A stretch of 64,000 nt of DNA from Sphingomonas sp. J315 (GTDB lineage Bacteria > Pseudomonadota > Alphaproteobacteria > Sphingomonadales > Sphingomonadaceae), in contig NZ_CP088296.1 of the NCBI RefSeq assembly GCF_024666595.1, positions 1,674,001 to 1,738,000 of the forward strand, written 5' to 3'. How positions within the stretch are numbered: the stretch's first letter is position 1; each line of letters opens with the position of its first letter. A program made the position numbers and the translations under genes. Below are positions 1 to 64,000 of this stretch, one piece after another. The notes beneath the pieces were generated by a model. It saw only the letters and a list, made by a program, of their open reading frames with translations. It ran no database searches and was not told the origin of the DNA.

Positions 1-492
1 CTGTGGTTCGACCTGTTCGTCCTCAACCCGCTGTTCGTCGCGCAACAGGTCGCGCTGCTCCCGCTGGCGCTACACTTCGCCCTCACCGGCGTCTGGCTCC
101 ACCGCTTCCTCCCCCCGCCGGCCGCGACCCGCGCCGCAATGGCCGCAGCCCTGCTCGCCACTCTCGCCGCCGTCCGCCAACTCGCGCACGGCAGCATCGT
201 CACCGGCCCGATCGGAATCGGCGAAAATTACGGCTACTCGATCGCGCTCCTTCTCCTCGCCATCGCCTGGCTGACCCTCGGCATCCGCGCTGCCAGTCGC
301 GATCTCCGCCTTGCCGGGCTCGGCCTGCTCACCTTCGTTACGCTCAAGGTCTTCCTGATCGACGCCGCAGCGCTCGACGGGTTGCTCCGCATCCTTTCCT
401 TCCTCGGCCTCGGCGTCGCGCTGATCGGGATCGGCTGGGTTTACCGCCGCTTCCTCGCCGCGCGACCGAAAGCGTCAGTGGCGGACGCCTGA
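1..492 (+). CDS. DUF2339 family membrane protein, C-terminal part
   Basis: The frame is open from the first base, so the start lies outside the window; 163 residues are visible. They form several hydrophobic segments separated by short basic or acidic loops, with the motif GENYGYSIALLLLAIAWLT followed by a segment containing LGLLTFVTLKVFLIDAAAL and a last helix ending in WVYRRF. This pattern (a Lys in the penultimate helix followed by FLIDAA) is what I recall for the C-terminus of the large polytopic DUF2339 proteins. Function is unknown for the family; the protein is expected in the inner membrane. The next gene begins 41 bases downstream on the same strand. Confidence 0.7.
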   Translation: MWFDLFVLNPLFVAQQVALLPLALHFALTGVWLHRFLPPPAATRAAMAAALLATLAAVRQLAHGSIVTGPIGIGENYGYSIALLLLAIAWLTLGIRAASRDLRLAGLGLLTFVTLKVFLIDAAALDGLLRILSFLGLGVALIGIGWVYRRFLAARPKASVADA

Positions 493-533
493 CCCCGGCG
501 GCATCACTGGCCTCACACCAACAGGAGGCCCAG

Positions 534-959
534 ATGACCCGCACCGTCCATATCGTCGACCCCGCCAGCACCGACATCGACGCCGCGCGCAACATCGCGC
601 TGTCGGGCGAACTCGCCAGCTACGCCCGCGCCGCACAGGACCCGCTGGCGATGGTCGAGGCGGCCAAGCTTCTCGCCACCCTACCCCGCAGCGTCTTCGC
701 CCCCGGCGCGACCACCGCCGCCGCGCTCTATGCCGAAGCCCGCCTGCTCGCCCGCAGCGACCCCGCAATGCTCGCCGAGATCGACGCGGTCCAATATGGC
801 TATGCCCGCCCTGCCCGCGGCAATTGCTACGCCGCGGAAAGCTGGGTCGTCGGCTATCGCGGCAACGGGATCGGCCTGACCGCCAACCCCGCGCCGCAGG
901 TCCGCTTCCGCGTCGGCGCGCCGGTGTGGAACGGCCCTCACCCTGCCAAGGCCGCCTGA
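534..959 (+). CDS. Hypothetical protein, 141 aa
   Basis: The start ATG at 534 is supported by a strong Shine-Dalgarno AGGAGG at 523-528. I do not recognise the family. There is no signal peptide or membrane segment; the middle is Ala-rich and probably helical, and the C-terminus contains GNCYAAESWVVGYRGNG. The stretch YAEARLLARSDPAMLAEIDA closely resembles RAEARALAAGDPRLLAEVEA in the next gene, which starts only 3 bases after this stop. The two genes are therefore probably co-transcribed and share a short ancestral module. The longer upstream frame is not favoured because it overlaps the DUF2339 gene and lacks a ribosome binding site. Confidence 0.6.
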   Translation: MTRTVHIVDPASTDIDAARNIALSGELASYARAAQDPLAMVEAAKLLATLPRSVFAPGATTAAALYAEARLLARSDPAMLAEIDAVQYGYARPARGNCYAAESWVVGYRGNGIGLTANPAPQVRFRVGAPVWNGPHPAKAA

Positions 960-962
960 CCG

Positions 963-1433
963 ATGCGCGCCGCCCTCCGCCTGATCGCCCTCGCGCTCGC
1001 TGTCGCCGCGCTGCCCGTTCGTGGCGAAGATCGTCCACACGCGGTCACCGGGGCGGAGATGCGCGCGGAGGCCCGCGCCCTGGCAGCAGGCGACCCCCGC
1101 CTGCTTGCCGAGGTCGAAGCGGCGGACGCCGAAGCCGAACGCGGCGTGCTCGGTGCCGGTCCCAGCTCGATCCGCCAGACCGTCCCCGCCGGGGCGACCT
1201 GGTCGCTCCCCATCACCCGCAGCGCCGACGCCGCCGCGACCATCGCCGTCCGCCGCATCGGCGCGAGCCCGGTGGCGCTCACCATCCTCGACAGCGCCGG
1301 TCGCCAGCTTTGTACCGACAGCAGCACGGGTGCGCTGCTCACCTGTCGCATCCCCGCCGGCGGCGGCCCGCTCGTCGCGCGCGTCGCCAATCGCGGGGCT
1401 GCCGCCACCGACGTGCTGCTGGTGATGAACTGA
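963..1433 (+). CDS. Hypothetical exported protein, 156 aa
   Basis: The N-terminus (RAALRLIALALAVAALPVRG) is a good Sec signal peptide with a likely cleavage site near residue 21, so the product should be periplasmic. It then carries the acidic helix RAEARALAAGDPRLLAEVEA shared with the upstream gene. The C-terminal half looks like a small beta domain (TWSLPITRSADAAATIAVRR) with two cysteines (LCTDSS, LTCRIPA) that could form a disulfide. No named family is recognised. It ends 4 bases before the convergent DUF6456 gene, leaving almost no room for a terminator. Confidence 0.55.
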   Translation: MRAALRLIALALAVAALPVRGEDRPHAVTGAEMRAEARALAAGDPRLLAEVEAADAEAERGVLGAGPSSIRQTVPAGATWSLPITRSADAAATIAVRRIGASPVALTILDSAGRQLCTDSSTGALLTCRIPAGGGPLVARVANRGAAATDVLLVMN

Positions 1434-1437
1434 GGGT

Positions 1438-1916
1438 TCACGGCAAGCGGTAGTGATCCGCCAGCCGGTCGAGCGCCAGCGTCAGCACCAGCCGCCCGGC
1501 CCGCGCGGGCCAGGCCAGCGCCTTTTCAGCCACCGGCACGCTCTCCCCGGCGCAAATCACCCGCCACAATATATCCGCCAGGCCCCGCCCCGCTGCCGCA
1601 ATCGCCGCATCGAACCGCCGTTTCGCTGCGATCTGCACCTGCGTTGGATCGAGCGCTGCACCCGGCAGCCCGCCGCGTCGCGCCGCCGGGGCCGCGTCCC
1701 ATCGCATCGTCACGCGCGGCCCCAGCGCCGCCATCTCATAATCGTCGCGCAGCCGCTCCCCGCCTCGAACTGACGCGCATCGACCATCCCGCGCGCGCGC
1801 AGCCACGCCAGCGGCGATTCAGCGTCGTTGACCGACACCCGCCGTCCGCTCCGCCGCGCCGGGGCATTCCGGATTACATGCCCATCCTCGATCGTCCGCT
1901 CGACCAGCTCACGCAT
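1438..1916 (-). pseudogene. DUF6456 family protein, frameshifted at a C4/G4 run
   Basis: The N-terminal frame reads MRELVERTIEDGHVIRN and continues to ARGMVDARQFEAG; the C-terminal frame resumes at ERLRDDYEMAALGPRVTMRW and runs to LVLTLALDRLADHYRLP. The two join smoothly if the G run at 1758-1761 (read on the minus strand) had five G instead of four. The span is 479 bases, one short of 160 codons. The C-terminal part resembles the DUF6456 family common in sphingomonads (function unknown, sometimes called a putative DNA-binding regulator). The ATG at 1916 is chosen because GAGGGAG precedes it by six bases. It is divergent from the XRE gene. A sequencing error is more likely than a true pseudogene. 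Confidence 0.7.
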
Positions 1917-1981
1917 TCCTGACTCCCTCATCGCCTGCAGAATCGGGCTTGCCACGACGTCACGCTTGTAGGAAAGTGATT

Positions 1982-1996
1982 TAACCACATCGGTTA
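1982..1996. promoter_or_regulatory. Inverted repeat TAACC-N5-GGTTA at the XRE gene start
   Basis: A perfect five-base dyad (TAACC, spacer ACATC, GGTTA) ends one base before the ATG of the XRE regulator and lies in the 81-base gap between two divergent genes. Its position would let a bound protein block initiation. Autoregulation by the adjacent HTH protein is an inference from location only. Confidence 0.35.
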
Positions 1997-1997
1997 G

Positions 1998-2579
1998 ATG
2001 GAGCTGCAATTGATCACCGCGATCCGCGAAGTGCGTCGTGCCAAAGGGCTGACGCTGGAGGAAGTGGCACAACGCTGCGACCCGCCGACCACCGCGCAGA
2101 CGATCGGGCGGCTGGAGACCGGCACGCGCACCGTGTCGGTGGTCTGGCTCAACCGCATCGCCGCCGCGCTCGGGGTCGACGCCGCCGATCTCGTCCGCTT
2201 CCCCGATCGCCCCGATATCCCGGTTGCTGCCAGCCTCGATTCTTCGGGAGCACAGGCGTTGCGCCGACCCGCCAATGTCGTGCCGCCGATCGCCGAGCCT
2301 GATCTGGTCGCAGTCACCGTCAGCGGCAGCATCGGCGACTATCGCGCGGGCGACGAGGTGTGGTGCCGTCGCCTCGCCCCCCAGGCATTCGCACAGGCAC
2401 TCAACCGGGACGTATTGATCCCCCGCCCCGCCGGTCGTTTTCTGTTCGGCCGCCTGATCGCGCATGAGGGCGAAGGGGGCCGGCTCAACGTCCTGCCGCT
2501 TGGCCCGGGTGCGCGGCAACAGGTGGTCGCCGACCCGCCCTGGATCGCCTGTGCGGTGCGGCTCGTCCGCTCGCTCTGA
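1998..2579 (+). CDS. XRE-family helix-turn-helix transcriptional regulator
   Basis: The protein has 193 residues. Residues 1-60 form an HTH_3/Cro-C1 domain: LITAIREVRRAKGLTLEEVA, then the recognition region TTAQTIGRLETGTRTVSV and LNRIAAALGV. The rest (about 60-193) is a beta-rich domain with DLVAVTVSGSIGDYRAGDEV, reminiscent of the LexA/S24-like fold seen at the end of many phage-type repressors, but I see no clear Ser-Lys catalytic pair, so self-cleavage is not supported. There is no convincing Shine-Dalgarno within 15 bases of the ATG, so translation may be leaderless. It is divergent from the DUF6456 gene, with a dyad over its start. The target genes are unknown. Confidence 0.75.
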   Translation: MELQLITAIREVRRAKGLTLEEVAQRCDPPTTAQTIGRLETGTRTVSVVWLNRIAAALGVDAADLVRFPDRPDIPVAASLDSSGAQALRRPANVVPPIAEPDLVAVTVSGSIGDYRAGDEVWCRRLAPQAFAQALNRDVLIPRPAGRFLFGRLIAHEGEGGRLNVLPLGPGARQQVVADPPWIACAVRLVRSL

Positions 2580-2669
2580 ACCTGAACCTCGTCCGCGCCC
2601 CCCCGACATCTTGCACATGGCGCAACGCGGGCGCATGCTGCTCCCACGTCCTTTTAGGGGAGGGATGCC

Positions 2670-3032
2670 ATGCATTATCTGACCGGGCTGGTTACGGCCC
2701 TGTTCGTCGCGTCACCCGCACTTGCCGAGGATTGGGACTTTGTCCTGATCAACGGCACCGGCAAGCCGATCAAGACCGTCGAGCTCGCGCCGACCGGATC
2801 GACCGACTGGAAGCCTGGACTGGAGGAAGAAGGGGCGCGGCGCGAACCCGTGGTGAAGCCCGGCGCGCGCACCACCGTTCGCCTTGATCGACCGTCAAGC
2901 CAGTGCCGCTACGATCTGCGCGCGACCTTCGACGACGCCTCGACGATGGTCTTCAGCAACGCCAATATCTGCGACAACAGCTATGTCACGGTGAAGCTGA
3001 CGGGCGGAAAGCCGTCGATCAGCGCGAACTAA
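2670..3032 (+). CDS. Hypothetical periplasmic protein, 120 aa
   Basis: A clear Sec signal peptide (YLTGLVTALFVASPALA, cleavage before EDWD) begins a small secreted protein. The mature part reads DFVLINGTGKPIKTVELAPT and later contains two cysteines (SSQCRYDLRAT, NANICDNSYVTV) that probably form a disulfide. Immunoglobulin-like or jelly-roll strands seem likely; I do not know a function. The start is fixed by GGGGAGGG just upstream of the ATG. The 18 bases after the stop lead into the convergent tRNA-Val. Confidence 0.6.
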   Translation: MHYLTGLVTALFVASPALAEDWDFVLINGTGKPIKTVELAPTGSTDWKPGLEEEGARREPVVKPGARTTVRLDRPSSQCRYDLRATFDDASTMVFSNANICDNSYVTVKLTGGKPSISAN

Positions 3033-3051
3033 GGATCATGGAGCCGGAAAA

Positions 3052-3127
3052 TGGTGGGCGCTGACGGGCTCGAACCGCCGACCCTCTCGGTGTAAACGAG
3101 ATGCTCTACCAACTGAGCTAAGCGCCC
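3052..3127 (-). tRNA. tRNA-Val (UAC)
   Basis: Read on the minus strand, the 76-nt gene starts GGGCGCT and ends AGCGCCC-A-CCA, giving a perfect seven-pair acceptor stem with an encoded CCA. The D-arm carries AGCTCAGTTGGTAGAGC and the T-arm GGTTCGAGCC. The anticodon loop TTTACAC is closed by TCTCG/CGAGA, giving anticodon UAC (Val). It is an isolated tRNA between a small exported protein gene and gltX. Confidence 0.95.
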
Positions 3128-3214
3128 GGACCGCGTCCCGATAGGCGCAAGTGCCGCGCGCGTAAAGATGCGCGGCGCTTTCCATTGTGCGGTCAAATCG
3201 GCTAGCGCGCGCGG

Positions 3215-4549
3215 ATGACCAGCACGCCCGTCGTCACCCGCTTCGCGCCCAGCCCCACCGGCCATCTGCATGTCGGCAATATCCGCACCGCGCTCCACAA
3301 CTGGATGTGGGCGCAAAAACATGGTGGGCGCTTCCTGCTGCGCATCGACGACACCGACGCCGAACGCTCGCAGGAATCCTATGTCGACGCGATCCGCGCC
3401 GATCTCGCCTGGCTCGGCCTCGATCCCGATGGCGAGGCGCGCCAGTCGCAGCGCTTCGACCTGTATGAACGCCGCTTCGCCGAACTTGTCGAGGCGGGCC
3501 GTGTCTATCCCGCCTATGAGAGCCAGCAGGAGCTTGAACTCAAGCGCAAGATCCAGCTCGGCCGCGGCCTTCCGCCAATCTATGATCGCGCCGCGCTGGC
3601 ACTTACCGAAACCGACCGCGCCGCGCTGGAGGCAGCGGGGACCCGCCCGCACTGGCGCTTCAAGCTCGACAATGGCGCGCCGATCGAATGGACCGACCTG
3701 ATCCGGGGGGCCCAGCGCTTCGATCCCGCGACGATGAGCGATCCCGTCATCCGCCGCGCCGACGGCTCCTGGCTCTACCTGCTCCCCTCGGTGATCGACG
3801 ATATCGACATGGGCATCACCCATGTCGTGCGTGGCGAGGACCATGTTTCCAATACCGCCGCGCAAGTGCAGATGTTCGCCGCGCTCGGCGCGCGGCCACC
3901 CGCTTTCGCGCACGAGGCGCTGCTCACCGGGAACGAGGGAAAATTGTCCAAACGCCTCGGCTCGCTCGGATGCGATCATTTCCGCGACATCGGGCTTGAG
4001 CCGCAAGCGATCATCGCCCTGCTCGCTCGGCTCGGCACCAGCGATCCGGTCGAGCCGCACGCCGACCGCGCGCCGCTGATCGCCGGGTTCGACTTCGCCC
4101 GCTTCGGCCGCGCCCCCGCGCGGTTCGACGAAGGCGAGCTGGCGCAGCTCAACGCGCGCATCGTCCACCAGCTGCCCTTCGACGCAGTCGCCGACCGACT
4201 ACCCGTCGGCATGGACGTGGCGGCATGGGACGCGATCCGCCCCAATCTCGAGACGGTCGCCGGTGCAGCGGACTGGTGGCAGGTCGTCGCCGGGCCAATC
4301 GACGCCTCCGCCGACCCCGAGGACCGCGCCTTCCTCGACACCGCCGCCGACATCGCCGCGACCCTCGACTGGGCCGCCGACCCTTGGCACGCGCTGACCG
4401 GCGCGCTCAAGGGAGCGACCGAACGCAAGGGCCGCGCGCTGTTCCATCCACTCCGCCGCGCGCTCACCGGTCGCGACTCGGGCCCCGACATGGCGGCGCT
4501 GCTCCCGCTGATCGGCCGCGAACGCGTGATCGAAAGGCTGCGCGGCTGA
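3215..4549 (+). CDS. gltX: Glutamyl-tRNA synthetase
   Basis: This 444-residue cytoplasmic class I aminoacyl-tRNA synthetase charges tRNA with glutamate. The HIGH-type motif PSPTGHLHVGN is near residue 12, RIDDTD follows, HVVRGEDHVSNT lies in the Rossmann core, and the KMSKS equivalent is GKLSKRLGS around residue 243. A helical anticodon-binding region fills the C-terminal 150 residues. The length is slightly below the usual 465-480, typical of the second GluRS type of alphaproteobacteria. A glutamyl-Q-tRNA(Asp) synthetase would lack the C-terminal domain, so full GluRS is preferred. Whether a second GltX exists elsewhere, and which tRNAs this copy charges, cannot be seen here. Confidence 0.9.
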   Translation: MTSTPVVTRFAPSPTGHLHVGNIRTALHNWMWAQKHGGRFLLRIDDTDAERSQESYVDAIRADLAWLGLDPDGEARQSQRFDLYERRFAELVEAGRVYPAYESQQELELKRKIQLGRGLPPIYDRAALALTETDRAALEAAGTRPHWRFKLDNGAPIEWTDLIRGAQRFDPATMSDPVIRRADGSWLYLLPSVIDDIDMGITHVVRGEDHVSNTAAQVQMFAALGARPPAFAHEALLTGNEGKLSKRLGSLGCDHFRDIGLEPQAIIALLARLGTSDPVEPHADRAPLIAGFDFARFGRAPARFDEGELAQLNARIVHQLPFDAVADRLPVGMDVAAWDAIRPNLETVAGAADWWQVVAGPIDASADPEDRAFLDTAADIAATLDWAADPWHALTGALKGATERKGRALFHPLRRALTGRDSGPDMAALLPLIGRERVIERLRG

Positions 4550-4636
4550 GCGGGGTCGCTCGTTCGGCCCCTCCCATTTTCCCTCCACCGCGCAGTCCGA
4601 TCACCCGGTCGAAAAAGGGATTTGCAACCTTTATGT

Positions 4637-4650
4637 GATGGTATATCATC
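4637..4650. promoter_or_regulatory. Imperfect palindrome GATGGTATATCATC upstream of the TonB gene
   Basis: The 14-base dyad has one mismatch and sits 39 bases upstream of the TonB start in an AT-rich patch (TTTATGTGATGGTATATCATC) that stands out from the GC-rich background. TonB genes are often controlled by metal regulators such as Fur or Zur, and the AT-rich core is compatible with that. No regulator can be assigned from sequence alone. Confidence 0.35.
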
Positions 4651-4688
4651 TATCGACCGGCAACGACCGGAATGATGGAGAGCCTGTC

Positions 4689-5360
4689 ATGCACACCGAA
4701 CGCTATCAGCCTTCCGCTTCCCGCCGGGCCAGCGCCGGCGCTTCGCTCATCGTCCTCGCCCTGGTCGGGTTCGGCGCGACACTGGTCGGGCCGGGCGTAT
4801 TGCCCGAGATTCTCGATCCGGTGCTCAACACAACCCACATTCCGCTCGAGCAGCCCAAGCCCGAGCCGGAACCGGTCAAGCAGGTGCGCGACGAACGGAA
4901 GGTCGTCGCGGTGACCCAGCCGCTTCCGCACCAGCCCGATCCGATCGTCAAAACCACCAGCACAAGCGACCCGATCGGATCGACCACCGAATATACGCCG
5001 ATCACGAACAACCCGCCCGCCGACCCCGGCCCGCCCTCCGGCGGAGTCATCGCGGACCCGCCCAAGCCGCCGGTGCTGATCGGCGCCACCGTCGATCCGC
5101 GCTACAGCGACTCGCTCCAGCCGCCCTATCCCACCTCCGAAATCCGCGCGCAGACCGAGGGCAAGCTCACCGCCCGCGTGCTGGTCGGGGTCGATGGCCG
5201 GGTGAAAGCGATCGAGATCCTGCGCACCCCGAGCAAGGGCCTGTCCGAGGCGACCCGCCGCCACGCGCTCGCGCGCTGGCGGTTCAAGCCCGCGACCCGC
5301 GACGGCGTCCCCTATGAGGACTGGATGACGATGACGCTCAACTTCCGGCTGGTGGATTAG
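4689..5360 (+). CDS. tonB: Energy transducer TonB
   Basis: The protein (223 aa) spans the periplasm and transmits proton-motive force from ExbBD to TonB-dependent outer-membrane receptors. Residues about 15-36 are an N-terminal signal-anchor (ASLIVLALVGFGATLVGPGV). A Pro-, Glu- and Lys-rich linker follows (PKPEPEPVKQVRDERK, PPSGGVIADPPKPP). The C-terminal TonB fold starts with PPYPTSEIRAQTEGKLTARV and contains the family pattern RRHALARWRFKPATRDGVP. The ATG at 4689 is chosen over earlier in-frame codons because GGAG lies eight bases upstream. ExbB/ExbD are not adjacent. Which receptors it serves is unknown. Confidence 0.85.
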   Translation: MHTERYQPSASRRASAGASLIVLALVGFGATLVGPGVLPEILDPVLNTTHIPLEQPKPEPEPVKQVRDERKVVAVTQPLPHQPDPIVKTTSTSDPIGSTTEYTPITNNPPADPGPPSGGVIADPPKPPVLIGATVDPRYSDSLQPPYPTSEIRAQTEGKLTARVLVGVDGRVKAIEILRTPSKGLSEATRRHALARWRFKPATRDGVPYEDWMTMTLNFRLVD

Positions 5361-5403
5361 CTCGGGCTGGTCCGATGGCACCAAAGCCCCTATCTTGGCG
5401 GCC

Positions 5404-5760
5404 ATGAGGTTCTTCAAACCCGATCGCCCCGTCTCCACGGTCGGCGCGCTGGCGGATCTGCGCAGAGCCCTGCGCATCCGCCACCGCTACCAGTTCTGGT
5501 TTATGCTCGCTGCAGCGGTGACGACCAGTCTGGTTCTGTTCGCCTTCTACCAGGACTCCTATTTCAAGAAGCCCTACAAGCGCGAGATCGTCTATTTCCA
5601 GAACTGGCGTGAGGACCGGACGATCGACCAGATCATCGCCCAGCAGAAGATCGACGAACCGATCCGCCAGAAGCGCATCGCGGAGGAAAAGGCGAAGGCC
5701 GAGAAGAAGCGACTCGAGTATAAGAAGATCGACGACAAGCTGAAAGAATACGGGATTTGA
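5404..5760 (+). CDS. Small single-pass membrane protein, 118 aa
   Basis: A basic cytoplasmic N-terminus (LRRALRIRHRYQFWF) is followed by one transmembrane helix (FMLAAAVTTSLVLFAFY, about residues 33-49). The remaining part is highly charged: YFKKPYKREIVYFQNWREDR, then an acidic/lysine-rich helix (EEKAKAEKKRLEYKKI) likely to be a coiled coil. I know no function, though similar small proteins occur in sphingomonads. It lies between tonB and ribD, and its TGA stop overlaps the TTG start of ribD, suggesting co-translation with the riboflavin operon. The ATG at 5404 is used; an in-frame TTG nine bases upstream is possible. Confidence 0.6.
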   Translation: MRFFKPDRPVSTVGALADLRRALRIRHRYQFWFMLAAAVTTSLVLFAFYQDSYFKKPYKREIVYFQNWREDRTIDQIIAQQKIDEPIRQKRIAEEKAKAEKKRLEYKKIDDKLKEYGI

Positions 5761-6719
5761 ACGACGCCGCGTGGATGGGTGCCGCGCTCGCACTTGCCGA
5801 GCGCGCGCGCGGTCGTTCCGCACCCAATCCCAATGTCGGCTGCGTCATCGTGCGGGAGGGGCGCGTCGTCGGGCGCGGCTGGACCCAGCCCGGCGGACGC
5901 CCCCACGCCGAAGCGATGGCGCTGGCACAGGCGGGCGATGCCGCGCGCGGCGCGACCGCCTACACCACACTCGAACCCTGCGCGCATCAGTCCCAACGCG
6001 GCCCAGCCTGTGCCGCCTCGCTGATCGCCGCCGGGATCGCCCGCGTGGTGATCGCCCTGCGCGACCCCGATCCGCGCACCGACGGGCGCGGCATCGCCAG
6101 GCTCGATTCCGCCGGCGTTGCCCTCACCACGGGCATCCGCGCCGATGAGGCAACCCGCAGCATGGCCGGCTTCCTCACTCGCCGTGCACAGGGCCGCCCG
6201 TTCGTAACGCTCAAGCTCGCAACCTCGCTCGACGGCTGCATCGCGCTGTCGAACGGCGAGAGTCGCTGGATCACCGGCCCCCGCGCCCGCGCCCATGTGC
6301 ATCTGGAGCGCGCACGGCATGAGGCGATCCTGGTCGGACGCGGCACGCTGGAAGCCGACGCGCCAAAGCTCGACGTGCGCCTCGGCGGACTTGAAGATCG
6401 CGCACCCCGCCGCATCCTTCTCTCATCCCGCGACGCCCCCGGCTGGACCCGCATCGCCGCGCCCGAAGCGATTGGAACGCTCGACGGCATCGGCCACTTG
6501 CTGGTCGAGGGAGGCGCACAGACCGCCGCTGCCTTCCTGCGCGCCGATCTGGTCGACCGCCTCCTGCTCTACCGCGCGCCGATCATGCTCGGCGGCAAAC
6601 CGGCCCTCGCCGATCTCGGGCTCACCGCGCTCAATCGCGCGCACGGCCGCTGGACCCTCCACGACGCGCGGATGCTTGGCAGCGACCGGCTCGAGGTCTA
6701 CGAGCGCGCCAGAGGATAG
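5757..6719 (+). CDS. ribD: Bifunctional riboflavin deaminase/reductase RibD
   Basis: RibD deaminates the pyrimidine from GTP cyclohydrolase II and then reduces its ribosyl side chain with NADPH. The N-terminal deaminase (about 1-140) has APNPNVGCVIV, the zinc motif HAEAMALA and EPCAHQSQRGPACAASLIAAG, where the second Cys motif is slightly longer or altered relative to the usual PCSHxGxTPPC. The reductase domain begins at TLKLATSLDGCIAL and contains GESRWITGPRARA and the NADPH region LLVEGGAQTAAAFL. At 320 aa it is a little short. The TTG start at 5757 overlaps the upstream TGA; starting at the next Met (5775) would cut into the conserved N-terminus. First gene of ribD-ribE-ribBX-ribH. Confidence 0.9.
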   Translation: MNDAAWMGAALALAERARGRSAPNPNVGCVIVREGRVVGRGWTQPGGRPHAEAMALAQAGDAARGATAYTTLEPCAHQSQRGPACAASLIAAGIARVVIALRDPDPRTDGRGIARLDSAGVALTTGIRADEATRSMAGFLTRRAQGRPFVTLKLATSLDGCIALSNGESRWITGPRARAHVHLERARHEAILVGRGTLEADAPKLDVRLGGLEDRAPRRILLSSRDAPGWTRIAAPEAIGTLDGIGHLLVEGGAQTAAAFLRADLVDRLLLYRAPIMLGGKPALADLGLTALNRAHGRWTLHDARMLGSDRLEVYERARG

Positions 6720-6722
6720 ACC

Positions 6723-7331
6723 ATGTTCACCGGAATCATCACCGATGTCGGCGCGATCCAGAGGATCGAGAATCGCGGCGACCTGCGCGTCCACATCACC
6801 ACGACCTATGACACGACCACCGTCGACATGGGCGCATCGATCGCCTGTTCGGGCGTCTGCCTGACCGTCGTCGACAAGGGGCCGGGCTGGTTCGCGGTCG
6901 ATGTCAGCCACGAGACCGTCTCGCGCACCGCCGCGCAGTGGCAGGCCGGCCAGCGCCTCAACCTCGAACGCGCGCTCAAGGTCGGCGATGAGCTGGGCGG
7001 GCATATCGTCACCGGCCATGTCGACGGCGTCGGCACCGTGATCGACATCTGTCCCGACGGCGACTCGCAGCGCGTCGGCTTTGCCGTCCCCGCCAGCCTC
7101 GCCCCGTTCATCGCCGCCAAGGGGTCGATCACCATCGACGGGGTGTCGCTGACCGTGAACGAGGTGACGGATCAGCCCGACGGCACCGCGCATTTTTCGA
7201 TCAACCTGATCCCGCACACGCAAGCCGTCACCACGCTGGGCGCACTTGCCCAGGGTCAGGCGGTCAATCTCGAAATCGACGTGCTCGCACGTTATCTGCA
7301 ACGCATGGAGGCCGTCCGTGGCCAAAGCTGA
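6723..7331 (+). CDS. ribE: Riboflavin synthase alpha chain
   Basis: This 202-residue enzyme dismutates two 6,7-dimethyl-8-ribityllumazine molecules to riboflavin plus a pyrimidine. Two tandem lumazine-binding domains are visible: MFTGIITDVGAIQRIENRGD with SIACSGVCLTVVDKG and FAVDVSHETVSRT, then GDELGGHIVTGHVDGVGTV with GSITIDGVSLTVNEV and FSINLIPHT. These are the canonical repeats, and the length is typical. It begins 3 bases after ribD and its 3' end overlaps the ribB-type gene by 14 bases. Some nomenclatures call this gene ribC. Confidence 0.95.
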   Translation: MFTGIITDVGAIQRIENRGDLRVHITTTYDTTTVDMGASIACSGVCLTVVDKGPGWFAVDVSHETVSRTAAQWQAGQRLNLERALKVGDELGGHIVTGHVDGVGTVIDICPDGDSQRVGFAVPASLAPFIAAKGSITIDGVSLTVNEVTDQPDGTAHFSINLIPHTQAVTTLGALAQGQAVNLEIDVLARYLQRMEAVRGQS

Positions 7332-8457
7332 AATCTCCCGCCTGCCCCACGCCTTCCTCTCCTCGCCAGAGGAGATTATCGACGAGGCGCGCAACGGTCG
7401 CATGTTCATCCTGGTCGATGACGAGGATCGCGAGAATGAGGGCGATCTGGTCATCCCCGGCCAGATGGCGACCCCCGACGCGATCAACTTCATGGCGCGC
7501 CACGGTCGCGGCCTGATTTGCCTCGCCATCACGCAGGGCCGCGCCGACCAGCTTGGCCTGGAACCGATGTCGCGCCGCAACGGCACCAGCATGGGCACGG
7601 CCTTCACCGTCTCGATCGAGGCGAAGGAGGGCGTCACCACCGGAATCTCCGCTGCCGATCGCGCACGCACCATCGCGGTCGCGACCGACGCGACCAAGGG
7701 GTCCGCCGACATCGTCTCGCCCGGCCATGTCTTCCCGCTCGTCGCGCGCGAGGGCGGCGTGCTGGTCCGCGCCGGCCATACCGAAGCGGCGGTGGACGTC
7801 TCCCGCCTCGCCGGCCTCAGCCCCTCGGGTGTGATCTGCGAGATCATGAAAGATGACGGGACGATGGCGCGGATGGACGACCTCGTCGCCTTCGCCCAAC
7901 TCCACAATCTCAAGATCGGAACGATCCGCGACCTGATCGCCTATCGCCGTCGCTACGACCATCTGGTCGAACGGCGCGCCGAATCGGTTTTCACCAGCCG
8001 CTGGGGCGGCGACTGGCGCACCATCGCCTTCTGGAACAAGGCGACTGGCACCGAACAGCTCGCCCTGGTCAAGGGCCGCGTCAGCTCCGACAAGCCCACC
8101 CTGGTCCGCATGCACGCATTGTCGCCCTTCGCCGACGTATTCGGTGAGGCGGGGGATCGCGGCCTGATGCTCCAGCGCTCGATGGAAATCATCGGCGAGG
8201 AAGGCGCCGGGGTGGTCGTCGTGATCAACAAGCCGCGCGCCGACGCCTTCACCATGGCGGTCGAGCGCAAGGCGGGGAAACGCACCGTCGTCGATATGGA
8301 GGAGTTGCGCGATTACGGCGTCGGCGCGATGATCCTCAACGATCTGGGGGTCGAGGAAATGGTGCTGCTCACCAACACCCATCACACATTGGTCGGTCTC
8401 GACGGATACGGCCTGCGTATCGTCGGCGAACGCGCAATCGATCTGAAAGGCAGATAA
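7318..8457 (+). CDS. ribB: 3,4-dihydroxy-2-butanone 4-phosphate synthase with degenerate GTP cyclohydrolase II domain (RibBX-like)
   Basis: Residues about 1-210 are a complete RibB domain that converts ribulose 5-phosphate to the four-carbon riboflavin precursor: [34 protein letters not shown] and [22 protein letters not shown]. The C-terminal half aligns with RibA, but the zinc-binding cysteines are gone. Where RibA has the HSxCLTGD/CDC pattern this protein has [19 protein letters not shown], so GTP cyclohydrolase II activity is very unlikely. This matches the proteobacterial RibBX variants. The GTG start at 7318 is supported by GGAGG at 7307-7311 and overlaps ribE. It is 379 aa. A separate GCH II must exist outside the window. 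Confidence 0.88.
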
Positions 8458-8873
8458 TGGCCAACATCCTGATCGTCGAAGCGCGCTTCTACGACCATCT
8501 CAACGACATGCTCCTCGCCGGTGCCCGCGCCGCGATCGAGGCGGCCGGTCATTCCCATGAGACGGTCACCGTCCCCGGCGCACTCGAAGTGCCCGGCGCA
8601 ATCGTGCTGGCCGAAGAAACCCAGCGTTACGACGCCTATGTCGCGCTCGGCGTGGTGATCCGCGGTGAGACCTATCATTTCGAGATCGTGTCGAACGAAA
8701 GCGCGCGCGGCATCATGGCGCTGACTATGGACGGCATCCCGATCGGCAACGGCATCCTGACCACCGAGGACGAGGCGCAGGCAATCCGCCGCGCCGACCC
8801 TGCGCAGCTCGACAAGGGCGGCGGTGCGGCAGAGGCCGCGATCGCGATGCTCGCGTTGAAGCAGCGGCTGTAA
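8457..8873 (+). CDS. ribH: 6,7-dimethyl-8-ribityllumazine synthase
   Basis: RibH condenses the RibD product with dihydroxybutanone phosphate to give the riboflavin precursor lumazine. The 138-residue protein has the typical short alphaproteobacterial length. Visible motifs are [40 protein letters not shown] and [15 protein letters not shown], including the conserved region after which the catalytic His lies (TYHFE). The start forms a TAATG overlap with the preceding stop, and its own stop forms another TAATG with the GNAT gene, indicating translational coupling along the operon. Confidence 0.93.
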
Positions 8874-9415
8874 TGAATTCTCCGATCCTCTTCACCGAAC
8901 GGCTGATCCTGCGCCGTCCGGCGGCGGAGGATCTCGACGGCTGGGCGGCCTTTTCCGCCGATCCGGTGGCGACCGAGCATCTCGGCGGCCCGGTCGAACG
9001 CAGCGTCGCCTGGCGGCAGCTGTGCACCATGGCGGGGGCGTGGGAGATCAACGGCTTCGCCATGTTCTCGGTCATCGAGCGCGCGACCGGAAAATGGGTC
9101 GGCCGCCTCGGTCCATGGATGCCCGAAGGCTGGCCCGGCACCGAAGTCGGCTGGGGCGTCGCGGGCGAATTTGCCGGGCGCGGCTATGCCTATGAGGGCG
9201 CGGTCGCGGCGATGGACTATGCGGTCGACGTGCTCGGCTGGAGCGAGGTGATCCACACCATTGCACCCGAAAACACCCGCTCGATCCGCCTCGCCCAGCG
9301 GCTCGGATCGACCAACCTCCGGCCGGTGAAGCTCCCCGCCCCCTATGCCGACGTCACCGTCGACGCCTGGGGGCAGAGCGCCGAGCAATGGCGTGCAGGA
9401 CGCGCCGCGCGGTGA
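8873..9415 (+). CDS. GNAT family N-acetyltransferase (RimJ/RimL type)
   Basis: The 180-aa protein starts ILFTERLILRRPAAEDLDGW, the signature of the RimJ/RimL-like Acetyltransf_3 family. It continues with KWVGRLGPWMPEGWPGTEVG, the acetyl-CoA pocket region GEFAGRGYAYEGAVAAMDYA, and the C-terminal motif HTIAPENTRSIRLAQRLGS. It transfers an acetyl group from acetyl-CoA, but the acceptor (protein N-terminus, amine or antibiotic) cannot be inferred. It overlaps ribH by one base, so it is probably expressed with riboflavin genes without an obvious pathway link. Confidence 0.85.
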   Translation: MNSPILFTERLILRRPAAEDLDGWAAFSADPVATEHLGGPVERSVAWRQLCTMAGAWEINGFAMFSVIERATGKWVGRLGPWMPEGWPGTEVGWGVAGEFAGRGYAYEGAVAAMDYAVDVLGWSEVIHTIAPENTRSIRLAQRLGSTNLRPVKLPAPYADVTVDAWGQSAEQWRAGRAAR

Positions 9416-9864
9416 CCGACGTCCCGCCCAGTCGCTACAAGGTCGTCGAGCGCGACCGGCGGCTGGTGGTGATCGACACGCTGACCGGAAAGCCGGCAAG
9501 CGCCCCCGGCCCTGTTCCGCCGGCGACGCGACATGAGCACCCGCTACCGCCACCCGCCGAACGCCCGGTCAGCGAGGATGAACCTCGCCGCATCGACGAC
9601 CGCAGCGGCGCGCAAATCCTGACCACCTCGCGCCTCTACGACCTCAAGGCACCGCGCCGGATCGTGATGGGCGACCGGTTCAACGAGAAATTCGGCGGGG
9701 TGATCGGCGGCTGGCTGGTCGGTCTGTTCATCGCCTTCTCGATCGCCTTCATCTTCTTCCCCTGGCTGATCGTCCTGCCCTTCGTGCTGGCCCTCCAGCC
9801 GAAGCTGCGCGCGGGGATCCGCACATGGATCACCGCGCGGCTGGACGAGGTGGAGCGGGGGTAG
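9412..9864 (+). CDS. Hypothetical protein with one membrane hairpin, 150 aa
   Basis: A GTG at 9412 overlaps the GNAT stop (GTGA), the same coupling style as several neighbours, and is preferred to the ATG at 9388 inside that gene. The first 80 residues are soluble, Pro-rich and charged (PSRYKVVERDRRLVVIDTLT). The C-terminal part has a hydrophobic stretch about residues 100-127 (WLVGLFIAFSIAFIFFPWL, then VLPFVLALQPKLRAG) that could cross the membrane once or form a re-entrant hairpin. I do not recognise the family. It is followed by a hairpin terminator shared with the convergent OYE gene. Confidence 0.55.
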   Translation: MTDVPPSRYKVVERDRRLVVIDTLTGKPASAPGPVPPATRHEHPLPPPAERPVSEDEPRRIDDRSGAQILTTSRLYDLKAPRRIVMGDRFNEKFGGVIGGWLVGLFIAFSIAFIFFPWLIVLPFVLALQPKLRAGIRTWITARLDEVERG

Positions 9865-9883
9865 AGGAAACGCCTCCACCCCC
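9857..9883. terminator. Bidirectional hairpin terminator between convergent genes
   Basis: The arms GGGGGTAGAGG and CCTCCACCCCC pair with one mismatch around a five-base loop and are followed by GTTT. The hairpin spans the end of the plus-strand gene (stop at 9864) and lies 7 bases from the end of the minus-strand reductase gene, so it can serve both. Confidence 0.5.
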
Positions 9884-9890
9884 GTTTGCG

Positions 9891-10979
9891 TTACGCCGCC
9901 TGAGTTTCCAGCGCGGGATAATCGACATATCCCTCCGGCCCCTGGCTGTACCAGGTCGCCATATTACCCTCATTGAGCGGCGCACCGCTGCGCAGCCTTT
10001 CGGGCAGATCGGGATTGGCAAGGAAGGTGCGGCCAAAGCTCACCGCATCCGCGACCCCGCTGTCGAGCGCGGCCTGCGCCGCCTCGCGGGTCACATAGTC
10101 GGAGTTTACCACCAACGGCCCGTCGAACACCGTGCGAATCGCCGGGCTGAGCCTCGGCACATCGGTGCGACCGAACGTCCCCTCTGGCCCCGGCTCGCGC
10201 AGTTCGAGGAACGCGATGCCCAGTTCGGACAGGCGCTTGGCCGCCGGCAGGAACAGCGCGTGCGGATCGCTGTCGTCGACGCCCTGGCTATCGCCATTGG
10301 GCGACAGCCGCACGCCGGTGCGATCCGCCCCCGCCACCGCGACCACGCGCTCGGCGACTTCGCTCAGCAACCGGATGCGGTTGTCGACCGACCCGCCATA
10401 GGCATCGGTCCGCAGATTCGCGCCATCGCGCAAGAACTGGTCGATCAGATAGCCATTGGCGGCGTGGATCTGCACCCCGTCGAACCCGGCCTTCAGCGCG
10501 TTTTTGGTCGCGCGGGCATAGTCGTCGAGGATGCCGGGAATCTCCGCGATATCGAGCGCGCGGGCGAGTTCCGAGGGCTGACGTCCTTCATAAGTGTGCA
10601 TGTGACCGGGCGTCTGGGTCGCCGAAGACGAAACCGGCTGCTCGCCCGTGACCGAGCTGTGCACCTGCCGCCCCATATGCCACAGCTGCGCGACGATCCG
10701 CCCTCCGGCGGCATGAACCGCATCGGTCACCGGCTTCCACCCTTCCGTCTGCGCATCGGTCCACAGCCCCGGCGCGAACGGCCAGCCCAGTCCCTGACGG
10801 CTGATTCCGGTCGCCTCCGAAATGATCAGCCCCGCCGACGCGCGCTGCGCATAATAATCGGCCATGATCGCGGTCGGCACTCCGTCGCGATCCGCGCGGC
10901 CGCGCGTCAGCGGGGCCATCAGGATGCGGTTCGGCGCATGGATCGCGCCCAGCGTCAGCGGATCGAACAAATCGGGCAT
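9891..10979 (-). CDS. Old Yellow Enzyme family alkene reductase (NemA-like)
   Basis: The protein (362 aa) is an FMN-dependent NAD(P)H:flavin oxidoreductase of the OYE/N-ethylmaleimide reductase type, which reduces activated C=C bonds or nitro groups. The TIM barrel begins LFDPLTLGAIHAPNRILMAP LTR. It contains ADYYAQRASAGLIISEAT, GRIVAQLWHMGRQVH, the signature GFDGVQIHAANGYLIDQFL, and the FMN-phosphate region ADAVSFGRTFLANPDLPERL. The His/Asn substrate pair is visible in QIHAANGY. The ATG at 10979 is preceded by GGAGGG ten bases upstream; an ORF extension upstream is antisense to the EamA gene and is rejected. It is divergent from that transporter gene. Confidence 0.9.
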   Translation of the reverse strand: MPDLFDPLTLGAIHAPNRILMAPLTRGRADRDGVPTAIMADYYAQRASAGLIISEATGISRQGLGWPFAPGLWTDAQTEGWKPVTDAVHAAGGRIVAQLWHMGRQVHSSVTGEQPVSSSATQTPGHMHTYEGRQPSELARALDIAEIPGILDDYARATKNALKAGFDGVQIHAANGYLIDQFLRDGANLRTDAYGGSVDNRIRLLSEVAERVVAVAGADRTGVRLSPNGDSQGVDDSDPHALFLPAAKRLSELGIAFLELREPGPEGTFGRTDVPRLSPAIRTVFDGPLVVNSDYVTREAAQAALDSGVADAVSFGRTFLANPDLPERLRSGAPLNEGNMATWYSQGPEGYVDYPALETQAA

Positions 10980-11037
10980 CGGCGAATTTCCCTCCAATTG
11001 GGTTGCATAGTGCAACAGATAGGGCGCTAAAGGCGCG

Positions 11038-11973
11038 ATGCACGAGTCCGCCCCGTCAAGAAAAGCTGCACCGCAACAAAGCGCGACTGCTTTGCCCTTC
11101 GCCGCGCTGCTGCTCGGCAATCTCGCACTGGCCTTCGGCCCGTGGTTCGTGCGCGCCGCCGATGTCGGCCCGGTCGCGGCGGGCTTCTGGCGGCTCGCGC
11201 TCGGCGTGCCCTTCCTGTTTGCGATCATCCTGGTCGCGCGCGGCAAGCCGATGGCGGGAACGCGCGGGCTGTGGGGTGTCTTGTTGCTTTCCGGCATCGC
11301 CTTCGCCGCCGATCTCGCATCCTGGCACATCGGCATCCTCCATACGACGCTCGCCAACTCGACGCTGTTCGGCAATTCAGCGACGCTGATGTACCCGATC
11401 TGGGGCTTCTTCGTCGCCCGCGCCTGGCCCACCCGGCAACAGGGGCTGGCGCTCGCGCTCGCCGCAATCGGCGCGGGGCTGCTGCTCGGGCGATCCTATG
11501 AATTATCGCCGCAGAACCTCGTCGGCGACCTCCTCTGCCTGCTCGCCGGCGCGCTCTACACCGTCTATTTCATCCTGATGGCGCGCGCCCGCGAAGCGAT
11601 GGCGCCGCTCCCCGCGCTTGCCTGGTCCAGCCTGTTCGGGACACTCCCGATACTGATCTTCGCCTGGGTGTTGGGCGAGCAGATCTGGCCGCAGAATTGG
11701 GGCATATTGGTCGGCCTCGCGCTCGCCAGCCAGGTCGTCGGGCAGGGGCTGCTGATCTACGCGCTCGGCCATCTCTCGCCCTTGGTTGTCGGCATCGCGC
11801 TGCTGACCCAACCGGTGGTCGCCGGAACGGTCGGCTGGATCGTCTATGACGAGCGGCTGGGCGTGCCCGACTTTATCGGCGCGGCGCTGGTCGCGGTCGC
11901 GTTGGTCCTTGTCCGGCGCGGCAAAAGCCCGCCAGTGGAGGTTGCGTCCGGCGCGACGGAGGCTAAAACGTGA
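11038..11973 (+). CDS. EamA/DMT family transporter
   Basis: The 311-aa inner-membrane protein has about ten hydrophobic helices arranged as two EamA repeats. The first repeat begins FAALLLGNLALAFGPWFVRA and GFWRLALGVPFLFAIIL; the second begins NLVGDLLCLLAGALYTVYFI and includes TQPVVAGTVGWIVYDERLGV with GAALVAVALVLVRRG at the end. These are classic 10-TMS drug/metabolite exporter patterns. The substrate is unknown. Its stop overlaps the GTG start of the COQ9 gene (GTGA), so the two are co-translated. Confidence 0.85.
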   Translation: MHESAPSRKAAPQQSATALPFAALLLGNLALAFGPWFVRAADVGPVAAGFWRLALGVPFLFAIILVARGKPMAGTRGLWGVLLLSGIAFAADLASWHIGILHTTLANSTLFGNSATLMYPIWGFFVARAWPTRQQGLALALAAIGAGLLLGRSYELSPQNLVGDLLCLLAGALYTVYFILMARAREAMAPLPALAWSSLFGTLPILIFAWVLGEQIWPQNWGILVGLALASQVVGQGLLIYALGHLSPLVVGIALLTQPVVAGTVGWIVYDERLGVPDFIGAALVAVALVLVRRGKSPPVEVASGATEAKT

Positions 11974-12635
11974 ACATGACTCCGATTGCCGACATGACGC
12001 TCGACGAGCTGCGCGAGGCGCTCGCACCGCATCTCGCCCCCAATGCCGCGTTCGACGGCTGGAGCGAAGCAGCGGTGATCGCTGCGGCGAACGCAATCGG
12101 CGCTGATCACGACATCGCGCGCCTCGCCATTCCCGCCAAGCCAGTCGAGATGATCGACCTGTGGTTCGCGTCGGTCGATCGCGAGATGGCTAGCCGCCTT
12201 TCGCCCGAAACCCTCGCGCCGATGAAGATCCGCGCGAAGATCACCGCATTGGTCGAAGCGCGGCTCGATATCCTCGCCCCCAACCGCGCAGCGCTGCGCC
12301 GCGCGGTCGCGATCCTCGCCATGCCCCATAACGCCGCCCGCGCCGCAAGGCTCGGCTGGCGCTCTGCGGACGCGATGTGGCGGCTCGCGGGCGACACGGC
12401 GACCGATTACAATCACTATACCAAGCGCGCGATGCTCGGCAGCATCTATGTCGCGACGATCGCGGTGTTCCTGAACGACGAGAGCGAGGGCCAGGCCGAC
12501 ACCCGCGCCTTCCTGTCCCGCCGGATCGAGAACATCATGCAATTCGAAAAGACCAAGGCGAAGCTGGCGGCGCGGTCCGACCACCGCTTCAGCATGTCGC
12601 GCTTCATCGGCCGGCTGCGCTACAACGCGCGGTGA
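11970..12635 (+). CDS. COQ9 family protein
   Basis: This 221-residue helical protein belongs to the COQ9 family, whose members bind isoprenoid lipids and assist hydroxylation in ubiquinone synthesis. Diagnostic stretches are TLDELREALAPHLAPNAAFD GW, KIRAKITALVEARLDIL, SADAMWRLAGDTATDYNHYT KRAML and SRRIENIMQFEKTK. The GTG at 11970 is selected because GGAGG lies at 11958-11962 and the codon overlaps the upstream TGA; the ATG two codons later is an alternative. No other ubiquinone gene is adjacent. Its stop overlaps the helicase start, again as GTGA. Confidence 0.85.
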   Translation: MNMTPIADMTLDELREALAPHLAPNAAFDGWSEAAVIAAANAIGADHDIARLAIPAKPVEMIDLWFASVDREMASRLSPETLAPMKIRAKITALVEARLDILAPNRAALRRAVAILAMPHNAARAARLGWRSADAMWRLAGDTATDYNHYTKRAMLGSIYVATIAVFLNDESEGQADTRAFLSRRIENIMQFEKTKAKLAARSDHRFSMSRFIGRLRYNAR

Positions 12636-15354
12636 GCGCGCTCCCCTATCCCTCCCTCCACGCCAGCCATGGCGGCATCTGGATCGCGACCGCAGAGGGC
12701 ACGCGCAGCATCGGGCGCGGCGAGGCGGTGCGGATCGCCGCCGACACCCCGGTCATCCTGCTCAATGCCCCGCTGACAGCACAGCGCCTCGGCTATCCCG
12801 ATCTGTCGGGGCTCGACCTGCTCGAACTTTTCGCATTCCTGCGCCCGGCTCGCTTCATGGTGCCGACGCCGCGCGGCCTCGCCCGCACGCTGGGTATCGC
12901 TGAACCTGTCGACGACTCCGCCGTCGCGCCGTTCCTGCGCGACGCTGCCGAAGCGATGCTGGCGATCGCCGATACCGACTGGCCCGAGCGCGAGGGCGCA
13001 TGGCATGCCGCCCAGTCGTTGGCAAAATTGCGCTGGAGCTGGGCACCGGCGGTGTCGCAGAGCCTGACTCGCCCGGAAAGGGCCGAACGCTGGCTGTTTT
13101 CCCGCCTGCCCGAATGGAGTGAGGGAGCGCCGCGCACCCCACCGCGCACCGTGAGCCTCGATCCCGAGGCCGTGCGCGATCGGCTCGCCACCCTCACTGG
13201 CTCGGGCGCAGAGGTGCGTGCAGGCCAACGCCTCTACGCCGAAGCGGCGGCGAGCGCCTTCGCCCCTCGCACGATGCGCGATTCGCCCAATCTTGTGCTT
13301 GCCGAGGCCGGGACCGGGATCGGCAAGACGCTGGGCTATCTCGCCCCCGCCTCGCTTTGGGCGCAGCAGGCCGATGGCGCGGTGTGGATCTCGACCTTTA
13401 CCAAGGCGCTGCAACGCCAGTTGGGGCATGAAGGCGAGCGGCTGTTCGCCGATCCCGAGGAGCGCAAGCGCCGCATCGTCACGCGCAAGGGTCGCGAAAA
13501 TTATCTCTGCCTGCTCAACCTTGAGGATGCGCTGCAGGGCGGGTTCGCGGGCCGCGCGGCGATCCTCGCGCAGCTCGTCGCACGCTGGGCCGCATACACC
13601 GCCGATGGCGACATGGTCGGCGGCGACCTGCCCGGCTGGCTGCCCGTGCTGTTCCGCCGCAACGGATCGACCGCACTGACCGACCGGCGCGGCGAATGCG
13701 TCTATGCCGGCTGCCCCCCACTACCGGAAGTGCTTCATCGAGCGCGCCGCTCGGGCTAGCGCCGACGCCGACATCGTCATCGCCAATCACGCGCTCGTCA
13801 TGGTCAACGCCGCGCGCGGCCGCGAAACCGCGACCCGCCCGACCCGCTACGTCTTCGACGAAGGCCACCATATTTTCGACGCCGCGGACGCGATGTTCAG
13901 CGTCGCGCTGTCGGGACAGGAAACCATCGAGCTGCGCCGCTGGGTCACCGGCCCCGAAAGCGGATCGCGCGGTCGCCGTCGCGGGCTGGCCGCGCGGCTG
14001 TCGGATGTCGCCAGCTATGACGATGCCGGCGCGCGCGCGATCAGTGAGGCGGTCGATGCCGCCCGCGCCTTGCCCTCCGACGGCTGGCTCCAACGGCTCG
14101 CCGAGGGGCAGCCCTTCGGCCCGATCGAGCATCTCCTCGCCGCCGTGCGCGGCCTCGTCTATGCCCGTGATAGCGATGGATCGGGCGAGGCCGGCTATGG
14201 CATCGAGACCGAACTGGCCGAGCCCGATGCGCCGCTGATCGACGCGATCCCGCCTGCCGCCGCCGCGCTCGAATCGCTGCTCCGCCCACTGATGGCGCTG
14301 GGGCGGCGGCTCGAGGCAGTGCTCGACGAAGCCCCCGACTGGATGGACGGCCCGGCACGCGCGCGGATCGAGGGGGCGATCGCATCATTGGGCTGGCGCG
14401 CCGAAACCGTCGCCGCCTGGCTGTCGTTGGTCGCCCGGATCGGCGGCCCGGTAACCCCCGAGTTCGTCGACTGGCTCGCCGTCGAACGGATCGAGGGGCG
14501 CGAGATCGATATCGGCATCCACCGCCGATGGCTCGACCCCCAGCAAGCCGTTCGCCGAGACGGTGCTCAGGCCCGCGCATGGGGCGCTGGTCACCTCCGC
14601 GACCCTGCGCGCTGGCGGTGACTGGGAGGTCGCGGAACAGCGTAGCGGCGCGCAGCACCTGCTCCATCCCGCCCAGCGGTTCGAGGCGGCGTCACCCTTC
14701 GACTATCCACGTCAGGCCGAAGTGCTGATCGTCACCGACATCAAGCGCGGCGACATGGGCGCCCTCGCCTCCGCCTATGCCCGGCTGATCATCGCGGCAC
14801 AGGGCGGGACGCTCGGGCTGTTCACCGCGATCCGGCGGCTGCGTGCGGTGCACACCCGCATCGCCGACCGTTTGGCGCGCGAAGGGCTGCCGCTCTACGC
14901 CCAGCATGTCGATCCGATCGACACCGGCACTCTGGTCGACATCTTCCGCGACGATCCGCGCGCGTCGCTGATCGGCACCGACGCGTTGCGCGACGGGGTC
15001 GATGTCCCCGGTCATTCGCTGCGGCTGGTGGTGATGGAGGGCGTACCCTGGCCCAAGCCGAGCGTGCTCCACGCGGCGCGGCGACTCGCGGGTGGCGGCA
15101 GCGCCTATGACGACCGCATTGTACGCGCGCGGCTGGCGCAGGCGTTCGGTCGGCTGATCCGCCGCGCCGACGATTCTGGCGCGTTCGTGCTGCTCTCCGC
15201 CGCTACCCCGTCGCGGCTGCTCGACGCCTTCCCACACGGCACACCAGTCGTCCGCTTGACGCTCGATGAGGCCGTGGAGCGCGTGCGGCGTCTTTCCTCC
15301 GTCGCATCGCTGGGGCAGAAGGCACGTGAATCCGCCGATCCGGAGGGCCGATGA
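12632..15354 (+). pseudogene. DinG/XPD-type ATP-dependent helicase, broken by two +1 homopolymer frameshifts
   Basis: Three reading frames together encode one superfamily 2 helicase of about 906 residues. Frame 1 starts at GTG 12632 and holds Walker A (LAEAGTGIGKTLGYLAP) and the first Fe-S cysteines (ENYLCLLN, GECVYAGC). Frame 2 continues HYRKCFIERAARASADADIV IANH and contains the DEAH-like box VFDEGHHIFD. Frame 3 resumes at VLRPAHGALVTSATLRAGGD and holds the RecA2 domain. Both joins are mended by removing one C, from the C6 run at 13714-13719 and from the C5 run at 14538-14542. The total length, 2723 bases, equals 907 codons plus two. The function is DNA unwinding in repair. A double sequencing error is the most likely explanation. 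Confidence 0.85.
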
Positions 15355-15890
15355 AGACGTTGACGATCTTGCGCCACGCCAAGTCGAGCTGGGACGATGC
15401 GGTCGCGCGCGATTTCGACCGGCCGCTGAATGCCCGCGGGCAACGCGCAGCAGTGACGGTCGGCCGCCATATGCGTAGCGAAGGACTGAGCTTCGACCAT
15501 GTCGTCGCCTCGCCCGCCGTGCGGATCATCGAGACCGTCGAGCAGCTCGAGACCGGCTATGGCGGCGCGCTCGCCCCCGCCTGGGACCGGCGCATCTACC
15601 TTGCCTCGGCCTCGACGCTGCTCGATGTGATCCACGAATTGCCCGCCGGGGCCGATAGCGCGCTGCTGATTGGCCATAATCCGGGGCTTGAGGATCTGGT
15701 GCTGATGCTGGTCCCCGATCGCACCGGCGATCTACTGCGCGACTCGGTCGAGGAAAAATTTCCCACCGCTGCGCTGGCGGTGATCACCTTCGACACCAGT
15801 GACTGGAGTTCGATCCGTTCCGATGCCGGGACGCTGGCCCGCTTCGTGCGCCCGCGCGATCTTGACCCCGCGCTCGGCCCGGAAAGCTGA
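15351..15890 (+). CDS. sixA: SixA-like histidine phosphatase
   Basis: The 179-aa protein belongs to the histidine phosphatase (phosphoglycerate-mutase) superfamily. The catalytic RHG-type motif is LRHAKSSWDD, with the phospho-accepting His at residue 9; the second Arg/His elements are DRPLNARGQRAA, ASPAVRIIETV and the distal LLIGHNPGLEDLVL. SixA in E. coli dephosphorylates phosphohistidine on the ArcB or PtsO class of proteins; the substrate here is not known. The ATG overlaps the helicase stop (ATGA). It ends 17 bases before the convergent merR gene. Confidence 0.88.
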   Translation: MKTLTILRHAKSSWDDAVARDFDRPLNARGQRAAVTVGRHMRSEGLSFDHVVASPAVRIIETVEQLETGYGGALAPAWDRRIYLASASTLLDVIHELPAGADSALLIGHNPGLEDLVLMLVPDRTGDLLRDSVEEKFPTAALAVITFDTSDWSSIRSDAGTLARFVRPRDLDPALGPES

Positions 15891-15907
15891 TCAGCGCCGA
15901 TCGCAGA

Positions 15908-16236
15908 TTAGCGGTCGTCGTTCAACGCGCGTTGCAGCGAGTCGCGCACCGCACGCAGCGAGTCGCTCCGCCCCCGCCGCGCGCCGCGTTCGGCATCGAG
16001 CAGCCGCTGGACTCCGCGGATCGAATATCCTTCCCGGCTGAGCAGCGAATCGATGCGGCGAACCAATGCGACGTCATCGGGCCGATAATAGCGTCGCCCC
16101 CCGCGCGCTGTAACGGGCGCAGCTGGGAAAAGCGCGTCTCCCAATATCTCAGTATATGCTGAGGGCGCCCGATTTCTTGCGCAAGCTCACCGATCGTCCG
16201 GAAGGCTTCGGGGCCCTTCTCCGGACCGGTTGCCAT
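15908..16236 (-). pseudogene. MerR family transcriptional regulator, frameshifted at a C6/G6 run
   Basis: The N-terminal frame reads FRTIGELAQEIGRPQHILRY and RYWETRFSQLRPLQRAGG, the winged HTH of a MerR regulator. The C-terminal frame resumes at GGRRYYRPDDVALVRRIDSL and continues LLSREGYSIRGVQRLL. The break falls at the C6 run 16097-16102; restoring a seventh G on the coding strand joins the two in register. The span of 329 bases is one short of 110 codons (109 aa). This regulator typically follows ihfA in sphingomonads, and here it starts 2 bases beyond the ihfA stop codon. The target is unknown. A sequencing error is likely. Confidence 0.82.
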
Positions 16237-16237
16237 G

Positions 16238-16537
16238 TCATCCCCCGTTGACGATCCGGTCGCGCAGCATCTGGCTGGCCCGGAAGGTAAGCACCCGGCG
16301 CGGTGCGATCGGAACCTCGACCCCCGTCTTGGGATTGCGACCGATCCGCTCGCCCTTATCGCGCAGCACGAAGCTACCGAAGCCCGAAATCTTGACGTTC
16401 TCGCCCTTGGCGAGCGCCTCGCACATATGGCCGAGGATCTGTTCGACGAGACGCGAGGCGTCGGCACGCGAGAGGCCCACATCGCGATGCAGCGCATCAG
16501 CGAGATCGGCCCTGGTCAGCGTCGCGGCGGTTGCCAT
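16238..16537 (-). CDS. ihfA: Integration host factor subunit alpha
   Basis: IHF-alpha (99 aa) pairs with IHF-beta to bend DNA sharply, affecting recombination, replication and transcription. The HU/IHF fold is complete: [29 protein letters not shown], the beta-arm region [20 protein letters not shown], and [20 protein letters not shown] with the conserved Arg-Asn-Pro tip. The alpha assignment rests on the N-terminal [10 protein letters not shown] and the neighbourhood (downstream of fabH, before merR). It belongs to the rpmF-plsX-fabH-ihfA-merR operon on the minus strand, with a gap of about 117 bases to fabH. Confidence 0.92.
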
Positions 16538-16654
16538 CGTAAACCCTCCTGCCCCGTCTTGTTACCGTAACACATTGAGGAAATGGTGCAACCATCGTTG
16601 CGCGGACGTTACGATATCGTAATTCTACGGATTTGGGCCAGTCCGTTACCCAAA

Positions 16655-17650
16655 TCAAAAACGCACCACAGCGGCGCCCCAGGTAAATCCGCCGCCCATC
16701 GCCTCAAGCACCAGCAGGTCGCCCTGCTTGATCCGTCCGTCGCGCACCGCAGTGTCGAGCGCCAGCGGCACGGACGCCGCCGACGTGTTGGCGTGCTGAT
16801 CGACCGTCACCACGACCTTCTCGGGGGCAAGTCCCAGCTTTTTTGCGGTCGCGTCGAGGATGCGGGCGTTGGCCTGATGCGGCACGACCCAGTCGACATC
16901 AGCCGGATCGAGTCCCGCCGCCGCAAGACTTTCGTTCATCACGCTGGCAAGGTTGACCACCGCGTGACGGAACACTTCCTTGCCCTTCATTCGTAGCTTG
17001 CCGACCGTACCGGTGGTCGACGGACCGCCATCGACATAGAGCAGCTGGTTATGGCGGCCATCGGCGTGCAGCTTCGTCGCGAGTACGCCGCGCCCACCTT
17101 CGACCGCGCTGTCCTGCGCCTCCATCACGACCGCGCCGGCCCCGTCGCCGAACAACACGCAGGTGGTGCGGTCTTCCCAGTCAAGGATGCGGCTGAACGT
17201 CTCCGCGCCGATCACCAGCGCGCGATTGGCGCTGCCCGCGCGGATCATGCTCTCCGCGACCTGCACCGCATAGAGGAAGCCCGAGCACACTGCGGCGACG
17301 TCGAATGCGACGCAATCGTCGATGCCCAGCGCCGCCTGCACCCGAGTCGCGCTGGCAGGAAAGGTCTGGTCAGGCGTCGCGGTGGCAAGAACGATCAGAT
17401 CGACCGATTGTGCATCCACTCCCGCCGCAGCCAGGGCTGCACGTGCAGCGTCGGTGGCGAGCGTTGACGTCGTCTCGTCGTCCGCAGCGATATGGCGAAA
17501 ACGGATGCCGGTCCGCTCGACGATCCATTCGTCGGATGTGTCGATCTGCTCCGCCAGTTCGGCGTTAGCAACGCGGCGACGCGGCAGCGCCGATCCGGTC
17601 CCGGTGATCACTGCACGTCGCGTGGTCGCGACGGCGCCTGATTCGCTCAT
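16655..17650 (-). CDS. fabH: 3-oxoacyl-[ACP] synthase III (KAS III)
   Basis: FabH starts fatty acid elongation by condensing acetyl-CoA with malonyl-ACP in the cytoplasm. The 331-residue sequence has the thiolase fold with the catalytic triad Cys122 ([10 protein letters not shown]), His258 ([10 protein letters not shown]) and Asn288 ([10 protein letters not shown]). [17 protein letters not shown] and the C-terminal [15 protein letters not shown] are family hallmarks. The start overlaps the plsX stop (17647-17650, ATGA), so the two are translationally coupled as in most proteobacteria. Confidence 0.95.
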
Positions 17651-18678
17651 GCTGCCTGGGCCTCGAAATTGCCGAGATCCTCGGCGATGCGGCGAGTCAG
17701 ATCGTCACGCACCATCTTGGCGGCGACGCCGATCGCGGTTTCGACCCCGATTTCATTGGCACTGCCATGGCTCTTAACGACGATGCCGTTGAGGCCGAGG
17801 AACACCGCGCCATTGTGGTTGTTGGGATCGAGATGATGGCGCAGCAGATCGGTCGCAGGCTTGGAAATCAGAAATCCAATCTTCGAGCGAACCGAACTGG
17901 AAAAAGCGCGGCGCAACAGGTCGCCGACGAACCGCGCAGTCCCCTCCACCGTCTTGAGCGCGATGTTTCCCGAAAAGCCGTCACACACGATCACATCGAC
18001 ATTGCCGCGCGACAAGGCATTGCCCTCGACGAATCCGGTGAAGCGCAACGGCAAATGGGTCGCGGCACGCAGTTGCTGCGCGGCTTCGCGGATGATGTCG
18101 GTTCCCTTGAGCTCTTCCGTGCCGATGTTGAGCAATGCGACGCGCGGCGATTCAAGATCGAGCACGGTGCGCGCATAGGCGGCACCCATCACCGCGAACT
18201 GGATCAGGTTGCGTGTATCGACCTCGGTATTCGCGCCCAGGTCGAGCATCACCACGTCATTGTCGCCCAATGTCGGCATCCGCGCGGCAAGCGCGGGGCG
18301 GTCGATCCCCGGCATGGTGCGCAGCGACAGCTTCGCCATCGCCATCAGCGCGCCGGTATTGCCAGAGGAGACAGCGGCGGCGGCCTCGCCGCGCTTCACC
18401 AGGTCGATGGCGATTCCCATCGATGTCGTCTTGGCGCGGCGAATCGCCTGGCTTGGCTTGTCGGCTGCGGTCACCACCTCGGGCGCGTGGACGATTTCCG
18501 ACGCGGCGGTGAGGTTGGGATGGGCCTTCAGCCCCTCGCGAATCGCATTTTCGTCGCCGACCAGCAGAAAGCGCATGCCGTCAAACCGGCGCCGCGCACG
18601 CGCGACTCCGGCGAGCATGACCGCCAGCCCCTCATCGCCGCCCATCGCATCGACGGCGATTCGCGCACTGGAGGTCAT
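17647..18678 (-). CDS. plsX: Phosphate acyltransferase PlsX
   Basis: PlsX (343 aa) makes acyl-phosphate from acyl-ACP, feeding phospholipid synthesis through PlsY. Recognisable regions are [20 protein letters not shown] near the N-terminus, [56 protein letters not shown], and the C-terminal [17 protein letters not shown]. The ATG at 18678 begins [16 protein letters not shown]; the much longer frame upstream is a shadow of the rpmF region. The gene lies 26 bases downstream of rpmF. Confidence 0.95.
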
Positions 18679-18704
18679 GGCCAACGGTCCTTGATTGCTA
18701 GGGC

Positions 18705-18884
18705 TCAGCCCTCGACCGAGACGATCTCGCGGCCGTTGTAATGGCCGCATGCGCCGCAGAGCACGTGCGGGCGCTTCAGTTCGCCACAGTTGGGGCATTC
18801 CTGGAACGCCTGAACCTTCAGCGCGTCGTGCGACCGGCGCATGCCACGGCGGCTCGGCGAAACTTTTCTCTTGGGGACGGCCAT
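18705..18884 (-). CDS. rpmF: 50S ribosomal protein L32
   Basis: L32 (59 aa) is a small zinc-ribbon protein of the large ribosomal subunit. The sequence begins [20 protein letters not shown] and contains the four-cysteine zinc site in [19 protein letters not shown]. The ATG at 18884 gives exactly the conserved MAVPK start; longer versions are not supported. First gene of the fatty-acid/ribosome operon, a common arrangement that links growth rate to lipid synthesis. The 205-base gap to the divergent MAPEG gene must hold both promoters. Confidence 0.97.
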
Positions 18885-19089
18885 TTCGGCAAACCTTCTT
18901 GAACTGTCTTCTAAAAACCTGGATCGCGATACGCCCACGGCGGCGATCGGGCAAGCGCCGGGGCTCCGGCACTCGCCGGACTGCCCTGGGCCAGTCGCAA
19001 AGCGAGCGAGCGCCTATACCGATTTCCGTCCAAGTTGCAAGGCGGCGCGCGGCGTGGCAGCGAAGGCGTTCCAAAGGGGGAAGCTATTC

Positions 19090-19524
19090 ATGGAAGCCAT
19101 TATCCTACCCGTCACGCTGGCGACTGCTGCGGCGTGTGCGCTGCTCAATGTCTGGCTCGCGATCCGCGTCGGACAGGTGCGCCGCGCGGAGAAGATTTCG
19201 ATTGGTGACGGCGGCAGCGCACGGCTGATCGCCCGGATGCGTGCTCAGCTGAATTTCGTCGAATATGCGCCGATCGTGCTGATCCTGATTGGCCTCATCG
19301 AGTTGGCGGTGGGGACGGAGACCTGGCTTTGGGCGGTCGCAGCGCTGTTCGTCGTTGCGCGCATTCTCCACGCCTTTGGCATGGACGGGTGGAAAGCCGG
19401 TCGCGGCATCGGCATCGCCGTCACACTGCTGGTGACCATCGGCCTCGCCGGCTACGCCGCCGCCATTCCCTACTTCGCATTTGGCGGATCGGAGACGATC
19501 GAGCTGGTCGAAACGACGGGTTAA
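19090..19524 (+). CDS. MAPEG family membrane protein
   Basis: The 144-residue protein has four hydrophobic helices and the family signature RMRAQLNFVEYAPIVLILIG, where the Asn-Phe-x-Glu-Tyr segment lies in the glutathione-binding region. The C-terminal part has ARILHAFGMDGWKAGRGIGI. MAPEG proteins are glutathione-dependent transferases or peroxidases in the membrane; bacterial substrates are mostly unknown. The ATG at 19090 follows a purine-rich GGGGGA. It overlaps the convergent nudC gene by 4 bases at the 3' end. Confidence 0.88.
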   Translation: MEAIILPVTLATAAACALLNVWLAIRVGQVRRAEKISIGDGGSARLIARMRAQLNFVEYAPIVLILIGLIELAVGTETWLWAVAALFVVARILHAFGMDGWKAGRGIGIAVTLLVTIGLAGYAAAIPYFAFGGSETIELVETTG

Positions 19525-20393
19525 TTCCCGTCCACCCACGCGCTCAATAAGGTGTGGGCGATCGCGTAGCGCGGCGGGGCACCAAACCGCGCGTCCGGCC
19601 CGCCAGCCAGCGCCGCGCGAACCTCGTCGCGCGTGACCCACATCGCGTCCTCGATCTCGGTCGTGTCGAGCGTGAGCGAGTCGTCTTCGGCGCGCGCGAT
19701 GCAGGCGATCATCAGCGACGAGGCGAAGGGCCAGGGCTGGCTGGCGACGTAGCGGACATCCGACACGCGCACGCCCGCTTCCTCCAGCGTCTCCCGCGCA
19801 ACGGCCTCCTCTATCGATTCGCCGACCTCGACAAATCCGGCGAGCGCCGAATAGCGACCCGCAGGCCATGCCGCCTGGCGCCCCAGCAGCGCGCGACCAT
19901 CATGCTCGGCAAGCATGATGACGACTGGATCGGTGCGGGGAAAATGCTCTGCCGCGCAGCCGGTACAGCGTCGCGCCCAGCCCGAGCGAAAAATCTCGGT
20001 CGCGCTGCCACAGGCCGCGCAAAATCCATGTCGCTGATGCCAGTCGACCAGGCTGCGCGCAGCCGCATAGAGCCCCGCCTGATCGGGCGGCATCAACCCC
20101 AGCATCGCGAACAAGGCTGGAGTGCGGACGGCTCCATGCCGCTCGCCCATCCGCAGCGGCGCAAAATGCGGCTTGCCGTCAATATAGCCCAGGAACAACG
20201 GCTCGGCGTCGTCGGACAGGTCGGCAAGGCTGGACCAGACCAGCCGCCCCTCGCCATCCACCTCCGGATCGAGTCCGTTCAGGCGCAGCAGCCGCGCGCG
20301 CCAGTCGCTCAGGGCGGCAGCCAGCGCCTCGGGATCATTGCGCTCGCGATCGGCGCGATCGAGAACCGCGCCAGTGAACCCTACCGGCACCAC
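19521..20393 (-). CDS. nudC: NAD(+) diphosphatase / RNA decapping hydrolase NudC
   Basis: NudC hydrolyses NAD(H) to NMN(H) plus AMP and removes NAD caps from RNA. The zinc ribbon is HGFCAACGSATEIFRSGWAR RCTGC. The Nudix box is GFVEVGESIEEAVARETLEE AG. The NudC-specific SQPWPFASSLM follows, so the assignment is firm. An N-terminal NudC-like domain precedes them. No ATG is available near the start; the GTG at 20393 gives VVPVGFTGAVLDRADRERND, with the GTG at 20390 an equal alternative, both just past the stop of the serine hydrolase. The gene runs in the mutY-hydrolase-nudC minus-strand series. Confidence 0.9.
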   Translation of the reverse strand: MVPVGFTGAVLDRADRERNDPEALAAALSDWRARLLRLNGLDPEVDGEGRLVWSSLADLSDDAEPLFLGYIDGKPHFAPLRMGERHGAVRTPALFAMLGLMPPDQAGLYAAARSLVDWHQRHGFCAACGSATEIFRSGWARRCTGCAAEHFPRTDPVVIMLAEHDGRALLGRQAAWPAGRYSALAGFVEVGESIEEAVARETLEEAGVRVSDVRYVASQPWPFASSLMIACIARAEDDSLTLDTTEIEDAMWVTRDEVRAALAGGPDARFGAPPRYAIAHTLLSAWVDGN

Positions 20394-20395
20394 CC

Positions 20396-21690
20396 TCAAT
20401 GCGCAGTCGGAGCGTAAATTGCGCGCACTGCGTCCGCACGCAACGGCCATTTGTCCGATGGGAAGTAATTGACCATCACCGTCCCGCGCACCTTTTTCGC
20501 CGGATCGACCCACGCGACCGTGCCCGCCGCACCGCCCCAGCCATAGGTGCCCTTGCCCGCCCCGCCGGGTATATCCTCAAGCTGCACCGATCCGCCCGCG
20601 CCAAAACCCATCTTCGGCCCTGTCGCGCCGCCGCTCCCCCCGGCGCGCCGCCGAATGTGACGCCAGCGGGCAACAGATCCGACATGGCAAGCCGCACCGT
20701 CTCCGCCTTCATCACACGGACGCCATCCACGATACCGCCATTGGCGAGCATGTGCAGGAACCGGTCATAATCGCGCGCCGACATCACCAGCCCCGCGCCG
20801 CCATAGGGAAAGGAAGGCGGCGTCAGCCATGCCGAGCTCCTGGCCGGGTCGAAGGGCACGCGATTGTCGCCCGCCCAGGCATAGTTGGTCGCGAACCGCG
20901 CGATCTCCGACTGCGGCACGGTCCAGTAGGTCGAGGTCATCTTGAGCGGCCCGAGCAGCCGCTTTTGCAAGAACTGCTCATAGGGCATCCCCGCCGCCGC
21001 CTCGATGATCGCAGGGAGCAGGTCCAGGCTGATCGAATAGCTCCATTTGGTCCCCGGTTCGGCGATCAGCGGCAGCGTCGCGACGCGCTGCGCAAATTCC
21101 TTGAGGCTCTTGGGGCGCAAGGGCCGCGCCTGCGCCTCCAGTGCCGCATTGACCGCCCCCGGCGTGATCCCCAGCCGCTCATATTCCTGGAGCAACGGCC
21201 CCTTGGTGATGATCGAATAGCCAAGTCCCGCGGTGTGGGTCAGCAGATGCCGCACCGTGATCTGGGTCTTGGCCGGACGGCTGTCGAGGCTGTTCACCGG
21301 ATCGGTCAGCACCTTCATGTTCCGGAAACCGGGGAAGAATTCGGAAATCGGCTGGTCGAGTTTCAGCTTGCCGTCCTCGACCAGCATCATCGCCGCCATG
21401 CCGGTAATCGGCTTGGTCATCGAATAGACGCGCCATAGCGAGTCGGGACCTGCTGCCGCGGCATCGGCCTCAACCGCGATGCGTCCGGCGCTCGCAAAGA
21501 CCGGCACCGAATCGCCGACGCCATAGGCGATGACAATCCCCTGGGTGCGATTCTGCGCGACATAGTCCTGCGCCATCGCCGCAACCGGAGCCTTGACCAC
21601 CGTCGCGGTCGCCGCCTGCCCGAACGCCGCCGATTGCGTTGTCGCCAGTGCCAGCGCCAGCGCGCCCCCGATCATCCAGCTCGCCTTCAT
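20396..21690 (-). pseudogene. Serine hydrolase of the beta-lactamase/EstB family, frameshifted at a C6/G6 run
   Basis: A signal peptide (MIGGALALALATTQSAAFG) is followed by a class C beta-lactamase-like domain: the catalytic SxxK is VYSMTKPITGMAAMM, the Tyr motif is KWSYSISLDLL, and HTAGLGYS is also typical. The frame derails after TFGGAPGG; the C-terminus continues in another frame as MGFGAGGSVQLEDIPGG, GTYGWGGAAGTVAWVDP and VNYFPSDKWPL. The break maps to the C6 run 20636-20641, where a seventh G on the coding strand restores one protein of about 431 aa (span 1295 = 1296 minus 1). Likely an exported esterase or peptidase; probably intact in the organism. Its start overlaps the mutY stop. Confidence 0.85.
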
Positions 21691-22736
21691 GCCATTCTCC
21701 CCATCGCTTCGACCGCCTTGGCGAACAGCCGCGGAAGCCCTGCCTCGTCCAGTCGTTCGATTGGCCACCATTCGCTTTCGACCGGGTCGTTGTGACGCGC
21801 GACTGTTGCAGTCGCAAGCACGGCATTCAGCTCGAAATGGGTAAAGACATGGCGGATCGGCGCGTTGCGCAGCGTCCAGTCCGCCACGACCGGCGCATCC
21901 TTCAACCCCGGCGGACTGTCCGTCCACGGCCCGGTCGGCAGCGCGCGCATGCCGCCGAGCAACCCGCGCGGCGGACGCCGGACCAGCAGCACTGCGCCGT
22001 CCCCTTCCAGCCAGAAGAATGTGGCGTGGCGCACCGGGCGGGCCCCTTTCTTCGCTTTGACCGGAAACGCGTCGGGCGTGCCCATCTCCCGCGCGGCACA
22101 GGAATCGGCGAGCGGGCACAGCAGGCATTTGGGATTGCGCGGCGTACAGATCGTCGCACCCAGATCCATCATCGCCTGCGCGAAGTCTCCCGCACGCACA
22201 TCGGGCGTGATCGAATCGGCCAGCGCGCGGACCTGGGGCTTCACGGCGGGTAGCGGATCGGCGAGCGCGAAGAGGCGTGCCACCACCCGTTCGACATTGC
22301 CGTCGACCACCACCGCGCGCGCGCCAAACGCGATCGCCGCCACCGCGGCGGCGGTGTAGGGTCCGAAGCCCGGCAGCTGGCGCAACGCCGCCTCGCTTCG
22401 CGGCAAGCGCCCGCCATGATCCCCTGCCACCGCCCGCGCCGCCGCCAGCAGGTTGCGCGCGCGTGCATAATAGCCAAGGCCCGCCCAGGCGCTCATTACC
22501 TCAGCGTCGTCCGCAGCGGCCAAGCTGGCGAAATCCGGCCATTGCCTCGTGAATTTTTCGAAATACGGGATTACCGCCGCAACCTGGGTCTGCTGCAGCA
22601 TCACTTCCGACAGCCAGACGCGATAGGCGTCGGGCGGCGGCGCTCCCGGCTGCGCGCGCCACGGCAGGACGCGAGCATGGGCGTCGTACCAGGCCAGCAG
22701 CGGATCGGCGATGTCGCGAGAAACATTGTCGGGCAC
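21687..22736 (-). CDS. mutY: A/G-specific adenine glycosylase MutY
   Basis: MutY removes adenine mispaired with 8-oxoguanine. The 349-aa protein has WLSEVMLQQTQVAAVIPYF, the helix-hairpin-helix LRQLPGFGPYTAAAVAAIAF, the catalytic Asp region VVVDGNVERVVARLF, and the Fe-S ligands in CTPRNPKCLLCPLADSC (C-x6-C-x2-C-x5-C). The C-terminal Nudix-like domain (HATFFWLEGDGAVLLVRR to HVFTHFELNAVLA) recognises oxoG. No in-frame ATG is available; the GTG at 22736 gives PDNVSRDIADPLLAWYDAHA. Only 27 bases separate it from the divergent dciA-like gene. Confidence 0.93.
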   Translation of the reverse strand: MPDNVSRDIADPLLAWYDAHARVLPWRAQPGAPPPDAYRVWLSEVMLQQTQVAAVIPYFEKFTRQWPDFASLAAADDAEVMSAWAGLGYYARARNLLAAARAVAGDHGGRLPRSEAALRQLPGFGPYTAAAVAAIAFGARAVVVDGNVERVVARLFALADPLPAVKPQVRALADSITPDVRAGDFAQAMMDLGATICTPRNPKCLLCPLADSCAAREMGTPDAFPVKAKKGARPVRHATFFWLEGDGAVLLVRRPPRGLLGGMRALPTGPWTDSPPGLKDAPVVADWTLRNAPIRHVFTHFELNAVLATATVARHNDPVESEWWPIERLDEAGLPRLFAKAVEAMGRMA

Positions 22737-22763
22737 GCCCCGGCTATGGCATGGACGGAGCGA

Positions 22764-23276
22764 ATGAGTAAGCCGCGCGCCACCCCCGACGCACCCCGCC
22801 GCAGCAACCGTGTCCGCGTCGTCGCGGATCTGGTGCCCGATGTCGGCCGCGTCGCGTTCCGCAAGTTCGGCTTTGTCCAGAGCGCCGTGCTCAGCCGGTG
22901 GAGCGAGATTGTCGGCGAGCGCTATGCTGGTGTGTCGTCGCCCGAATCGATCCGCTTCCCGCGCGGCGAACGCTCCAACGGCGTGCTCAGCCTCGTCGTC
23001 CAGGGCGCGCATGCCCCGATGATGCAGCATATCGCGCCAGAAATCGTCGATCGCGTGAACCGCTTCTTCGGCTATCCCGCCGTCGCCCGCGTCGCGATCC
23101 GGCAGGGTGAGGTCGCGCGCAAGCCCAAGCCGGTTGCCCCCGCACCCGCCGCGCCGCTTCCTACCGAACTCGGCGACAGCCTGCGTGCGATCGTTGATCC
23201 CGAATTGCGCGCGGTGCTCGAGGGACTCGGTGCCGGGCTCGCCACACCACCGTTCAAGCTTGGAAAGATCGACTGA
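22764..23276 (+). CDS. DciA family (DUF721) protein, predicted replicative helicase loader
   Basis: The 170-aa protein contains a DUF721/DciA domain: VGRVAFRKFGFVQSAVLSRW SEIVGERYA followed by GVLSLVVQGAHAPMMQHIAP and VDRVNRFFGYPAVARVAIRQ. DciA proteins bind and load the replicative helicase DnaB in bacteria lacking DnaC/DnaI. The C-terminal tail is Pro/Ala-rich and probably disordered. The ATG at 22764 has GGAG four bases upstream. It overlaps the next gene by one base and lies in the conserved mutY-DUF721-dsbA-smc neighbourhood. The role is assigned by family, not by residues specific to loading. Confidence 0.8.
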   Translation: MSKPRATPDAPRRSNRVRVVADLVPDVGRVAFRKFGFVQSAVLSRWSEIVGERYAGVSSPESIRFPRGERSNGVLSLVVQGAHAPMMQHIAPEIVDRVNRFFGYPAVARVAIRQGEVARKPKPVAPAPAAPLPTELGDSLRAIVDPELRAVLEGLGAGLATPPFKLGKID

Positions 23277-23983
23277 TGCGTATGTTCGCGATTCTCGCCC
23301 CGCTCGCCATCGGTGCGGTCGTCGCCGGTGGTGCGACCGCCCAGCAGCCCAAGAAGAAGGCGGCAGTAGCGCCGCGCGACTGGTCGACGCATGTGACCCA
23401 GGCGCCATCGGGTGCCTATGTCATCGGCAACCCGGCGGCGAAGGTGAAATTGGTCGAGTATTTGAGCTACACCTGTGGCGCTTGCGCGCACTTCGTCGGC
23501 GAGTCGAAAGTGCCCTTGAAGGACGGCTATGTCCGTCGCGGCGCGGTGCAGGTCGAAGTGCGGCACGCGGTGCGCGACCCACTCGACATGGCCGCCGCTT
23601 TGCTCGCGCGCTGCAGCGGCCCGCGCGGTTTTTCGGGCGCGACCGACGCGATTTTCGCGGCGCAACCCGACTGGTCTCGCAAGGGCGCGCAATGGTGGCA
23701 GGCGAACGCCGCGACGCTGCAGTCGCAACCCGAACTGGTCCAACTCAAGGGTGCGGCAGATGCCTCCGGCCTCAGCGCGTTGATGCGTGGGCGCGGTATG
23801 ACCCAGGCGACAATCAACCAGTGTTTCGCAACCCCGACCGACCTCAACCGCCTGACCGCGATGGCGGACGCGTCGTGGAAGACGATCAAGGGCACGCCGA
23901 CCTTCGTCATCAACGGCAAGACCGGTGGCGGCGGCCATTGGGAAACGCTGGAACCCGAATTGCGCGCCGCCGGCGCGCGCTGA
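23276..23983 (+). CDS. Exported DsbA-fold thioredoxin-like protein
   Basis: The 235-residue protein has a signal peptide (FAILAPLAIGAVVAGGATA) and a DsbA-type thioredoxin domain (Thioredoxin_4). The active site is TCGACAHF (CGAC), and the cis-proline loop is GTPTFVINGKTGGGG. Insertions between them are helical. It is expected to catalyse disulfide exchange in the periplasm. It overlaps the DUF721 gene by one base. A second DsbA-fold gene follows after 27 bases; the two share fold and layout but only modest sequence similarity, so they may be an oxidase and an isomerase/partner pair. No DsbB is seen nearby. Confidence 0.85.
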   Translation: MRMFAILAPLAIGAVVAGGATAQQPKKKAAVAPRDWSTHVTQAPSGAYVIGNPAAKVKLVEYLSYTCGACAHFVGESKVPLKDGYVRRGAVQVEVRHAVRDPLDMAAALLARCSGPRGFSGATDAIFAAQPDWSRKGAQWWQANAATLQSQPELVQLKGAADASGLSALMRGRGMTQATINQCFATPTDLNRLTAMADASWKTIKGTPTFVINGKTGGGGHWETLEPELRAAGAR

Positions 23984-24010
23984 ACTATCCCCCGGAAATG
24001 GAGACGTGAC

Positions 24011-24748
24011 TTGAAGCGAATTGCAATCGGCCTGGTATCGGTGATCGCTCTGGCAGGCTGCGGCGGCGGCGACGCGGGCAACAACACCGCTGCCGCGCCT
24101 GCGGCTCCGGTGGCCGGTGCCTCCGCGCCTTCCGGAACCCAATGGGTCGACACCGTGGTCAAGACCGCCGAGGGCGGCTTCCGCATGGGCAACCCCGACG
24201 CGCCGATCAAGCTGATCGAATATGGCTCGCGCACCTGCGGCCATTGCGCCAATTTCGCGGTGACCGGCATGGAGCCGCTCAAGGCCTATATCGCGACCGG
24301 CAAGGTCAGCTTCGAATTCCGCGACTTCCTGCTCAACCAGATCGACGTCGGCGCTGCGCTGGCCGGCCAGTGCGCCGGGCCCGGCCCGTTCTTCCCGATC
24401 CTCGACCAGATGTTCGCCGAACAGCAGACGCTGATGAGCAACGGCCCGAAGCAGGACGACCCCTTCATCCAGCAGGTCGAGGCGATGGCACCGCAGCAGC
24501 GTATTGCCGCCGTGGCGGAAAAGTTCGGCTATCTCGCCTTTGTCCAGCAGCGCGGCGTGCCCGAGGCACAGGCGCGCGCCTGCCTCGCCGATGCAGCCGC
24601 GACCGAGGCGCTGGTGAAGTCCGCCGAGGCCGGTCAGAAGAAGTATAACATCGCCGGCACGCCGACCTTCATCCTCAACGACAAGGTGCTGGAAAACACC
24701 GGCACCTGGCCGGAGGTCGAAGCGGCGCTGAAGGCCGCAGGCGCCTGA
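24011..24748 (+). CDS. DsbA-fold thioredoxin-like lipoprotein
   Basis: The protein has 245 aa. The N-terminus ends in a lipobox (VIALAGCGGG), predicting lipid anchoring at Cys16 or nearby. The mature part carries the thioredoxin active site SRTCGHCANFAV (CGHC) and cis-Pro GTPTFILNDKVLEN, with helical insertion including PGPFFPILDQMFAEQQTLMS. The TTG at 24011 is used because GGAG at 24000-24003 sits seven bases upstream and no ATG is positioned in frame before the signal. Like the upstream gene it probably handles disulfides in the periplasm; CGHC resembles the protein-disulfide-isomerase active site, but activity cannot be inferred. Confidence 0.85.
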   Translation: MKRIAIGLVSVIALAGCGGGDAGNNTAAAPAAPVAGASAPSGTQWVDTVVKTAEGGFRMGNPDAPIKLIEYGSRTCGHCANFAVTGMEPLKAYIATGKVSFEFRDFLLNQIDVGAALAGQCAGPGPFFPILDQMFAEQQTLMSNGPKQDDPFIQQVEAMAPQQRIAAVAEKFGYLAFVQQRGVPEAQARACLADAAATEALVKSAEAGQKKYNIAGTPTFILNDKVLENTGTWPEVEAALKAAGA

Positions 24749-24778
24749 TCGCGCAAGCCGGGGGCGGGGCCGCTAGAC

Positions 24779-27700
24779 ATGCAGATCAAGCGGCTCCGCC
24801 TCACCGGGTTCAAGAGCTTCGTCGACCCCGCCGACCTGCGCATCGAGCCGGGGCTGACCGGCATCGTCGGCCCCAATGGCTGCGGCAAGTCCAACCTGCT
24901 CGAAGCATTGCGCTGGGCGATGGGCGAGAACAGCGCCAAATCGATGCGCGGCGCGGGGATGGAGGACGTGATCTTCGCGGGCACCGCGAGCCGTCCGCAG
25001 CGCGATTTCGCCGAAGTCTCGATCCTCGCCGAACAGGCCGGCGGTCCTGAAGACGGGGAGTTGGAAGTCGTCCGCCGGATCGAGCGTGGCGCGGGGTCAG
25101 CCTATCGCATCAACGGCCGCGACGTCCGCGCCAAGGATGTCGGGCTGCTCTTCGCCGATTCTGCCACCGGCGCGCATTCGCCGGCGCTGGTCAGTCAGGG
25201 GCGGATCGGCGCCATCATCCAGGCCAAGCCGGGCGAGCGCCGCCAGATGCTGGAGGAAGCTGCCGGCATTTCGGGCCTCCATGTCCGGCGCAAGGATGCC
25301 GAACAGAAGCTGCGCGCGACCGAGGCCAATCTTACACGGCTCGACGAACTGATTTCCGATCAGGAGGCGCGTGCCGCCGCGCTCAAGCGTCAGGCGCGTC
25401 AGGCCGAACGCTATCGCGAGCTTTCCGACCGGATCCGCATCGCCGAAGGACGAATGATCTTCGCCCGCTGGCGCGACGCCACCGCCGCCGCCGATGCGGC
25501 GAAGAAGGAGGCAGCCGCCGCCGAGGCTCTGGTCGCCGAACGCACCGCCGCGCAGGAGGCTGCGCTCGCCGCGCAACAGGCGGTGGCGACGACGCTCGCC
25601 AGTGCCCGCGCCGCCGCGCTGACCCAGCGCGACCGGGCGAGCGAGGCGATGCACAGACTGGCGACCCTGCGCGGCGAACGCGGGGCGATCGACCGCCGGA
25701 TCGCCGAACTGCGCGACTCCGCCGCGCGGCTCGAAACCGACAAGGAGCGCGAGGGCGCGCTGGCGCGCGACGCCGCCGACGCGCTCGCGCGGCTCGACAG
25801 CGAGGTTCAGGCGCTCAACGCACGCATTGCCGAGTCGACTGCGCGGATGCCCGATCTCGACGCGGCACTGGCCGAAGCCGAACGCGCCGCGCGCGATGCC
25901 GAAGTCGCGCTGGCACAGGCGCTCGCCGCACAGGCCGCCGAAGCCGCCGAGACGCGCGTGGCCGATGCCGCGCTCGCTGCTGCGCGCACCCGCGCCGAAC
26001 GCGCCACGCGCGACGCCGCGCGGGTCGAGGCGGAGATGCACGCGCTGGGCGATCCCGCTCCGCTCGCCGCCGAACGCCAGCGCGCCGCCGATGCGCGCGC
26101 GCAGGCGGCACGCCAGGCCGAGGCCGCACGCACCGGCCTTGCCCGCGCCGACGCCGCCGAGCGCGCCGCGATCGAGTCGCGCAGTCGCGCCCAGTCGGCG
26201 CGCGCCGAGGCGCATGCCGAACTCGCCGCGCTCGACAGCGAGGCGGCCGCCCTGTCCAAGGCGACCCGACCGAGTGGCAAGGAACGGCTGCTCGACAAGG
26301 TGACGGTCGATCCGGGTTACGAGCGAGCGCTGGCCGCCGCGCTGGGCGACGATCTTGAGGCGGGGCTCGACCCGACCGGCGAGCGCCACTGGGCCGGTGC
26401 GGACGCGCTGCCCGGCGACCCTCCGCCGCCACCAGGCACCACGCCTTTGGCTGCGCATGTTGCCGCCCCGCCCGCGCTCGCCCGCCGACTGGCGCAAGTG
26501 CTGGTCGCCGAGGCCGACACTGGCCAGCCGCTCGCGGTCGGGCAGCGGCTGGTGACACTGATGGGCGTGCTGCGCCGGTGGGACGGCTATGTCGCGCGCT
26601 CGGGCGGGGCGGCGGCGGCCGAGCGGCTGGAGCGGGTCAACCGGCTCCATGCGATCGAGAAGGCGCGCCCCGCCGCTATCCGCGCGGTAGATTCTGCCGA
26701 CGCCGAACTCGCCCGGATCGAGGGCGAGATCGCCGAGGCGAAGCGCGCCGCCTCCGATTGCCGCCGCCTGCTCGACAGTTCCGAAACTGCCGGGCGCGAC
26801 GCCGCGCGCGCCGAGGATCGCGCCGCTGCGGCGATCGAGCGGCTCGATGCGCAGCGCGCCGATCTGGAGGGGCGCCGCGCGCGCACTGCCGCCGAACTGG
26901 AGGAAGCGGCAGGCGAAGTCAGCCGCGCCGAAGCCGCGCGCGCGGCGCTTCCCGATGGCAGCGAGACCCGTGCCAAGGTGACTGCGCTGTCGTCCGAAGC
27001 CGAACTGCGCCGCACCGCTGCGGCGACCGCCCGGGCCGAACGCGGCGCATTGGAGCGCGACATCGCCGTCGCGCGAGAACGGCTCGCCGCCGCGGGGTCC
27101 GAACGACGCAGCTGGACCTCACGCGCCGGCGAAGCCGCACGCCGCATCGCCGAGATGGACGCGCGCGCGATCGAGCTGGCCGAGGCCGCCGATGCGCTCG
27201 CCTCGCGCCCCGCCGAGCTCGACGCCGCCGTTGCGGACGCCGAATCCGCCAGCGAGGAGGCGCGGATCGAGAGCGCCGCCGCCCAGCTTGCCGAGCGGGA
27301 GGCCGAAGCCGAACTGCGCGACACCGAAGCCGCCGTCCGCAGCGCGGGCGACGCGCTGGGCGAAGCGCGCGAGCAGCGTGCCGGAGCCGTCGCCCGCGTG
27401 GAGAACCACGATCTGCGCCGGGTCGAGATGAACCGGCTGTCGGGCGAGCGCTTCGAATGCCCGCCGCCCTTGCTGTCCGAACGGGTTGGCTTCGATCCCG
27501 ATTCGGTGCGTGGGCCGCAAGATGAATCCGCCGCCCACGACCGGCTGATCGCCGAGCGCGAGCGGATCGGCCCGGTCAATCTGATCGCCGAGACCGAACT
27601 GGCCGAACTCACCAGCGCCGCGCAGACCGCCGCAGCCGAGCGCGACGAGCTTATTCAGGCGGTCCACCGGCTGCGCGGCAGTATCGGAACGTTGAACCGC

Positions 27701-28192
27701 GAGGGCCGCCAGCGGCTGCTGACCGCGTTCGAGGCGGTCGACCAGCATTTCCGACGTCTGTTCACCACCCTGTTCGACGGCGGCCAGGCGCATCTGGCGC
27801 TGATCGACTCCGACGATCCGCTGGAGGCGGGGCTGGAGATCATGGCGCAGCCGCCGGGCAAGAAGCTTCAGTCGCTGACCCTGTTGTCTGGCGGCGAACA
27901 GGCGCTGACCGCGGTCGCGCTGATCTTCGCGCTGTTCCTCACCAATCCCGCGCCGATCTGCGTCCTCGACGAAGTCGATGCGCCGCTCGACGACGCCAAT
28001 ATCGAGCGCTTTTGCGACCTGCTCGAAGCAATGACGCGCGAGACCGCAACCCGCTATCTGATCGTCACCCACAATGCCGCAACGATGAGCCGCATGCACC
28101 GCCTGTTCGGCGTGACGATGGTCGAGCGCGGGGTCAGCCGTCTCGTCTCGGTCGATCTGGGCGGCGTGGAATCGCTGCTGGCGGCGGAGTGA
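24779..28192 (+). CDS. smc: Chromosome segregation protein SMC
   Basis: SMC (1137 aa) forms the condensin core that organises the chromosome with ScpAB. Walker A is [20 protein letters not shown] near residue 30. Two very long Ala/Glu/Arg-rich coiled coils flank a hinge of about residues 500-640 that includes [20 protein letters not shown]. The ABC signature [19 protein letters not shown] and Walker B [20 protein letters not shown] lie near residues 1040 and 1065. The coiled coils also throw up several long antisense reading frames that are not genes. The stop overlaps the presumed GTG start of the symporter gene. Confidence 0.96.
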   Translation: [1137 protein letters not shown]

Positions 28193-28226
28193 GCGTCGCC
28201 CCCGCCCGACCCGCTTCCGCCTCGCT

Positions 28227-29522
28227 TTGTTCGGGTTCGGGGACTTTGCGTTCAATCTCTACTGGCAGAGCGCGATGCTCTTCCTGCTGTTCTACTACAC
28301 CGACGCGCTGGGGCTGCCGGTGGGAGTGGCGGCAACGATCTTTCTGGCGGCATCGGTGTGGGACGGGATTGCGAACTTCGCCGCAGGGCTGCTCGCCGAC
28401 CGGCATGAGCCGCGCGGGGGGCTGGGGCGGTTGCTGGCGCTGGGCGGAATGCCGCTGGGGCTGGGCTTCATGCTCGCCTATTTGCCCCCGCTTGCGCCCG
28501 GATACTGGGGGATGGCAGGGATTTTTGCGGGGCATATCCTGTTCCGCACCGCCTATGCCTTTCTCAACGTCCCCTATCTGGCGATGAGCGCGCGGGTCAG
28601 CACCGACAGCAATGACCGGGCGTTCGTTGCGGGGGTGCGCATGCTGTCGGGCACGCTTGCCGCGATCGTGGTGGCACTCGGCACGGTGCCGCTGGGTGCA
28701 GGACTGCTCGGGGCCGAACGCGCCGCCGATGCGTATTTCGGGGCGGCGATCCTGTTCGCGCTTGCCGGGGCAGCGATTCTCGCCTTTGTCGGCCTGAGCT
28801 ATCGCGAAGCCGATGTGCCGCAGCGCGCCGAGCCGGTTCCGGTGCTGACGGCTCTACGCGCCATCGCCGCCAACCGCGCCTTTGTCACGCTGAACCTAGC
28901 GATGATGGCGGTGATCGTGGCGGTGACGATCCTCAACAAGTCGGTCCTCTATTATTTCAAATATTTTCTCCACGACGAGGCGAGCGGTCAGCTCGCCCTC
29001 GCGTCGATGAGCGTGGTCAGCGCGGTGTCAGTGCCACTGTGGATGCTGCTGCGCCGACGCATCGGCGCGCGGGGCCTGTGGTTCCTCGCCGCCGGGTTGG
29101 CGAGCGCCGGGCTCGCCGCCTTCGCGCTGGTCGATATCCACCGCGCCGGGGTGATGCAGGCCTATCTGATGGCGATGCAGGCGATGATCGTCGGCCTCAA
29201 CTTCGTGTTCTGGGCGATGCTGCCCAACACGATCGAATATGGCGAGCAGCGCACCGGGCTGCGCGTCGAGGGCGCGGTGTTCGGCATGGCGGCGTTGCTT
29301 CAGCGGGTGGCGATCGGGCTGGCCACGGCGATCCTCGGCTTCGGATTCGATAGCGCCGGTTATGTCGCCAATGTCGATCAGAGCGACGCGACGCTTACCG
29401 CGATGCGGCTGACGATCGCGCTCGTCCCGCTCGGCTTCCTCGCCTTCTCGTGCGTGATGATGGCGCTCAACCCGCTCGCGCGCGGCACGCATGCGCAGAT
29501 CGTTCGCGACCTGAGAGGTTGA
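28227..29522 (+). CDS. MFS/GPH-type sugar:cation symporter, N-terminus probably frameshifted
   Basis: The ORF begins at TTG 28227 with FGFGDFAFNLYWQSAMLFLL and encodes about 12 membrane helices of the glycoside-pentoside-hexuronide (MelB-like) family; RVSTDSNDRAFVAGVRMLSG and AMLPNTIEYGEQRTGLRVEG are diagnostic cytoplasmic motifs. Family members usually carry a short basic N-terminus. A GTG at 28189 overlapping the smc stop would supply it (SVAPRPTRFRLALFGFGDF) if the C5 run at 28199-28203 had six C. The full span then equals 445 codons. The substrate is unknown; the nearby GH3 and GH43 genes make an oligosaccharide or sugar likely. Confidence 0.8.
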   Translation: MFGFGDFAFNLYWQSAMLFLLFYYTDALGLPVGVAATIFLAASVWDGIANFAAGLLADRHEPRGGLGRLLALGGMPLGLGFMLAYLPPLAPGYWGMAGIFAGHILFRTAYAFLNVPYLAMSARVSTDSNDRAFVAGVRMLSGTLAAIVVALGTVPLGAGLLGAERAADAYFGAAILFALAGAAILAFVGLSYREADVPQRAEPVPVLTALRAIAANRAFVTLNLAMMAVIVAVTILNKSVLYYFKYFLHDEASGQLALASMSVVSAVSVPLWMLLRRRIGARGLWFLAAGLASAGLAAFALVDIHRAGVMQAYLMAMQAMIVGLNFVFWAMLPNTIEYGEQRTGLRVEGAVFGMAALLQRVAIGLATAILGFGFDSAGYVANVDQSDATLTAMRLTIALVPLGFLAFSCVMMALNPLARGTHAQIVRDLRG

Positions 29523-29534
29523 TCCCCCTTATCC

Positions 29535-29573
29535 GGCACCGCCCCGGGGAGGAGGGGGAGCGGGGGCGGTGCC
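29535..29573. terminator. GC-rich hairpin between convergent genes
   Basis: GGCACCGCCCC at 29535-29545 pairs perfectly with GGGGCGGTGCC at 29563-29573. It lies between the ends of the MFS gene (plus) and the GH3 gene (minus), so it probably terminates both. There is no T run, so it may act with Rho. Confidence 0.5.
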
Positions 29574-29603
29574 GGTCCCGGACTGGCCGGGTAGGGGGAG
29601 CCG

Positions 29604-31902
29604 TCAGGCGGCGGTGAGGGTGAAGGTCGAGTGGACGCCCTGTGCTTCTGCAGACGGCGCGATCCAAACGTCGAACAGGCCGGCCTCCACCGTGGGCTTG
29701 AGATCCACGCCGATGAACTGCAGGTCACGACGGCGCAGCACGAAGCGCACCGTCTCGCTCGCCCCGGGGGCCAACGCCAGCTTGCGGAACGCCTTGAGCT
29801 CACGCACCGGACGGGTGATGCTCGCCGCGCGGTCGCGGATGTAGAGCTGCACCACTTCCTCGATCGCACGCGTGCCGCGATTTGTGATCGTCGCGGTGAA
29901 GGCGATCTCGCCGTCCCAGCCCAGCGTCCCCTGCTGCGGAGTCAGGCCCGCATACTCGACCTTGCCGTAAGTCAGCCCGTGCCCGAACGGATAGAGCGAC
30001 GAGTTCGGGCTGGTGCGCCAGCGGGTCTTGTACGGCTCGAGCTTGTCGTCGCTCGGGTTCGGACGACCGGTCGGCTTGTGCGCATAGTGATAGGGCTGCT
30101 GCCCGGATTCGCGCGGGAAGCTGATCGGCAGGCGCGCCGAAGGGCTATAGTCGCCGAACAGCACGTCGGCGATGGCATTGCCGCTCTCCGACCCCAGGAA
30201 CCAGGTGACGAGGATTGCGGGGGCGTTCTTGACCGCCCCCCTCCAGCGCCAGCGCGCGACCATTCTTGAGCAGCACGACGATCGGCTTCCCGGTTGCCGC
30301 CACGGCTTCGGCCAGCGCCATCTGCGGCGCGGGGACGGTGATGCTGGTGCGCGACTGCGCCTCGCCCGACATATTCTCCGACTCGCCGATCACGAGCAGC
30401 ACGACGTCCGCCGCGTTCGCCGCCGCCACCGCGGCGGCAATCCCGCCATCCAGCGGCGCCTCGACCTTCGATCCCAGCGTCACGCTGACCGGGGCGTCCT
30501 TGCCCAGCGCGTTACGGATGCCGGTGGCCAGGTCGATCGCCTGCTTGTTGTCGCCATAGACGCACCACGGGCCGTTGAGGTCATGCTGACCCTCCGCGAA
30601 CGGACCGATGATCGCGATCTTCTTGCCCGATTTCGGCAGCGGCAGCAGGTCGCCGTCATTCTTGAGCATGACGATCGAACGCTTGCCCGCTTCCCGCGCC
30701 AGCGCGAGATTTTCCTTGGTCCGCGTCCGCGCGGCTTCGCGCTTTTCGTCGATGCGACGGAACGGATCCTCGAACAGGCCGAGCTTGGCCTTGAGCGCCA
30801 GCACCTTGCGCACCGAAGCATCGACCCGCGCCATCGGCACCTCGCCCTTCTCGACCAGGTCGGGAAGGTGGTCGCGGTAGAAACCGCTGGTCATGCTCAT
30901 GTCGACACCGGCCATGAAGGCGAGCTTGGTCGCCTCACGCGCATCGGCGGCATAGCCATGCGCGATCATCTCCATGTCGCCGGTGTAATCGGACACGACA
31001 AAGCCGTCGAAGCCCCATTCGTCGCGCAAAATCTTGCGCATCAGCCACTCATTGCCGGTGGCGGGGACACCCGACAGCTCGTTGAACGCCGCCATCGTGG
31101 TTGGCGCGCCCGCAGCAAAGGCGGCCTGGAAGGGTGGGAAATAGACTTCGCGCAGCGTCCGCTCGGACACATCGACGGTGTTGTAGTCCAGCCCCGCCTC
31201 CGCCGCGCCATAAGCGGCGAAATGCTTGGCGCAGGCCATCATCGTGTCGATCGCCTTGAGGCTCTTGCCCTGGAAGCCGCGCACGCGCGCCTCGGCGAAG
31301 AGGTTGCCGAGCAGCACGTCCTCGCCCGATCCCTCGACCCCGCGGCCCCAGCGCTGGTCGCGCGCAATGTCGACCATCGGAGCAAAGGTCCAGTCGATGC
31401 CCGCAGCAGCCGCCTCGAACGACGCCGCCGCGGCCGCCTTTTGCGCGAGCAATGGCTCGAAGCTCGCCGCCTCGCCCAGCGGGACCGGGAAGATGGTGCG
31501 ATGACCGTGGATGATGTCGGCGGCGAAGATCAGCGGAACCTTGAGCCGCGATTCCTGCATCGCTGCAGTCTGCATCATCCGGCACATGCGCGCATTGTTG
31601 CCGTTGAACACGCCGGTGATGCGGCCCTGACGCACTTCGTCGAGCTGCTGCCCGAAATTGGCGTTCGATCCGCTTGGCGGGTTCATCGCGATCGCCGCGC
31701 CGCCGCCCCATGCCGCGGCCATCAGGCTGAGCTGGCCCGCCTTTTCGTGAATCGTCATCTTCGCCACCAGCGCATCGACGAACCCGGGAACCTCGACCCT
31801 GGCCGCTTCACCCATCAGCGCCCGCGCCGGGCTGTGCAGCCATGCGGCGACCGCACCCGCACCCATCAGGGCGGCGCGGCGGGAAATCCGGGTGTCGAGC
31901 AT
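29604..31902 (-). pseudogene. bglX: GH3 beta-glucosidase/xylosidase (BglX-like), frameshifted at a C6/G6 run
   Basis: The gene encodes a secreted family 3 glycoside hydrolase of about 765 aa. The N-terminus has RRAALMGAGAVAAWLHS, a possible twin-arginine signal. The barrel has GIDWTFAPMVDIARDQRWGR and CAKHFAAYG; the nucleophile region is FVVSDYTGDMEMIAHG. The second domain follows (KKIAIIGPFAEGQHDLNGPW), and the frame breaks after LLKNGRALALEG. The C-terminus resumes as AVKNAPAILVTWFLGSESGN with the fibronectin-III-like tail. Removing one C from 30236-30241 repairs it (span 2299 = 2298 plus 1). The ATG at 31902 follows AGAGGA. A LacI-type palindrome lies upstream. Probably intact in vivo. Confidence 0.87.
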
Positions 31903-31991
31903 CTTGGGTCCTCTCGTGAACGGGTCGCACCGGCAAGGGCGCGAAAATCGAATGGATGGCGCGCCCCGATTTGGGGTTGTCGCGGCAAACC

Positions 31992-32003
31992 GTAACCGGT
32001 TAC
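31992..32003. promoter_or_regulatory. LacI-type operator GTAACCGGTTAC (bglX/lacI intergenic)
   Basis: A perfect 12-base palindrome sits in the 178-base gap between the divergent GH3 gene and the LacI regulator gene. The CG-centred GTAACCGGTTAC is typical of LacI-family operators. The same core, extended to TGTAACCGGTTACA, occurs upstream of the GH43 gene at 34936-34949. It probably controls the GH3 gene and the regulator itself. Confidence 0.7.
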
Positions 32004-32080
32004 ATGCCGTGTAACGATCGCATTTGCAATCGCGAAAGACCCGAACCAGAAGGAACGTTATCAACGGGGGTGTCGGACGG

Positions 32081-33070
32081 ATGGGCGAAGCGACGATTCG
32101 GGATGTGGCACGGCAGGCAAAGGTGTCGATCGCATCGGTGTCGCGCGCGCTGAACGGGCTGGGCAATGTCCGTGCCGAGACGCGCGAGCGCGTGATCGCT
32201 GCAGCAAACGAGCTGGGCTATGTCCCCCATGCCGGCGCACGCAGCCTCAGCCTGGCCCGCGCGCACGCGATCGGGGTCGTGCTGCCCGACCTGCATGGCG
32301 AGTTCTTCAGCGAGTTCGTGCGCGGCCTCGATCGCGAGGCGAGCCGCCGCGGCTATGTGATGCTGCTATCGGTGATGCATGACGACAGCGAACAGGCAGC
32401 GATGGCATTGCGCGCAATGCGCGGCCGGGTCGACGGACTGGTGGTAATGGCGCCGCATCTGCCCGAGTCGATGCTGCGACGTGCGCTGCCGACCGGCCTG
32501 CCTTCGCTGATCATCAACGGCCCACGCGCGATCAGCGACCTGGCGACCGTACGGCTCGACAACAACGCAGCGACCGACGCGATGGTCGCCCATCTGGTCG
32601 CAGCCGGTCGCCGCCGGATTGTCCATATTGCGGGGCCGGAGGGCAATATCGATGCGAGCGAACGCGCGAGCGCCTTCCGGGCCAGCATCGCCCGACACCT
32701 GCCCGGGGTTGAGCCGATCGTCCTGCCCGGCGATTTCGCCGAAGAGGGCGGCGAGGCGGTAGCCCGGGCGATCGTCGCGGGGCAGATCGACTGCGACGCC
32801 GTATTCGCGGCGAATGACATGATGGCCATCGGGTGCCTCAACGGGCTGCGCGGGGCGGGGATCGATGTTCCGGGCCGGGTCGCGGTCACCGGCTTCGACG
32901 ATATCCCGCTCGCGCGCTATCTGGGCGTTACCACCATGCGGGTGCGGATCGCCGAACTGGGCGAGGACGCGATCGGCCGGGTGATCGACGTGCTTGAGGG
33001 CGAAGGTGCGGATACGCGCGCGGAACTGCACCAGGCCGAACTGGTGGTACGCTCGACCAGCGCAAGCTAA
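32081..33070 (+). CDS. LacI family transcriptional regulator
   Basis: The 329-residue repressor has an N-terminal HTH (TIRDVARQAKVSIASVSRAL NG, about residues 5-26), the hinge helix region AGARSLSLARAHAIGVVLPD and a periplasmic-binding-like effector domain (VDGLVVMAPHLPES, VFAANDMMAIGCLNGLR, VAVTGFDDIPLARYLGVTT). It lies between two glycoside hydrolase genes that carry identical palindromes, so it most likely represses both until an oligosaccharide or sugar is present. The ATG at 32081 is chosen as giving the standard LacI N-terminus; an upstream in-frame ATG at 32024 would add 19 atypical residues. Confidence 0.92.
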   Translation: MGEATIRDVARQAKVSIASVSRALNGLGNVRAETRERVIAAANELGYVPHAGARSLSLARAHAIGVVLPDLHGEFFSEFVRGLDREASRRGYVMLLSVMHDDSEQAAMALRAMRGRVDGLVVMAPHLPESMLRRALPTGLPSLIINGPRAISDLATVRLDNNAATDAMVAHLVAAGRRRIVHIAGPEGNIDASERASAFRASIARHLPGVEPIVLPGDFAEEGGEAVARAIVAGQIDCDAVFAANDMMAIGCLNGLRGAGIDVPGRVAVTGFDDIPLARYLGVTTMRVRIAELGEDAIGRVIDVLEGEGADTRAELHQAELVVRSTSAS

Positions 33071-34893
33071 CGCACCCGCACCGCCGCGCTGCGTTTCGAC
33101 ACGCCAGTTTCGTTGAATGCCTCGACCGCTGCATAATAGCCGACACCCTTGTTGAGTGCGCGCAGGTCAAGGCTGGCCAGCCGGTCGCCGCCCAGATCAT
33201 CGGCAAAGACCTGATAGGTCAGCGTCAGCCGATCCGGGCGGATGCCCCACATCACGTTGTAGCCGGTCGCGCCCGGCACCTTGCGCCAGCTGACCTTGGC
33301 GTTGCGTTCGTCCTCGTCGCGGATCGCGGTCACCGCGCCGGGCCCGGCTGGCGCGCGGCCATCGGCATTGCCGAATACGCGCAGGTCGTTGATCGCCAGA
33401 TGCGCCCCGCCGACATGGCCATGGACATAGCGGACGAAGCGCACCTTCGCCGGGCGCTCAAGCTGGAAATAGGCGTTGGGACGGTCGCGGCGAGGCGCTT
33501 CGGTCTGGGCGAGCTTTGACCAGCGCTTGCCGTCCACCGATCCCTCCAGCCGGAACTCCGTATAGATGTCGGGCGCGTCGCCATAGCGACCGGACTTGTA
33601 GTCCGCGAAATTGACCTGGATTGCGCGTACCGTCTTCGCCGCGCCGAGGTCCATCGTCAGCGTCTCGCCCGCGCGATTGCTGGCGGCGACCCAGAAGGTG
33701 CGCGGATTCTCGTCCGCGGCGCGGCTGGCGTCGAACTCGCCCAATGTCGAGGAGGCGGTCAGCCTCTTGCGATAGGACAACAGCATCCAGCCGGTGAACA
33801 GCCCCTCGATATCCTCGACCTTCCCCTCCGGCATCCAGTGCGGAAAATCGCCGAAGCGCGACGACGCCCACATCTGCCCATCCGCCTCGAATCGCGTCGG
33901 GAACAGGTTGATCCGCCGCTCGAACGTCCAGTTATGGCCGAGCCAAGGCGTGCCGCTGTTCCACCAGTTGCCGTGATGGTCCTGTACCGTCGAGCCATGT
34001 CCCGCACCCTCGACGAACCCGCCGGGCTTGTAGGCGACCGGGTTCCACGGCGCATATTCGAACGGGCCGAGCGGCGATTTCGATGTGTAGGCGCCATTGG
34101 CATAGGCGTTATATTCGGTGCCCGGCGCGCCGTACTGGAGGTAGTAGGTGCCGGCGACCTTGGTCATCCACGCCCCCTCCATGAACGGCTTGATCGGCTT
34201 GCCGTCGGGCAAGGTGCCCGAATGATCCTGCCCGAAGCGTTCCCAACCATGATTGTCGGGGTCGAGCCTGAACGCCTCGGTCGCGCGGCCCTTATAAATC
34301 ATGCGGCCGTCGCGGAATTCGATCCCGATGCCATAGAGTGGAAAGACGTTGGACGACCCCCAATAGAAATACCATTTGCCGTCATCGTCCAGGAACAGCG
34401 CGGGGTCCCACGGCCCCGGCGGCACATCGCCCGGCTTCATATTCGCCTCGCCACCCGGCCAGATCTGCCCGGGCAAACGCGGCATGCGGCGTACGAAATA
34501 GTCGAGCTTGCCCGTCTCCGGCGCGTCGGACACATAGACCGACCCCGGCTCCATCATCGACGGCATCAGATAGAGCCGCTCGCCATCCGACCAGGCGGCG
34601 GGGGCGACGAATCCGCCCTTTTCCCAGCGGCTCGGCGTGATGAAGGTCCAGTCGATCAGATTGGTCGAGCGCCAATAGCCCTCGGCCAGCGTCTGGAAGA
34701 GATAATAGGCGTCCTTGTGCCGGATGATCACCGGGTCGGCACCGGTGCGGTACGAGATGTCCTCGTTCACCTGCTCGTAATTGTAGCGATAGTCGAGGTC
34801 GATCGGGTTGGCATAGGTCCGCTTGCCCGGCTGCGCGCTTGCCGCCCCCGCCGCGCACAGGCCCGCCAGAGTCACCGCAAGGATTGCACGCAT
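33067..34893 (-). CDS. GH43 family glycoside hydrolase with discoidin and Fn3 domains
   Basis: A signal peptide (LAVTLAGLCAAGAASA) begins a 608-aa secreted enzyme. The five-bladed GH43 propeller (about 30-370) shows the three acidic sites: TGADPVIIRHKDAYYLF (general base Asp), GPWDPALFLDDDGKWYFYWG (Asp) and MEGAWMTKVAGTYYLQYG (acid Glu). A F5/8-type C (discoidin) domain follows (DENPRTFWVAASNRAG, RYVHGHVGGAHLAINDLRVF), then a fibronectin III module (AKVSWRKVPGATGYNVMWGI). Such proteins act on xylo- or arabino-oligosaccharides; the specificity is not readable. The ATG at 34893 has GGGAG eight bases upstream. The LacI-type palindrome lies 43 bases further upstream. Confidence 0.88.
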   Translation of the reverse strand: MRAILAVTLAGLCAAGAASAQPGKRTYANPIDLDYRYNYEQVNEDISYRTGADPVIIRHKDAYYLFQTLAEGYWRSTNLIDWTFITPSRWEKGGFVAPAAWSDGERLYLMPSMMEPGSVYVSDAPETGKLDYFVRRMPRLPGQIWPGGEANMKPGDVPPGPWDPALFLDDDGKWYFYWGSSNVFPLYGIGIEFRDGRMIYKGRATEAFRLDPDNHGWERFGQDHSGTLPDGKPIKPFMEGAWMTKVAGTYYLQYGAPGTEYNAYANGAYTSKSPLGPFEYAPWNPVAYKPGGFVEGAGHGSTVQDHHGNWWNSGTPWLGHNWTFERRINLFPTRFEADGQMWASSRFGDFPHWMPEGKVEDIEGLFTGWMLLSYRKRLTASSTLGEFDASRAADENPRTFWVAASNRAGETLTMDLGAAKTVRAIQVNFADYKSGRYGDAPDIYTEFRLEGSVDGKRWSKLAQTEAPRRDRPNAYFQLERPAKVRFVRYVHGHVGGAHLAINDLRVFGNADGRAPAGPGAVTAIRDEDERNAKVSWRKVPGATGYNVMWGIRPDRLTLTYQVFADDLGGDRLASLDLRALNKGVGYYAAVEAFNETGVSKRSAAVRVR

Positions 34894-34935
34894 CGACCAT
34901 CTCCCGAACCGGCGCTTACATGCGCATGACACACT

Positions 34936-34949
34936 TGTAACCGGTTACA
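34936..34949. promoter_or_regulatory. LacI-type operator TGTAACCGGTTACA upstream of the GH43 gene
   Basis: A perfect 14-base palindrome with the same GTAACCGGTTAC core as 31992-32003 lies 43 bases from the GH43 start codon, in the gap before the amidohydrolase gene. Repetition of the exact core beside two hydrolase genes flanking a LacI gene makes this a strong operator candidate. Confidence 0.72.
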
Positions 34950-35008
34950 TGGTCGAGCGGAACCCCGAAGGGCGCGGCCGGGGCATCGTCGCCCCCGCCC
35001 TCAGCCGA

Positions 35009-38000
35009 TCACTCCCACCAATAGGGGCGGCGCTTGGCGGTGCCGGTGTCGACCTCGTTCATCGTGCGCGGGTCGTACATCCGCCCGCCGAGCATGACGC
35101 GGTGGATCTTGTCGCTGTTGCGAATGTCCGCGGTCGGATCGGCATCGAGCACCAGCAAGTCGGCGAGCTTGCCCACCTCCAGCGACCCGACATCCTTCGC
35201 GTAGCCCAGCGACTTTGCCGAATCGATCGTGCCCGTGCGCAGCGCCTCGACCGGGGTCATGCCGCCGCGCACGAACGACCACAGTTCCCAATGCGCGGCG
35301 ATGCCCGCCTGCTGCCCGTGCGCGCCGATCGCGACCAGCTTGCCCGCCTGCATCACCTTCTTCGCCTCGCGCGCGCTTTCGTCATCGACGAAGTTGCTTT
35401 CGGGGGCGGTGGTCCGGCGCATCGTCACCGCGCGCAGCTGCGCCGGGGGCGTGTGGACCATCAACGGGTTTTCCCAGACATTGGTCGCCTGACGCCAGTA
35501 CGGATCGCCCGCCAGGCCGCCATAGGTGACCACGAGCGTCGGGGTGTAGTTGGTGTCGCTCTGGCCGAAGAGCTGCAGGACATCCTTGTAGAAGATGTCG
35601 AGCGGGACATTGTGCTCCAGCGTCGAATTGCCGTCGGCGATCAGGTTCATGTCCATCCCGAACAGCGACCCGCCCTCGGCGACCACCTGCATCCCCTCCG
35701 CGCGCGCGGCGGCGACGACCATCTGGCGCTGTTCGCGGCGCGGCTGATTGTAGTTCTTCACCGAATTCGCGCCCTGCGCCTTCAGGCGACGGACATGGTT
35801 GAGCGCGTCGTCATAGCTGTCGATCTGGGCATAGACCCCGGCCGCCTTGGCGCCATAGACGATCTCGCCGGTCGAAAAGAGGCGGGGGGCAAGGATCTTG
35901 CCGGTCTGCTGCATCTCTGCCGCGGCGAACACATGCGCCGCCTGGCTCGACGGATCGTGCAGGGTAGTGGTGCCGAGCGCGAGGTTCTGGAGCAGCGACC
36001 AGTTCTGCTGCGGGATCAGCTCGTCGGTACCATAGGGGCCGTGCGCGTGCGCATCGACCAGCCCCGGGATGATCGTCTTGCCGGTGACGTCGATCGTTTT
36101 GGTGCCTGCCGGAAGCTGGATCGCGGCGGTCGGCGCGATCTGGACGATCCGGTCGCCCTCGATCACGATCGTGCCGTTCTCGATCACCCCGCCATCGGTG
36201 TCTGCCATGGTAACGATCCGCGCACCGGTCAGCGCAATGCGACCGGTCGCCTTGGCCGCCTTGACCTCCATCGCCATCGATGTGGTGCGCGGGGTGATGG
36301 TCGCCTTTGCCGCGCCCGGCGCGGAGGCGAAGAAGGCGCTGCGGTCGGCCGTGTAGAGCGTCGGGCCAAGGCTCCAGTGCAGCCGTGCGCCGTCGCCCGA
36401 CCAGGTGATGTAATCGCCGCCATCGCCGCTGACCCGCACCACCGGAAGCGCGTCGCCGCGCGGCGCGACCGCCACCTGCTGCCCGCCGGGCATCAGTGGC
36501 ATCGCGAACACCTGATAATTCTGGCGGAACGCGACGCTGCGCCCGTCGGGCGACACGACGAACTCATTGGCCATCTCGCCCGAGGCATGGACGCGCTTGC
36601 CATCGCCCGACAGGGTCGTGCTGACCAGCTGGAGCTTCTCGCCCCCCTCGACCATGAACACGCGGTCGTTCGACGCGCCGAAATGCGGGCGCGACAGGCC
36701 GCGCGTGACCATCACCGGGGTCCCGCCCGCGCTGGCGACGCGATACACGCCCGGATTCTCGCCCCATTTGGACGCGATCAACCCGCCGCCATCGCCCTTC
36801 TCGAACACGATGGTTGCCCCATCGGGTGAGAATTGCGGTCGGGCATAATGGCCCGGCTGCTGCGTCACCGCGCGCGCGGTGCCGCCCGCAGCGGGGACGA
36901 TCCGGATCGAGCCCAGGCTCTCGTCATTCCACTGCACAAACACGATCGAACGCCCGTCGCGCGACCAGGCGGGGAACAGCTCCATCCCGGCATCGTCGGC
37001 CAGGCCGGTCAGGCGCTTGGCCGCGCCGCCCGCAACCGGCTTGACCCACAATTTGCCGAGGCTCTCGAACACCACGCGGCCGCCATCGGGCGAGACGGCG
37101 GCAAAGCGCGGCATCCTGGTCGTGAAGCTGTCGGGCGCGACCGCGATCTGCGGATGCGGGGCATCGGCCACCGCGCGCGTGTCGGTCACGCGGAACGGGA
37201 TCACCGCCGCGTTGCTCCCGTCACTATCGACGCGACGGATCTTGCCGCCCGCCCAGAAGACCAGCGACTTGCTGTCGGGCGTCCAGTCGATGTTGGGATA
37301 GACGCCGGTGACCGCCCAGGTTTCCTGAACATCCTGGTCGAGCGCGCCATAGACGATCCGCTCGGCCCCGCTCGCCATGTCCTTGACCCACAGCTTGGAC
37401 TTGCCCGCTTCACGCCGGACAAAGGCGATGGACTTGCCATCGGGCGAGGGCGCGGGTCGCACCGATCCGCCCAGCCCCGACACCGCAGTCGTGGTCTCCC
37501 CGGTCTCGAGGTCGTAGCGCTCGATATTGAACAGGTTGCTGTTCGAATCCTGCGCATATTCGAAGATCGGGCCTGAGGTGATGTTGCGCGTGAAATACAC
37601 CCCCGTGCCGTCGGCCGAATAGATCGGCTCGCCCAGTTCCTTCTGGTGCCGCTCGCTGACCCGCTTGACCAGCTGCACCCCCGCGCCACCCGAGACATGG
37701 TAGAGCCACACCTCGCCCGTGCCGAGCGAGCGGCCGGTAGTGAAATGCTTCTTGGCGACGATATACTGCCCGTCCGGCGACCAGCTCGGCTGGTTGAGCA
37801 GGCGGAAATCTTCCTTGGTCAGCTGCTTCTTGTCGCTGCCATCGGCGTTCATGATCCAGATATTGTCGCCGCCGCCGCGATCGGAGGTAAAGGCGATGCG
37901 ACGGCCATCGGGTGAGAAGCGCGGATGCACTTCCCACGCCATGCCTTCGGCAACGCGCGTCGGCGTGCCGCCGGTGATCGGCATGGTGTAGATATCGCCG

Positions 38001-38206
38001 AGCAATGCGAACGCGATCGTCTTGCCATCGGGGCTGACATCGACGTCGATCCAGCTGCCTTCGTCGGTGTCGATCTTCGCCTGCTTCAGCGTCGCGCCCT
38101 GCGGCGCATTGACGTCCCATTTGGGCTTTTCGGCGGGCTTGTCCTGGGCATGTGCCTGACCAATGACGAAGAGCGCGGCGAGGACGCCGGCGACCGACTG
38201 ACGCAT
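35009..38206 (-). CDS. Exported TolB-like beta-propeller/amidohydrolase fusion, 1065 aa
   Basis: A signal peptide (RQSVAGVLAALFVIGQAHA) precedes a PD40/TolB-like propeller with many SPDG repeats (VSPDGKTIAFALLGDIYTMP, FSPDGRRIAFTSDRGG, WSPDGQYIVAKK) across residues about 45-650. The C-terminal 400 residues are a metal-dependent amidohydrolase: GTKTIDVTGKTIIPGLVDAH AHG contains the HxH metal motif, then EHNVPLD, AIGAHGQQAGIAAHWEL, and the closing VGKLADLLVLDADPTADI. The arrangement is characteristic of periplasmic dipeptidase-like hydrolases. The substrate is unknown. GGGAG lies six bases before the ATG at 38206. It follows the GH43 gene but carries no matching LacI operator immediately upstream. 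Confidence 0.88.
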   Translation of the reverse strand: MRQSVAGVLAALFVIGQAHAQDKPAEKPKWDVNAPQGATLKQAKIDTDEGSWIDVDVSPDGKTIAFALLGDIYTMPITGGTPTRVAEGMAWEVHPRFSPDGRRIAFTSDRGGGDNIWIMNADGSDKKQLTKEDFRLLNQPSWSPDGQYIVAKKHFTTGRSLGTGEVWLYHVSGGAGVQLVKRVSERHQKELGEPIYSADGTGVYFTRNITSGPIFEYAQDSNSNLFNIERYDLETGETTTAVSGLGGSVRPAPSPDGKSIAFVRREAGKSKLWVKDMASGAERIVYGALDQDVQETWAVTGVYPNIDWTPDSKSLVFWAGGKIRRVDSDGSNAAVIPFRVTDTRAVADAPHPQIAVAPDSFTTRMPRFAAVSPDGGRVVFESLGKLWVKPVAGGAAKRLTGLADDAGMELFPAWSRDGRSIVFVQWNDESLGSIRIVPAAGGTARAVTQQPGHYARPQFSPDGATIVFEKGDGGGLIASKWGENPGVYRVASAGGTPVMVTRGLSRPHFGASNDRVFMVEGGEKLQLVSTTLSGDGKRVHASGEMANEFVVSPDGRSVAFRQNYQVFAMPLMPGGQQVAVAPRGDALPVVRVSGDGGDYITWSGDGARLHWSLGPTLYTADRSAFFASAPGAAKATITPRTTSMAMEVKAAKATGRIALTGARIVTMADTDGGVIENGTIVIEGDRIVQIAPTAAIQLPAGTKTIDVTGKTIIPGLVDAHAHGPYGTDELIPQQNWSLLQNLALGTTTLHDPSSQAAHVFAAAEMQQTGKILAPRLFSTGEIVYGAKAAGVYAQIDSYDDALNHVRRLKAQGANSVKNYNQPRREQRQMVVAAARAEGMQVVAEGGSLFGMDMNLIADGNSTLEHNVPLDIFYKDVLQLFGQSDTNYTPTLVVTYGGLAGDPYWRQATNVWENPLMVHTPPAQLRAVTMRRTTAPESNFVDDESAREAKKVMQAGKLVAIGAHGQQAGIAAHWELWSFVRGGMTPVEALRTGTIDSAKSLGYAKDVGSLEVGKLADLLVLDADPTADIRNSDKIHRVMLGGRMYDPRTMNEVDTGTAKRRPYWWE

Positions 38207-38283
38207 ATGGGACTCCCTGAATATGTTCTGGGAGCAATTGGTAACGGGCGAAACCGGACCCGTCACGCGCGCTTCGTCGAAAA

Positions 38284-38874
38284 CTATTTCTTCAGCAGGA
38301 AGACGGCGTGCTCCGCGCGGAAATTGGCGGCGGCGGCGCTGGTCAGCTGATCGCCGGACAGGAACCAGGCCTGCTCGACCGTGATCCCCTGCTCGCGGAC
38401 ATAGGCCCGGAAATCGTCGATGGTGACGTGGTGGATGTTCGGCGTCTCATACCACGCCACCGGCAACAGCCGCGTTACCGGCATCCGCCCGCCCCACAAC
38501 AGCGACAGCCGCACCCGCCAATGCGCGAAATTGGGGAAGGACACGACCGCGCGCTCGCCGATCCGCAGCAGATGATCGAGCACGACATGTGGGCGCATCG
38601 TCGTCTGCAACGTCTGGCTCAGGATCGCATAGTCGAAGCTGGCGTCGGGATAATCGGCAAGGTCGGTGTCGGCATCCCCCTGAATCACCGACAACCCGCG
38701 TCCGACTGCGGAGGCGACATTATGCGCGTCGATTTCCAGGCCCCGCGCGTCGACCTGCCGCTGGTCACGCAGCGCCGCCATCAGCGCCCCGTCGCCGCAG
38801 CCGACGTCGAGCACGCGGCTGCCCGGCGCGACATTGGCAGCGATGATCGCGAGGTCGGGGCGAAGGTCGCTCAT
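38284..38874 (-). CDS. metW: Methionine biosynthesis protein MetW
   Basis: The 196-aa protein has a SAM-methyltransferase fold with [17 protein letters not shown] and [20 protein letters not shown]. MetW is required with MetX for homoserine O-acetylation or succinylation in many proteobacteria, and is normally encoded immediately downstream of metX, as here. Its ATG overlaps the metX stop (ATGA at 38871-38874). Catalysis by MetW itself is not established. Confidence 0.93.
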
Positions 38875-39986
38875 TCGCCGGCCCTCAGAAAACCGTCGAC
38901 AACCCGGTTCAGCACGGGTGCGTCGAGCAGGAAGGCGTCATGGCCGAAGGGCGAGGACAGTTCGACGAAGCTGACCGGCGCACCCGCCGCATTGAGCGCA
39001 TGGACGATGCTGCGCGAATCGCGGGTCGGGTAGAGCCAGTCGGTGTCGAAGCTCACGAGGCAGAAGCGCGCCTTCGTCTCGCGAAACGCATTCGCCAGCA
39101 CCCCGCCATGCTCCTCGGCCAGATCGAAATAATCCATCGCGCGGGTGATGTAGAGATAGGCGTTGGCGTCGAACCGGTCGACGAAGCTCAGCCCCTGATG
39201 ACGCAGATAGGATTCGACCTGAAAGTCCGCGTCGAAGCCGAAGGTCTTGGCCTCACGCGCTTGCAATTTGCGCCCGAATTTCTCGGTCAGCCCCGCTTCG
39301 GACAGATAGGTGATGTGCGCCGCCATCCGAGCGACGGCGAGGCCCGATGCGGGCGGCTCGCCCTCATAATAGGCACCGCCATTCCAGCGCGGGTCGGCCA
39401 TCACCGCCTGACGCCCGACTTCGTGGAACGCAATATTCTGCGCCGAATGCCGCGCGGTCGACGCGATCACCACCGCCGCCTCGACCCGATCGGGGAAGGT
39501 GGCGGGCCAGCTCAGCGCCTGCATTCCCCCCATCGACCCGCCGACCACGGCCTTCAGCCGTTCGACACCGAGATGGTCGAGCAGCATCGCCTGTGCGCGC
39601 ACCATGTCGCGGATGGTGATGACCGGAAAGCTCATGCCCCATGGCGCGCCAGTCGCGGGGTTGAGCGTCGCCGGGCCGGACGACCCCATGCAGCTGCCCA
39701 GGACATTGGCGCAGACGATGAAGTGCCGCGCCGGATCGATCGGCTTGCCCGGCCCAACCATCCGGGTCCACCAGCCGGATTTGCCGGTGATCGGATGTTC
39801 CGACGCGACATGCTGATCGCCGGTCAACGCGTGACAGATCAGGATCGCATTGCCGCCGTCTGCCGCCAGCGTCCCATAGGTCTCATAGGCGATCTCGACC
39901 GGCGACAGCAGTACGCCGCCGTCGAGGCGCAGCGGCCCCGGCAGCGTCACGCGGCGGTCGAGGCCAAAGCGCGGATCGTCCGACAT
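38871..39986 (-). CDS. metX: Homoserine O-acyltransferase MetX
   Basis: MetX (371 aa) acylates homoserine as the first committed step to methionine. The alpha/beta-hydrolase core shows the oxyanion/GxSxG region [20 protein letters not shown], the acid residue in the segment [17 protein letters not shown], and the catalytic His in [15 protein letters not shown]-terminal [20 protein letters not shown] and [14 protein letters not shown] are family hallmarks. Whether it uses acetyl- or succinyl-CoA depends on active-site residues not decided here. The ATG at 39986 begins [14 protein letters not shown]; the long upstream extension is antisense to other frames and rejected. Operon metX-metW. Confidence 0.93.
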
Positions 39987-40018
39987 CTGCGCGCTGTTAC
40001 GGGGACGCGCGCCCGCGT

Positions 40019-41578
40019 TCAAGCGGCGCGGCGCTTCCCACGCGCGGCAAGGATCGCGTCCGCCGCCAGCCGCCCAGTCTGCGCGCCACCATTCATGAAG
40101 CCGACCCAGGCATCGGACACATGCTCGCCCGCAAATACGATCCGCCCCGCCACCGCCGACTGGCGCTCGGCGGGATCGTCGGATTCGACCCAGAACAGCG
40201 GGGCGAAGCGGGTCAGTTGGCCCGGCGCGCTGTTGGTATAGGCGCCCAATGTCAGCGCATCGCGCGACCAGTTCGTCCGCCGCACCACTCCGCCTGCGAC
40301 CGCATCGGCGATCCCCGGCATCGCGCCCTCCGTCCGCGCGGCAAAGGCGGCGGCGAGTGCTTCGGGCGCGTCCTGCGCCGCCGCGACCTGTCCGCCGCCC
40401 AGATACCAGGTCCATACCGGCGCGCCCGGCACGCCCCGCACCGTGCCGTCCCAGCCCAGCGCATAGGGCGAGGCGATGTCCCACAGTTCGCCGCCAGCCC
40501 CCAGCACCCCCTGCCATGGCGTACCGTTCGACGTCACCTGAACCTTCTCATTCGCACCCAGATCCACCTCCGCAATAAATGCGCGCCAGCGCGCCGACAG
40601 CGGCACGGCGAAGTCGATCTGCCGCAGGATCGGTGCGGGCACCGCGATCACCGCGACATCGGCCTCCGTCACGCTCCCGTCGAGAAAGGTCAGCCGCAGC
40701 GCCCCGCCCGTCTCGCGCACCGACGCCAGCCGCTTGCCGCTTTCGATCCGGTCGCGATGCGCGTCGGCGATGGCGTTGGCCAGCCGTCCGCTGCCCCCGG
40801 CGATGGCATAGCGCTCGTCGCTCCCGGCGAGCACTTCGACATGCTCGCCCTTCACCGTGGGCAGGTTGAAGATCAGCTGGAGCGCCGAGGACGCACCCGG
40901 TTCGGCGCCATATTCGGTGCGGATGCTCGCCTCGATCAGGCGGCGGATGCGGGGATCAGGGATGAGGCGCGCATGGCGGTCGAGATAGTGCGCGACCGAC
41001 AGCGAATCGATTGCCGCCGCCGCGCGTGGATCAGCATCGACTGCCTCTGAATCGCGCGCGATCCGCGCGGCAAGCGGGGTCAGCAGCCGCACCAGCTCCC
41101 TCTGCGGCACCAATACCCCGCGGTCGAGCACGACCGACTGGTGCGGCCCGTCCTTGCGATCGACCATCGGGATGCCGAATGCCTTCGCCAGCGCGTGCAT
41201 GTCGTCATGGTCCGAATTGACCAGCTGCCCGCCCGCCTCGAACCATTGCCCGTCGCCGGTGCGCTGGGTGAACATTCGCCCGCCCATGCGATTGCGCGCT
41301 TCGTAGAGGCGGCACTCGATCCCGGCATCGCTCAGCCGGTGCAGCGCGGCGAGCCCGGCGATCCCGCCACCGACGATCGCGACCCGCCCGGAGCGGGGCA
41401 GCGCAGCCGTCACAGGTCCGGCAAGCGCTCCGGCCATCCCCCCTGCGGCTATTCCTTTCAGCAGCGCGCGCCGCCCGATGCCTTCATGGCCCGGAACCGG
41501 CATTGCTCGCCCCAGCCTTGCCAGATCGTCGCGCCGCGCCAGCTGCAATGCGCGCCAAAACGCCTCGTTCCCCCGCAT
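40019..41578 (-). CDS. FAD-dependent amine oxidase, possibly Tat-exported
   Basis: The 519-aa protein has a possible twin-arginine signal around residues 33-55 ([20 protein letters not shown]). The Rossmann dinucleotide motif is [18 protein letters not shown] with [17 protein letters not shown]. The C-terminus contains the monoamine-oxidase-type FAD motif [24 protein letters not shown]. It probably oxidises a primary amine or an L-amino acid. The ATG at 41578 is preferred because AGGGGG lies six bases upstream; an upstream Met at 41599 is possible. Close to metXW but with no obvious pathway link. Confidence 0.87.
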
Positions 41579-41664
41579 CCTCGTCCCCCTGCGGCGCATT
41601 CCCTAGCACAGGGGGATTGCGCAAACCTTGCGATTTGCGACCGCATCGGCCATCGCCCCCCGGC

Positions 41665-42771
41665 ATGACAGGACCGACACCCAAGCCGTGGATCATGGAC
41701 ATCGCCCCCTATGTGCCGGGCAAGTCGAAGACGGATGATGGCCGCAAGGCGATCAAGCTGTCGTCGAACGAGAATCCATTGGGCACCTCGCCCGCCGCGC
41801 GCGCAGCATTCGCGACTGCCGCGAACAGCCTCGCGCGCTACCCTGATGCCAGTGGCACCGAGTTGCGCGAGGCGCTGGCCGCCAAGCATGGGCTCGACCC
41901 CGACCGGATCATCTATGGCAACGGCTCGGACGAGGTGCTGCACCTCGCCGCCGGAGCGTTCGCCGGGCCGGGCGACGAGATCATCTACGTCAACTATGGC
42001 TTCACCGTGTACCCGATCGCTACCAAGCGCGTCGGTGCGATTCCGGTGGTCGCGCCGGACAAGGATTATGCGACCGATGTCGACGCGATCCTGTCGTGCG
42101 TGACCGAGCGGACTCGGATCGTGTTCATCGCCAACCCCAACAACCCGACCGGCACCCATGCCAGCCGCGAGGAAATCGCGCGGCTTCACGCGGGATTGCG
42201 CGACGACATCCTTCTCGTTCTCGACCACGCCTATGCCGAGTATATCGAGGGTGACGTCGACGACGGGGGCATGGAGCTGGCCAAGACCGCGCCCAACGTG
42301 CTGGTCACGCGCACCTTCTCCAAGATGTACGGCCTTGCCGCCGAGCGGGTCGGTTGGGGTTATGCCAGCCCGGCGATCATCGAGGCGATGCACCGTATTC
42401 GCCTGCCCTTCAGTATCACGATCGCGGGGACTGCAGCGGCAATCGCGGCGCTGAACGACGATGATTTCGTCGGGCGCTGCAAGGCGGAGAATGCCAAATG
42501 GCGCCGCTGGTTCAGCGACGAGATCGCCAAGCTTGGCAATGCCGGGCTGCGCGCGGTGCCGAGCCAGGCGAATTTCGTGCTGGTGCTGTTCGAGGGCAAG
42601 CTGACCGGCGAGGCGGCGTATAAGGGGCTGATGGACGCGGGCTATATCGTCCGCTGGCTGCCCGGACAGGGCCTGCCACACGGTCTGCGCATCACCATCG
42701 GCAATGAGGAAGAGACGCGCGCGGTTGCGGCAATCCTCCAGCAGCTGGTGGCCGACGCCGACGCGCAATGA
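41665..42771 (+). CDS. hisC: Histidinol-phosphate aminotransferase (dual aromatic/histidine role possible)
   Basis: The 368-aa PLP enzyme has the fold type I signature [37 protein letters not shown], the aspartate region [13 protein letters not shown], and the PLP-lysine in [19 protein letters not shown] (Lys in SKMYG). It transaminates imidazole-acetol phosphate. It directly overlaps a TyrA-type dehydrogenase gene (ATGA), the arrangement known from Zymomonas mobilis, where the enzyme also serves aromatic amino acids. The ATG at 41665 has a poor Shine-Dalgarno and it is divergent from the amine oxidase by 86 bases. Confidence 0.9.
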
Positions 42772-43517
42772 AGCGCTTCGGGATCATCGGCTTCGGGCGG
42801 TTCGGTCAGCTCGCAGCGACGCATCTGCGCGATCATTTCACGGTGGTCGTGCATGATTCGCGTGACTGTGCCGAGGATGCGGCGCGGATCGGGGTCGCAA
42901 CCGACACTCTGGAGGCAGTCGCGGCGTGCGACGTGGTGATGCTCGCGGTACCGGTGCAGGCGATCGAGCGGACGCTGGCTGCCATCGCACCCCATGTCCG
43001 CCCCGGCGCGCTGGTCGTCGATGTCGCGTCGGTCAAGATGCTCCCGGCGCGCTGGATGGCCGAGGCGCTGCCCGACACCGTCGATATCGTCGCCACTCAC
43101 CCGCTGTTCGGCCCGCAGAGTGCCCGGCGCGGACTGGCGGGTCAGCCATTGGTCGTGTGCCCGGTACGCGGCGATGCGCACCATCGTGTCGCCGAATTCG
43201 GGCGGAAGCTGGGGCTGAAGGTCTCGATCACCAGCGCCGAGGAGCATGACCGCGAAATGGCCTATGTCCAGGCGCTGACGCATCTGATCGGCCGCACTCT
43301 GGTCAATGTCCGCATCCCGGACGAGGAGCTGAAGACCGACAGCTATCAGCATCTGCTGGAGCTGTGCGCGCTGATCGGCGACGACAGCGAGGAATTGTTC
43401 TTCGCGATCCAGAATTTGAACCCCTTCGCGGGGGAGATCACGCAGCAGTTCATCGGCGAGGCGAACGGTCTGCTCGCCCGCGCGCTCAAGGCCGGAAACC
43501 GCAGCGCGGCGGACTAA
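42768..43517 (+). CDS. Short prephenate/arogenate (cyclohexadienyl) dehydrogenase
   Basis: The 249-aa protein has the NAD(P)-binding start [40 protein letters not shown], the catalytic-type segment [20 protein letters not shown] and PLVVCPVRG, and the helical dimerisation half with [20 protein letters not shown]. It oxidises prephenate and/or arogenate in tyrosine synthesis. It is shorter than most TyrA (about 290 aa), so it may be a minimal arogenate/prephenate form. The adjacency to hisC supports an aromatic amino acid role. The convergent plsC gene overlaps its 3' end by 4 bases. Confidence 0.85.
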
Positions 43518-44212
43518 GGCGCGAAACCCGGCTCGAACGCGTTGATACCGCGATGCACCGCCGCCTCGATTTCCTCGCGTGGCAGGCCGGGGGGCAGCGG
43601 GTCGCCATACAGGAAGGTGACGGTGCCGGGGCGCTTTGGCCCCTTGCGCGGCCACACCTTCCCCGTCTCGCACGCGACTGGTACCACCGGCAGGCCGATC
43701 GCGCGGTACAGCCCGGCAAAGCCAGAACGCAGTGGCGGAGTTTCGCCTGGCGGCGTGCGGGTTCCTTCGGGAAAGATCACCACCGATCGCCCCTCCCCCA
43801 CCGCCGCGCGCGCTTCCTTCATCATCGCACGCAGCGCCTTGGCCGATCCGGCGCGGTCGATCACGATCACGCCATAGCGCCGCGCGACCCATCCCCAGAC
43901 CGGGATGCGCGCCAGTTCCTGCTTCATCACGATCGCCGGGCCGTCGAGCATCGCGGCCATCGCCAGCGTCTCGTACATCGCCTGATGCTTGACCGCGTAA
44001 AGCGCGGGGCCGTCCGCACGTCGCCCTTCGACCGCCACGCGGATCCCGAGGATCTGGTGCGCGAGGAGCAACCCCAGCCCCGCCCAGGCCATCGAATAGC
44101 GCCGGATTGCCGGCGTCCCGAACAGCGCGGCGAGCGGCGCGGCCAGCACGATGGGCACCGAAAGGCCATAGAAGACGACCGCGAAAATCAGCGTCCGGAT
44201 GCGATCAGCCAT
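43514..44212 (-). CDS. plsC: 1-acyl-sn-glycerol-3-phosphate acyltransferase (PlsC family), HX4E variant
   Basis: The 232-aa membrane-associated enzyme has an N-terminal helix (LIFAVVFYGLSVPIVLAAPL) and the acyltransferase motifs. The catalytic motif here is VKHQAMYET, that is H-x4-E instead of the canonical H-x4-D. RIPVWGWVARRYGVIVIDRA and the phosphate-binding FPEGTRTPPGE follow. It acylates lysophosphatidate to phosphatidate, or could act on another acyl acceptor. Its ATG overlaps the stop of the YdcF-like gene, forming a run plsC/ydcF/ftsX/ftsE on the minus strand. Confidence 0.87.
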   Translation of the reverse strand: MADRIRTLIFAVVFYGLSVPIVLAAPLAALFGTPAIRRYSMAWAGLGLLLAHQILGIRVAVEGRRADGPALYAVKHQAMYETLAMAAMLDGPAIVMKQELARIPVWGWVARRYGVIVIDRAGSAKALRAMMKEARAAVGEGRSVVIFPEGTRTPPGETPPLRSGFAGLYRAIGLPVVPVACETGKVWPRKGPKRPGTVTFLYGDPLPPGLPREEIEAAVHRGINAFEPGFAP

Positions 44213-44747
44213 CGCCGATCCCGAACAGCAGCGCGAACCGGCGGACCAGATATTTGTGATACTCGCGAAGCAGCATCGACCAGCTCGCGGTGGTCCTCAC
44301 GCCGTCGCCGCGAATCTCGACATCGGGGCCGAGCGCATTGGCCAGTTCCAGCTTGGCGCGCGGGACGTGCCAGTCGGCGGTGACCAGCCGCACCGACTTA
44401 TAGTCGTGCTCCGCGACCCAGGCAGCGGTCTCGTCGGCGTTGGAGCGGGTATCGACCGCCTCATGACCAAGATCGATGCAGCAGCGGAACAGGCGCGGCG
44501 GAGTCTTGTATTCAACCGCCAGTTCGATCGGGCGCACCGTCGGATCAGTGCCGGTGATCAACATCCGCTTCGCGCTCTTGGCCTGAAGCAGCTTGATCCC
44601 GCGATCGATTCGCCCCGGGCCGCCGGTCGGCACGACGATCGCATCGGTCTTCACCTCGACGTCGAGCGGCTTGCCCAGCGAGAGCATGAACAGCCCGAAA
44701 CCGATCGCCCAGGCAAGTATCAGCAGGAGTGGGATGCGCCAGATCAC
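44205..44747 (-). CDS. YdcF/SanA-like DUF218 family protein
   Basis: The 180-aa protein has an N-terminal signal anchor (IPLLLILAWAIGFGLFMLSL) and a DUF218 domain: DAIVVPTGGPGRIDRGIKLL, KRMLITGTDP, HEAVDTRSNADETAAWV and VRLVTADWHVPRAKLE. DUF218 proteins such as SanA/YdcF are periplasmic or membrane proteins linked to envelope integrity; the biochemical activity is not established. No ATG fits, and the GTG at 44747 overlaps the ftsX stop (GTGA). It lies between plsC and ftsX, an envelope-related cluster. Confidence 0.8.
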   Translation of the reverse strand: MIWRIPLLLILAWAIGFGLFMLSLGKPLDVEVKTDAIVVPTGGPGRIDRGIKLLQAKSAKRMLITGTDPTVRPIELAVEYKTPPRLFRCCIDLGHEAVDTRSNADETAAWVAEHDYKSVRLVTADWHVPRAKLELANALGPDVEIRGDGVRTTASWSMLLREYHKYLVRRFALLFGIGDG

Positions 44748-45634
44748 AGCGTTCGTCCCAATGTCCGCAGCACCGCGACCCGCGCCGCTGCCATTGCCAG
44801 CAGTGCGAACGCAAGCGGCACCAGCGCGAGCAGGATCCAGTCGGCATCGGCGAGCGCGATGCTGCCGAGCAGCTCCGACCCCAGTCCAGCGGTCTGTCGC
44901 CCGAGCAGCCAGACCGCACCCAGCGCGGCGAGCGTACCGAGCGCGCCGCCGAGCAAGGTGTCGAGCGCGATCCGCCGCTGGAACAGGCGTGCCACCTGGG
45001 TATCGGTCGACCCCAGCATGTGCAGCACCGCGATGGTGTCGCGATGCGTGTCGAGCCCGGCCCGCGCCGCGAGCAGCACGACGGCGGTGGTCGCCGTCGC
45101 CATCAACAGCACCAGCCCCGCCGCCGCCCAGGTGAGCGTCGCGATGAACCCGGCGACCGGCGAGAGCCATTGTGCATGCTGGTCCACCCTTGCCGCAGGC
45201 GACACCGCCAGCGCGGCCTGACGTACCCGCGCGATCAGCGCCGGGTCGCCGTTCGCCAGGTCGACGTCGATCATTGCGGGCATCGGCAGTTCGGCGTCCA
45301 GCCCCGCGTCGCCCAACCAGGGGCGGAGCAATTCGGCCAGCCGGGCGCGATCAACCTCCGCCACTTGAGTCACGCCCGGAATTGCGCGGATGCGGTCCAC
45401 CAGCGCGCGGGCATTGGCGTCGCGCCGCGCGGCGTCCGCCTCGACCAGCTGGACGGTCAGCCGCCCGGCGAGCTGGCGGTCAAGCGACCGTCCCGCCCCG
45501 GCCATGCCGAAGCCGAGCGCACCGGCGAGCACGGTGAGGAACAGCATGATCGCCATGATCCACACCATCGCGCGCGTGCGCTGGCCGTCGTCGAGCCATC
45601 GATGATGCGGCCGCGACCGACCGATCGCCATCAT
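44744..45634 (-). CDS. ftsX: Cell division protein FtsX
   Basis: FtsX (296 aa) is the permease-like partner of FtsE and couples divisome ATP hydrolysis to periplasmic cell-wall hydrolase activation. An N-terminal membrane helix ([20 protein letters not shown]) is followed by a periplasmic domain (QLVEADAARRDANARALVDR, RIRAIPGVTQVAEVDRARLA) and three further helices, including GFIATLTWAAAGLVLLMATA. The two Met codons at 45634 and 45631 are equivalent starts. The start overlaps the expected end of ftsE (ATGATG). Downstream comes the YdcF-like gene. Confidence 0.88.
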   Translation of the reverse strand: MMAIGRSRPHHRWLDDGQRTRAMVWIMAIMLFLTVLAGALGFGMAGAGRSLDRQLAGRLTVQLVEADAARRDANARALVDRIRAIPGVTQVAEVDRARLAELLRPWLGDAGLDAELPMPAMIDVDLANGDPALIARVRQAALAVSPAARVDQHAQWLSPVAGFIATLTWAAAGLVLLMATATTAVVLLAARAGLDTHRDTIAVLHMLGSTDTQVARLFQRRIALDTLLGGALGTLAALGAVWLLGRQTAGLGSELLGSIALADADWILLALVPLAFALLAMAAARVAVLRTLGRTL

Positions 45635-46337
45635 GCCTCCCCCGATCGGGCGGAAAGCGCAGCGCGCCGGTCGGGTCGAGCACCCGCCCCTTTTCGATCC
45701 GCATCATCCGCGCGTTCGGGATGCGGTTGAGCAGGTGGAAATCGTGCGTCGCGACCACCACGGTGGTGCCGAGCCGGTTGAGCGAATCGAACAGGTGCAA
45801 CAGCCGTTCGGCCATGTCGGGATCGACGTTGCCGGTCGGTTCGTCGGCCACCAGCATCTCCGGGCGTGTGATCACCGCACGCGCAATGGCGATCCGCTGC
45901 TGCTCGCCACCCGACAAGGTCGGCGGTTTGGCCTTGCCACGGTCGGTCAGACCCACCCAGGCGAGCATTTCGCGCACCGGCGCCTCGATCTCCCCCTCGG
46001 GCATGCCCGCGACACGCAGCGGCAGGGCGATATTGTCATAGGCCGAGAGATGCGGGAGCAGGCGGAAGTCCTGGAACACCACCCCGATGCGGCGACGGAA
46101 TCCGGGTAGGCGGCGGCGCGGCAATGCGCCCGCATCCTCGCCGAACAGCCGCACCACGCCGCGCGTCGGTCGCTGGGCGAGGTACAGGAGCTTGAGCAGC
46201 GAGGTCTTGCCCGCGCCCGACGCGCCGGTCAGGAAATAGAACGCGCCGGCGCTGAGCGTGAAACTGACGTCGCTCAGCGTTTCGGTCCCGGTGCCATAGC
46301 GCAGGCCGACATTCTCAAACTGAACGATATTGGCCAT
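45480..46337 (-). CDS. ftsE: Cell division ATP-binding protein FtsE, C-terminus probably misread
   Basis: The ABC ATPase domain is complete: [20 protein letters not shown] (Walker A), [20 protein letters not shown] (Q loop), [20 protein letters not shown] (signature), [19 protein letters not shown] (Walker B) and THDFHLLNR (switch His). The frame as written gives 285 aa; beyond GALRFPPDR it reads the ftsX gene out of frame. A sixth G in the G5 run at 45638-45642 (minus-strand sense) would end FtsE at about 235 aa with TGA at 45631, overlapping ftsX by ATGA, the normal arrangement. The ATG at 46337 is used because it gives [14 protein letters not shown]; the earlier Met is not typical. Confidence 0.87.
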
Positions 46338-46524
46338 GTGCCGGCGTCGGCCGCTCCTGATCCTTCTGCCCCGGGCCAGCCATCGCACAGCCATCGGGCG
46401 CGCTCAAGCCGGGCGGCTCGGCGGAACGACTCGGCCCTTGCCATTCGTGCGCTGCAGGTGTTTAGATTCGGGACCGGCGGTTTCCATATTGGGTTGGGAA
46501 AGCTGCCTAGCAACGCGTGCCGCC

Positions 46525-47202
46525 ATGATCCTCGAATGTCCCGAATGCCGAACGCGCTACCTGGTTCCCGACACCGCCATCGGTGCCGACGGGCGCACAG
46601 TGCGCTGCGCCAGCTGCAAACATAGCTGGTTCCAGACTTCGGCCGCCACCGCCGGAGCGACGAAGCCGGTACCCGATCTGATTCGCGCCGACGCCTATTC
46701 CCAGCCGGCACCGGCGGAGGACAAGCCGCGCGACTATGATCCGTTCGCGCATGAGCCGCCGTTCAAGCCGCGCCGCAATCCCGAAAAGCGCTGGACCGCC
46801 GCAGCGGCGATTGCCGGTCTGTCGATGACTGCGGGCGCGGCGGCGATCATCTGGACCGGTGCGCCGGGCATAGCGGCCCAGCTGGGCCTGCCGGTCGGTG
46901 CGGCGCAGACCCCGCTGATCTTCACCGCCCAGTCGGTCGAGCGCAAACCGCGCCTGAATGGCGGCGAGCTGTTCGTGGTCAGCGGGCAGGTGATGAACCC
47001 GACCAAGGAGACGCAGCGCGTTCCCAACATCCTGGCCGAACTGCGCGACGGCAATAACTCGATCGTCTATAGCTGGACGATCACGCCGGACCCGCGTTCG
47101 CTCCCGCCCGGGGGCAGCCTCGACTTCAACAGCGGCAAGCTCGACGTGCCGCAGACCGGCAAGACGATCCAGTTCAGCTTTTCCGGCGAAGGCGGCGAAT
47201 AA
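46525..47202 (+). CDS. MJ0042-type zinc-ribbon membrane protein
   Basis: The 225-residue protein begins with a zinc ribbon [36 protein letters not shown] (two CxxC pairs), an acidic/Pro linker, one membrane helix ([19 protein letters not shown], about residues 88-112), and a C-terminal DUF3426-like periplasmic beta domain with [25 protein letters not shown]. The function is unknown; it may sense or scaffold envelope factors. It is divergent from ftsE with a 187-base gap. The convergent MATE gene overlaps its last 29 bases. Confidence 0.82.
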
Positions 47203-48532
47203 TCCACCACAGGCGTCCGCCATTCAGCAAGGCAGCCGCGACCATCCCGCTGCCCGACGCCCAGACCAGCCCCATCGGCCCCCAGCCATTGTGGACCGTC
47301 CACAGGCCGACCGCGCCGGTCAGCACGAAAAAGGCGAGGATGCCGTTGATGCCCGCCGCGACCTGATCGCCCAGCGAGCGCAGCGCATAGACGCACACCA
47401 CCTGAAGCCCGTCGAACAGGATGAATGGTGCCCAGACCGCAAGCATCAGCGCGGCCAGCGTCGCCACTTCGGCGGACGCGGGAAAGCCCGAAACGATGAG
47501 CGCGGGCGTGAAGATGAGCGGAATTGCGAGCAGACCCAGAATCAGCGCGGCCAGGATTGCGGCGATGCCGGTGCGCGGCCCGGCCTGTGTCGGTACGCCT
47601 TCCCCCACCGCATTGCCCGCGCGCACGCCTGCGGCTGAACCCAGGCCAAGCGCGAAGGCGAAGGTGACGTTGTGGACCGAAAAGACGATCTGGAAGGCGT
47701 GGGTGACCGATTCGCCGAGCTGCGTCGACAGGGCGATCAGGATCGAGAAACCGGCCAGTTCGAGTCCCGATGCGACCGCAGGCACCGCACCGAATGCCAT
47801 CAGCCGCCCGACGCCACGCCACATTTCGGGCGTGCCGAGGTCGCTCCAGTCGCGCACGCCGCGTTCCTTCGCGCGGGGCAGGGTCAGGGCGGCGACGGTC
47901 ATCGCGACCGCGCCGACCATCGTCGCGAACACCGTCGCGCTGGCCGCGCCCACCGCGCCCAGCGCAGGCAGGCCGAACTGGCCGGTGGCGAGGATCCAGG
48001 CGAGGACCGCGTTGAGCGGCAGGATCGAGAGGTTGACCGCCATCACCCGGCGCGGACGGCTGACACCTTCGAGGAAGAAGCTGGCGGCGACGATGATCAG
48101 CTGAAACGGGTAGGCGATCGCCATGATCTGTACGACCCGCGCCGCTTCGGGGGCGATGCCGGGATCCACACCGACGCCAAGCAGCATCGGCAGCGCGAGG
48201 ACGAACAGCAGCACGCCGCTGGTCACGCCCAGGATGCCGCCCAGCACCAGGCCCTGACGCAGCACCGCGCCGGTGGCTGGCAAGTCCTTTGCCCCGTCGG
48301 CGCGGGAGGAGAAGACGAGGACGCCGGTGAGCCAGCCCAGGGCGACGACGATGCCGATAAAGGTCAGCGTGCGGCTGGCCCCAAGCGCCGCGACCTCATG
48401 CGTGCTGACCAGGCCGACGACGATCACGTCGGTGACGTGCAGGATCGTCCAATTGAGGCCGGTCAGCACCACCGGCCAGGCCAGCGCGAGGATGCGGCGA
48501 ATCTCCGCGCGGGTTTCGATGGACAAGGTCAT
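47174..48532 (-). CDS. MATE family efflux transporter
   Basis: The 452-aa protein has 12 predicted membrane helices in two MATE repeats. The first repeat starts [20 protein letters not shown] and [20 protein letters not shown]; the second contains the typical amphipathic cytoplasmic loops and [20 protein letters not shown]. It exports drugs, toxins or cationic metabolites using a Na+ or H+ gradient. The C-terminus overlaps the zinc-ribbon gene end on the opposite strand. It is transcribed away from the downstream tRNA-Leu. Confidence 0.9.
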
Positions 48533-48650
48533 GGGCGGGTCGCCTTAGCGCCAGCGAGGCTTCGACAAAAGGGAGGTTGCATGCCCCCGGGGCTTTGCTA
48601 GGGGCCGCTGCCTTACCCGCCGCCGGTCTGATCCGGTGTGCGAAATCCGT

Positions 48651-48737
48651 GCGGCCATGGCGGAATTGGTAGACGCGCAACGTTGAGGTCGTTGTGGGCG
48701 AAAGCCCGTGGAAGTTCGAGTCTTCTTGGCCGCACCA
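48651..48737 (+). tRNA. tRNA-Leu (GAG)
   Basis: The 87-nt gene begins GCGGCCA and ends TGGCCGC-A-CCA, a perfect acceptor stem with encoded CCA. The D-arm has TGGTAGACGC and the T-arm GAGTTCGAGTCTTC-like pairing (AGTTCGAGTCT). The anticodon loop TTGAGGT closed by CAACG/CGTTG gives GAG, and the long variable arm TGGGCGAAAGCCCGT marks a class II tRNA, which is right for Leu. It lies between the divergent MATE gene and ssb. Confidence 0.95.
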
Positions 48738-48814
48738 TTTCTTGAAAATCTAGTGAAACCAACCCCCTTAGGGGGAAATGGCGCGCCGCGTGTGCCGCGC
48801 GCCAGCCGCCACAA

Positions 48815-49384
48815 TCAGAATGGCACGTCGTCGTCGAGATCGTCGGGGAAGCCGCCGCCAGCGCCGCCGCCGCTGGCCGCGCCACCGCGCGCGCCGCCGC
48901 CATAGCCGCCACCGCCGCTGCCGCCACCGAAGCCGCCGCCGCGATTGCTCGACTGGCCCGCGAACGCGTCATCGCCGCCGCCCCATTCGTCGGCACCGCG
49001 ACCGCCGCCCGCACCGCCGCCCTGTGCGCCGCCGGGCCCGTCGAGCATCACCAGCTTGGCGTCGAAGCCCTGAAGGACGATTTCGGTCGAATAGCGGTCC
49101 TGGCCCTGCTGGTCCTGCCATTTGCGGGTCTGGAGCTGGCCCTCAAGATAGACTTTCGAGCCCTTCCGCAGATAGCGTTCGGCGACGTTGGCGAGCCCCT
49201 CGGAGAACAGCTTGACCGTGTGCCACTCGGTGCGCTCCTTCTTCTCGCCGCTGTTGCGGTCCTTCCAGCTTTCGGAGGTGGCGACGCGCAGTTCGACCAC
49301 CTTGCCGCCGTTCGAGAAGGACCGGCTTTCGGGATCGCGCCCGAGATTGCCGACCAGGATGACCTTGTTGACGCTGCCCGCCAT
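48815..49384 (-). CDS. ssb: Single-stranded DNA-binding protein
   Basis: SSB (189 aa) coats single-stranded DNA in replication and repair. Residues 1-115 hold the OB fold: [40 protein letters not shown] and [21 protein letters not shown] long Gly-rich linker (about 125-175) leads to the acidic tip DLDDDVPF, which binds partner proteins. The linker is unusually Gly/Ala-rich but typical of the phylum. The upstream gap of 35 bases to the divergent DUF4169 gene contains both starts. Confidence 0.96.
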
Positions 49385-49419
49385 GGAAACTCCGCTAGTA
49401 AATCGATATCGAGAGACGA

Positions 49420-49593
49420 ATGGCCGATATCCTTAACCTGAACAAGGCACGCAAGGCACGCGCGAAGGCGCAGGCCAGCGCAAAGGCTGTGGAGAACCGC
49501 GCCAAATTCGGGCGCACCAAGGCGCAGAAAGCGGCGGACGAAGCCGAGCGCGCCCGGATTTGCGAAAATCTGGACGGCGCGCGGCGGGAGTGA
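49420..49593 (+). CDS. DUF4169 family small basic protein, 57 aa
   Basis: The ATG at 49420 opens a short frame reading [18 protein letters not shown], then [20 protein letters not shown] and ending [12 protein letters not shown]. It is a lysine/alanine-rich helix and fits the DUF4169 family of small alphaproteobacterial proteins, usually followed by a ribosomal or SSB-linked gene. Function is unknown. It is divergent from ssb, with only 35 bases between start codons. The conserved [12 protein letters not shown] is the most family-specific segment. Confidence 0.8.
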
Positions 49594-49915
49594 GGTTCGA
49601 CTTTGGCCTGGCCATGGTCAGGGTATAGCAGAATGAGAACATGTAGGAAACATGTTCGGTATTATCGTTCTATATCAGCGAGTAATGGGCGGTCGCGAAA
49701 GGCGGGGCGGGCCGAATCCGACAGATTCGGGCGGCGCGGCGGATTTGGTGAAGCGAACATGTCGCGGGTTTTCGCGCCATCGGCCCGACTTGGGCTGTCG
49801 CCATTCTCGAAGCGCAGGTCGCGGATCGACAATGCCGCGCAGCCTTTACCGAATGTCGGGTTTCAGGCCGCCTGATCGAGCGGCGCAATGTCGCGAATTG
49901 GGTGGTTAGCTGCCT
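49594..49915. other. Intergenic region of 322 bases with no convincing gene
   Basis: Two short open frames cross this stretch, but they have no ribosome binding site, biased codon use or recognisable motif. The left part holds the GAACATGT/ACATGTTC dyad; a third GAACATGT copy lies at 49755-49762. The right part is moderately GC-rich and resembles degraded coding sequence on the minus strand. I would treat it as non-coding or as a relic. Confidence 0.45.
49637..49657. promoter_or_regulatory. Perfect inverted repeat GAACATGT-N5-ACATGTTC
   Basis: Eight-base arms with a five-base spacer (AGGAA). Read as GAAC-N7-AAAC on this strand, it is one base away from the alphaproteobacterial LexA (SOS) box, but no SOS gene is next to it. 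An additional GAACATGT half-site lies at 49755-49762. A protein-binding site is plausible; the regulator is unknown. Confidence 0.35.
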
Positions 49916-50212
49916 TTACAGCCACGGGCTGCTTTGAATGCCTTGATAGAAAAGCTGCCAACCAGCCGGCGGAGGATTAGCAGCTGCGAACGCTTCTTGC
50001 TCGGCCAGCGTCAAGGCTGAAAACCATTGATAAAATCGATCGAAGTAATCTTCGCCGGGGCCCATGCGCCAACCGATGTCTCCGGCTGGCAGCTGGGGAA
50101 AAGCAATCCAAGGCGCGTCCATTCCAAGACCATGACGCGGGCGGAACGACCACAATGGGGTCGTTAGCCGACCGGCAGCTTTCAGGAAATCAATGAGGGT
50201 TAGCTGCCCCAA
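49916..50212 (-). CDS. Hypothetical protein, 98 aa
   Basis: Most of the longer frame at this position is the end of feoB; the real gene is short. A TTG at 50212 (GQLTLIDFLKAAGRLTTPLW) gives 98 residues with the unusual aromatic-rich segment GDIGWRMGPGEDYFDRFYQW FSAL and a C-terminus NPPPAGWQLFYQGIQSS. I recall similar small proteins with a GWRMG-x-GEDY pattern in alphaproteobacteria, but no function. It begins 12 bases after the feoB stop and may be co-transcribed with feoAB. The start choice is uncertain because no ATG is available. Confidence 0.55.
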   Translation of the reverse strand: MGQLTLIDFLKAAGRLTTPLWSFRPRHGLGMDAPWIAFPQLPAGDIGWRMGPGEDYFDRFYQWFSALTLAEQEAFAAANPPPAGWQLFYQGIQSSPWL

Positions 50213-50223
50213 TTGACCCCACC

Positions 50224-52071
50224 CTAAAGCCCCAACCCCTTCGCCGTCCAATAGGTCAGCCCCGCCGCCACATAGGCCGCCGCGAAGAGATAGACGATCA
50301 TCACGATCGGCCATTTCCAGCCATTGGTCTCACGCCGCGCGACCGCGATGGTCGAGAGGCATTGCGGGGCGAAGACGAACCAGACGAGGAAGGCGAGGGC
50401 GGTCGGGAGGGGCCAGCCCTGTGCAAGTTTCTCGCCGAGCGCGGCGGCGCCGGTTTCTTCGTCCGGGGCGTCGATGGCGTAGACGGTCTGGAGCGCGGAG
50501 ACCGCGACTTCGCGCGCGGCCATGGCGGGGATCACCGCGAGGCTCATTTCATGGTTGAAGCCGATCGGGGCGAGGACGACTTCAAGGCCCGATGCGATGC
50601 GGCCGGCGACCGAATATTCGCTTTGCTTCACGCCTTCGGGTGCCACCGGATAGGAGGCGAGCAGCCACAAGGCGACGGTGACGCCCATGATGATCGTGCC
50701 CGCGCGGCGCAGGAAGACATAGGCGCGCTGCCACAGGCCGATCAGCAGGTCGCGGAGCGAGGGGAGCTGATAGCGCGGCATTTCCATCATGAAGCCGCCG
50801 CTCTTGCCGCGCGTCGCGGTCAGGCGCAGCACGAAGGCGGCGAGGATCGCGCCGACGATGCCGAAGACATAGAGGCCGAACAGCACCAGCCCCTGAAGCC
50901 CGATGCCCGGGCCCACGTCGCGCGCGGGGATGAACGCGCCGATGATCAGCATATAGACCGGTAGCCGCGCCGAGCAGGTCATCAGCGGGGCGATCAGGAT
51001 CGTGGTCAGCCGCTCCTTGGGATCGTCGATCGAGCGCGCGGCCATGATGCCCGGAATCGCGCAGGCGAAGGACGAGAGCAACGGGATGAAGGCGCGGCCC
51101 GACAGGCCGACGAGCGACATCAGCCGGTCCATCAGGAAGGCGGCGCGGACCATGTATCCGCTCGCTTCGAGCAGCAGGATGAAGAAGAACAGGATGAGGA
51201 TCTGGGGCAGGAACACCACAACCGATCCGACGCCGGCGATGATCCCCTGGGTCACCAGATCGCCGATGAAACCGCTGGGGAGATTGGCCTGCGCATGCGC
51301 GCCGAGCCATTCCTGGGTCCCCTCGATCCAGCCGATCGGGGCTTCGGACCAGCTGTAGACCGCCTGGAACATCACGAAGAAGAGCGCGATCAGGATCAGC
51401 CAGCCCGCAACCGGGTGGAGCACGACATTGTCGACCGCGCGGGTGAAGGCGCGGCTACGCGGTTGATCGGTGATGGCGAGCGCGGCGATGCGACGCGCGT
51501 CGCGCTGGAAATGGGTGATGTCCGCGTCGGGGGTGGCGGGCGCGGCGGGTCGGCTTGCCCGAAGCACGCCGTCGAGCGCGACGCGCAGCGCGTCGAGGCC
51601 GCGCTTGCGCACCGCGACGGTGGTGACGACCGGCACGCCGAGTTCGGCGGAGAGCTGGTCGGCATCGATCGTCAGGCCGTCGCGGGTCGCCATGTCGATC
51701 ATGTTGAGCGCGACCACCATCGGGCGGCCGAGCTGGCGCAGCTGGAGCACGAAGCGCAGATGGTTTTCGAGGTTGGAGGCGTCGGCGACGACGATCAGCG
51801 CGTCGGGGAGGCGCTCGCCTTCCTGCTTGCCGAGCACGACGTCGCGGGTGACCGCTTCGTCGGGGCTGGACGGATCGAGACTGTAGGTGCCGGGCAGGTC
51901 GACCAGCTCGACCGGGCGGCCATCGTTGAGCGCGAGGCGGCCCGAATGGCGCTCGACCGTGACGCCGGGATAATTGCCGACCTTTTGCCGCGCGCCGGTG
52001 AGCGCGTTGAACAAGGCGGTCTTGCCGGCATTGGGGTTGCCGACCAGCGCGACGAGCGGCTGGGCGTTCAT
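50224..52071 (-). CDS. feoB: Ferrous iron transporter FeoB
   Basis: FeoB (615 aa) imports Fe(II) across the inner membrane. The N-terminal G domain has VALVGNPNAGKTALFNALTG (G1), VELVDLPGTYSLDPSSPDE (G3), VADASNLENHLRF and VALNMIDMA (G4). The membrane half contains the two Gate-type motifs and many helices, including ILFFFILLLEASGYMVRAAF and GIMAARSIDDPKERLTTILI. The length is somewhat below the E. coli protein, typical of compact alphaproteobacterial FeoB. Its start lies next to feoA, with an overlap (ATGA at 52068-52071). Confidence 0.94.
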   Translation of the reverse strand: MNAQPLVALVGNPNAGKTALFNALTGARQKVGNYPGVTVERHSGRLALNDGRPVELVDLPGTYSLDPSSPDEAVTRDVVLGKQEGERLPDALIVVADASNLENHLRFVLQLRQLGRPMVVALNMIDMATRDGLTIDADQLSAELGVPVVTTVAVRKRGLDALRVALDGVLRASRPAAPATPDADITHFQRDARRIAALAITDQPRSRAFTRAVDNVVLHPVAGWLILIALFFVMFQAVYSWSEAPIGWIEGTQEWLGAHAQANLPSGFIGDLVTQGIIAGVGSVVVFLPQILILFFFILLLEASGYMVRAAFLMDRLMSLVGLSGRAFIPLLSSFACAIPGIMAARSIDDPKERLTTILIAPLMTCSARLPVYMLIIGAFIPARDVGPGIGLQGLVLFGLYVFGIVGAILAAFVLRLTATRGKSGGFMMEMPRYQLPSLRDLLIGLWQRAYVFLRRAGTIIMGVTVALWLLASYPVAPEGVKQSEYSVAGRIASGLEVVLAPIGFNHEMSLAVIPAMAAREVAVSALQTVYAIDAPDEETGAAALGEKLAQGWPLPTALAFLVWFVFAPQCLSTIAVARRETNGWKWPIVMIVYLFAAAYVAAGLTYWTAKGLGL

Positions 52072-52316
52072 GCGGCGGGCGCCTTGAGGTGGATCGCCTG
52101 GACGATGTGGCGGCGCAGCGCGACCGTCATCCGCCCGATGCGCACCGCGGCGGGGCCGCCGAACCAGCCGACCGGGCGGATCAGTTCGACCTCGACCCCT
52201 TCGTCCAGCCCGAACTCGCGCAGGCGGCGTGCCTCGTGCGGGGCGAGCGCGGACCAGTCGATCGTGGCGACGGTGGCAGGGAGATTGCGCGGCGCACGCG
52301 CGAGGGAGTCGGTCAT
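52068..52316 (-). CDS. feoA: FeoA family protein
   Basis: FeoA (82 aa) is a small SH3-like cytoplasmic partner of FeoB. The sequence APHEARRLREFGLDEGVEVE and RPVGWFGGPAAVRIGRMTVA LRRH show the domain. The ATG at 52316 has no clear Shine-Dalgarno, and the preceding bases form a Fur-like box; the transcript may begin near the start codon. Coupling to feoB by ATGA is clear. Confidence 0.88.
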   Translation of the reverse strand: MTDSLARAPRNLPATVATIDWSALAPHEARRLREFGLDEGVEVELIRPVGWFGGPAAVRIGRMTVALRRHIVQAIHLKAPAA

Positions 52317-52317
52317 G

Positions 52318-52334
52318 TTGCGAGCGATTATCAA
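52318..52334. promoter_or_regulatory. Fur-like box upstream of feoA
   Basis: On the minus strand the sequence TTGATAATCGCTCGCAA lies 1 base upstream of the feoA ATG. One half TGATAAT matches the Fur consensus half-site perfectly; the other half matches weakly (about three of seven). Ferrous iron transport genes are often Fur-controlled, which supports the assignment, but the match is imperfect. Confidence 0.4.
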
Positions 52335-52435
52335 GAGCGACGGGGAAAAGCCAGCGGGAATAACGTGACATGATATCCTGCACTGGCGGGGGAGGGAGCC
52401 TCTTTGAACCGATGCGCTTGCTTCGATCCCCCTCC

Positions 52436-52476
52436 ACCATGCTGCGCATGGTCCCCCTCCCCCGTTCCGGGGAGGA
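52436..52476. repeat. Intergenic hairpin element (CCATGC/GCATGG and CCTCCCC/GGGGAGG)
   Basis: Two adjacent hairpins occur here: CCATGC-tgc-GCATGG at 52437-52451 and CCTCCCC followed by GGGGAGG at about 52457-52475. This compact, GC-rich pair between feoA and lysS looks like the dispersed intergenic repeats common in sphingomonads. Copy number elsewhere cannot be judged from this window. Confidence 0.45.
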
Positions 52477-52544
52477 ATTGGCAGGTTGCAAATCGGCGCG
52501 CCTTCGCGCACCCGCAGGCTTTGCCTTCACATAGACAGATACAG

Positions 52545-54122
52545 ATGACCGACAGCATTCTCCGCGACGCCGCGCTCACCTCCAAGGCCTGGCCCTATGA
52601 AGAGGCGCGCAAGCTGCTCAAGCGCTATCCGGAGGGGAAGCCCGGCGGTGCGCCGGTGCTGTTCGAGACCGGCTATGGCCCGTCGGGGCTGCCGCATATC
52701 GGGACGTTCAACGAAGTGCTGCGCACCACGATGGTGCGGCGCGCGTTCGAGACGCTGTCCGACCAGCCGACGCGGCTGATCGCGTTCAGCGACGATATGG
52801 ACGGGCTGCGCAAGGTGCCGGACAATGTGCCGAACGGTGGGATGCTGGCGGAGTATATCGGCCATCCGTTGACCAAGGTGCCCGACCCGTTCGGCAAATA
52901 TGAGAGCTTTGCCGCGCACAACAATGCGATGCTGCGCGATTTCCTCGATCGCTTCGGGTTCGATTACGAGTTCGCCTCGTCCACCGACTATTACGGGTCG
53001 GGCAAGTTCGACGATGCGCTGCGCTCGGTGCTGCGCAACTATCAGGGCATCATGGACGTGATGCTGCCGACGCTGCGCGCCGAGCGGCAGGCTACCTATT
53101 CGCCCGTGCTGCCGATCAGCCCGAAGACGGGGATCGTGCTGCAGGTGCCGATCGAGGTGCTCGACCCGGAGACGGGGATGATCGCGTTCACCGACAGCGA
53201 TGGCGAGCGGATCGAGCAGAGCATCTTTGGCGGCAAGTCGAAGCTGCAGTGGAAGGCTGACTGGGCGATGCGCTGGGTCGCTTTGGGCGTCGATTACGAG
53301 ATGTCGGGCAAGGACCTGATCGATTCGGTGACGCAATCGGGCAAGATCGCGCGCGTGCTGGGCGCCCGGCCGCCCGAGGGGTTCAACTACGAGCTGTTCC
53401 TCGACGCCAAGGGTGAGAAGATCAGCAAGACCAAGGGCAACGGCCTGTCGATCGAGCAGTGGCTGACCTATGGCCCCGACGAGAGCCTCGCCTTCTACAT
53501 CTATCGCGAGCCGAAAAAGGCCAAGGCGCTGCATCTGGGGCTGATCCCGCGCGCGGTGGACGATTACTGGCAATTCCGCGCCGCCTATGCCGAGCAGCCG
53601 GTCGAGCAGCGGCTGGGCAATCCGGTGCATCATATTCATAACGGGCCGCCGCCCGCGGGGACGTTGCCGGTGACGTTCGGGCTGTTGCTCAATCTGGTCG
53701 GTGTAATGCGCGAGGCGACCAGGGAGCAGGTCTGGGGCTATCTCGCCAACTACCTCCCCGGCGCGAGCGCGGAGCAATGGCCCGAGCTGGATGCGCTGAT
53801 CGGCTATGCGATCGCCTATGTCCGCGACGTGGCCGAGAAGCCGGTGCGGCGTGCACCCGAGGGGGTGGAGGTCGATGCCTTGCGCGATCTGGACGCCCAG
53901 CTTGCCGAGGCGGGGGCGGATGCCTCGGCGGAGGATCTGCAGAACATCGTCTATGAAATCGGCAAGGCGCGGTTCGGCAAGGAAGCGCTGCGCGACTGGT
54001 TCAAGGCGCTGTACGAAACGCTGCTGGGCAGCTCGCAGGGACCGCGCATGGGGAGCTTTATCGCGCTCTATGGTGTGGAGAACAGCCGCAAGCTGATCGC
54101 CGAGGCGCTGGCGAAGGCGTAG
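52545..54122 (+). CDS. lysS: Lysyl-tRNA synthetase, class I
   Basis: This 525-aa class I LysRS, rather than the usual class II, charges tRNA-Lys. The HIGH motif is ETGYGPSGLPHIGTF, the KMSKS motif is GEKISKTKGNGLSIEQWL, and the lysine-binding pocket region FELALASSTD-type sequence is seen as FDYEFASSTDYYGSGKFDDA. The C-terminal helical domain ends LYGVENSRKLIAEALAKA. Class I LysRS occurs in archaea and many alphaproteobacteria. The ATG at 52545 begins MTDSILRDAALTSKAWPYEE; upstream in-frame sequence lies in a repeat and is not used. Confidence 0.94.
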   Translation: MTDSILRDAALTSKAWPYEEARKLLKRYPEGKPGGAPVLFETGYGPSGLPHIGTFNEVLRTTMVRRAFETLSDQPTRLIAFSDDMDGLRKVPDNVPNGGMLAEYIGHPLTKVPDPFGKYESFAAHNNAMLRDFLDRFGFDYEFASSTDYYGSGKFDDALRSVLRNYQGIMDVMLPTLRAERQATYSPVLPISPKTGIVLQVPIEVLDPETGMIAFTDSDGERIEQSIFGGKSKLQWKADWAMRWVALGVDYEMSGKDLIDSVTQSGKIARVLGARPPEGFNYELFLDAKGEKISKTKGNGLSIEQWLTYGPDESLAFYIYREPKKAKALHLGLIPRAVDDYWQFRAAYAEQPVEQRLGNPVHHIHNGPPPAGTLPVTFGLLLNLVGVMREATREQVWGYLANYLPGASAEQWPELDALIGYAIAYVRDVAEKPVRRAPEGVEVDALRDLDAQLAEAGADASAEDLQNIVYEIGKARFGKEALRDWFKALYETLLGSSQGPRMGSFIALYGVENSRKLIAEALAKA

Positions 54123-54139
54123 CTTGCGCCGACATCTTC

Positions 54140-54291
54140 TCCCCTCCCTGAAAGGGAGGGGCAAGGGGTGGGTTTAGTGGCAAGCGAGGCTCGATGCCTC
54201 GATTGCCGCTGTTTTGCCGTCCGGCCCGTTTGAGTCTGTTCGGCGCGCAGACGCGCGCACCCACCCTGACCCCTCCCTTGCAGGGAGGGGA
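54140..54291. repeat. REPIN-like element: two inverted hairpin copies
   Basis: The left copy (54140-54173) and the right copy (54259-54291) are near-identical when one is reverse-complemented: TCCCCTCCCTGxAAGGGAGG, then a G-rich tail. Each is itself a hairpin CCCCTCCCT-N3-AGGGAGGGG at 54141-54161 and 54270-54290. They flank about 85 bases between the converging lysS and DUF389 genes. The inverted pairing is the architecture of REPIN-type elements; the hairpins may also stop transcription from both sides. Confidence 0.55.
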
Positions 54292-54298
54292 GCGAAGG

Positions 54299-55771
54299 CT
54301 AGTTGGCCTCTTCCGGCGCGAGCCAGCGCAGGCGGGCGGCGCTGTTGCCGTTGCCAGTGACGCTTGCGTCGACGCCTGCTTCGGTCAGGGCGTTAACGAC
54401 GGTCTGCGCACCGCTGCCTGATACACCGATCGGGAGCTTGATCCGCTGTGCCGCCCAGATTGCGGTGGCGAGCGCTTCGGCGTCGGGCTTGTCGTCCTCG
54501 ACCGCGATGTCGGGGAGCGCGGCGACGGGCGGGATCAGGGTGACGATCCAGCCCTGAACCCCCGCCGCGACGCGGGTTTCGAGCGCGCGATAGGCGGCAA
54601 GGTTCGCGCCGGGGAGCGCGGCGGCGTTGACCACGGCGCGGCGATTGTCGCGGTCGAGCAGCACTGCGTCCGCTTTCACCCCGGCGATCAGCGCGAGCTG
54701 TTCCTGCGCGCGCGCGGCAAGGCGGTTGGCGGCGGTGGCGCTCGTCGCCTGCGCGGCGGCGACCTGAGCGGCTTCGGCCTGCGCGCCGGTGCCGACGCGG
54801 ATCTGTTCGAGCTCGACCGCGACCGGACGGCCGACGAGCTGGGCAAGGACGCCCTGCGCGCGGCGTTCGACATCCTCCCGCACGCGCGGGGTCATGACGG
54901 TGGCGGTGACGCGTACCGGATCGGCCTCATAGTCGATCTCGACCTGACTCAGACGCGCCGCGCCTTCGAACTCGCCGCTGATCACGTCGCGGATCTGGCG
55001 CGAGGTGTTCGCTTCCCAGCCGAGCTGGACCAATACCAGCCCGAGCGGAATCGCGAACGCCGCCAGCGCGACGGTGACGACGATCGTCTGCAGCATCGTG
55101 TGCTGGGGCGAGAGGTGCGAGCCGAAGCCGTAGAGGCGCGCGACCACGGCGGCGGCGACCGCGATGGTGATGAGGTTGGTGAGGAACAGCAGCAGCGATC
55201 CGGCGAAGACGGTCCAGTTCCAGGTGGCGAGGCCGAAGCCGACCACCGCGAGCGGGGGCATCAGCGCCGTGGCGATGGCGACGCCGACCACGGTGCCCGC
55301 CCTGCCCCGGATCATCGCATAAGCCCCCGCGAGCGCAGAGAAGAGCGCGACCAGCAGGTCGAACAGATTTGGTCGGGTGCGCGCGGCGATTTCCGCGGTC
55401 ACATTCTGGATCGGCGAGACCAGCACGAGCAAGGCGGTGAACAGGATCGCGATGACGATGCCCAGCGCGAGCGCGATGCAGGCGGTGCGGATCTCGTCCC
55501 AGTCGAAGGTCGCAAGGCCGAAGCCGAGACCGATGATCGGACCCATCAGCGGCGAGATCAGCATCGCGCCGATCACCACCGCAGGCGAGGATAGCAACAA
55601 CCCCAGCACCGCGATGCCCGCCGACATCAAGGTCATGAATGCGTAGCGGCCGGTGAACCCGGCTTCCTCGCGCACCTTCTCGACGACATCGACGTGATCG
55701 ACCGTGGCGATCACCCGTGTCCGCCACCAGGCAACGAGCGGATTGTCGGGCTTCAACAACGCGATGCTCAT
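54299..55771 (-). CDS. DUF389 family membrane protein
   Basis: The 490-aa protein has an N-terminal DUF389/TIGR00341 domain: GRYAFMTLMSAGIAVLGLLL, SSPAVVIGAMLISPLMGPII GLG, DWDEIRTACIALALGIVIAI, RPNLFDLLVALFSALAGAYA, and GVAIATALMPPLAVVGFGLA. The remaining 250 residues include a second membrane part and a soluble Ala-rich C-terminus with QEQLALIAGVKADAV. The function of the family is not known; some members are linked to stress or transport. The ATG at 55771 gives SIALLKPDNPLVAWWRTRV. It is divergent from nhaA. Confidence 0.82.
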   Translation of the reverse strand: MSIALLKPDNPLVAWWRTRVIATVDHVDVVEKVREEAGFTGRYAFMTLMSAGIAVLGLLLSSPAVVIGAMLISPLMGPIIGLGFGLATFDWDEIRTACIALALGIVIAILFTALLVLVSPIQNVTAEIAARTRPNLFDLLVALFSALAGAYAMIRGRAGTVVGVAIATALMPPLAVVGFGLATWNWTVFAGSLLLFLTNLITIAVAAAVVARLYGFGSHLSPQHTMLQTIVVTVALAAFAIPLGLVLVQLGWEANTSRQIRDVISGEFEGAARLSQVEIDYEADPVRVTATVMTPRVREDVERRAQGVLAQLVGRPVAVELEQIRVGTGAQAEAAQVAAAQATSATAANRLAARAQEQLALIAGVKADAVLLDRDNRRAVVNAAALPGANLAAYRALETRVAAGVQGWIVTLIPPVAALPDIAVEDDKPDAEALATAIWAAQRIKLPIGVSGSGAQTVVNALTEAGVDASVTGNGNSAARLRWLAPEEAN

Positions 55772-55849
55772 GGAAGAGGCTGTAGGGGGTTTGCCCCGGC
55801 GGTTCCAGCGGTTAGGCAGATGGGCGAACCGCAATCACAGGGGAAGTTC

Positions 55850-57104
55850 ATGGCCGCGCGTCACGACCATGCAGGACGATCGGTGCTGCGTACCTTTCTG
55901 AAGAGCGAGGCGGCCGGCGGCATCATCCTGATGGCCGCCGCAGCCCTGGCGATGATCGTCGCCAATCTGCCCGGCATTTCGGAGGCCTATTTCCACCTGC
56001 TTCACGCCGAGACCGGTCCGGTGATCAGCCCGAAATACGGGTCGATGACCGTACATCTGTGGATCAACGATGCGCTGATGGCGATCTTCTTCCTGTTCGT
56101 CGGGCTGGAGATCAAGCGCGAGTTCATCGATGGGCGGCTGGCGAGCTGGGAACATCGGCGGCTGCCAATCGTCGCGGCGGCGGCGGGGATGGTGGGTCCG
56201 GCTTTGGTCTATCTGTTCATCACCGGGTGGAGCGGGCCGCTGGTCAATGGCTGGGCGATTCCCGCCGCGACCGACATCGCGTTCGCGATCGGGGTGCTGG
56301 CGCTGCTCGGCAGCCGCGCGCCCGCGTCGCTCAAGCTGTTCCTGACCACCGTCGCGATCGTCGATGACATGGGCGCGGTGGCGATCATCGCGATTGCCTA
56401 TACCGCCGAGCTGTCGACACTCTACATCGCACTCGGCGCGCTGGTGATGGCGACGATGTATGTGCTCAACCGCAGCGGGGTGAAGGCGCTCTGGCCCTAT
56501 CTGCTGCTCGGCGCGGCTTTGTGGTACTTCGTGTTCATGTCGGGCGTTCATGCGACGATCGCGGGGGGTGCTGACCGCGATGATGGTGCCGATCACCGCC
56601 AGCCCCGGCGCATGCGACGATGTCGAATCGCCGCTGCACATGCTGGAGCACGCGCTTGCCCCGTGGGTCGCCTATCTGATCGTGCCGGTGTTCGGATTTG
56701 CCAATGCGGGCGTCAGCCTGGCGGGGATGTCGCCGGCGATCCTGATCGCGCCGTTGCCGCTCGGCATCGCGGCGGGGCTGTTCCTGGGCAAGCAGGTCGG
56801 GATTTTCGGGAGCGTGTGGCTGGCGGCGAAGCTGCGCTTTGCCTCACCGCCGGGCGGGGCGACCTGGCTGCAAATCTATGCCGTGGCGATGCTGTGCGGC
56901 ATCGGCTTCACGATGAGCCTGTTCATCGGCGGGCTGGCGTTCCCCGGCAACGAGGAGCTGGTCGACGAGGTGAAGATCGGCGTGCTGGCGGGGTCGATCC
57001 TGTCGGCAATCGTCGGTTACACGATCCTGCGGGTCGCCCCGCGCTGGCGCAATGACCGGGCCGACGATGCCGATGCCGACCGCGACATACGCGCAGCCAG
57101 CTGA
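55850..57104 (+). pseudogene. nhaA: Na+/H+ antiporter NhaA, frameshifted at a G6 run
   Basis: NhaA is an inner-membrane antiporter that exports Na+ for H+. The first frame gives HDHAGRSVLRTFLKSEAAGG, LWINDALMAIFFLFVGLEIK and the catalytic Asp pair in TTVAIVDDMGAVAIIAIA. The frame breaks after MSGVHATIAG; the second frame continues VLTAMMVPITASPGACDDVE SPL with the rest of the helices and ends at 57104. One G too many in the G6 run 56563-56568 explains the break (span 1255 = 1254 plus 1; repaired length 417 aa). The ATG at 55850 has AGGGGA six bases upstream. Likely a sequencing error. Confidence 0.88.
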
Positions 57105-58108
57105 TGCGCTGTTTCTACGACCCGGGCCAGCTCGCCCATGCGCCGGCGATGGAGCTGCATAACGGCGCGTTCGTGCCCTATGCCGAGAAGCCCGAGCGCG
57201 CCGCCGCGATTGCCGCGACCTTGGGCGCGACCGAGCTGCCCGAGGATCGCGGCGAGGGCCCGATCCGCGCGGTGCATGATGCGGGCTATATCGACTTTCT
57301 GAAGACCGCCCCGGCGCGCTGGGCCGAGGCGGGGCGGCCGGGGGACGTGATCGGCTATATCTGGCCGACGGTGCGCAAGCGCGCGCTGAAGCTCGATCGG
57401 ATCGACGCGCTGGCGGGGCAGTACAGCATCGACGCGTCGACCCCGCTGACCGCGCAGACCTGGGACGCGAGCTATCGCAGCGTGCAGTGCGCGCTGGCGG
57501 CGACGCATGCGGTGCTGGCGGGCGAGCGGACCGCGTTCGCGCTGTCGCGGCCGCCGGGGCATCATGCCGGGGCGGATTATCTGGGCGGCTATTGCTACCT
57601 CAACCATGTCGCGGTCGCGGCGCAGGCGGCGCGCGATGCGGGGGTGCAGCGGGTCGCGATCCTCGACATCGACTATCATCACGGCAACGGGACGCAGGAT
57701 ATTTTCTGGGAGCGCGGCGATGTCGTGTTCGCGTCGATCCATGCCGACCCGGCAACTGACTTCCCATTTTACTGGGGGCATGCCGACGAAGTGGGTGAGG
57801 GTGCGGGCGAAGGCGCGACGCTGAACCTGCCGCTGCCGCGGGGCACAAAAATCGATGCGTTTCGGCGGGCGCAGGAGCGGGCGCTGGCGATGATCGCGGC
57901 GTCGGGGGCGGAACTGCTGCTGGTCAGTTTCGGCGCGGACACATTTGTCGGCGATCCGATTTCGGCCTTTGCGCTGGAGACGGCGGATTATGCGGTGCTG
58001 GGGCGCGACATTGCCGCAGCGGGACTTCCGACGGGAATAGTGATGGAAGGCGGCTATGCGATCGACGCGCTCGGGGCGAATGTCGCGAGCTTTTTGAGCG
58101 GGTTCTAA
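57104..58108 (+). CDS. Histone deacetylase family (acetylpolyamine amidohydrolase-like) hydrolase
   Basis: The 334-aa arginase/deacetylase-fold enzyme carries the zinc-dependent catalytic signatures PPGHHAGADYLGGYCYLNHV and LDIDYHHGNGTQDIFWERGD, with Asp-His pairs in SFGADTFVGDPISAFAL and EGGYAIDALGANV. It resembles acetylpolyamine amidohydrolases and bacterial HDAC homologues, deacetylating small acetylated amines or lysine residues; the substrate is not certain. The ATG at 57104 overlaps the nhaA stop (TGATG). Confidence 0.88.
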   Translation: MRCFYDPGQLAHAPAMELHNGAFVPYAEKPERAAAIAATLGATELPEDRGEGPIRAVHDAGYIDFLKTAPARWAEAGRPGDVIGYIWPTVRKRALKLDRIDALAGQYSIDASTPLTAQTWDASYRSVQCALAATHAVLAGERTAFALSRPPGHHAGADYLGGYCYLNHVAVAAQAARDAGVQRVAILDIDYHHGNGTQDIFWERGDVVFASIHADPATDFPFYWGHADEVGEGAGEGATLNLPLPRGTKIDAFRRAQERALAMIAASGAELLLVSFGADTFVGDPISAFALETADYAVLGRDIAAAGLPTGIVMEGGYAIDALGANVASFLSGF

Positions 58109-58229
58109 GGCGCGCGAATTTTTTCGCGGCGCGTGGAACCAATCGTGGCGGGCGGGCGTTGTTGTCTGGCTTGATCGAGAGAAAGAGCATTTAGACGACC
58201 CGAACCCATGTGGAACGGATCGTCCAGGG

Positions 58230-58266
58230 AGCCCCGCCGCAGCGATGCGACGGGGCTTACTTGTTT
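58230..58266 (+). terminator. Intrinsic terminator, possibly ending a small RNA
   Basis: AGCCCCGCCGC and GCGACGGGGCT pair around a short loop (58230-58257), followed by TACTTGTTTTTAG. It is 122 bases downstream of the HDAC stop. The 120 bases in front (about 58140-58229) are non-coding and contain CGAACCCATGTGGAACGGAT, so this could be the 3' end of a small RNA, or simply the delayed terminator of the nhaA-hdac transcript. Confidence 0.5.
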
Positions 58267-59166
58267 TTAGAGCTTAAAGCAGTGGTCGCGGTGCCACTTT
58301 AGGAACTGCGGATGGGGATGTTCTGAAGCGCGCTGCGGCGCAATAGCGCGTCCGCTTCGGTTCAGAAGACCTTCGATACTCTGGCGATCATTGACGTGGC
58401 GCGACACGAGAATTGTCAGGTCGTCGGCGAGCGACACCAAACCCCTGTCAAACATCCAATGCACAGTGCCGGAGAGGGCAAGCCCGTTAGTCAAAATGTC
58501 GGGGCCATTCCGTTCGACTGGTTGGATATGCGCCGCCTGAACCTCGGCACGACCGCCGCCGTTGATCAGCTTTAGCCCGGTAAGCGCGCACCGCTCTCCA
58601 TAGGCCGTCAGGACTTTTCTTCGAAATGCCCTGTCGCGGGAGATGCGAGATGTTAGCAGCTCCACCCTATCGCGCTCACCGAAGTCGAAGGGCGTGGGCT
58701 CTTCGCGCGCCCGCTGATCTCTAATCATCAGGTCGTCGCGAGGAAGCAGATCGTCATTCGCGGCATCGAGCCCGGCGTTTGCGATACTGATAAAGTCCTG
58801 CCGGCTTAGCGGTCGAACTGCAGCTTGGGCGCGTCCAGAAATCGCGCCGACGTCATTCAACAGGCCCTGTTCGATCAGCAAACCATCAGTCGTAAAGGGG
58901 ATGTTCGCGCCAAACTCAACAAATGAGGACGTGTCGATGATCGCGTAATACATACCGGGGCTGTCGGGATCTGGCTCAATCCGCTCGACACGAGCCATAG
59001 CCCAATATCCCTTACTGTTCCGAACCTTTACCGGCTCGTAATAGACGATCCAGTCTCCGACGCATTGCTGTGCGCGGCCGAGATACTGTTTCGGAAAATG
59101 ATATCGGTGGGCTGGCGTGTCCTTGTAGCGCGAGTCCTCACGATGGATGAATACGCCATTCGCCAT
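58267..59166 (-). CDS. HNH endonuclease with N-terminal PUA/EVE-like domain, possible restriction enzyme
   Basis: The 299-aa protein has two parts. Residues 1-105 read [20 protein letters not shown] and [27 protein letters not shown], resembling PUA/EVE-type domains fused to HNH enzymes. Residues about 180-275 hold the HNH nuclease: [20 protein letters not shown], then [20 protein letters not shown] and [19 protein letters not shown], with His and Asn residues of a typical HNH site. The base composition is visibly lower in GC than the neighbours, suggesting horizontal acquisition. The GGAGG upstream of the ATG at 59166 supports the start. There is no partner methylase; it may restrict modified DNA or be a lone endonuclease. 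Confidence 0.8.
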
Positions 59167-59210
59167 GCATGCCTCCGCGGGCAGAGTGGCGACAAAATCG
59201 AGAAGATTCA

Positions 59211-59247
59211 AACGAAAGGCGCCGCCGACCCTGTGGCCAGCGGCGCC
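59211..59247 (-). terminator. Hairpin terminator after etfA
   Basis: On the minus strand GGCGCCGC and GCGGCGCC (59218-59247) form a perfect eight-pair stem around a 14-base loop, followed by TTTCGTTTG. It lies between the etfA stop (59267) and the HNH gene start (59166), so it probably ends the etfBA transcript and isolates the HNH gene. Confidence 0.65.
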
Positions 59248-59266
59248 TTCTACCCTTCCGATCGGC

Positions 59267-60193
59267 TCAGAGCTTCTCGGTCAGTTCCGGGACGACCTTG
59301 AACAGGTCGCCGACCAGGCCGATGTCCGCGACCTGGAAGATCGGGGCGTCTTCGTCCTTGTTGATCGCGATGATCGTCTTGCTGTCCTTCATGCCCGCAA
59401 GGTGCTGGATCGCGCCCGAGATGCCGACCGCGACATAGACTTCGGGCGCGACGATCTTGCCGGTCTGGCCGACCTGATAGTCGTTGGGGGCATAGCCCGC
59501 ATCGACCGCCGCGCGCGAGGCGCCGACCGCGGCGCCGAGCTTGTCCGCAAGCGGATCGATCAGCGCGTGGAACTGTTCGCCCGAGCCGAGCGCGCGACCG
59601 CCCGAGACGATCACCTTGGCGCTGGTCAGCTCCGGCCGCTCGCTCTTGGCGATCTCGGCACCGACGAAGCTCGACAGGCCCTTGTCGCCACCGCCCGAGA
59701 CGGTTTCGACGCTGGCGCTGCCGCCCTCGGCCGCTGCCTTTTCGAAGGCGGTGCCGCGCACCGTCAGCACCTTCTTGGCATCCGACGAGGTGACGGTGGC
59801 GATGGCGTTGCCGGCATAGATCGGACGGGTGAACTGGTCGCCGTCGATGCCCACGACTTCGCTGATCTGCATGACGTCGAGCAACGCAGCGACGCGCGGC
59901 GCGATATTCTTGCCGGTGGTGGTGGCGGGCGCGACGAAGGCGTCATGGCCCGACATCAGGTCGGCGATCAGCGGCGCGACGTTCTCCGCCAACGCATGGC
60001 CGTAAGCGGCGTCATCGGCGAGCAGCACCTTCGACACGCCCGCGATCTTCGCGGCGGCGTCGGCGGCACCCTGTGCGCCCTGCCCCGCGACCAGCGCGAC
60101 GACGTCGCCCAGCTTGCCCGCCGCGGTGACGGCGGCGAGCGTTGCGTCCTTGACCGACGCATTGTCGTGTTCGACCCAGACCAGCACGCTCAT
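59267..60193 (-). CDS. etfA: Electron transfer flavoprotein subunit alpha
   Basis: EtfA (308 aa) with EtfB carries electrons from acyl-CoA dehydrogenases to ETF:ubiquinone oxidoreductase. The N-terminal domain begins [20 protein letters not shown]; the C-terminal FAD-binding domain contains [20 protein letters not shown] and [25 protein letters not shown], then [20 protein letters not shown]. Its ATG overlaps the etfB stop (ATGA). It is followed by a hairpin terminator. Confidence 0.95.
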
Positions 60194-60939
60194 TTCGCAA
60201 CTCCCAGTGCCTTGAGCTTGCCGACAAGCTCATCCACATCCGCAACCTTGACGCCCGCGGTCCGCTTGGCGGGCTCCGCGACCTTGACCACCGTCAGGCG
60301 CGGGGTGACGTCCACGCCATAATCGGCGGGCGTCTTGGCCGCGAGCGGCTTGCTCTTCGCCTTCATGATGTTGGGCAGCGAGGCATAGCGCGGCTCGTTG
60401 AGGCGCAGGTCGGTGGTGACGATCGCCGGGATATTGAGCTTCACCGTTTCGAGGCCGCCATCGACTTCGCGGGTCACGTCGACGCTGTCACCCGACACCT
60501 CGACCTTCGACGCGAAGGTGCCCTGGCCCCAGCCGAGCAGCGCGCCAAGCATCTGGCCGGTCTGGTTGTTGTCGTCGTCGATCGCCTGCTTGCCGAGGAT
60601 GATCAGGCCGGGCTGTTCCTCTTCGGCGACCTTTGCCAGCAGCTTGGCGACGCCGAGCGGCTCGACCGGGCCTTCGCTGGTGATCAGGATCGCGCGGTCG
60701 GCACCCATCGCCAGCGCGGTGCGCAGCGTTTCCTGTGCCTTCTGCTCGCCGATCGAGACCACGACGATCTCGGTCGCGACGCCCTTTTCCTTGAGGCGGA
60801 TGGCTTCCTCGACCGCGATCTCGTCGAACGGGTTCATGCTCATCTTGACGTTGGCGAGATCCACGCCCGTCCCGTCCGCTTTCACGCGGGGCTTTACGTT
60901 ATAGTCAAGCACACGCTTGACCGGCACCAGCACTTTCAT
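60190..60939 (-). CDS. etfB: Electron transfer flavoprotein subunit beta
   Basis: EtfB (249 aa) binds AMP and partners EtfA. Recognisable segments are [20 protein letters not shown], the conserved [40 protein letters not shown], and [20 protein letters not shown]. The terminus is [16 protein letters not shown]. It is coupled to etfA by a start/stop overlap. Between it and sucC there is a 189-base gap containing the sucC terminator and presumably the etfB promoter. Confidence 0.95.
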
Positions 60940-61063
60940 CGCGTCCTCCGCTCCAATCGCGTCGTTTTAAAGGTTCGAGTCTGTCGGTCCCTTGAAGGGA
61001 TTCGGTATTTTTCGCAAGTACGGTATGGAATCACTCGATTGCCGTAACGTCATTGCGGGTACG

Positions 61064-61100
61064 AAAAAAGGGGTCCGACGCGGTTGGTGCGCCGGACCCC
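61064..61100 (-). terminator. Rho-independent terminator after sucC
   Basis: On the minus strand a perfect stem GGGGTCCG/CGGACCCC (61093-61100 pairing with 61070-61077) around a 15-base loop is followed immediately by TTTTTT (61069-61064). It is 28 bases beyond the sucC stop at 61129. It is the clearest intrinsic terminator in the window. Confidence 0.85.
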
Positions 61101-61128
61101 CTTTCAATGGGCGTTCAAGGGGCTGCGA

Positions 61129-62328
61129 TCAAGCAACCGCCTTCACCTCCGCCACGATCTTCTTTGCCGCGTCGCCCAGATCGTTCGCAGGAACGATCGG
61201 CAGGCCGGAGTTGGCGAGGATGTCCTTGCCCTGCTGGACGTTCGTGCCTTCGAGGCGGACGACCAGCGGGACCGACAGGTTCACTTCCTTCGCCGCAGCG
61301 ACGATGCCCTCGGCGATGATGTCGCACTTCATGATCCCGCCGAAGATGTTGACGAGGATGCCCTTCACCGCAGGATCGGCGAGGATGATCTTGAACGCCG
61401 CCGTCACCTTTTCCTTGTTCGCGCCGCCGCCGACGTCGAGGAAGTTGGCCGGGAACATGCCGTTCAGCTTGATGATGTCCATCGTCGCCATGGCGAGGCC
61501 CGCGCCGTTGACCATGCAGCCGATGTCGCCGTCGAGCTTGATGTAAGCGAGGTCGTATTTCGACGCCTCGAGCTCCATCGGGTCCTCTTCGGTGGTGTCG
61601 CGCAGTTCCATCAGATCCTTGTGACGGAACATCGCGTTGCCGTCGAAGCCGACCTTGGCGTCGAGGACGAGGAGGTTGCCCTGCTCGGTCAGCGCGAGCG
61701 GGTTGACCTCGATCTGCTCGGCGTCGGTGGCGAGGAAGGCGGCGTAGAGCGACGACGCGACCTTGGCCGCCTGCTTCGCCTGGTCGCCGGTCAAGCCGAG
61801 CGCGGCGGCGACGGTGCGGCCATGATGCGGCATGAAGCCGGTCGCGGGATCGACCGAGAAGCTGTGAATCTTCTCAGGGGTCGAGTGGGCGACTTCCTCG
61901 ATGTCCATGCCGCCTTCGGTCGAGACGACGAAGGCGATGCGGCTGGTCGCGCGATCGACCAGCAGCGCGAGGTAGAATTCCTTGGCGATGTCGGCGCCGT
62001 CGGTGACGTAGAGGCGGTTGACCTGCTTGCCCGCGTCGCCGGTCTGGATCGTCACCAGCGTGTTGCCGAGCATGTCCTTGGCATGCGCTTCGACCTCGTC
62101 GAGGCTGAAGGCGAGGCGGACGCCGCCCTTCGCTTCGGGGCCGAGTTCCTTGAACTTGCCCTTGCCGCGGCCGCCGGCATGAATCTGCGACTTCACCACG
62201 AACAGCGGCCCGGGGAGCTTCTTGGCAGCTTCGACCGCCTCTTCGACGGTGAAGGCGGCGTGACCGGCCGCGATCGGCGCGCCGTACTTCGCCAGCAGTT
62301 CCTTGGCCTGATATTCATGGATATTCAT
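61129..62328 (-). CDS. sucC: Succinyl-CoA synthetase (ADP-forming) subunit beta
   Basis: SucC (399 aa) is the beta subunit of the TCA-cycle enzyme that makes ATP from succinyl-CoA. The ATP-grasp domain starts [20 protein letters not shown], with [20 protein letters not shown] and [20 protein letters not shown]. The second domain has the phosphate/CoA motif [20 protein letters not shown] and [16 protein letters not shown]. The sucD partner is not in the window. The ATG at 62328 gives the standard MNIHEYQAK start. It ends in a strong terminator and is likely a single-gene transcript. Confidence 0.95.
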
Positions 62329-62457
62329 GGGATCGCCCTTTGCGTTGCAGCAAAATTCGCGCCGCTTAAGCACAGGGGCGCGGCGGAATCAAATGTCTTG
62401 ACTTCGCCATTGCGACGCAGTTGCAATAGCGCTCGCGCCGGATACGAAACGAGTGGG

Positions 62458-62781
62458 TTAGCGCGCCTCTTTGGCAAGGCCGGTGGCGCATAATCCGCCC
62501 GAACTGGTGGCGACGGCGAGGATTTCGGGATCGCCCAGCGCGCGCACGCGGCGCAGGAAGCGGTCGAGCGACTCGGCTTCGCGTGCCTTGGGCAGATCGG
62601 CGATGCGCATCAGCTGGGCGAGGCTGAGGCGATCGACCATCCGCTCCGCCATGCACGCGGCGAGCGGCCTGGGCAGCCCGGCATTGGTGAGGCCGGTGCG
62701 CAGCTTCGCCTCCGGCACCGCGCAGGCCGACAGCGCGGTCAAAGCCGCAATCAGGGGAATCACGCGTCTCGCATCGAACAT
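62458..62781 (-). CDS. Small lipoprotein, 107 aa
   Basis: The N-terminus is RRVIPLIAALTALSACAVPE, a classic lipobox LSAC with acylated Cys around residue 20. The rest is helical and basic (MAERMVDRLSLAQLMRIADL, LDRFLRRVRALGDPEILA), with two more cysteines. I do not recognise the family. Its ATG (62781) faces the crtZ region, and the two divergent reading frames start within a few bases, so it must share promoter sequence with crtZ. Confidence 0.65.
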   Translation of the reverse strand: MFDARRVIPLIAALTALSACAVPEAKLRTGLTNAGLPRPLAACMAERMVDRLSLAQLMRIADLPKAREAESLDRFLRRVRALGDPEILAVATSSGGLCATGLAKEAR

Positions 62782-62803
62782 GACGGCTCGCTATATCGCG
62801 CGC

Positions 62804-63307
62804 ATGAATCCCGCAATCGGCATCGCGCTGTTCCTGTTGACCGTCGCCCTGATGGAGGGTTTTGCCTATGTCGCGCATCGCTGGGTGATGCATGGGCCGG
62901 GCTGGTTCCTGCACAAGAGCCATCACGAGCCGCGCACCGGAAACTGGGAGCTTAACGATCTCTATGCGGTGATCTTTGCGGTGCCGTCGTTCGTGCTGCT
63001 GCTCGGCGGGGTGCATCTGGGCTGGTGGCAGGGCTGGGCGTGGATCGGCGCGGGGATCGCGGCCTATGGCGCGATCTATTTCGGGTTCCACGATGTGATC
63101 GTGCATCGACGGTTGAACCACCGCTACATCCCCAAATCCAATTACATGAAGCGGATCATCCAGGCACACCGGCTGCACCATGTGGTCGAGACCAAGCATG
63201 GGACGGTGAGCTTCGGGTTCCTCTACGCCCCGCCGCCGGAGAAGCTGAAGGCGCAGCTCAAGGCGCGCGGCAATGCCGGGGTGCGTGAGCCGGTAGGCCG
63301 GTTCTGA
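62804..63307 (+). CDS. crtZ: Beta-carotene hydroxylase CrtZ
   Basis: CrtZ hydroxylates the beta-ionone rings of carotenoids (zeaxanthin/astaxanthin pathway) in the membrane. The 167-aa protein has four hydrophobic segments and the His-rich di-iron motifs HRWVMHG, HKSHHEPRTG, DVIVHRRLNHRYIP and AHRLHHVVETKHGTVSFGFL. Carotenoid pigments are typical of sphingomonads. The ATG at 62804 (NPAIGIALFLLTVALMEGFA) is chosen over 62780, which would overlap the divergent lipoprotein start. The stop overlaps the TauE gene start by two bases (CTGA). Confidence 0.92.
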   Translation: MNPAIGIALFLLTVALMEGFAYVAHRWVMHGPGWFLHKSHHEPRTGNWELNDLYAVIFAVPSFVLLLGGVHLGWWQGWAWIGAGIAAYGAIYFGFHDVIVHRRLNHRYIPKSNYMKRIIQAHRLHHVVETKHGTVSFGFLYAPPPEKLKAQLKARGNAGVREPVGRF

Positions 63308-64000
63308 TCCTCGACCCCGTCTTTTACGCGATCGCGGTTCCGGCGGTCGCGCTGCTGGGACTGTCCAAAGGCGGTTTTGCCGGTGCGGGCTCGCTGTCGC
63401 TGCCGGTGATCGCCTTTATCATCGATCCCGTGCGCGCCGCCGCGATCCTGCTGCCGATCCTGATCGTGCAGGACGTGGTCGGCATCTGGGCCTTCCGACG
63501 TACGGTCGATTATTTCGTGCTGGGATGGACGCTGGCCGGCGCGATCGTCGGCATCGCGCTCGGCTATTGGTTTGCGGCGAGCGTGTCGGCGGACGCCGTG
63601 CTCGCGATGGTCGGGGTGATTTCGATCCTGTTCGGGGCACACCGGCTGTGGAAGGACCGGCTGGGCGCTGGAGCCGCGTCGACCTCGCCCGGATGGGTCG
63701 GATCGCTGTTCGGAGTCGCATCGGGCTTCACCAGCCAGATCGCCCATGCCGGGGCACCGCCCTGGCAGCTCTGGGTGATGCCGCGCCAGCTGACGCCGGC
63801 CTATCTGGTCGGCACCACCGCCGTGTTCTTCGGGGCCGTGAACTGGATCAAGGTGCCGGCCTATCTGGCGCTGGGACAGTTTACGGCGGAGAATCTGGGG
63901 ACGAGCGCGGTGCTGATGCCCGTGGCGATTGCGTCGACCTTCGCGGGGGTGTGGCTGGTACGGCGGGTGTCGCCGGAGCGATTCTATACCGCGATCTACT
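63304..64000 (+). CDS. Sulfite exporter TauE/SafE family protein, truncated at the window end
   Basis: The frame runs without stop to the end of the window (232 residues visible). Membrane helices and family motifs are present: AIAVPAVALLGLSKGGFAGA, SLPVIAFIIDPVRAAAILLP, LFGVASGFTSQIAHAGAPPW and TTAVFFGAVNWIKVPAYLAL. These are characteristic TauE/SafE anion-export patterns. No ATG, GTG or TTG is available in frame before LDPVFYAIAVPA, and the CTG at 63304, overlapping the crtZ TGA, fits the NTGA coupling style of this genome. The C-terminus lies outside the window. Confidence 0.82.
   Translation, partial: MILDPVFYAIAVPAVALLGLSKGGFAGAGSLSLPVIAFIIDPVRAAAILLPILIVQDVVGIWAFRRTVDYFVLGWTLAGAIVGIALGYWFAASVSADAVLAMVGVISILFGAHRLWKDRLGAGAASTSPGWVGSLFGVASGFTSQIAHAGAPPWQLWVMPRQLTPAYLVGTTAVFFGAVNWIKVPAYLALGQFTAENLGTSAVLMPVAIASTFAGVWLVRRVSPERFYTAIY

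Follow-up and report, generated by a model that had tools for sequence, protein, structure and literature searches.

Nine single-base frame breaks in eight genes of a 64,000-nucleotide stretch of the Sphingomonas sp. J315 genome (contig NZ_CP088296.1, positions 1,674,001 to 1,738,000; here called the window) are almost certainly sequencing or assembly errors at runs of G or C, rather than a biological feature of the bacterium, judging from sequence comparison. Error is favored because such frame breaks recur genome-wide, rise with run length, are nearly absent in relatives, and hit housekeeping genes. Reads or the base caller would have miscounted G/C runs of about five bases or more, and the wrong run length would have been kept in the consensus of the deposited assembly, so that the reading frame would be lost in the database but not in the cell. 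We infer intact frames in the living strain.

Nine frame breaks in eight genes

The original prediction described nine one-base breaks in eight genes at G/C runs, occurring in both directions, and proposed comparison with a related genome. All nine frame breaks are present in the deposited sequence, where letters were checked and runs were read directly at the coordinates below. The closest relative found was G015, with 82 to 91% identical DNA; all but 93 of the 295 genomes of the genus were scored, so a closer one may exist. At 9 of 9 sites the G015 ortholog is one open frame and the window copy is a net one base longer or shorter, which confirms the breaks and their mixed direction. A second comparison with G015 covered seven of the nine sites, its extent falling short of 1758 and 56563. 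A test free of gene calls, asking whether third-position substitutions keep a continuous phase in G015 and lose it in the window, placed the break on the window's side at seven of nine sites; the remaining two are outside its reach because they lie at gene ends.

Most of the affected genes are interrupted internally. A DUF6456 gene (1453 to 1916, minus strand; PF20057 on the G015 ortholog) breaks at a C4 at 1758, with a net change of −1 versus G015. A DinG/YoaA-like ATP-dependent helicase (12656 to 15348, plus strand) is broken twice, at a C6 at 13714 and a C5 at 14537 to 14541 (both net +1), and occupies three frames in the window versus one in G015, with single-frame matches also in G029, G004, G040, and G010. 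Relatives of this helicase match PF13307, while NCBIfam matches are below cut-off. At least 120 full-length helicases are among the matches listed, a number that is no tally of intact copies because the search omits much shorter proteins. A MerR-family regulator (15914 to 16236, minus strand; PF13411) breaks at a C6 at 16097 (net −1), and a serine hydrolase (20411 to 21690, minus strand; PF00144, with every NCBIfam match below its cut-off) breaks at a C6 at 20636 (net −1), at about codon 350 of 431. The same pattern is seen in a glycoside hydrolase of family 3 (BglX; 29607 to 32085, minus strand), at a C6 at 30236 (net +1), and in the Na+/H+ antiporter gene nhaA (55850 to 57104, plus strand), at a G6 at 56563 (net +1).

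Two breaks fall at gene ends. In ftsE (45639 to 46337, minus strand), the stop is lost in the last codons by a one-base shift (net −1) at or beside a C5. This run exists as predicted, but its position had slipped by one base: base 45638 is a T, and the C5 spans 45639 to 45643. At this site, ftsE stops within three codons in all three relatives compared (G015, G004, and G040), whereas the window reads on. In a GPH-family symporter (28189 to 29522, plus strand; PF13347 on relatives), a C5 at 28199 (net −1) puts the first 13 residues out of frame, and the start codon overlaps the upstream gene's stop at 28199. In G015, 13 in-frame residues precede the sequence FGFGDFAFN, at which the 431-amino-acid protein of the window begins. 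The FGD motif is near the start in 111 of the 120 symporter homologs listed, and at least 8 residues precede it in 108 of these 111, the exceptions being the protein of the window itself and two more. An alternative start is thus excluded less firmly here than at the other sites. The protein database has the window's own form of the symporter on two contigs (P0243), perhaps one assembly present in duplicate.

Recurrence across the genome and dependence on run length

The density of breaks in the window is not special. From 924 kb of sampled sequence of this genome, 301 kb aligned to G015 (samples L019, L026, and L031 gave no usable match and do not enter the pairwise count), yielding 174 net-frameshifting indel clusters, with 124 noncoding or unclear, 38 on the window genome's side, and 12 on the G015 side. 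Using a strict criterion, under which a shift must stand alone, involve one base, and fall within a predicted G015 gene, 28 of the 38 remained, versus 1 on the side of G015, in 279,521 aligned coding bases. Since genes interrupted in G015 can escape the gene filter, counts obtained without the gene-prediction requirement are also given: 31 versus 7. The strict events comprise 20 insertions and 8 deletions (insertion excess, P = 0.036), and one of them (genome position 552406) is at the last codon of its gene. A second purT site (genome position 538004) was classed by the phase test and is absent from this tally, which used other thresholds. Breaks of this type turned up in all aligned parts of the genome, also outside the window, at about 1 event per 10 kb, or about 390 in-gene shifts when scaled to the whole genome. 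Event density was 0.12 per kb in the window versus 0.095 elsewhere (P = 0.64). No further in-gene one-base shifts were classified in the 58,286 aligned coding bases of the window, where unclear events could hide one.

Shifts depended strongly on the length of the G/C run, affecting 2 of 1,565 runs of length 4 in the genome's own coding sequence, 6 of 312 of length 5, 14 of 61 of length 6, 1 of 3 of length 7, and the single run of length 8. Of the 28 strict events, 22 touch a G/C run of at least 5, versus 1.0% of 20,000 random coding positions, and 4 touch neither a G/C run of at least 4 nor another run of at least 5; breaks away from long runs include those in leuS, fliA, and a few others. Exactly six-base G/C runs occur at twice their G015 frequency (29.0 versus 13.8 per 100 kb). 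As a counterpoint to error, the run-length dose response alone would also fit true replication slippage. Of the strict events, 24 lie at G/C runs of at least 4, and read on the plus strand these runs are C in 21 cases and G in 3. A replication-strand effect was considered for this preference and rejected, as local run counts already predict 17.1 ± 2.0 at C, making it mostly a matter of base composition. A mild C-run excess over that prediction remains.

Broken genes, control genomes, and rival explanations

Breaks occur independently of gene function. The list includes a leuS copy, ftsE, nadC, ettA, purT, trcR, crtI, flhB, and fliA, along with the only AcnA-type aconitase (split into three) and the only family-grade lysA (split into two); five genes have two break sites each. 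Among these, leuS, ftsE, lysA, nadC, and acnA are generally essential genes. A cell may nevertheless survive without aconitase, since a transposon study of Sphingomonas wittichii recovered, on control medium, a mutant whose insertion lies in an aconitase-domain gene (PMC4219479).

Measured against the genes of nine relatives, 27 of 295 gene loci were broken in this genome, whereas seven control genomes together had 1 of 196 (Fisher P = 1.1e-5). With G015 dropped, leaving equal, more distant references, the counts were 10 of 93 versus 1 of 133 (P = 7e-4). The jump test behind 27/295 and 10/93 accepts offsets of up to eight bases, and not every jump is a one-base break; aroE is among the loci flagged, and the first jump in ilvE probably reflects a start called too far upstream. 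In a separate jump test of 204 genes, 22 had a jump, 4 of them not single-base (43, 2, 118, and −2). The reverse test gave 10 of 217, of which several are fragments of genes interrupted on the window genome's side and one, a 1,018-amino-acid open reading frame (ORF), is a true break in G015. Completeness was 96.29, versus 99 to 100 for 17 other single-contig genomes. Named homologs in the protein searches were mostly from Sphingomonas. A frameshift hidden Markov model, run over loci of this genome and the controls, was noisy because overlapping genes were taken for shifts, and was replaced by homology. After filtering, its strictest setting gave 26 shifts in 400 kb of this genome's samples versus 9 in 685 kb of controls, and kept four places in the window, just one of them, at 56615, close to a claimed site.

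A mutator lineage, in which unrepaired slippage at G/C runs has truly frameshifted hundreds of genes, would share the run-length dependence, mixed directions, and prevalence of one-base events seen here. This explanation is very unlikely in view of an intact mutS in one frame (841.5 bits; the gene examined among mutS, mutL, and uvrD), the breaks in leuS, the only AcnA-type aconitase, and the only lysA-grade gene, and the scarcity of nonsense changes. Among 242 genes tested, 16 in-frame stops were found in 12 ORFs. Seven are in matches of at least 85% identity, all at or before codon 59, where starts are uncertain, and the other nine are in matches at 77 to 82% identity, several of whose ORFs we take for wrongly called. 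Gene decay, with pseudogenes accumulating in a shrinking genome, could account for about 1 broken gene in 11, but decay should leave a mix of deletions, stops, and insertions rather than mostly single bases at G/C runs, and the genome size of 3.93 Mb is ordinary for the genus. Housekeeping genes are hit, and conservation is no lower in broken genes than in intact ones (median identity to G015, 0.910 versus 0.922; P = 0.21), in agreement with the earlier argument that such conserved genes are unlikely to have died together. The probability of decay is negligible.

Six-base G or C runs might act as slippery sites, and programmed ribosomal frameshifting or transcriptional slippage at such runs would yield full-length proteins from the present sequence. 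There is hardly any chance of this, as G015 has the same proteins in a single frame at all nine sites, leaving no site shared with the relative, shifts of both +1 and −1 span many unrelated genes, and the leuS break has no long run. It is also highly improbable that several hundred one-base frameshifts, including those in leuS and the AcnA-type aconitase, are genuine in a free-living Sphingomonas lineage prone to unusual slippage at short G/C runs, which would tolerate them via slippage in transcription or translation. Consensus error had been preferred over programmed frameshifting and decay from the outset, a choice supported by genome-wide recurrence, the run-length dose response, and near absence in controls.

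Consequences and comparison with known systems

This genome is one of the one-per-species genomes for the genus. If the sample is typical, the projected in-gene shifts would leave hundreds of genes annotated as false pseudogenes and would bias completeness scores, pangenome counts, and metabolic reconstructions. For example, no intact nadC, acnA, or lysA is among the predicted proteins, which is not to be taken as auxotrophy.

In phase-variable homopolymer tracts, one-base changes in G/C runs switch the reading frame. The changes described here are of the same kind, but the runs are short (mostly 5 to 6), they lie in many housekeeping genes, and G015 keeps one frame. Closer parallels come from assembly errors. 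Kastor detects gene-fragmenting errors by reference comparison, and in the cases described there, homopolymer frameshifts likewise raise pseudogene counts and lower completeness (PMC12007338). The nanopore assemblies of that study have deletions, not insertions, at long homopolymers (PMC12007338), whereas insertions predominate here, a point against the error reading. As for the platform, an older long-read-only assembly would be the likeliest. Another sphingomonad, Sphingopyxis macrogoltabida 203N, provides a case in which error was proven: Illumina data from the same DNA revealed 414 mismatches in the 5.95-Mb PacBio assembly (HGAP3, 285×) (PMC4901233), whereas the evidence for error here comes from sequence comparison. 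In both genomes the discrepancies lie mostly at homopolymers and throughout the genome, at a rate of 1 per 14 kb in S. macrogoltabida 203N (PMC4901233) and, for in-gene shifts in the coding sequence examined here, about 1 per 10 kb, two rates that are not quite the same quantity.

Single-base breaks in the window

The window covers positions 1,674,001-1,738,000 of its genome, a single contig of 3,929,032 bases with a completeness of 96.29. In the protein database, the longest contig carrying the window's symporter (entry P0243) measures 3,929,132 bases, exactly 100 more. The closest relative among the genus genomes scored (93 of 295 being unscored) was G015, an 80-contig draft genome estimated to be 83% complete, whose DNA aligned with most of the window at 82-91% identity.

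When indels between the window and G015 were itemised individually, all nine sites called as single-base frame breaks in the original prediction showed a net one-base difference. Shifts in both directions were present, as had been claimed, with a net gain of one base at four sites (helicase, 13714 and 14538; bglX, 30236; nhaA, 56563) and a net loss at five (DUF6456 gene, 1758; merR, 16097; serine hydrolase, 20636; symporter, 28199; ftsE, 45638). The predicted coordinates also held, except that one had slipped by one base: position 45638 is a T, and the C5 run occupies 45639-45643.

A test independent of gene calls compared the phase of third-position substitutions on either side of each indel. 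At seven of the nine sites this phase was unbroken in G015 and jumped in the window, which places the frame break in the window. Open-frame comparison agreed, with the helicase spread over three frames in the window and one in G015; it was also matched in a single frame in four other relatives (G029, G004, G040, and G010). The two gene-end sites were settled by comparing termini, of which the symporter start at 28199 is the weaker case, because 2 other proteins among 111 with the FGD motif likewise start near it.

One-base differences from G015 resembling those at the nine sites also occurred at C/G runs at 46372, upstream of ftsE, and at 48583, in a palindrome-looking stretch, neither of them within a predicted gene. 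GC skew turns from negative to positive near 48000, but because skew is patchy over the sampled genome, this position marks no clear origin or terminus. Near merR, a 17-base stretch (15897-15913) between two adjoining genes is missing from G015, and a 99-amino-acid gene (16238-16537), presumably resembling IHF, lies immediately upstream of merR in both genomes.

Spread across the genome and dependence on run length

Frame breaks are not confined to the window. Alignment of the 100-140, 460-560, and 1634-1898 kb stretches to G015 covered 301,066 bases, and within the 279,521 of these that were coding in G015, single one-base shifts inside predicted genes numbered 28 on the side of the window's genome (20 insertions and 8 deletions) versus 1 on the G015 side (genome position 515408, in the gene at 13569-15806 of G015 stretch L096). 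With the gene filter dropped, the counts were 31 and 7. The window contributed 7 such events in 58,286 coding bases, a density like that of the remainder (p 0.64).

Events per G/C run in aligned coding sequence were 2/1565 at length four, 6/312 at five, 14/61 at six, 1/3 at seven, and 1/1 at eight; the remaining 4 of the 28 fell at a T5 run, a C3 run, an A pair, and a single base. G/C runs of at least five were touched by 22 of the 28 events, versus 1.0% of random coding positions. Per base, G/C runs of exactly six were twice as frequent in the window's genome as in G015.

Genes predicted in nine relatives were also sought in the window's genome and in one another, counting frame jumps with offsets of up to eight bases. 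Such jumps affected 27 of 295 loci in the window's genome versus 1 of 196 in seven controls (Fisher p 1.1e-5): G015 0/46, G029 0/15, G040 1/50, G010 0/30, G004 0/44, G021 0/10, and G018 0/1, with G033 and G024 outside the count for having no testable locus. Because G015 is closer to the window than any reference is to the controls, the test was rerun without it as a reference, giving 10/93 versus 1/133 (p 7e-4).

Broken genes: sequence error or real mutation

Named by the best NCBIfam or Pfam match of their intact orthologs, broken genes included nadC, ettA, an exosortase-associated O-ligase, trcR, a gamma-glutamyltransferase, purT, acnA, crtI, ftsE, nhaA, lysA, flhB, fliA, bglX, hrpB, a pabB-like gene, leuS, an ilvE, and a relA/spoT gene; matches to the O-ligase and gamma-glutamyltransferase (both narrowly) and flhB were below equivalog cut-offs. 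The frame change in leuS, a gene generally counted as essential, lies inside a well conserved stretch, at a position with no long run (G010 as sole reference). lysA is split in two, and the next-best match in the genome scores 205.6 bits versus a cut-off of 297.9. acnA is in three pieces, and an AcnA family search of the genome found no other match meeting the cut-off; a pair of weaker, partial hits at 273-275 kb probably represents leuC and leuD. However, a Sphingomonas wittichii study reports that a mutant whose aconitase-domain gene carried an insertion was recovered (PMC4219479), so a broken acnA alone proves nothing, and this recovery counts against a reading of error.

That the frameshifts are real mutations is otherwise difficult to reconcile with the data. 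Broken and intact genes are equally well conserved (medians 0.910 versus 0.922, p 0.21), in-frame stops are rare (16 in 12 of 242 ORFs tested, with none of the 7 in well matched ORFs lying beyond codon 59), and mutS is unbroken. Five genes are hit at two sites each (the helicase, a 637-amino-acid gene, a 498-amino-acid gene with weak similarity to HerA, purT, and acnA), and the helicase (97%, P0035) and NhaA (98%, P0146) have close homologs that are intact. These observations support assembly or read error, as originally proposed for the nine breaks, which are most likely an artefact of the genome record and bear on users of the Sphingomonas sp. J315 genome rather than on biology.

Comparison with published assemblies

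PMC12007338 describes gene-fragmenting errors of the kind proposed for the J315 genome. Because it links deletions in nanopore assemblies to long homopolymers, the insertion excess in J315 does not point to nanopore sequencing. In a 5.95-Mb PacBio assembly of Sphingopyxis macrogoltabida 203N at 285x, Illumina data from the same DNA detected 414 mismatches, mostly at homopolymers, a density of 1 per 14 kb that is of the same order as that of the breaks in the J315 genome (PMC4901233).
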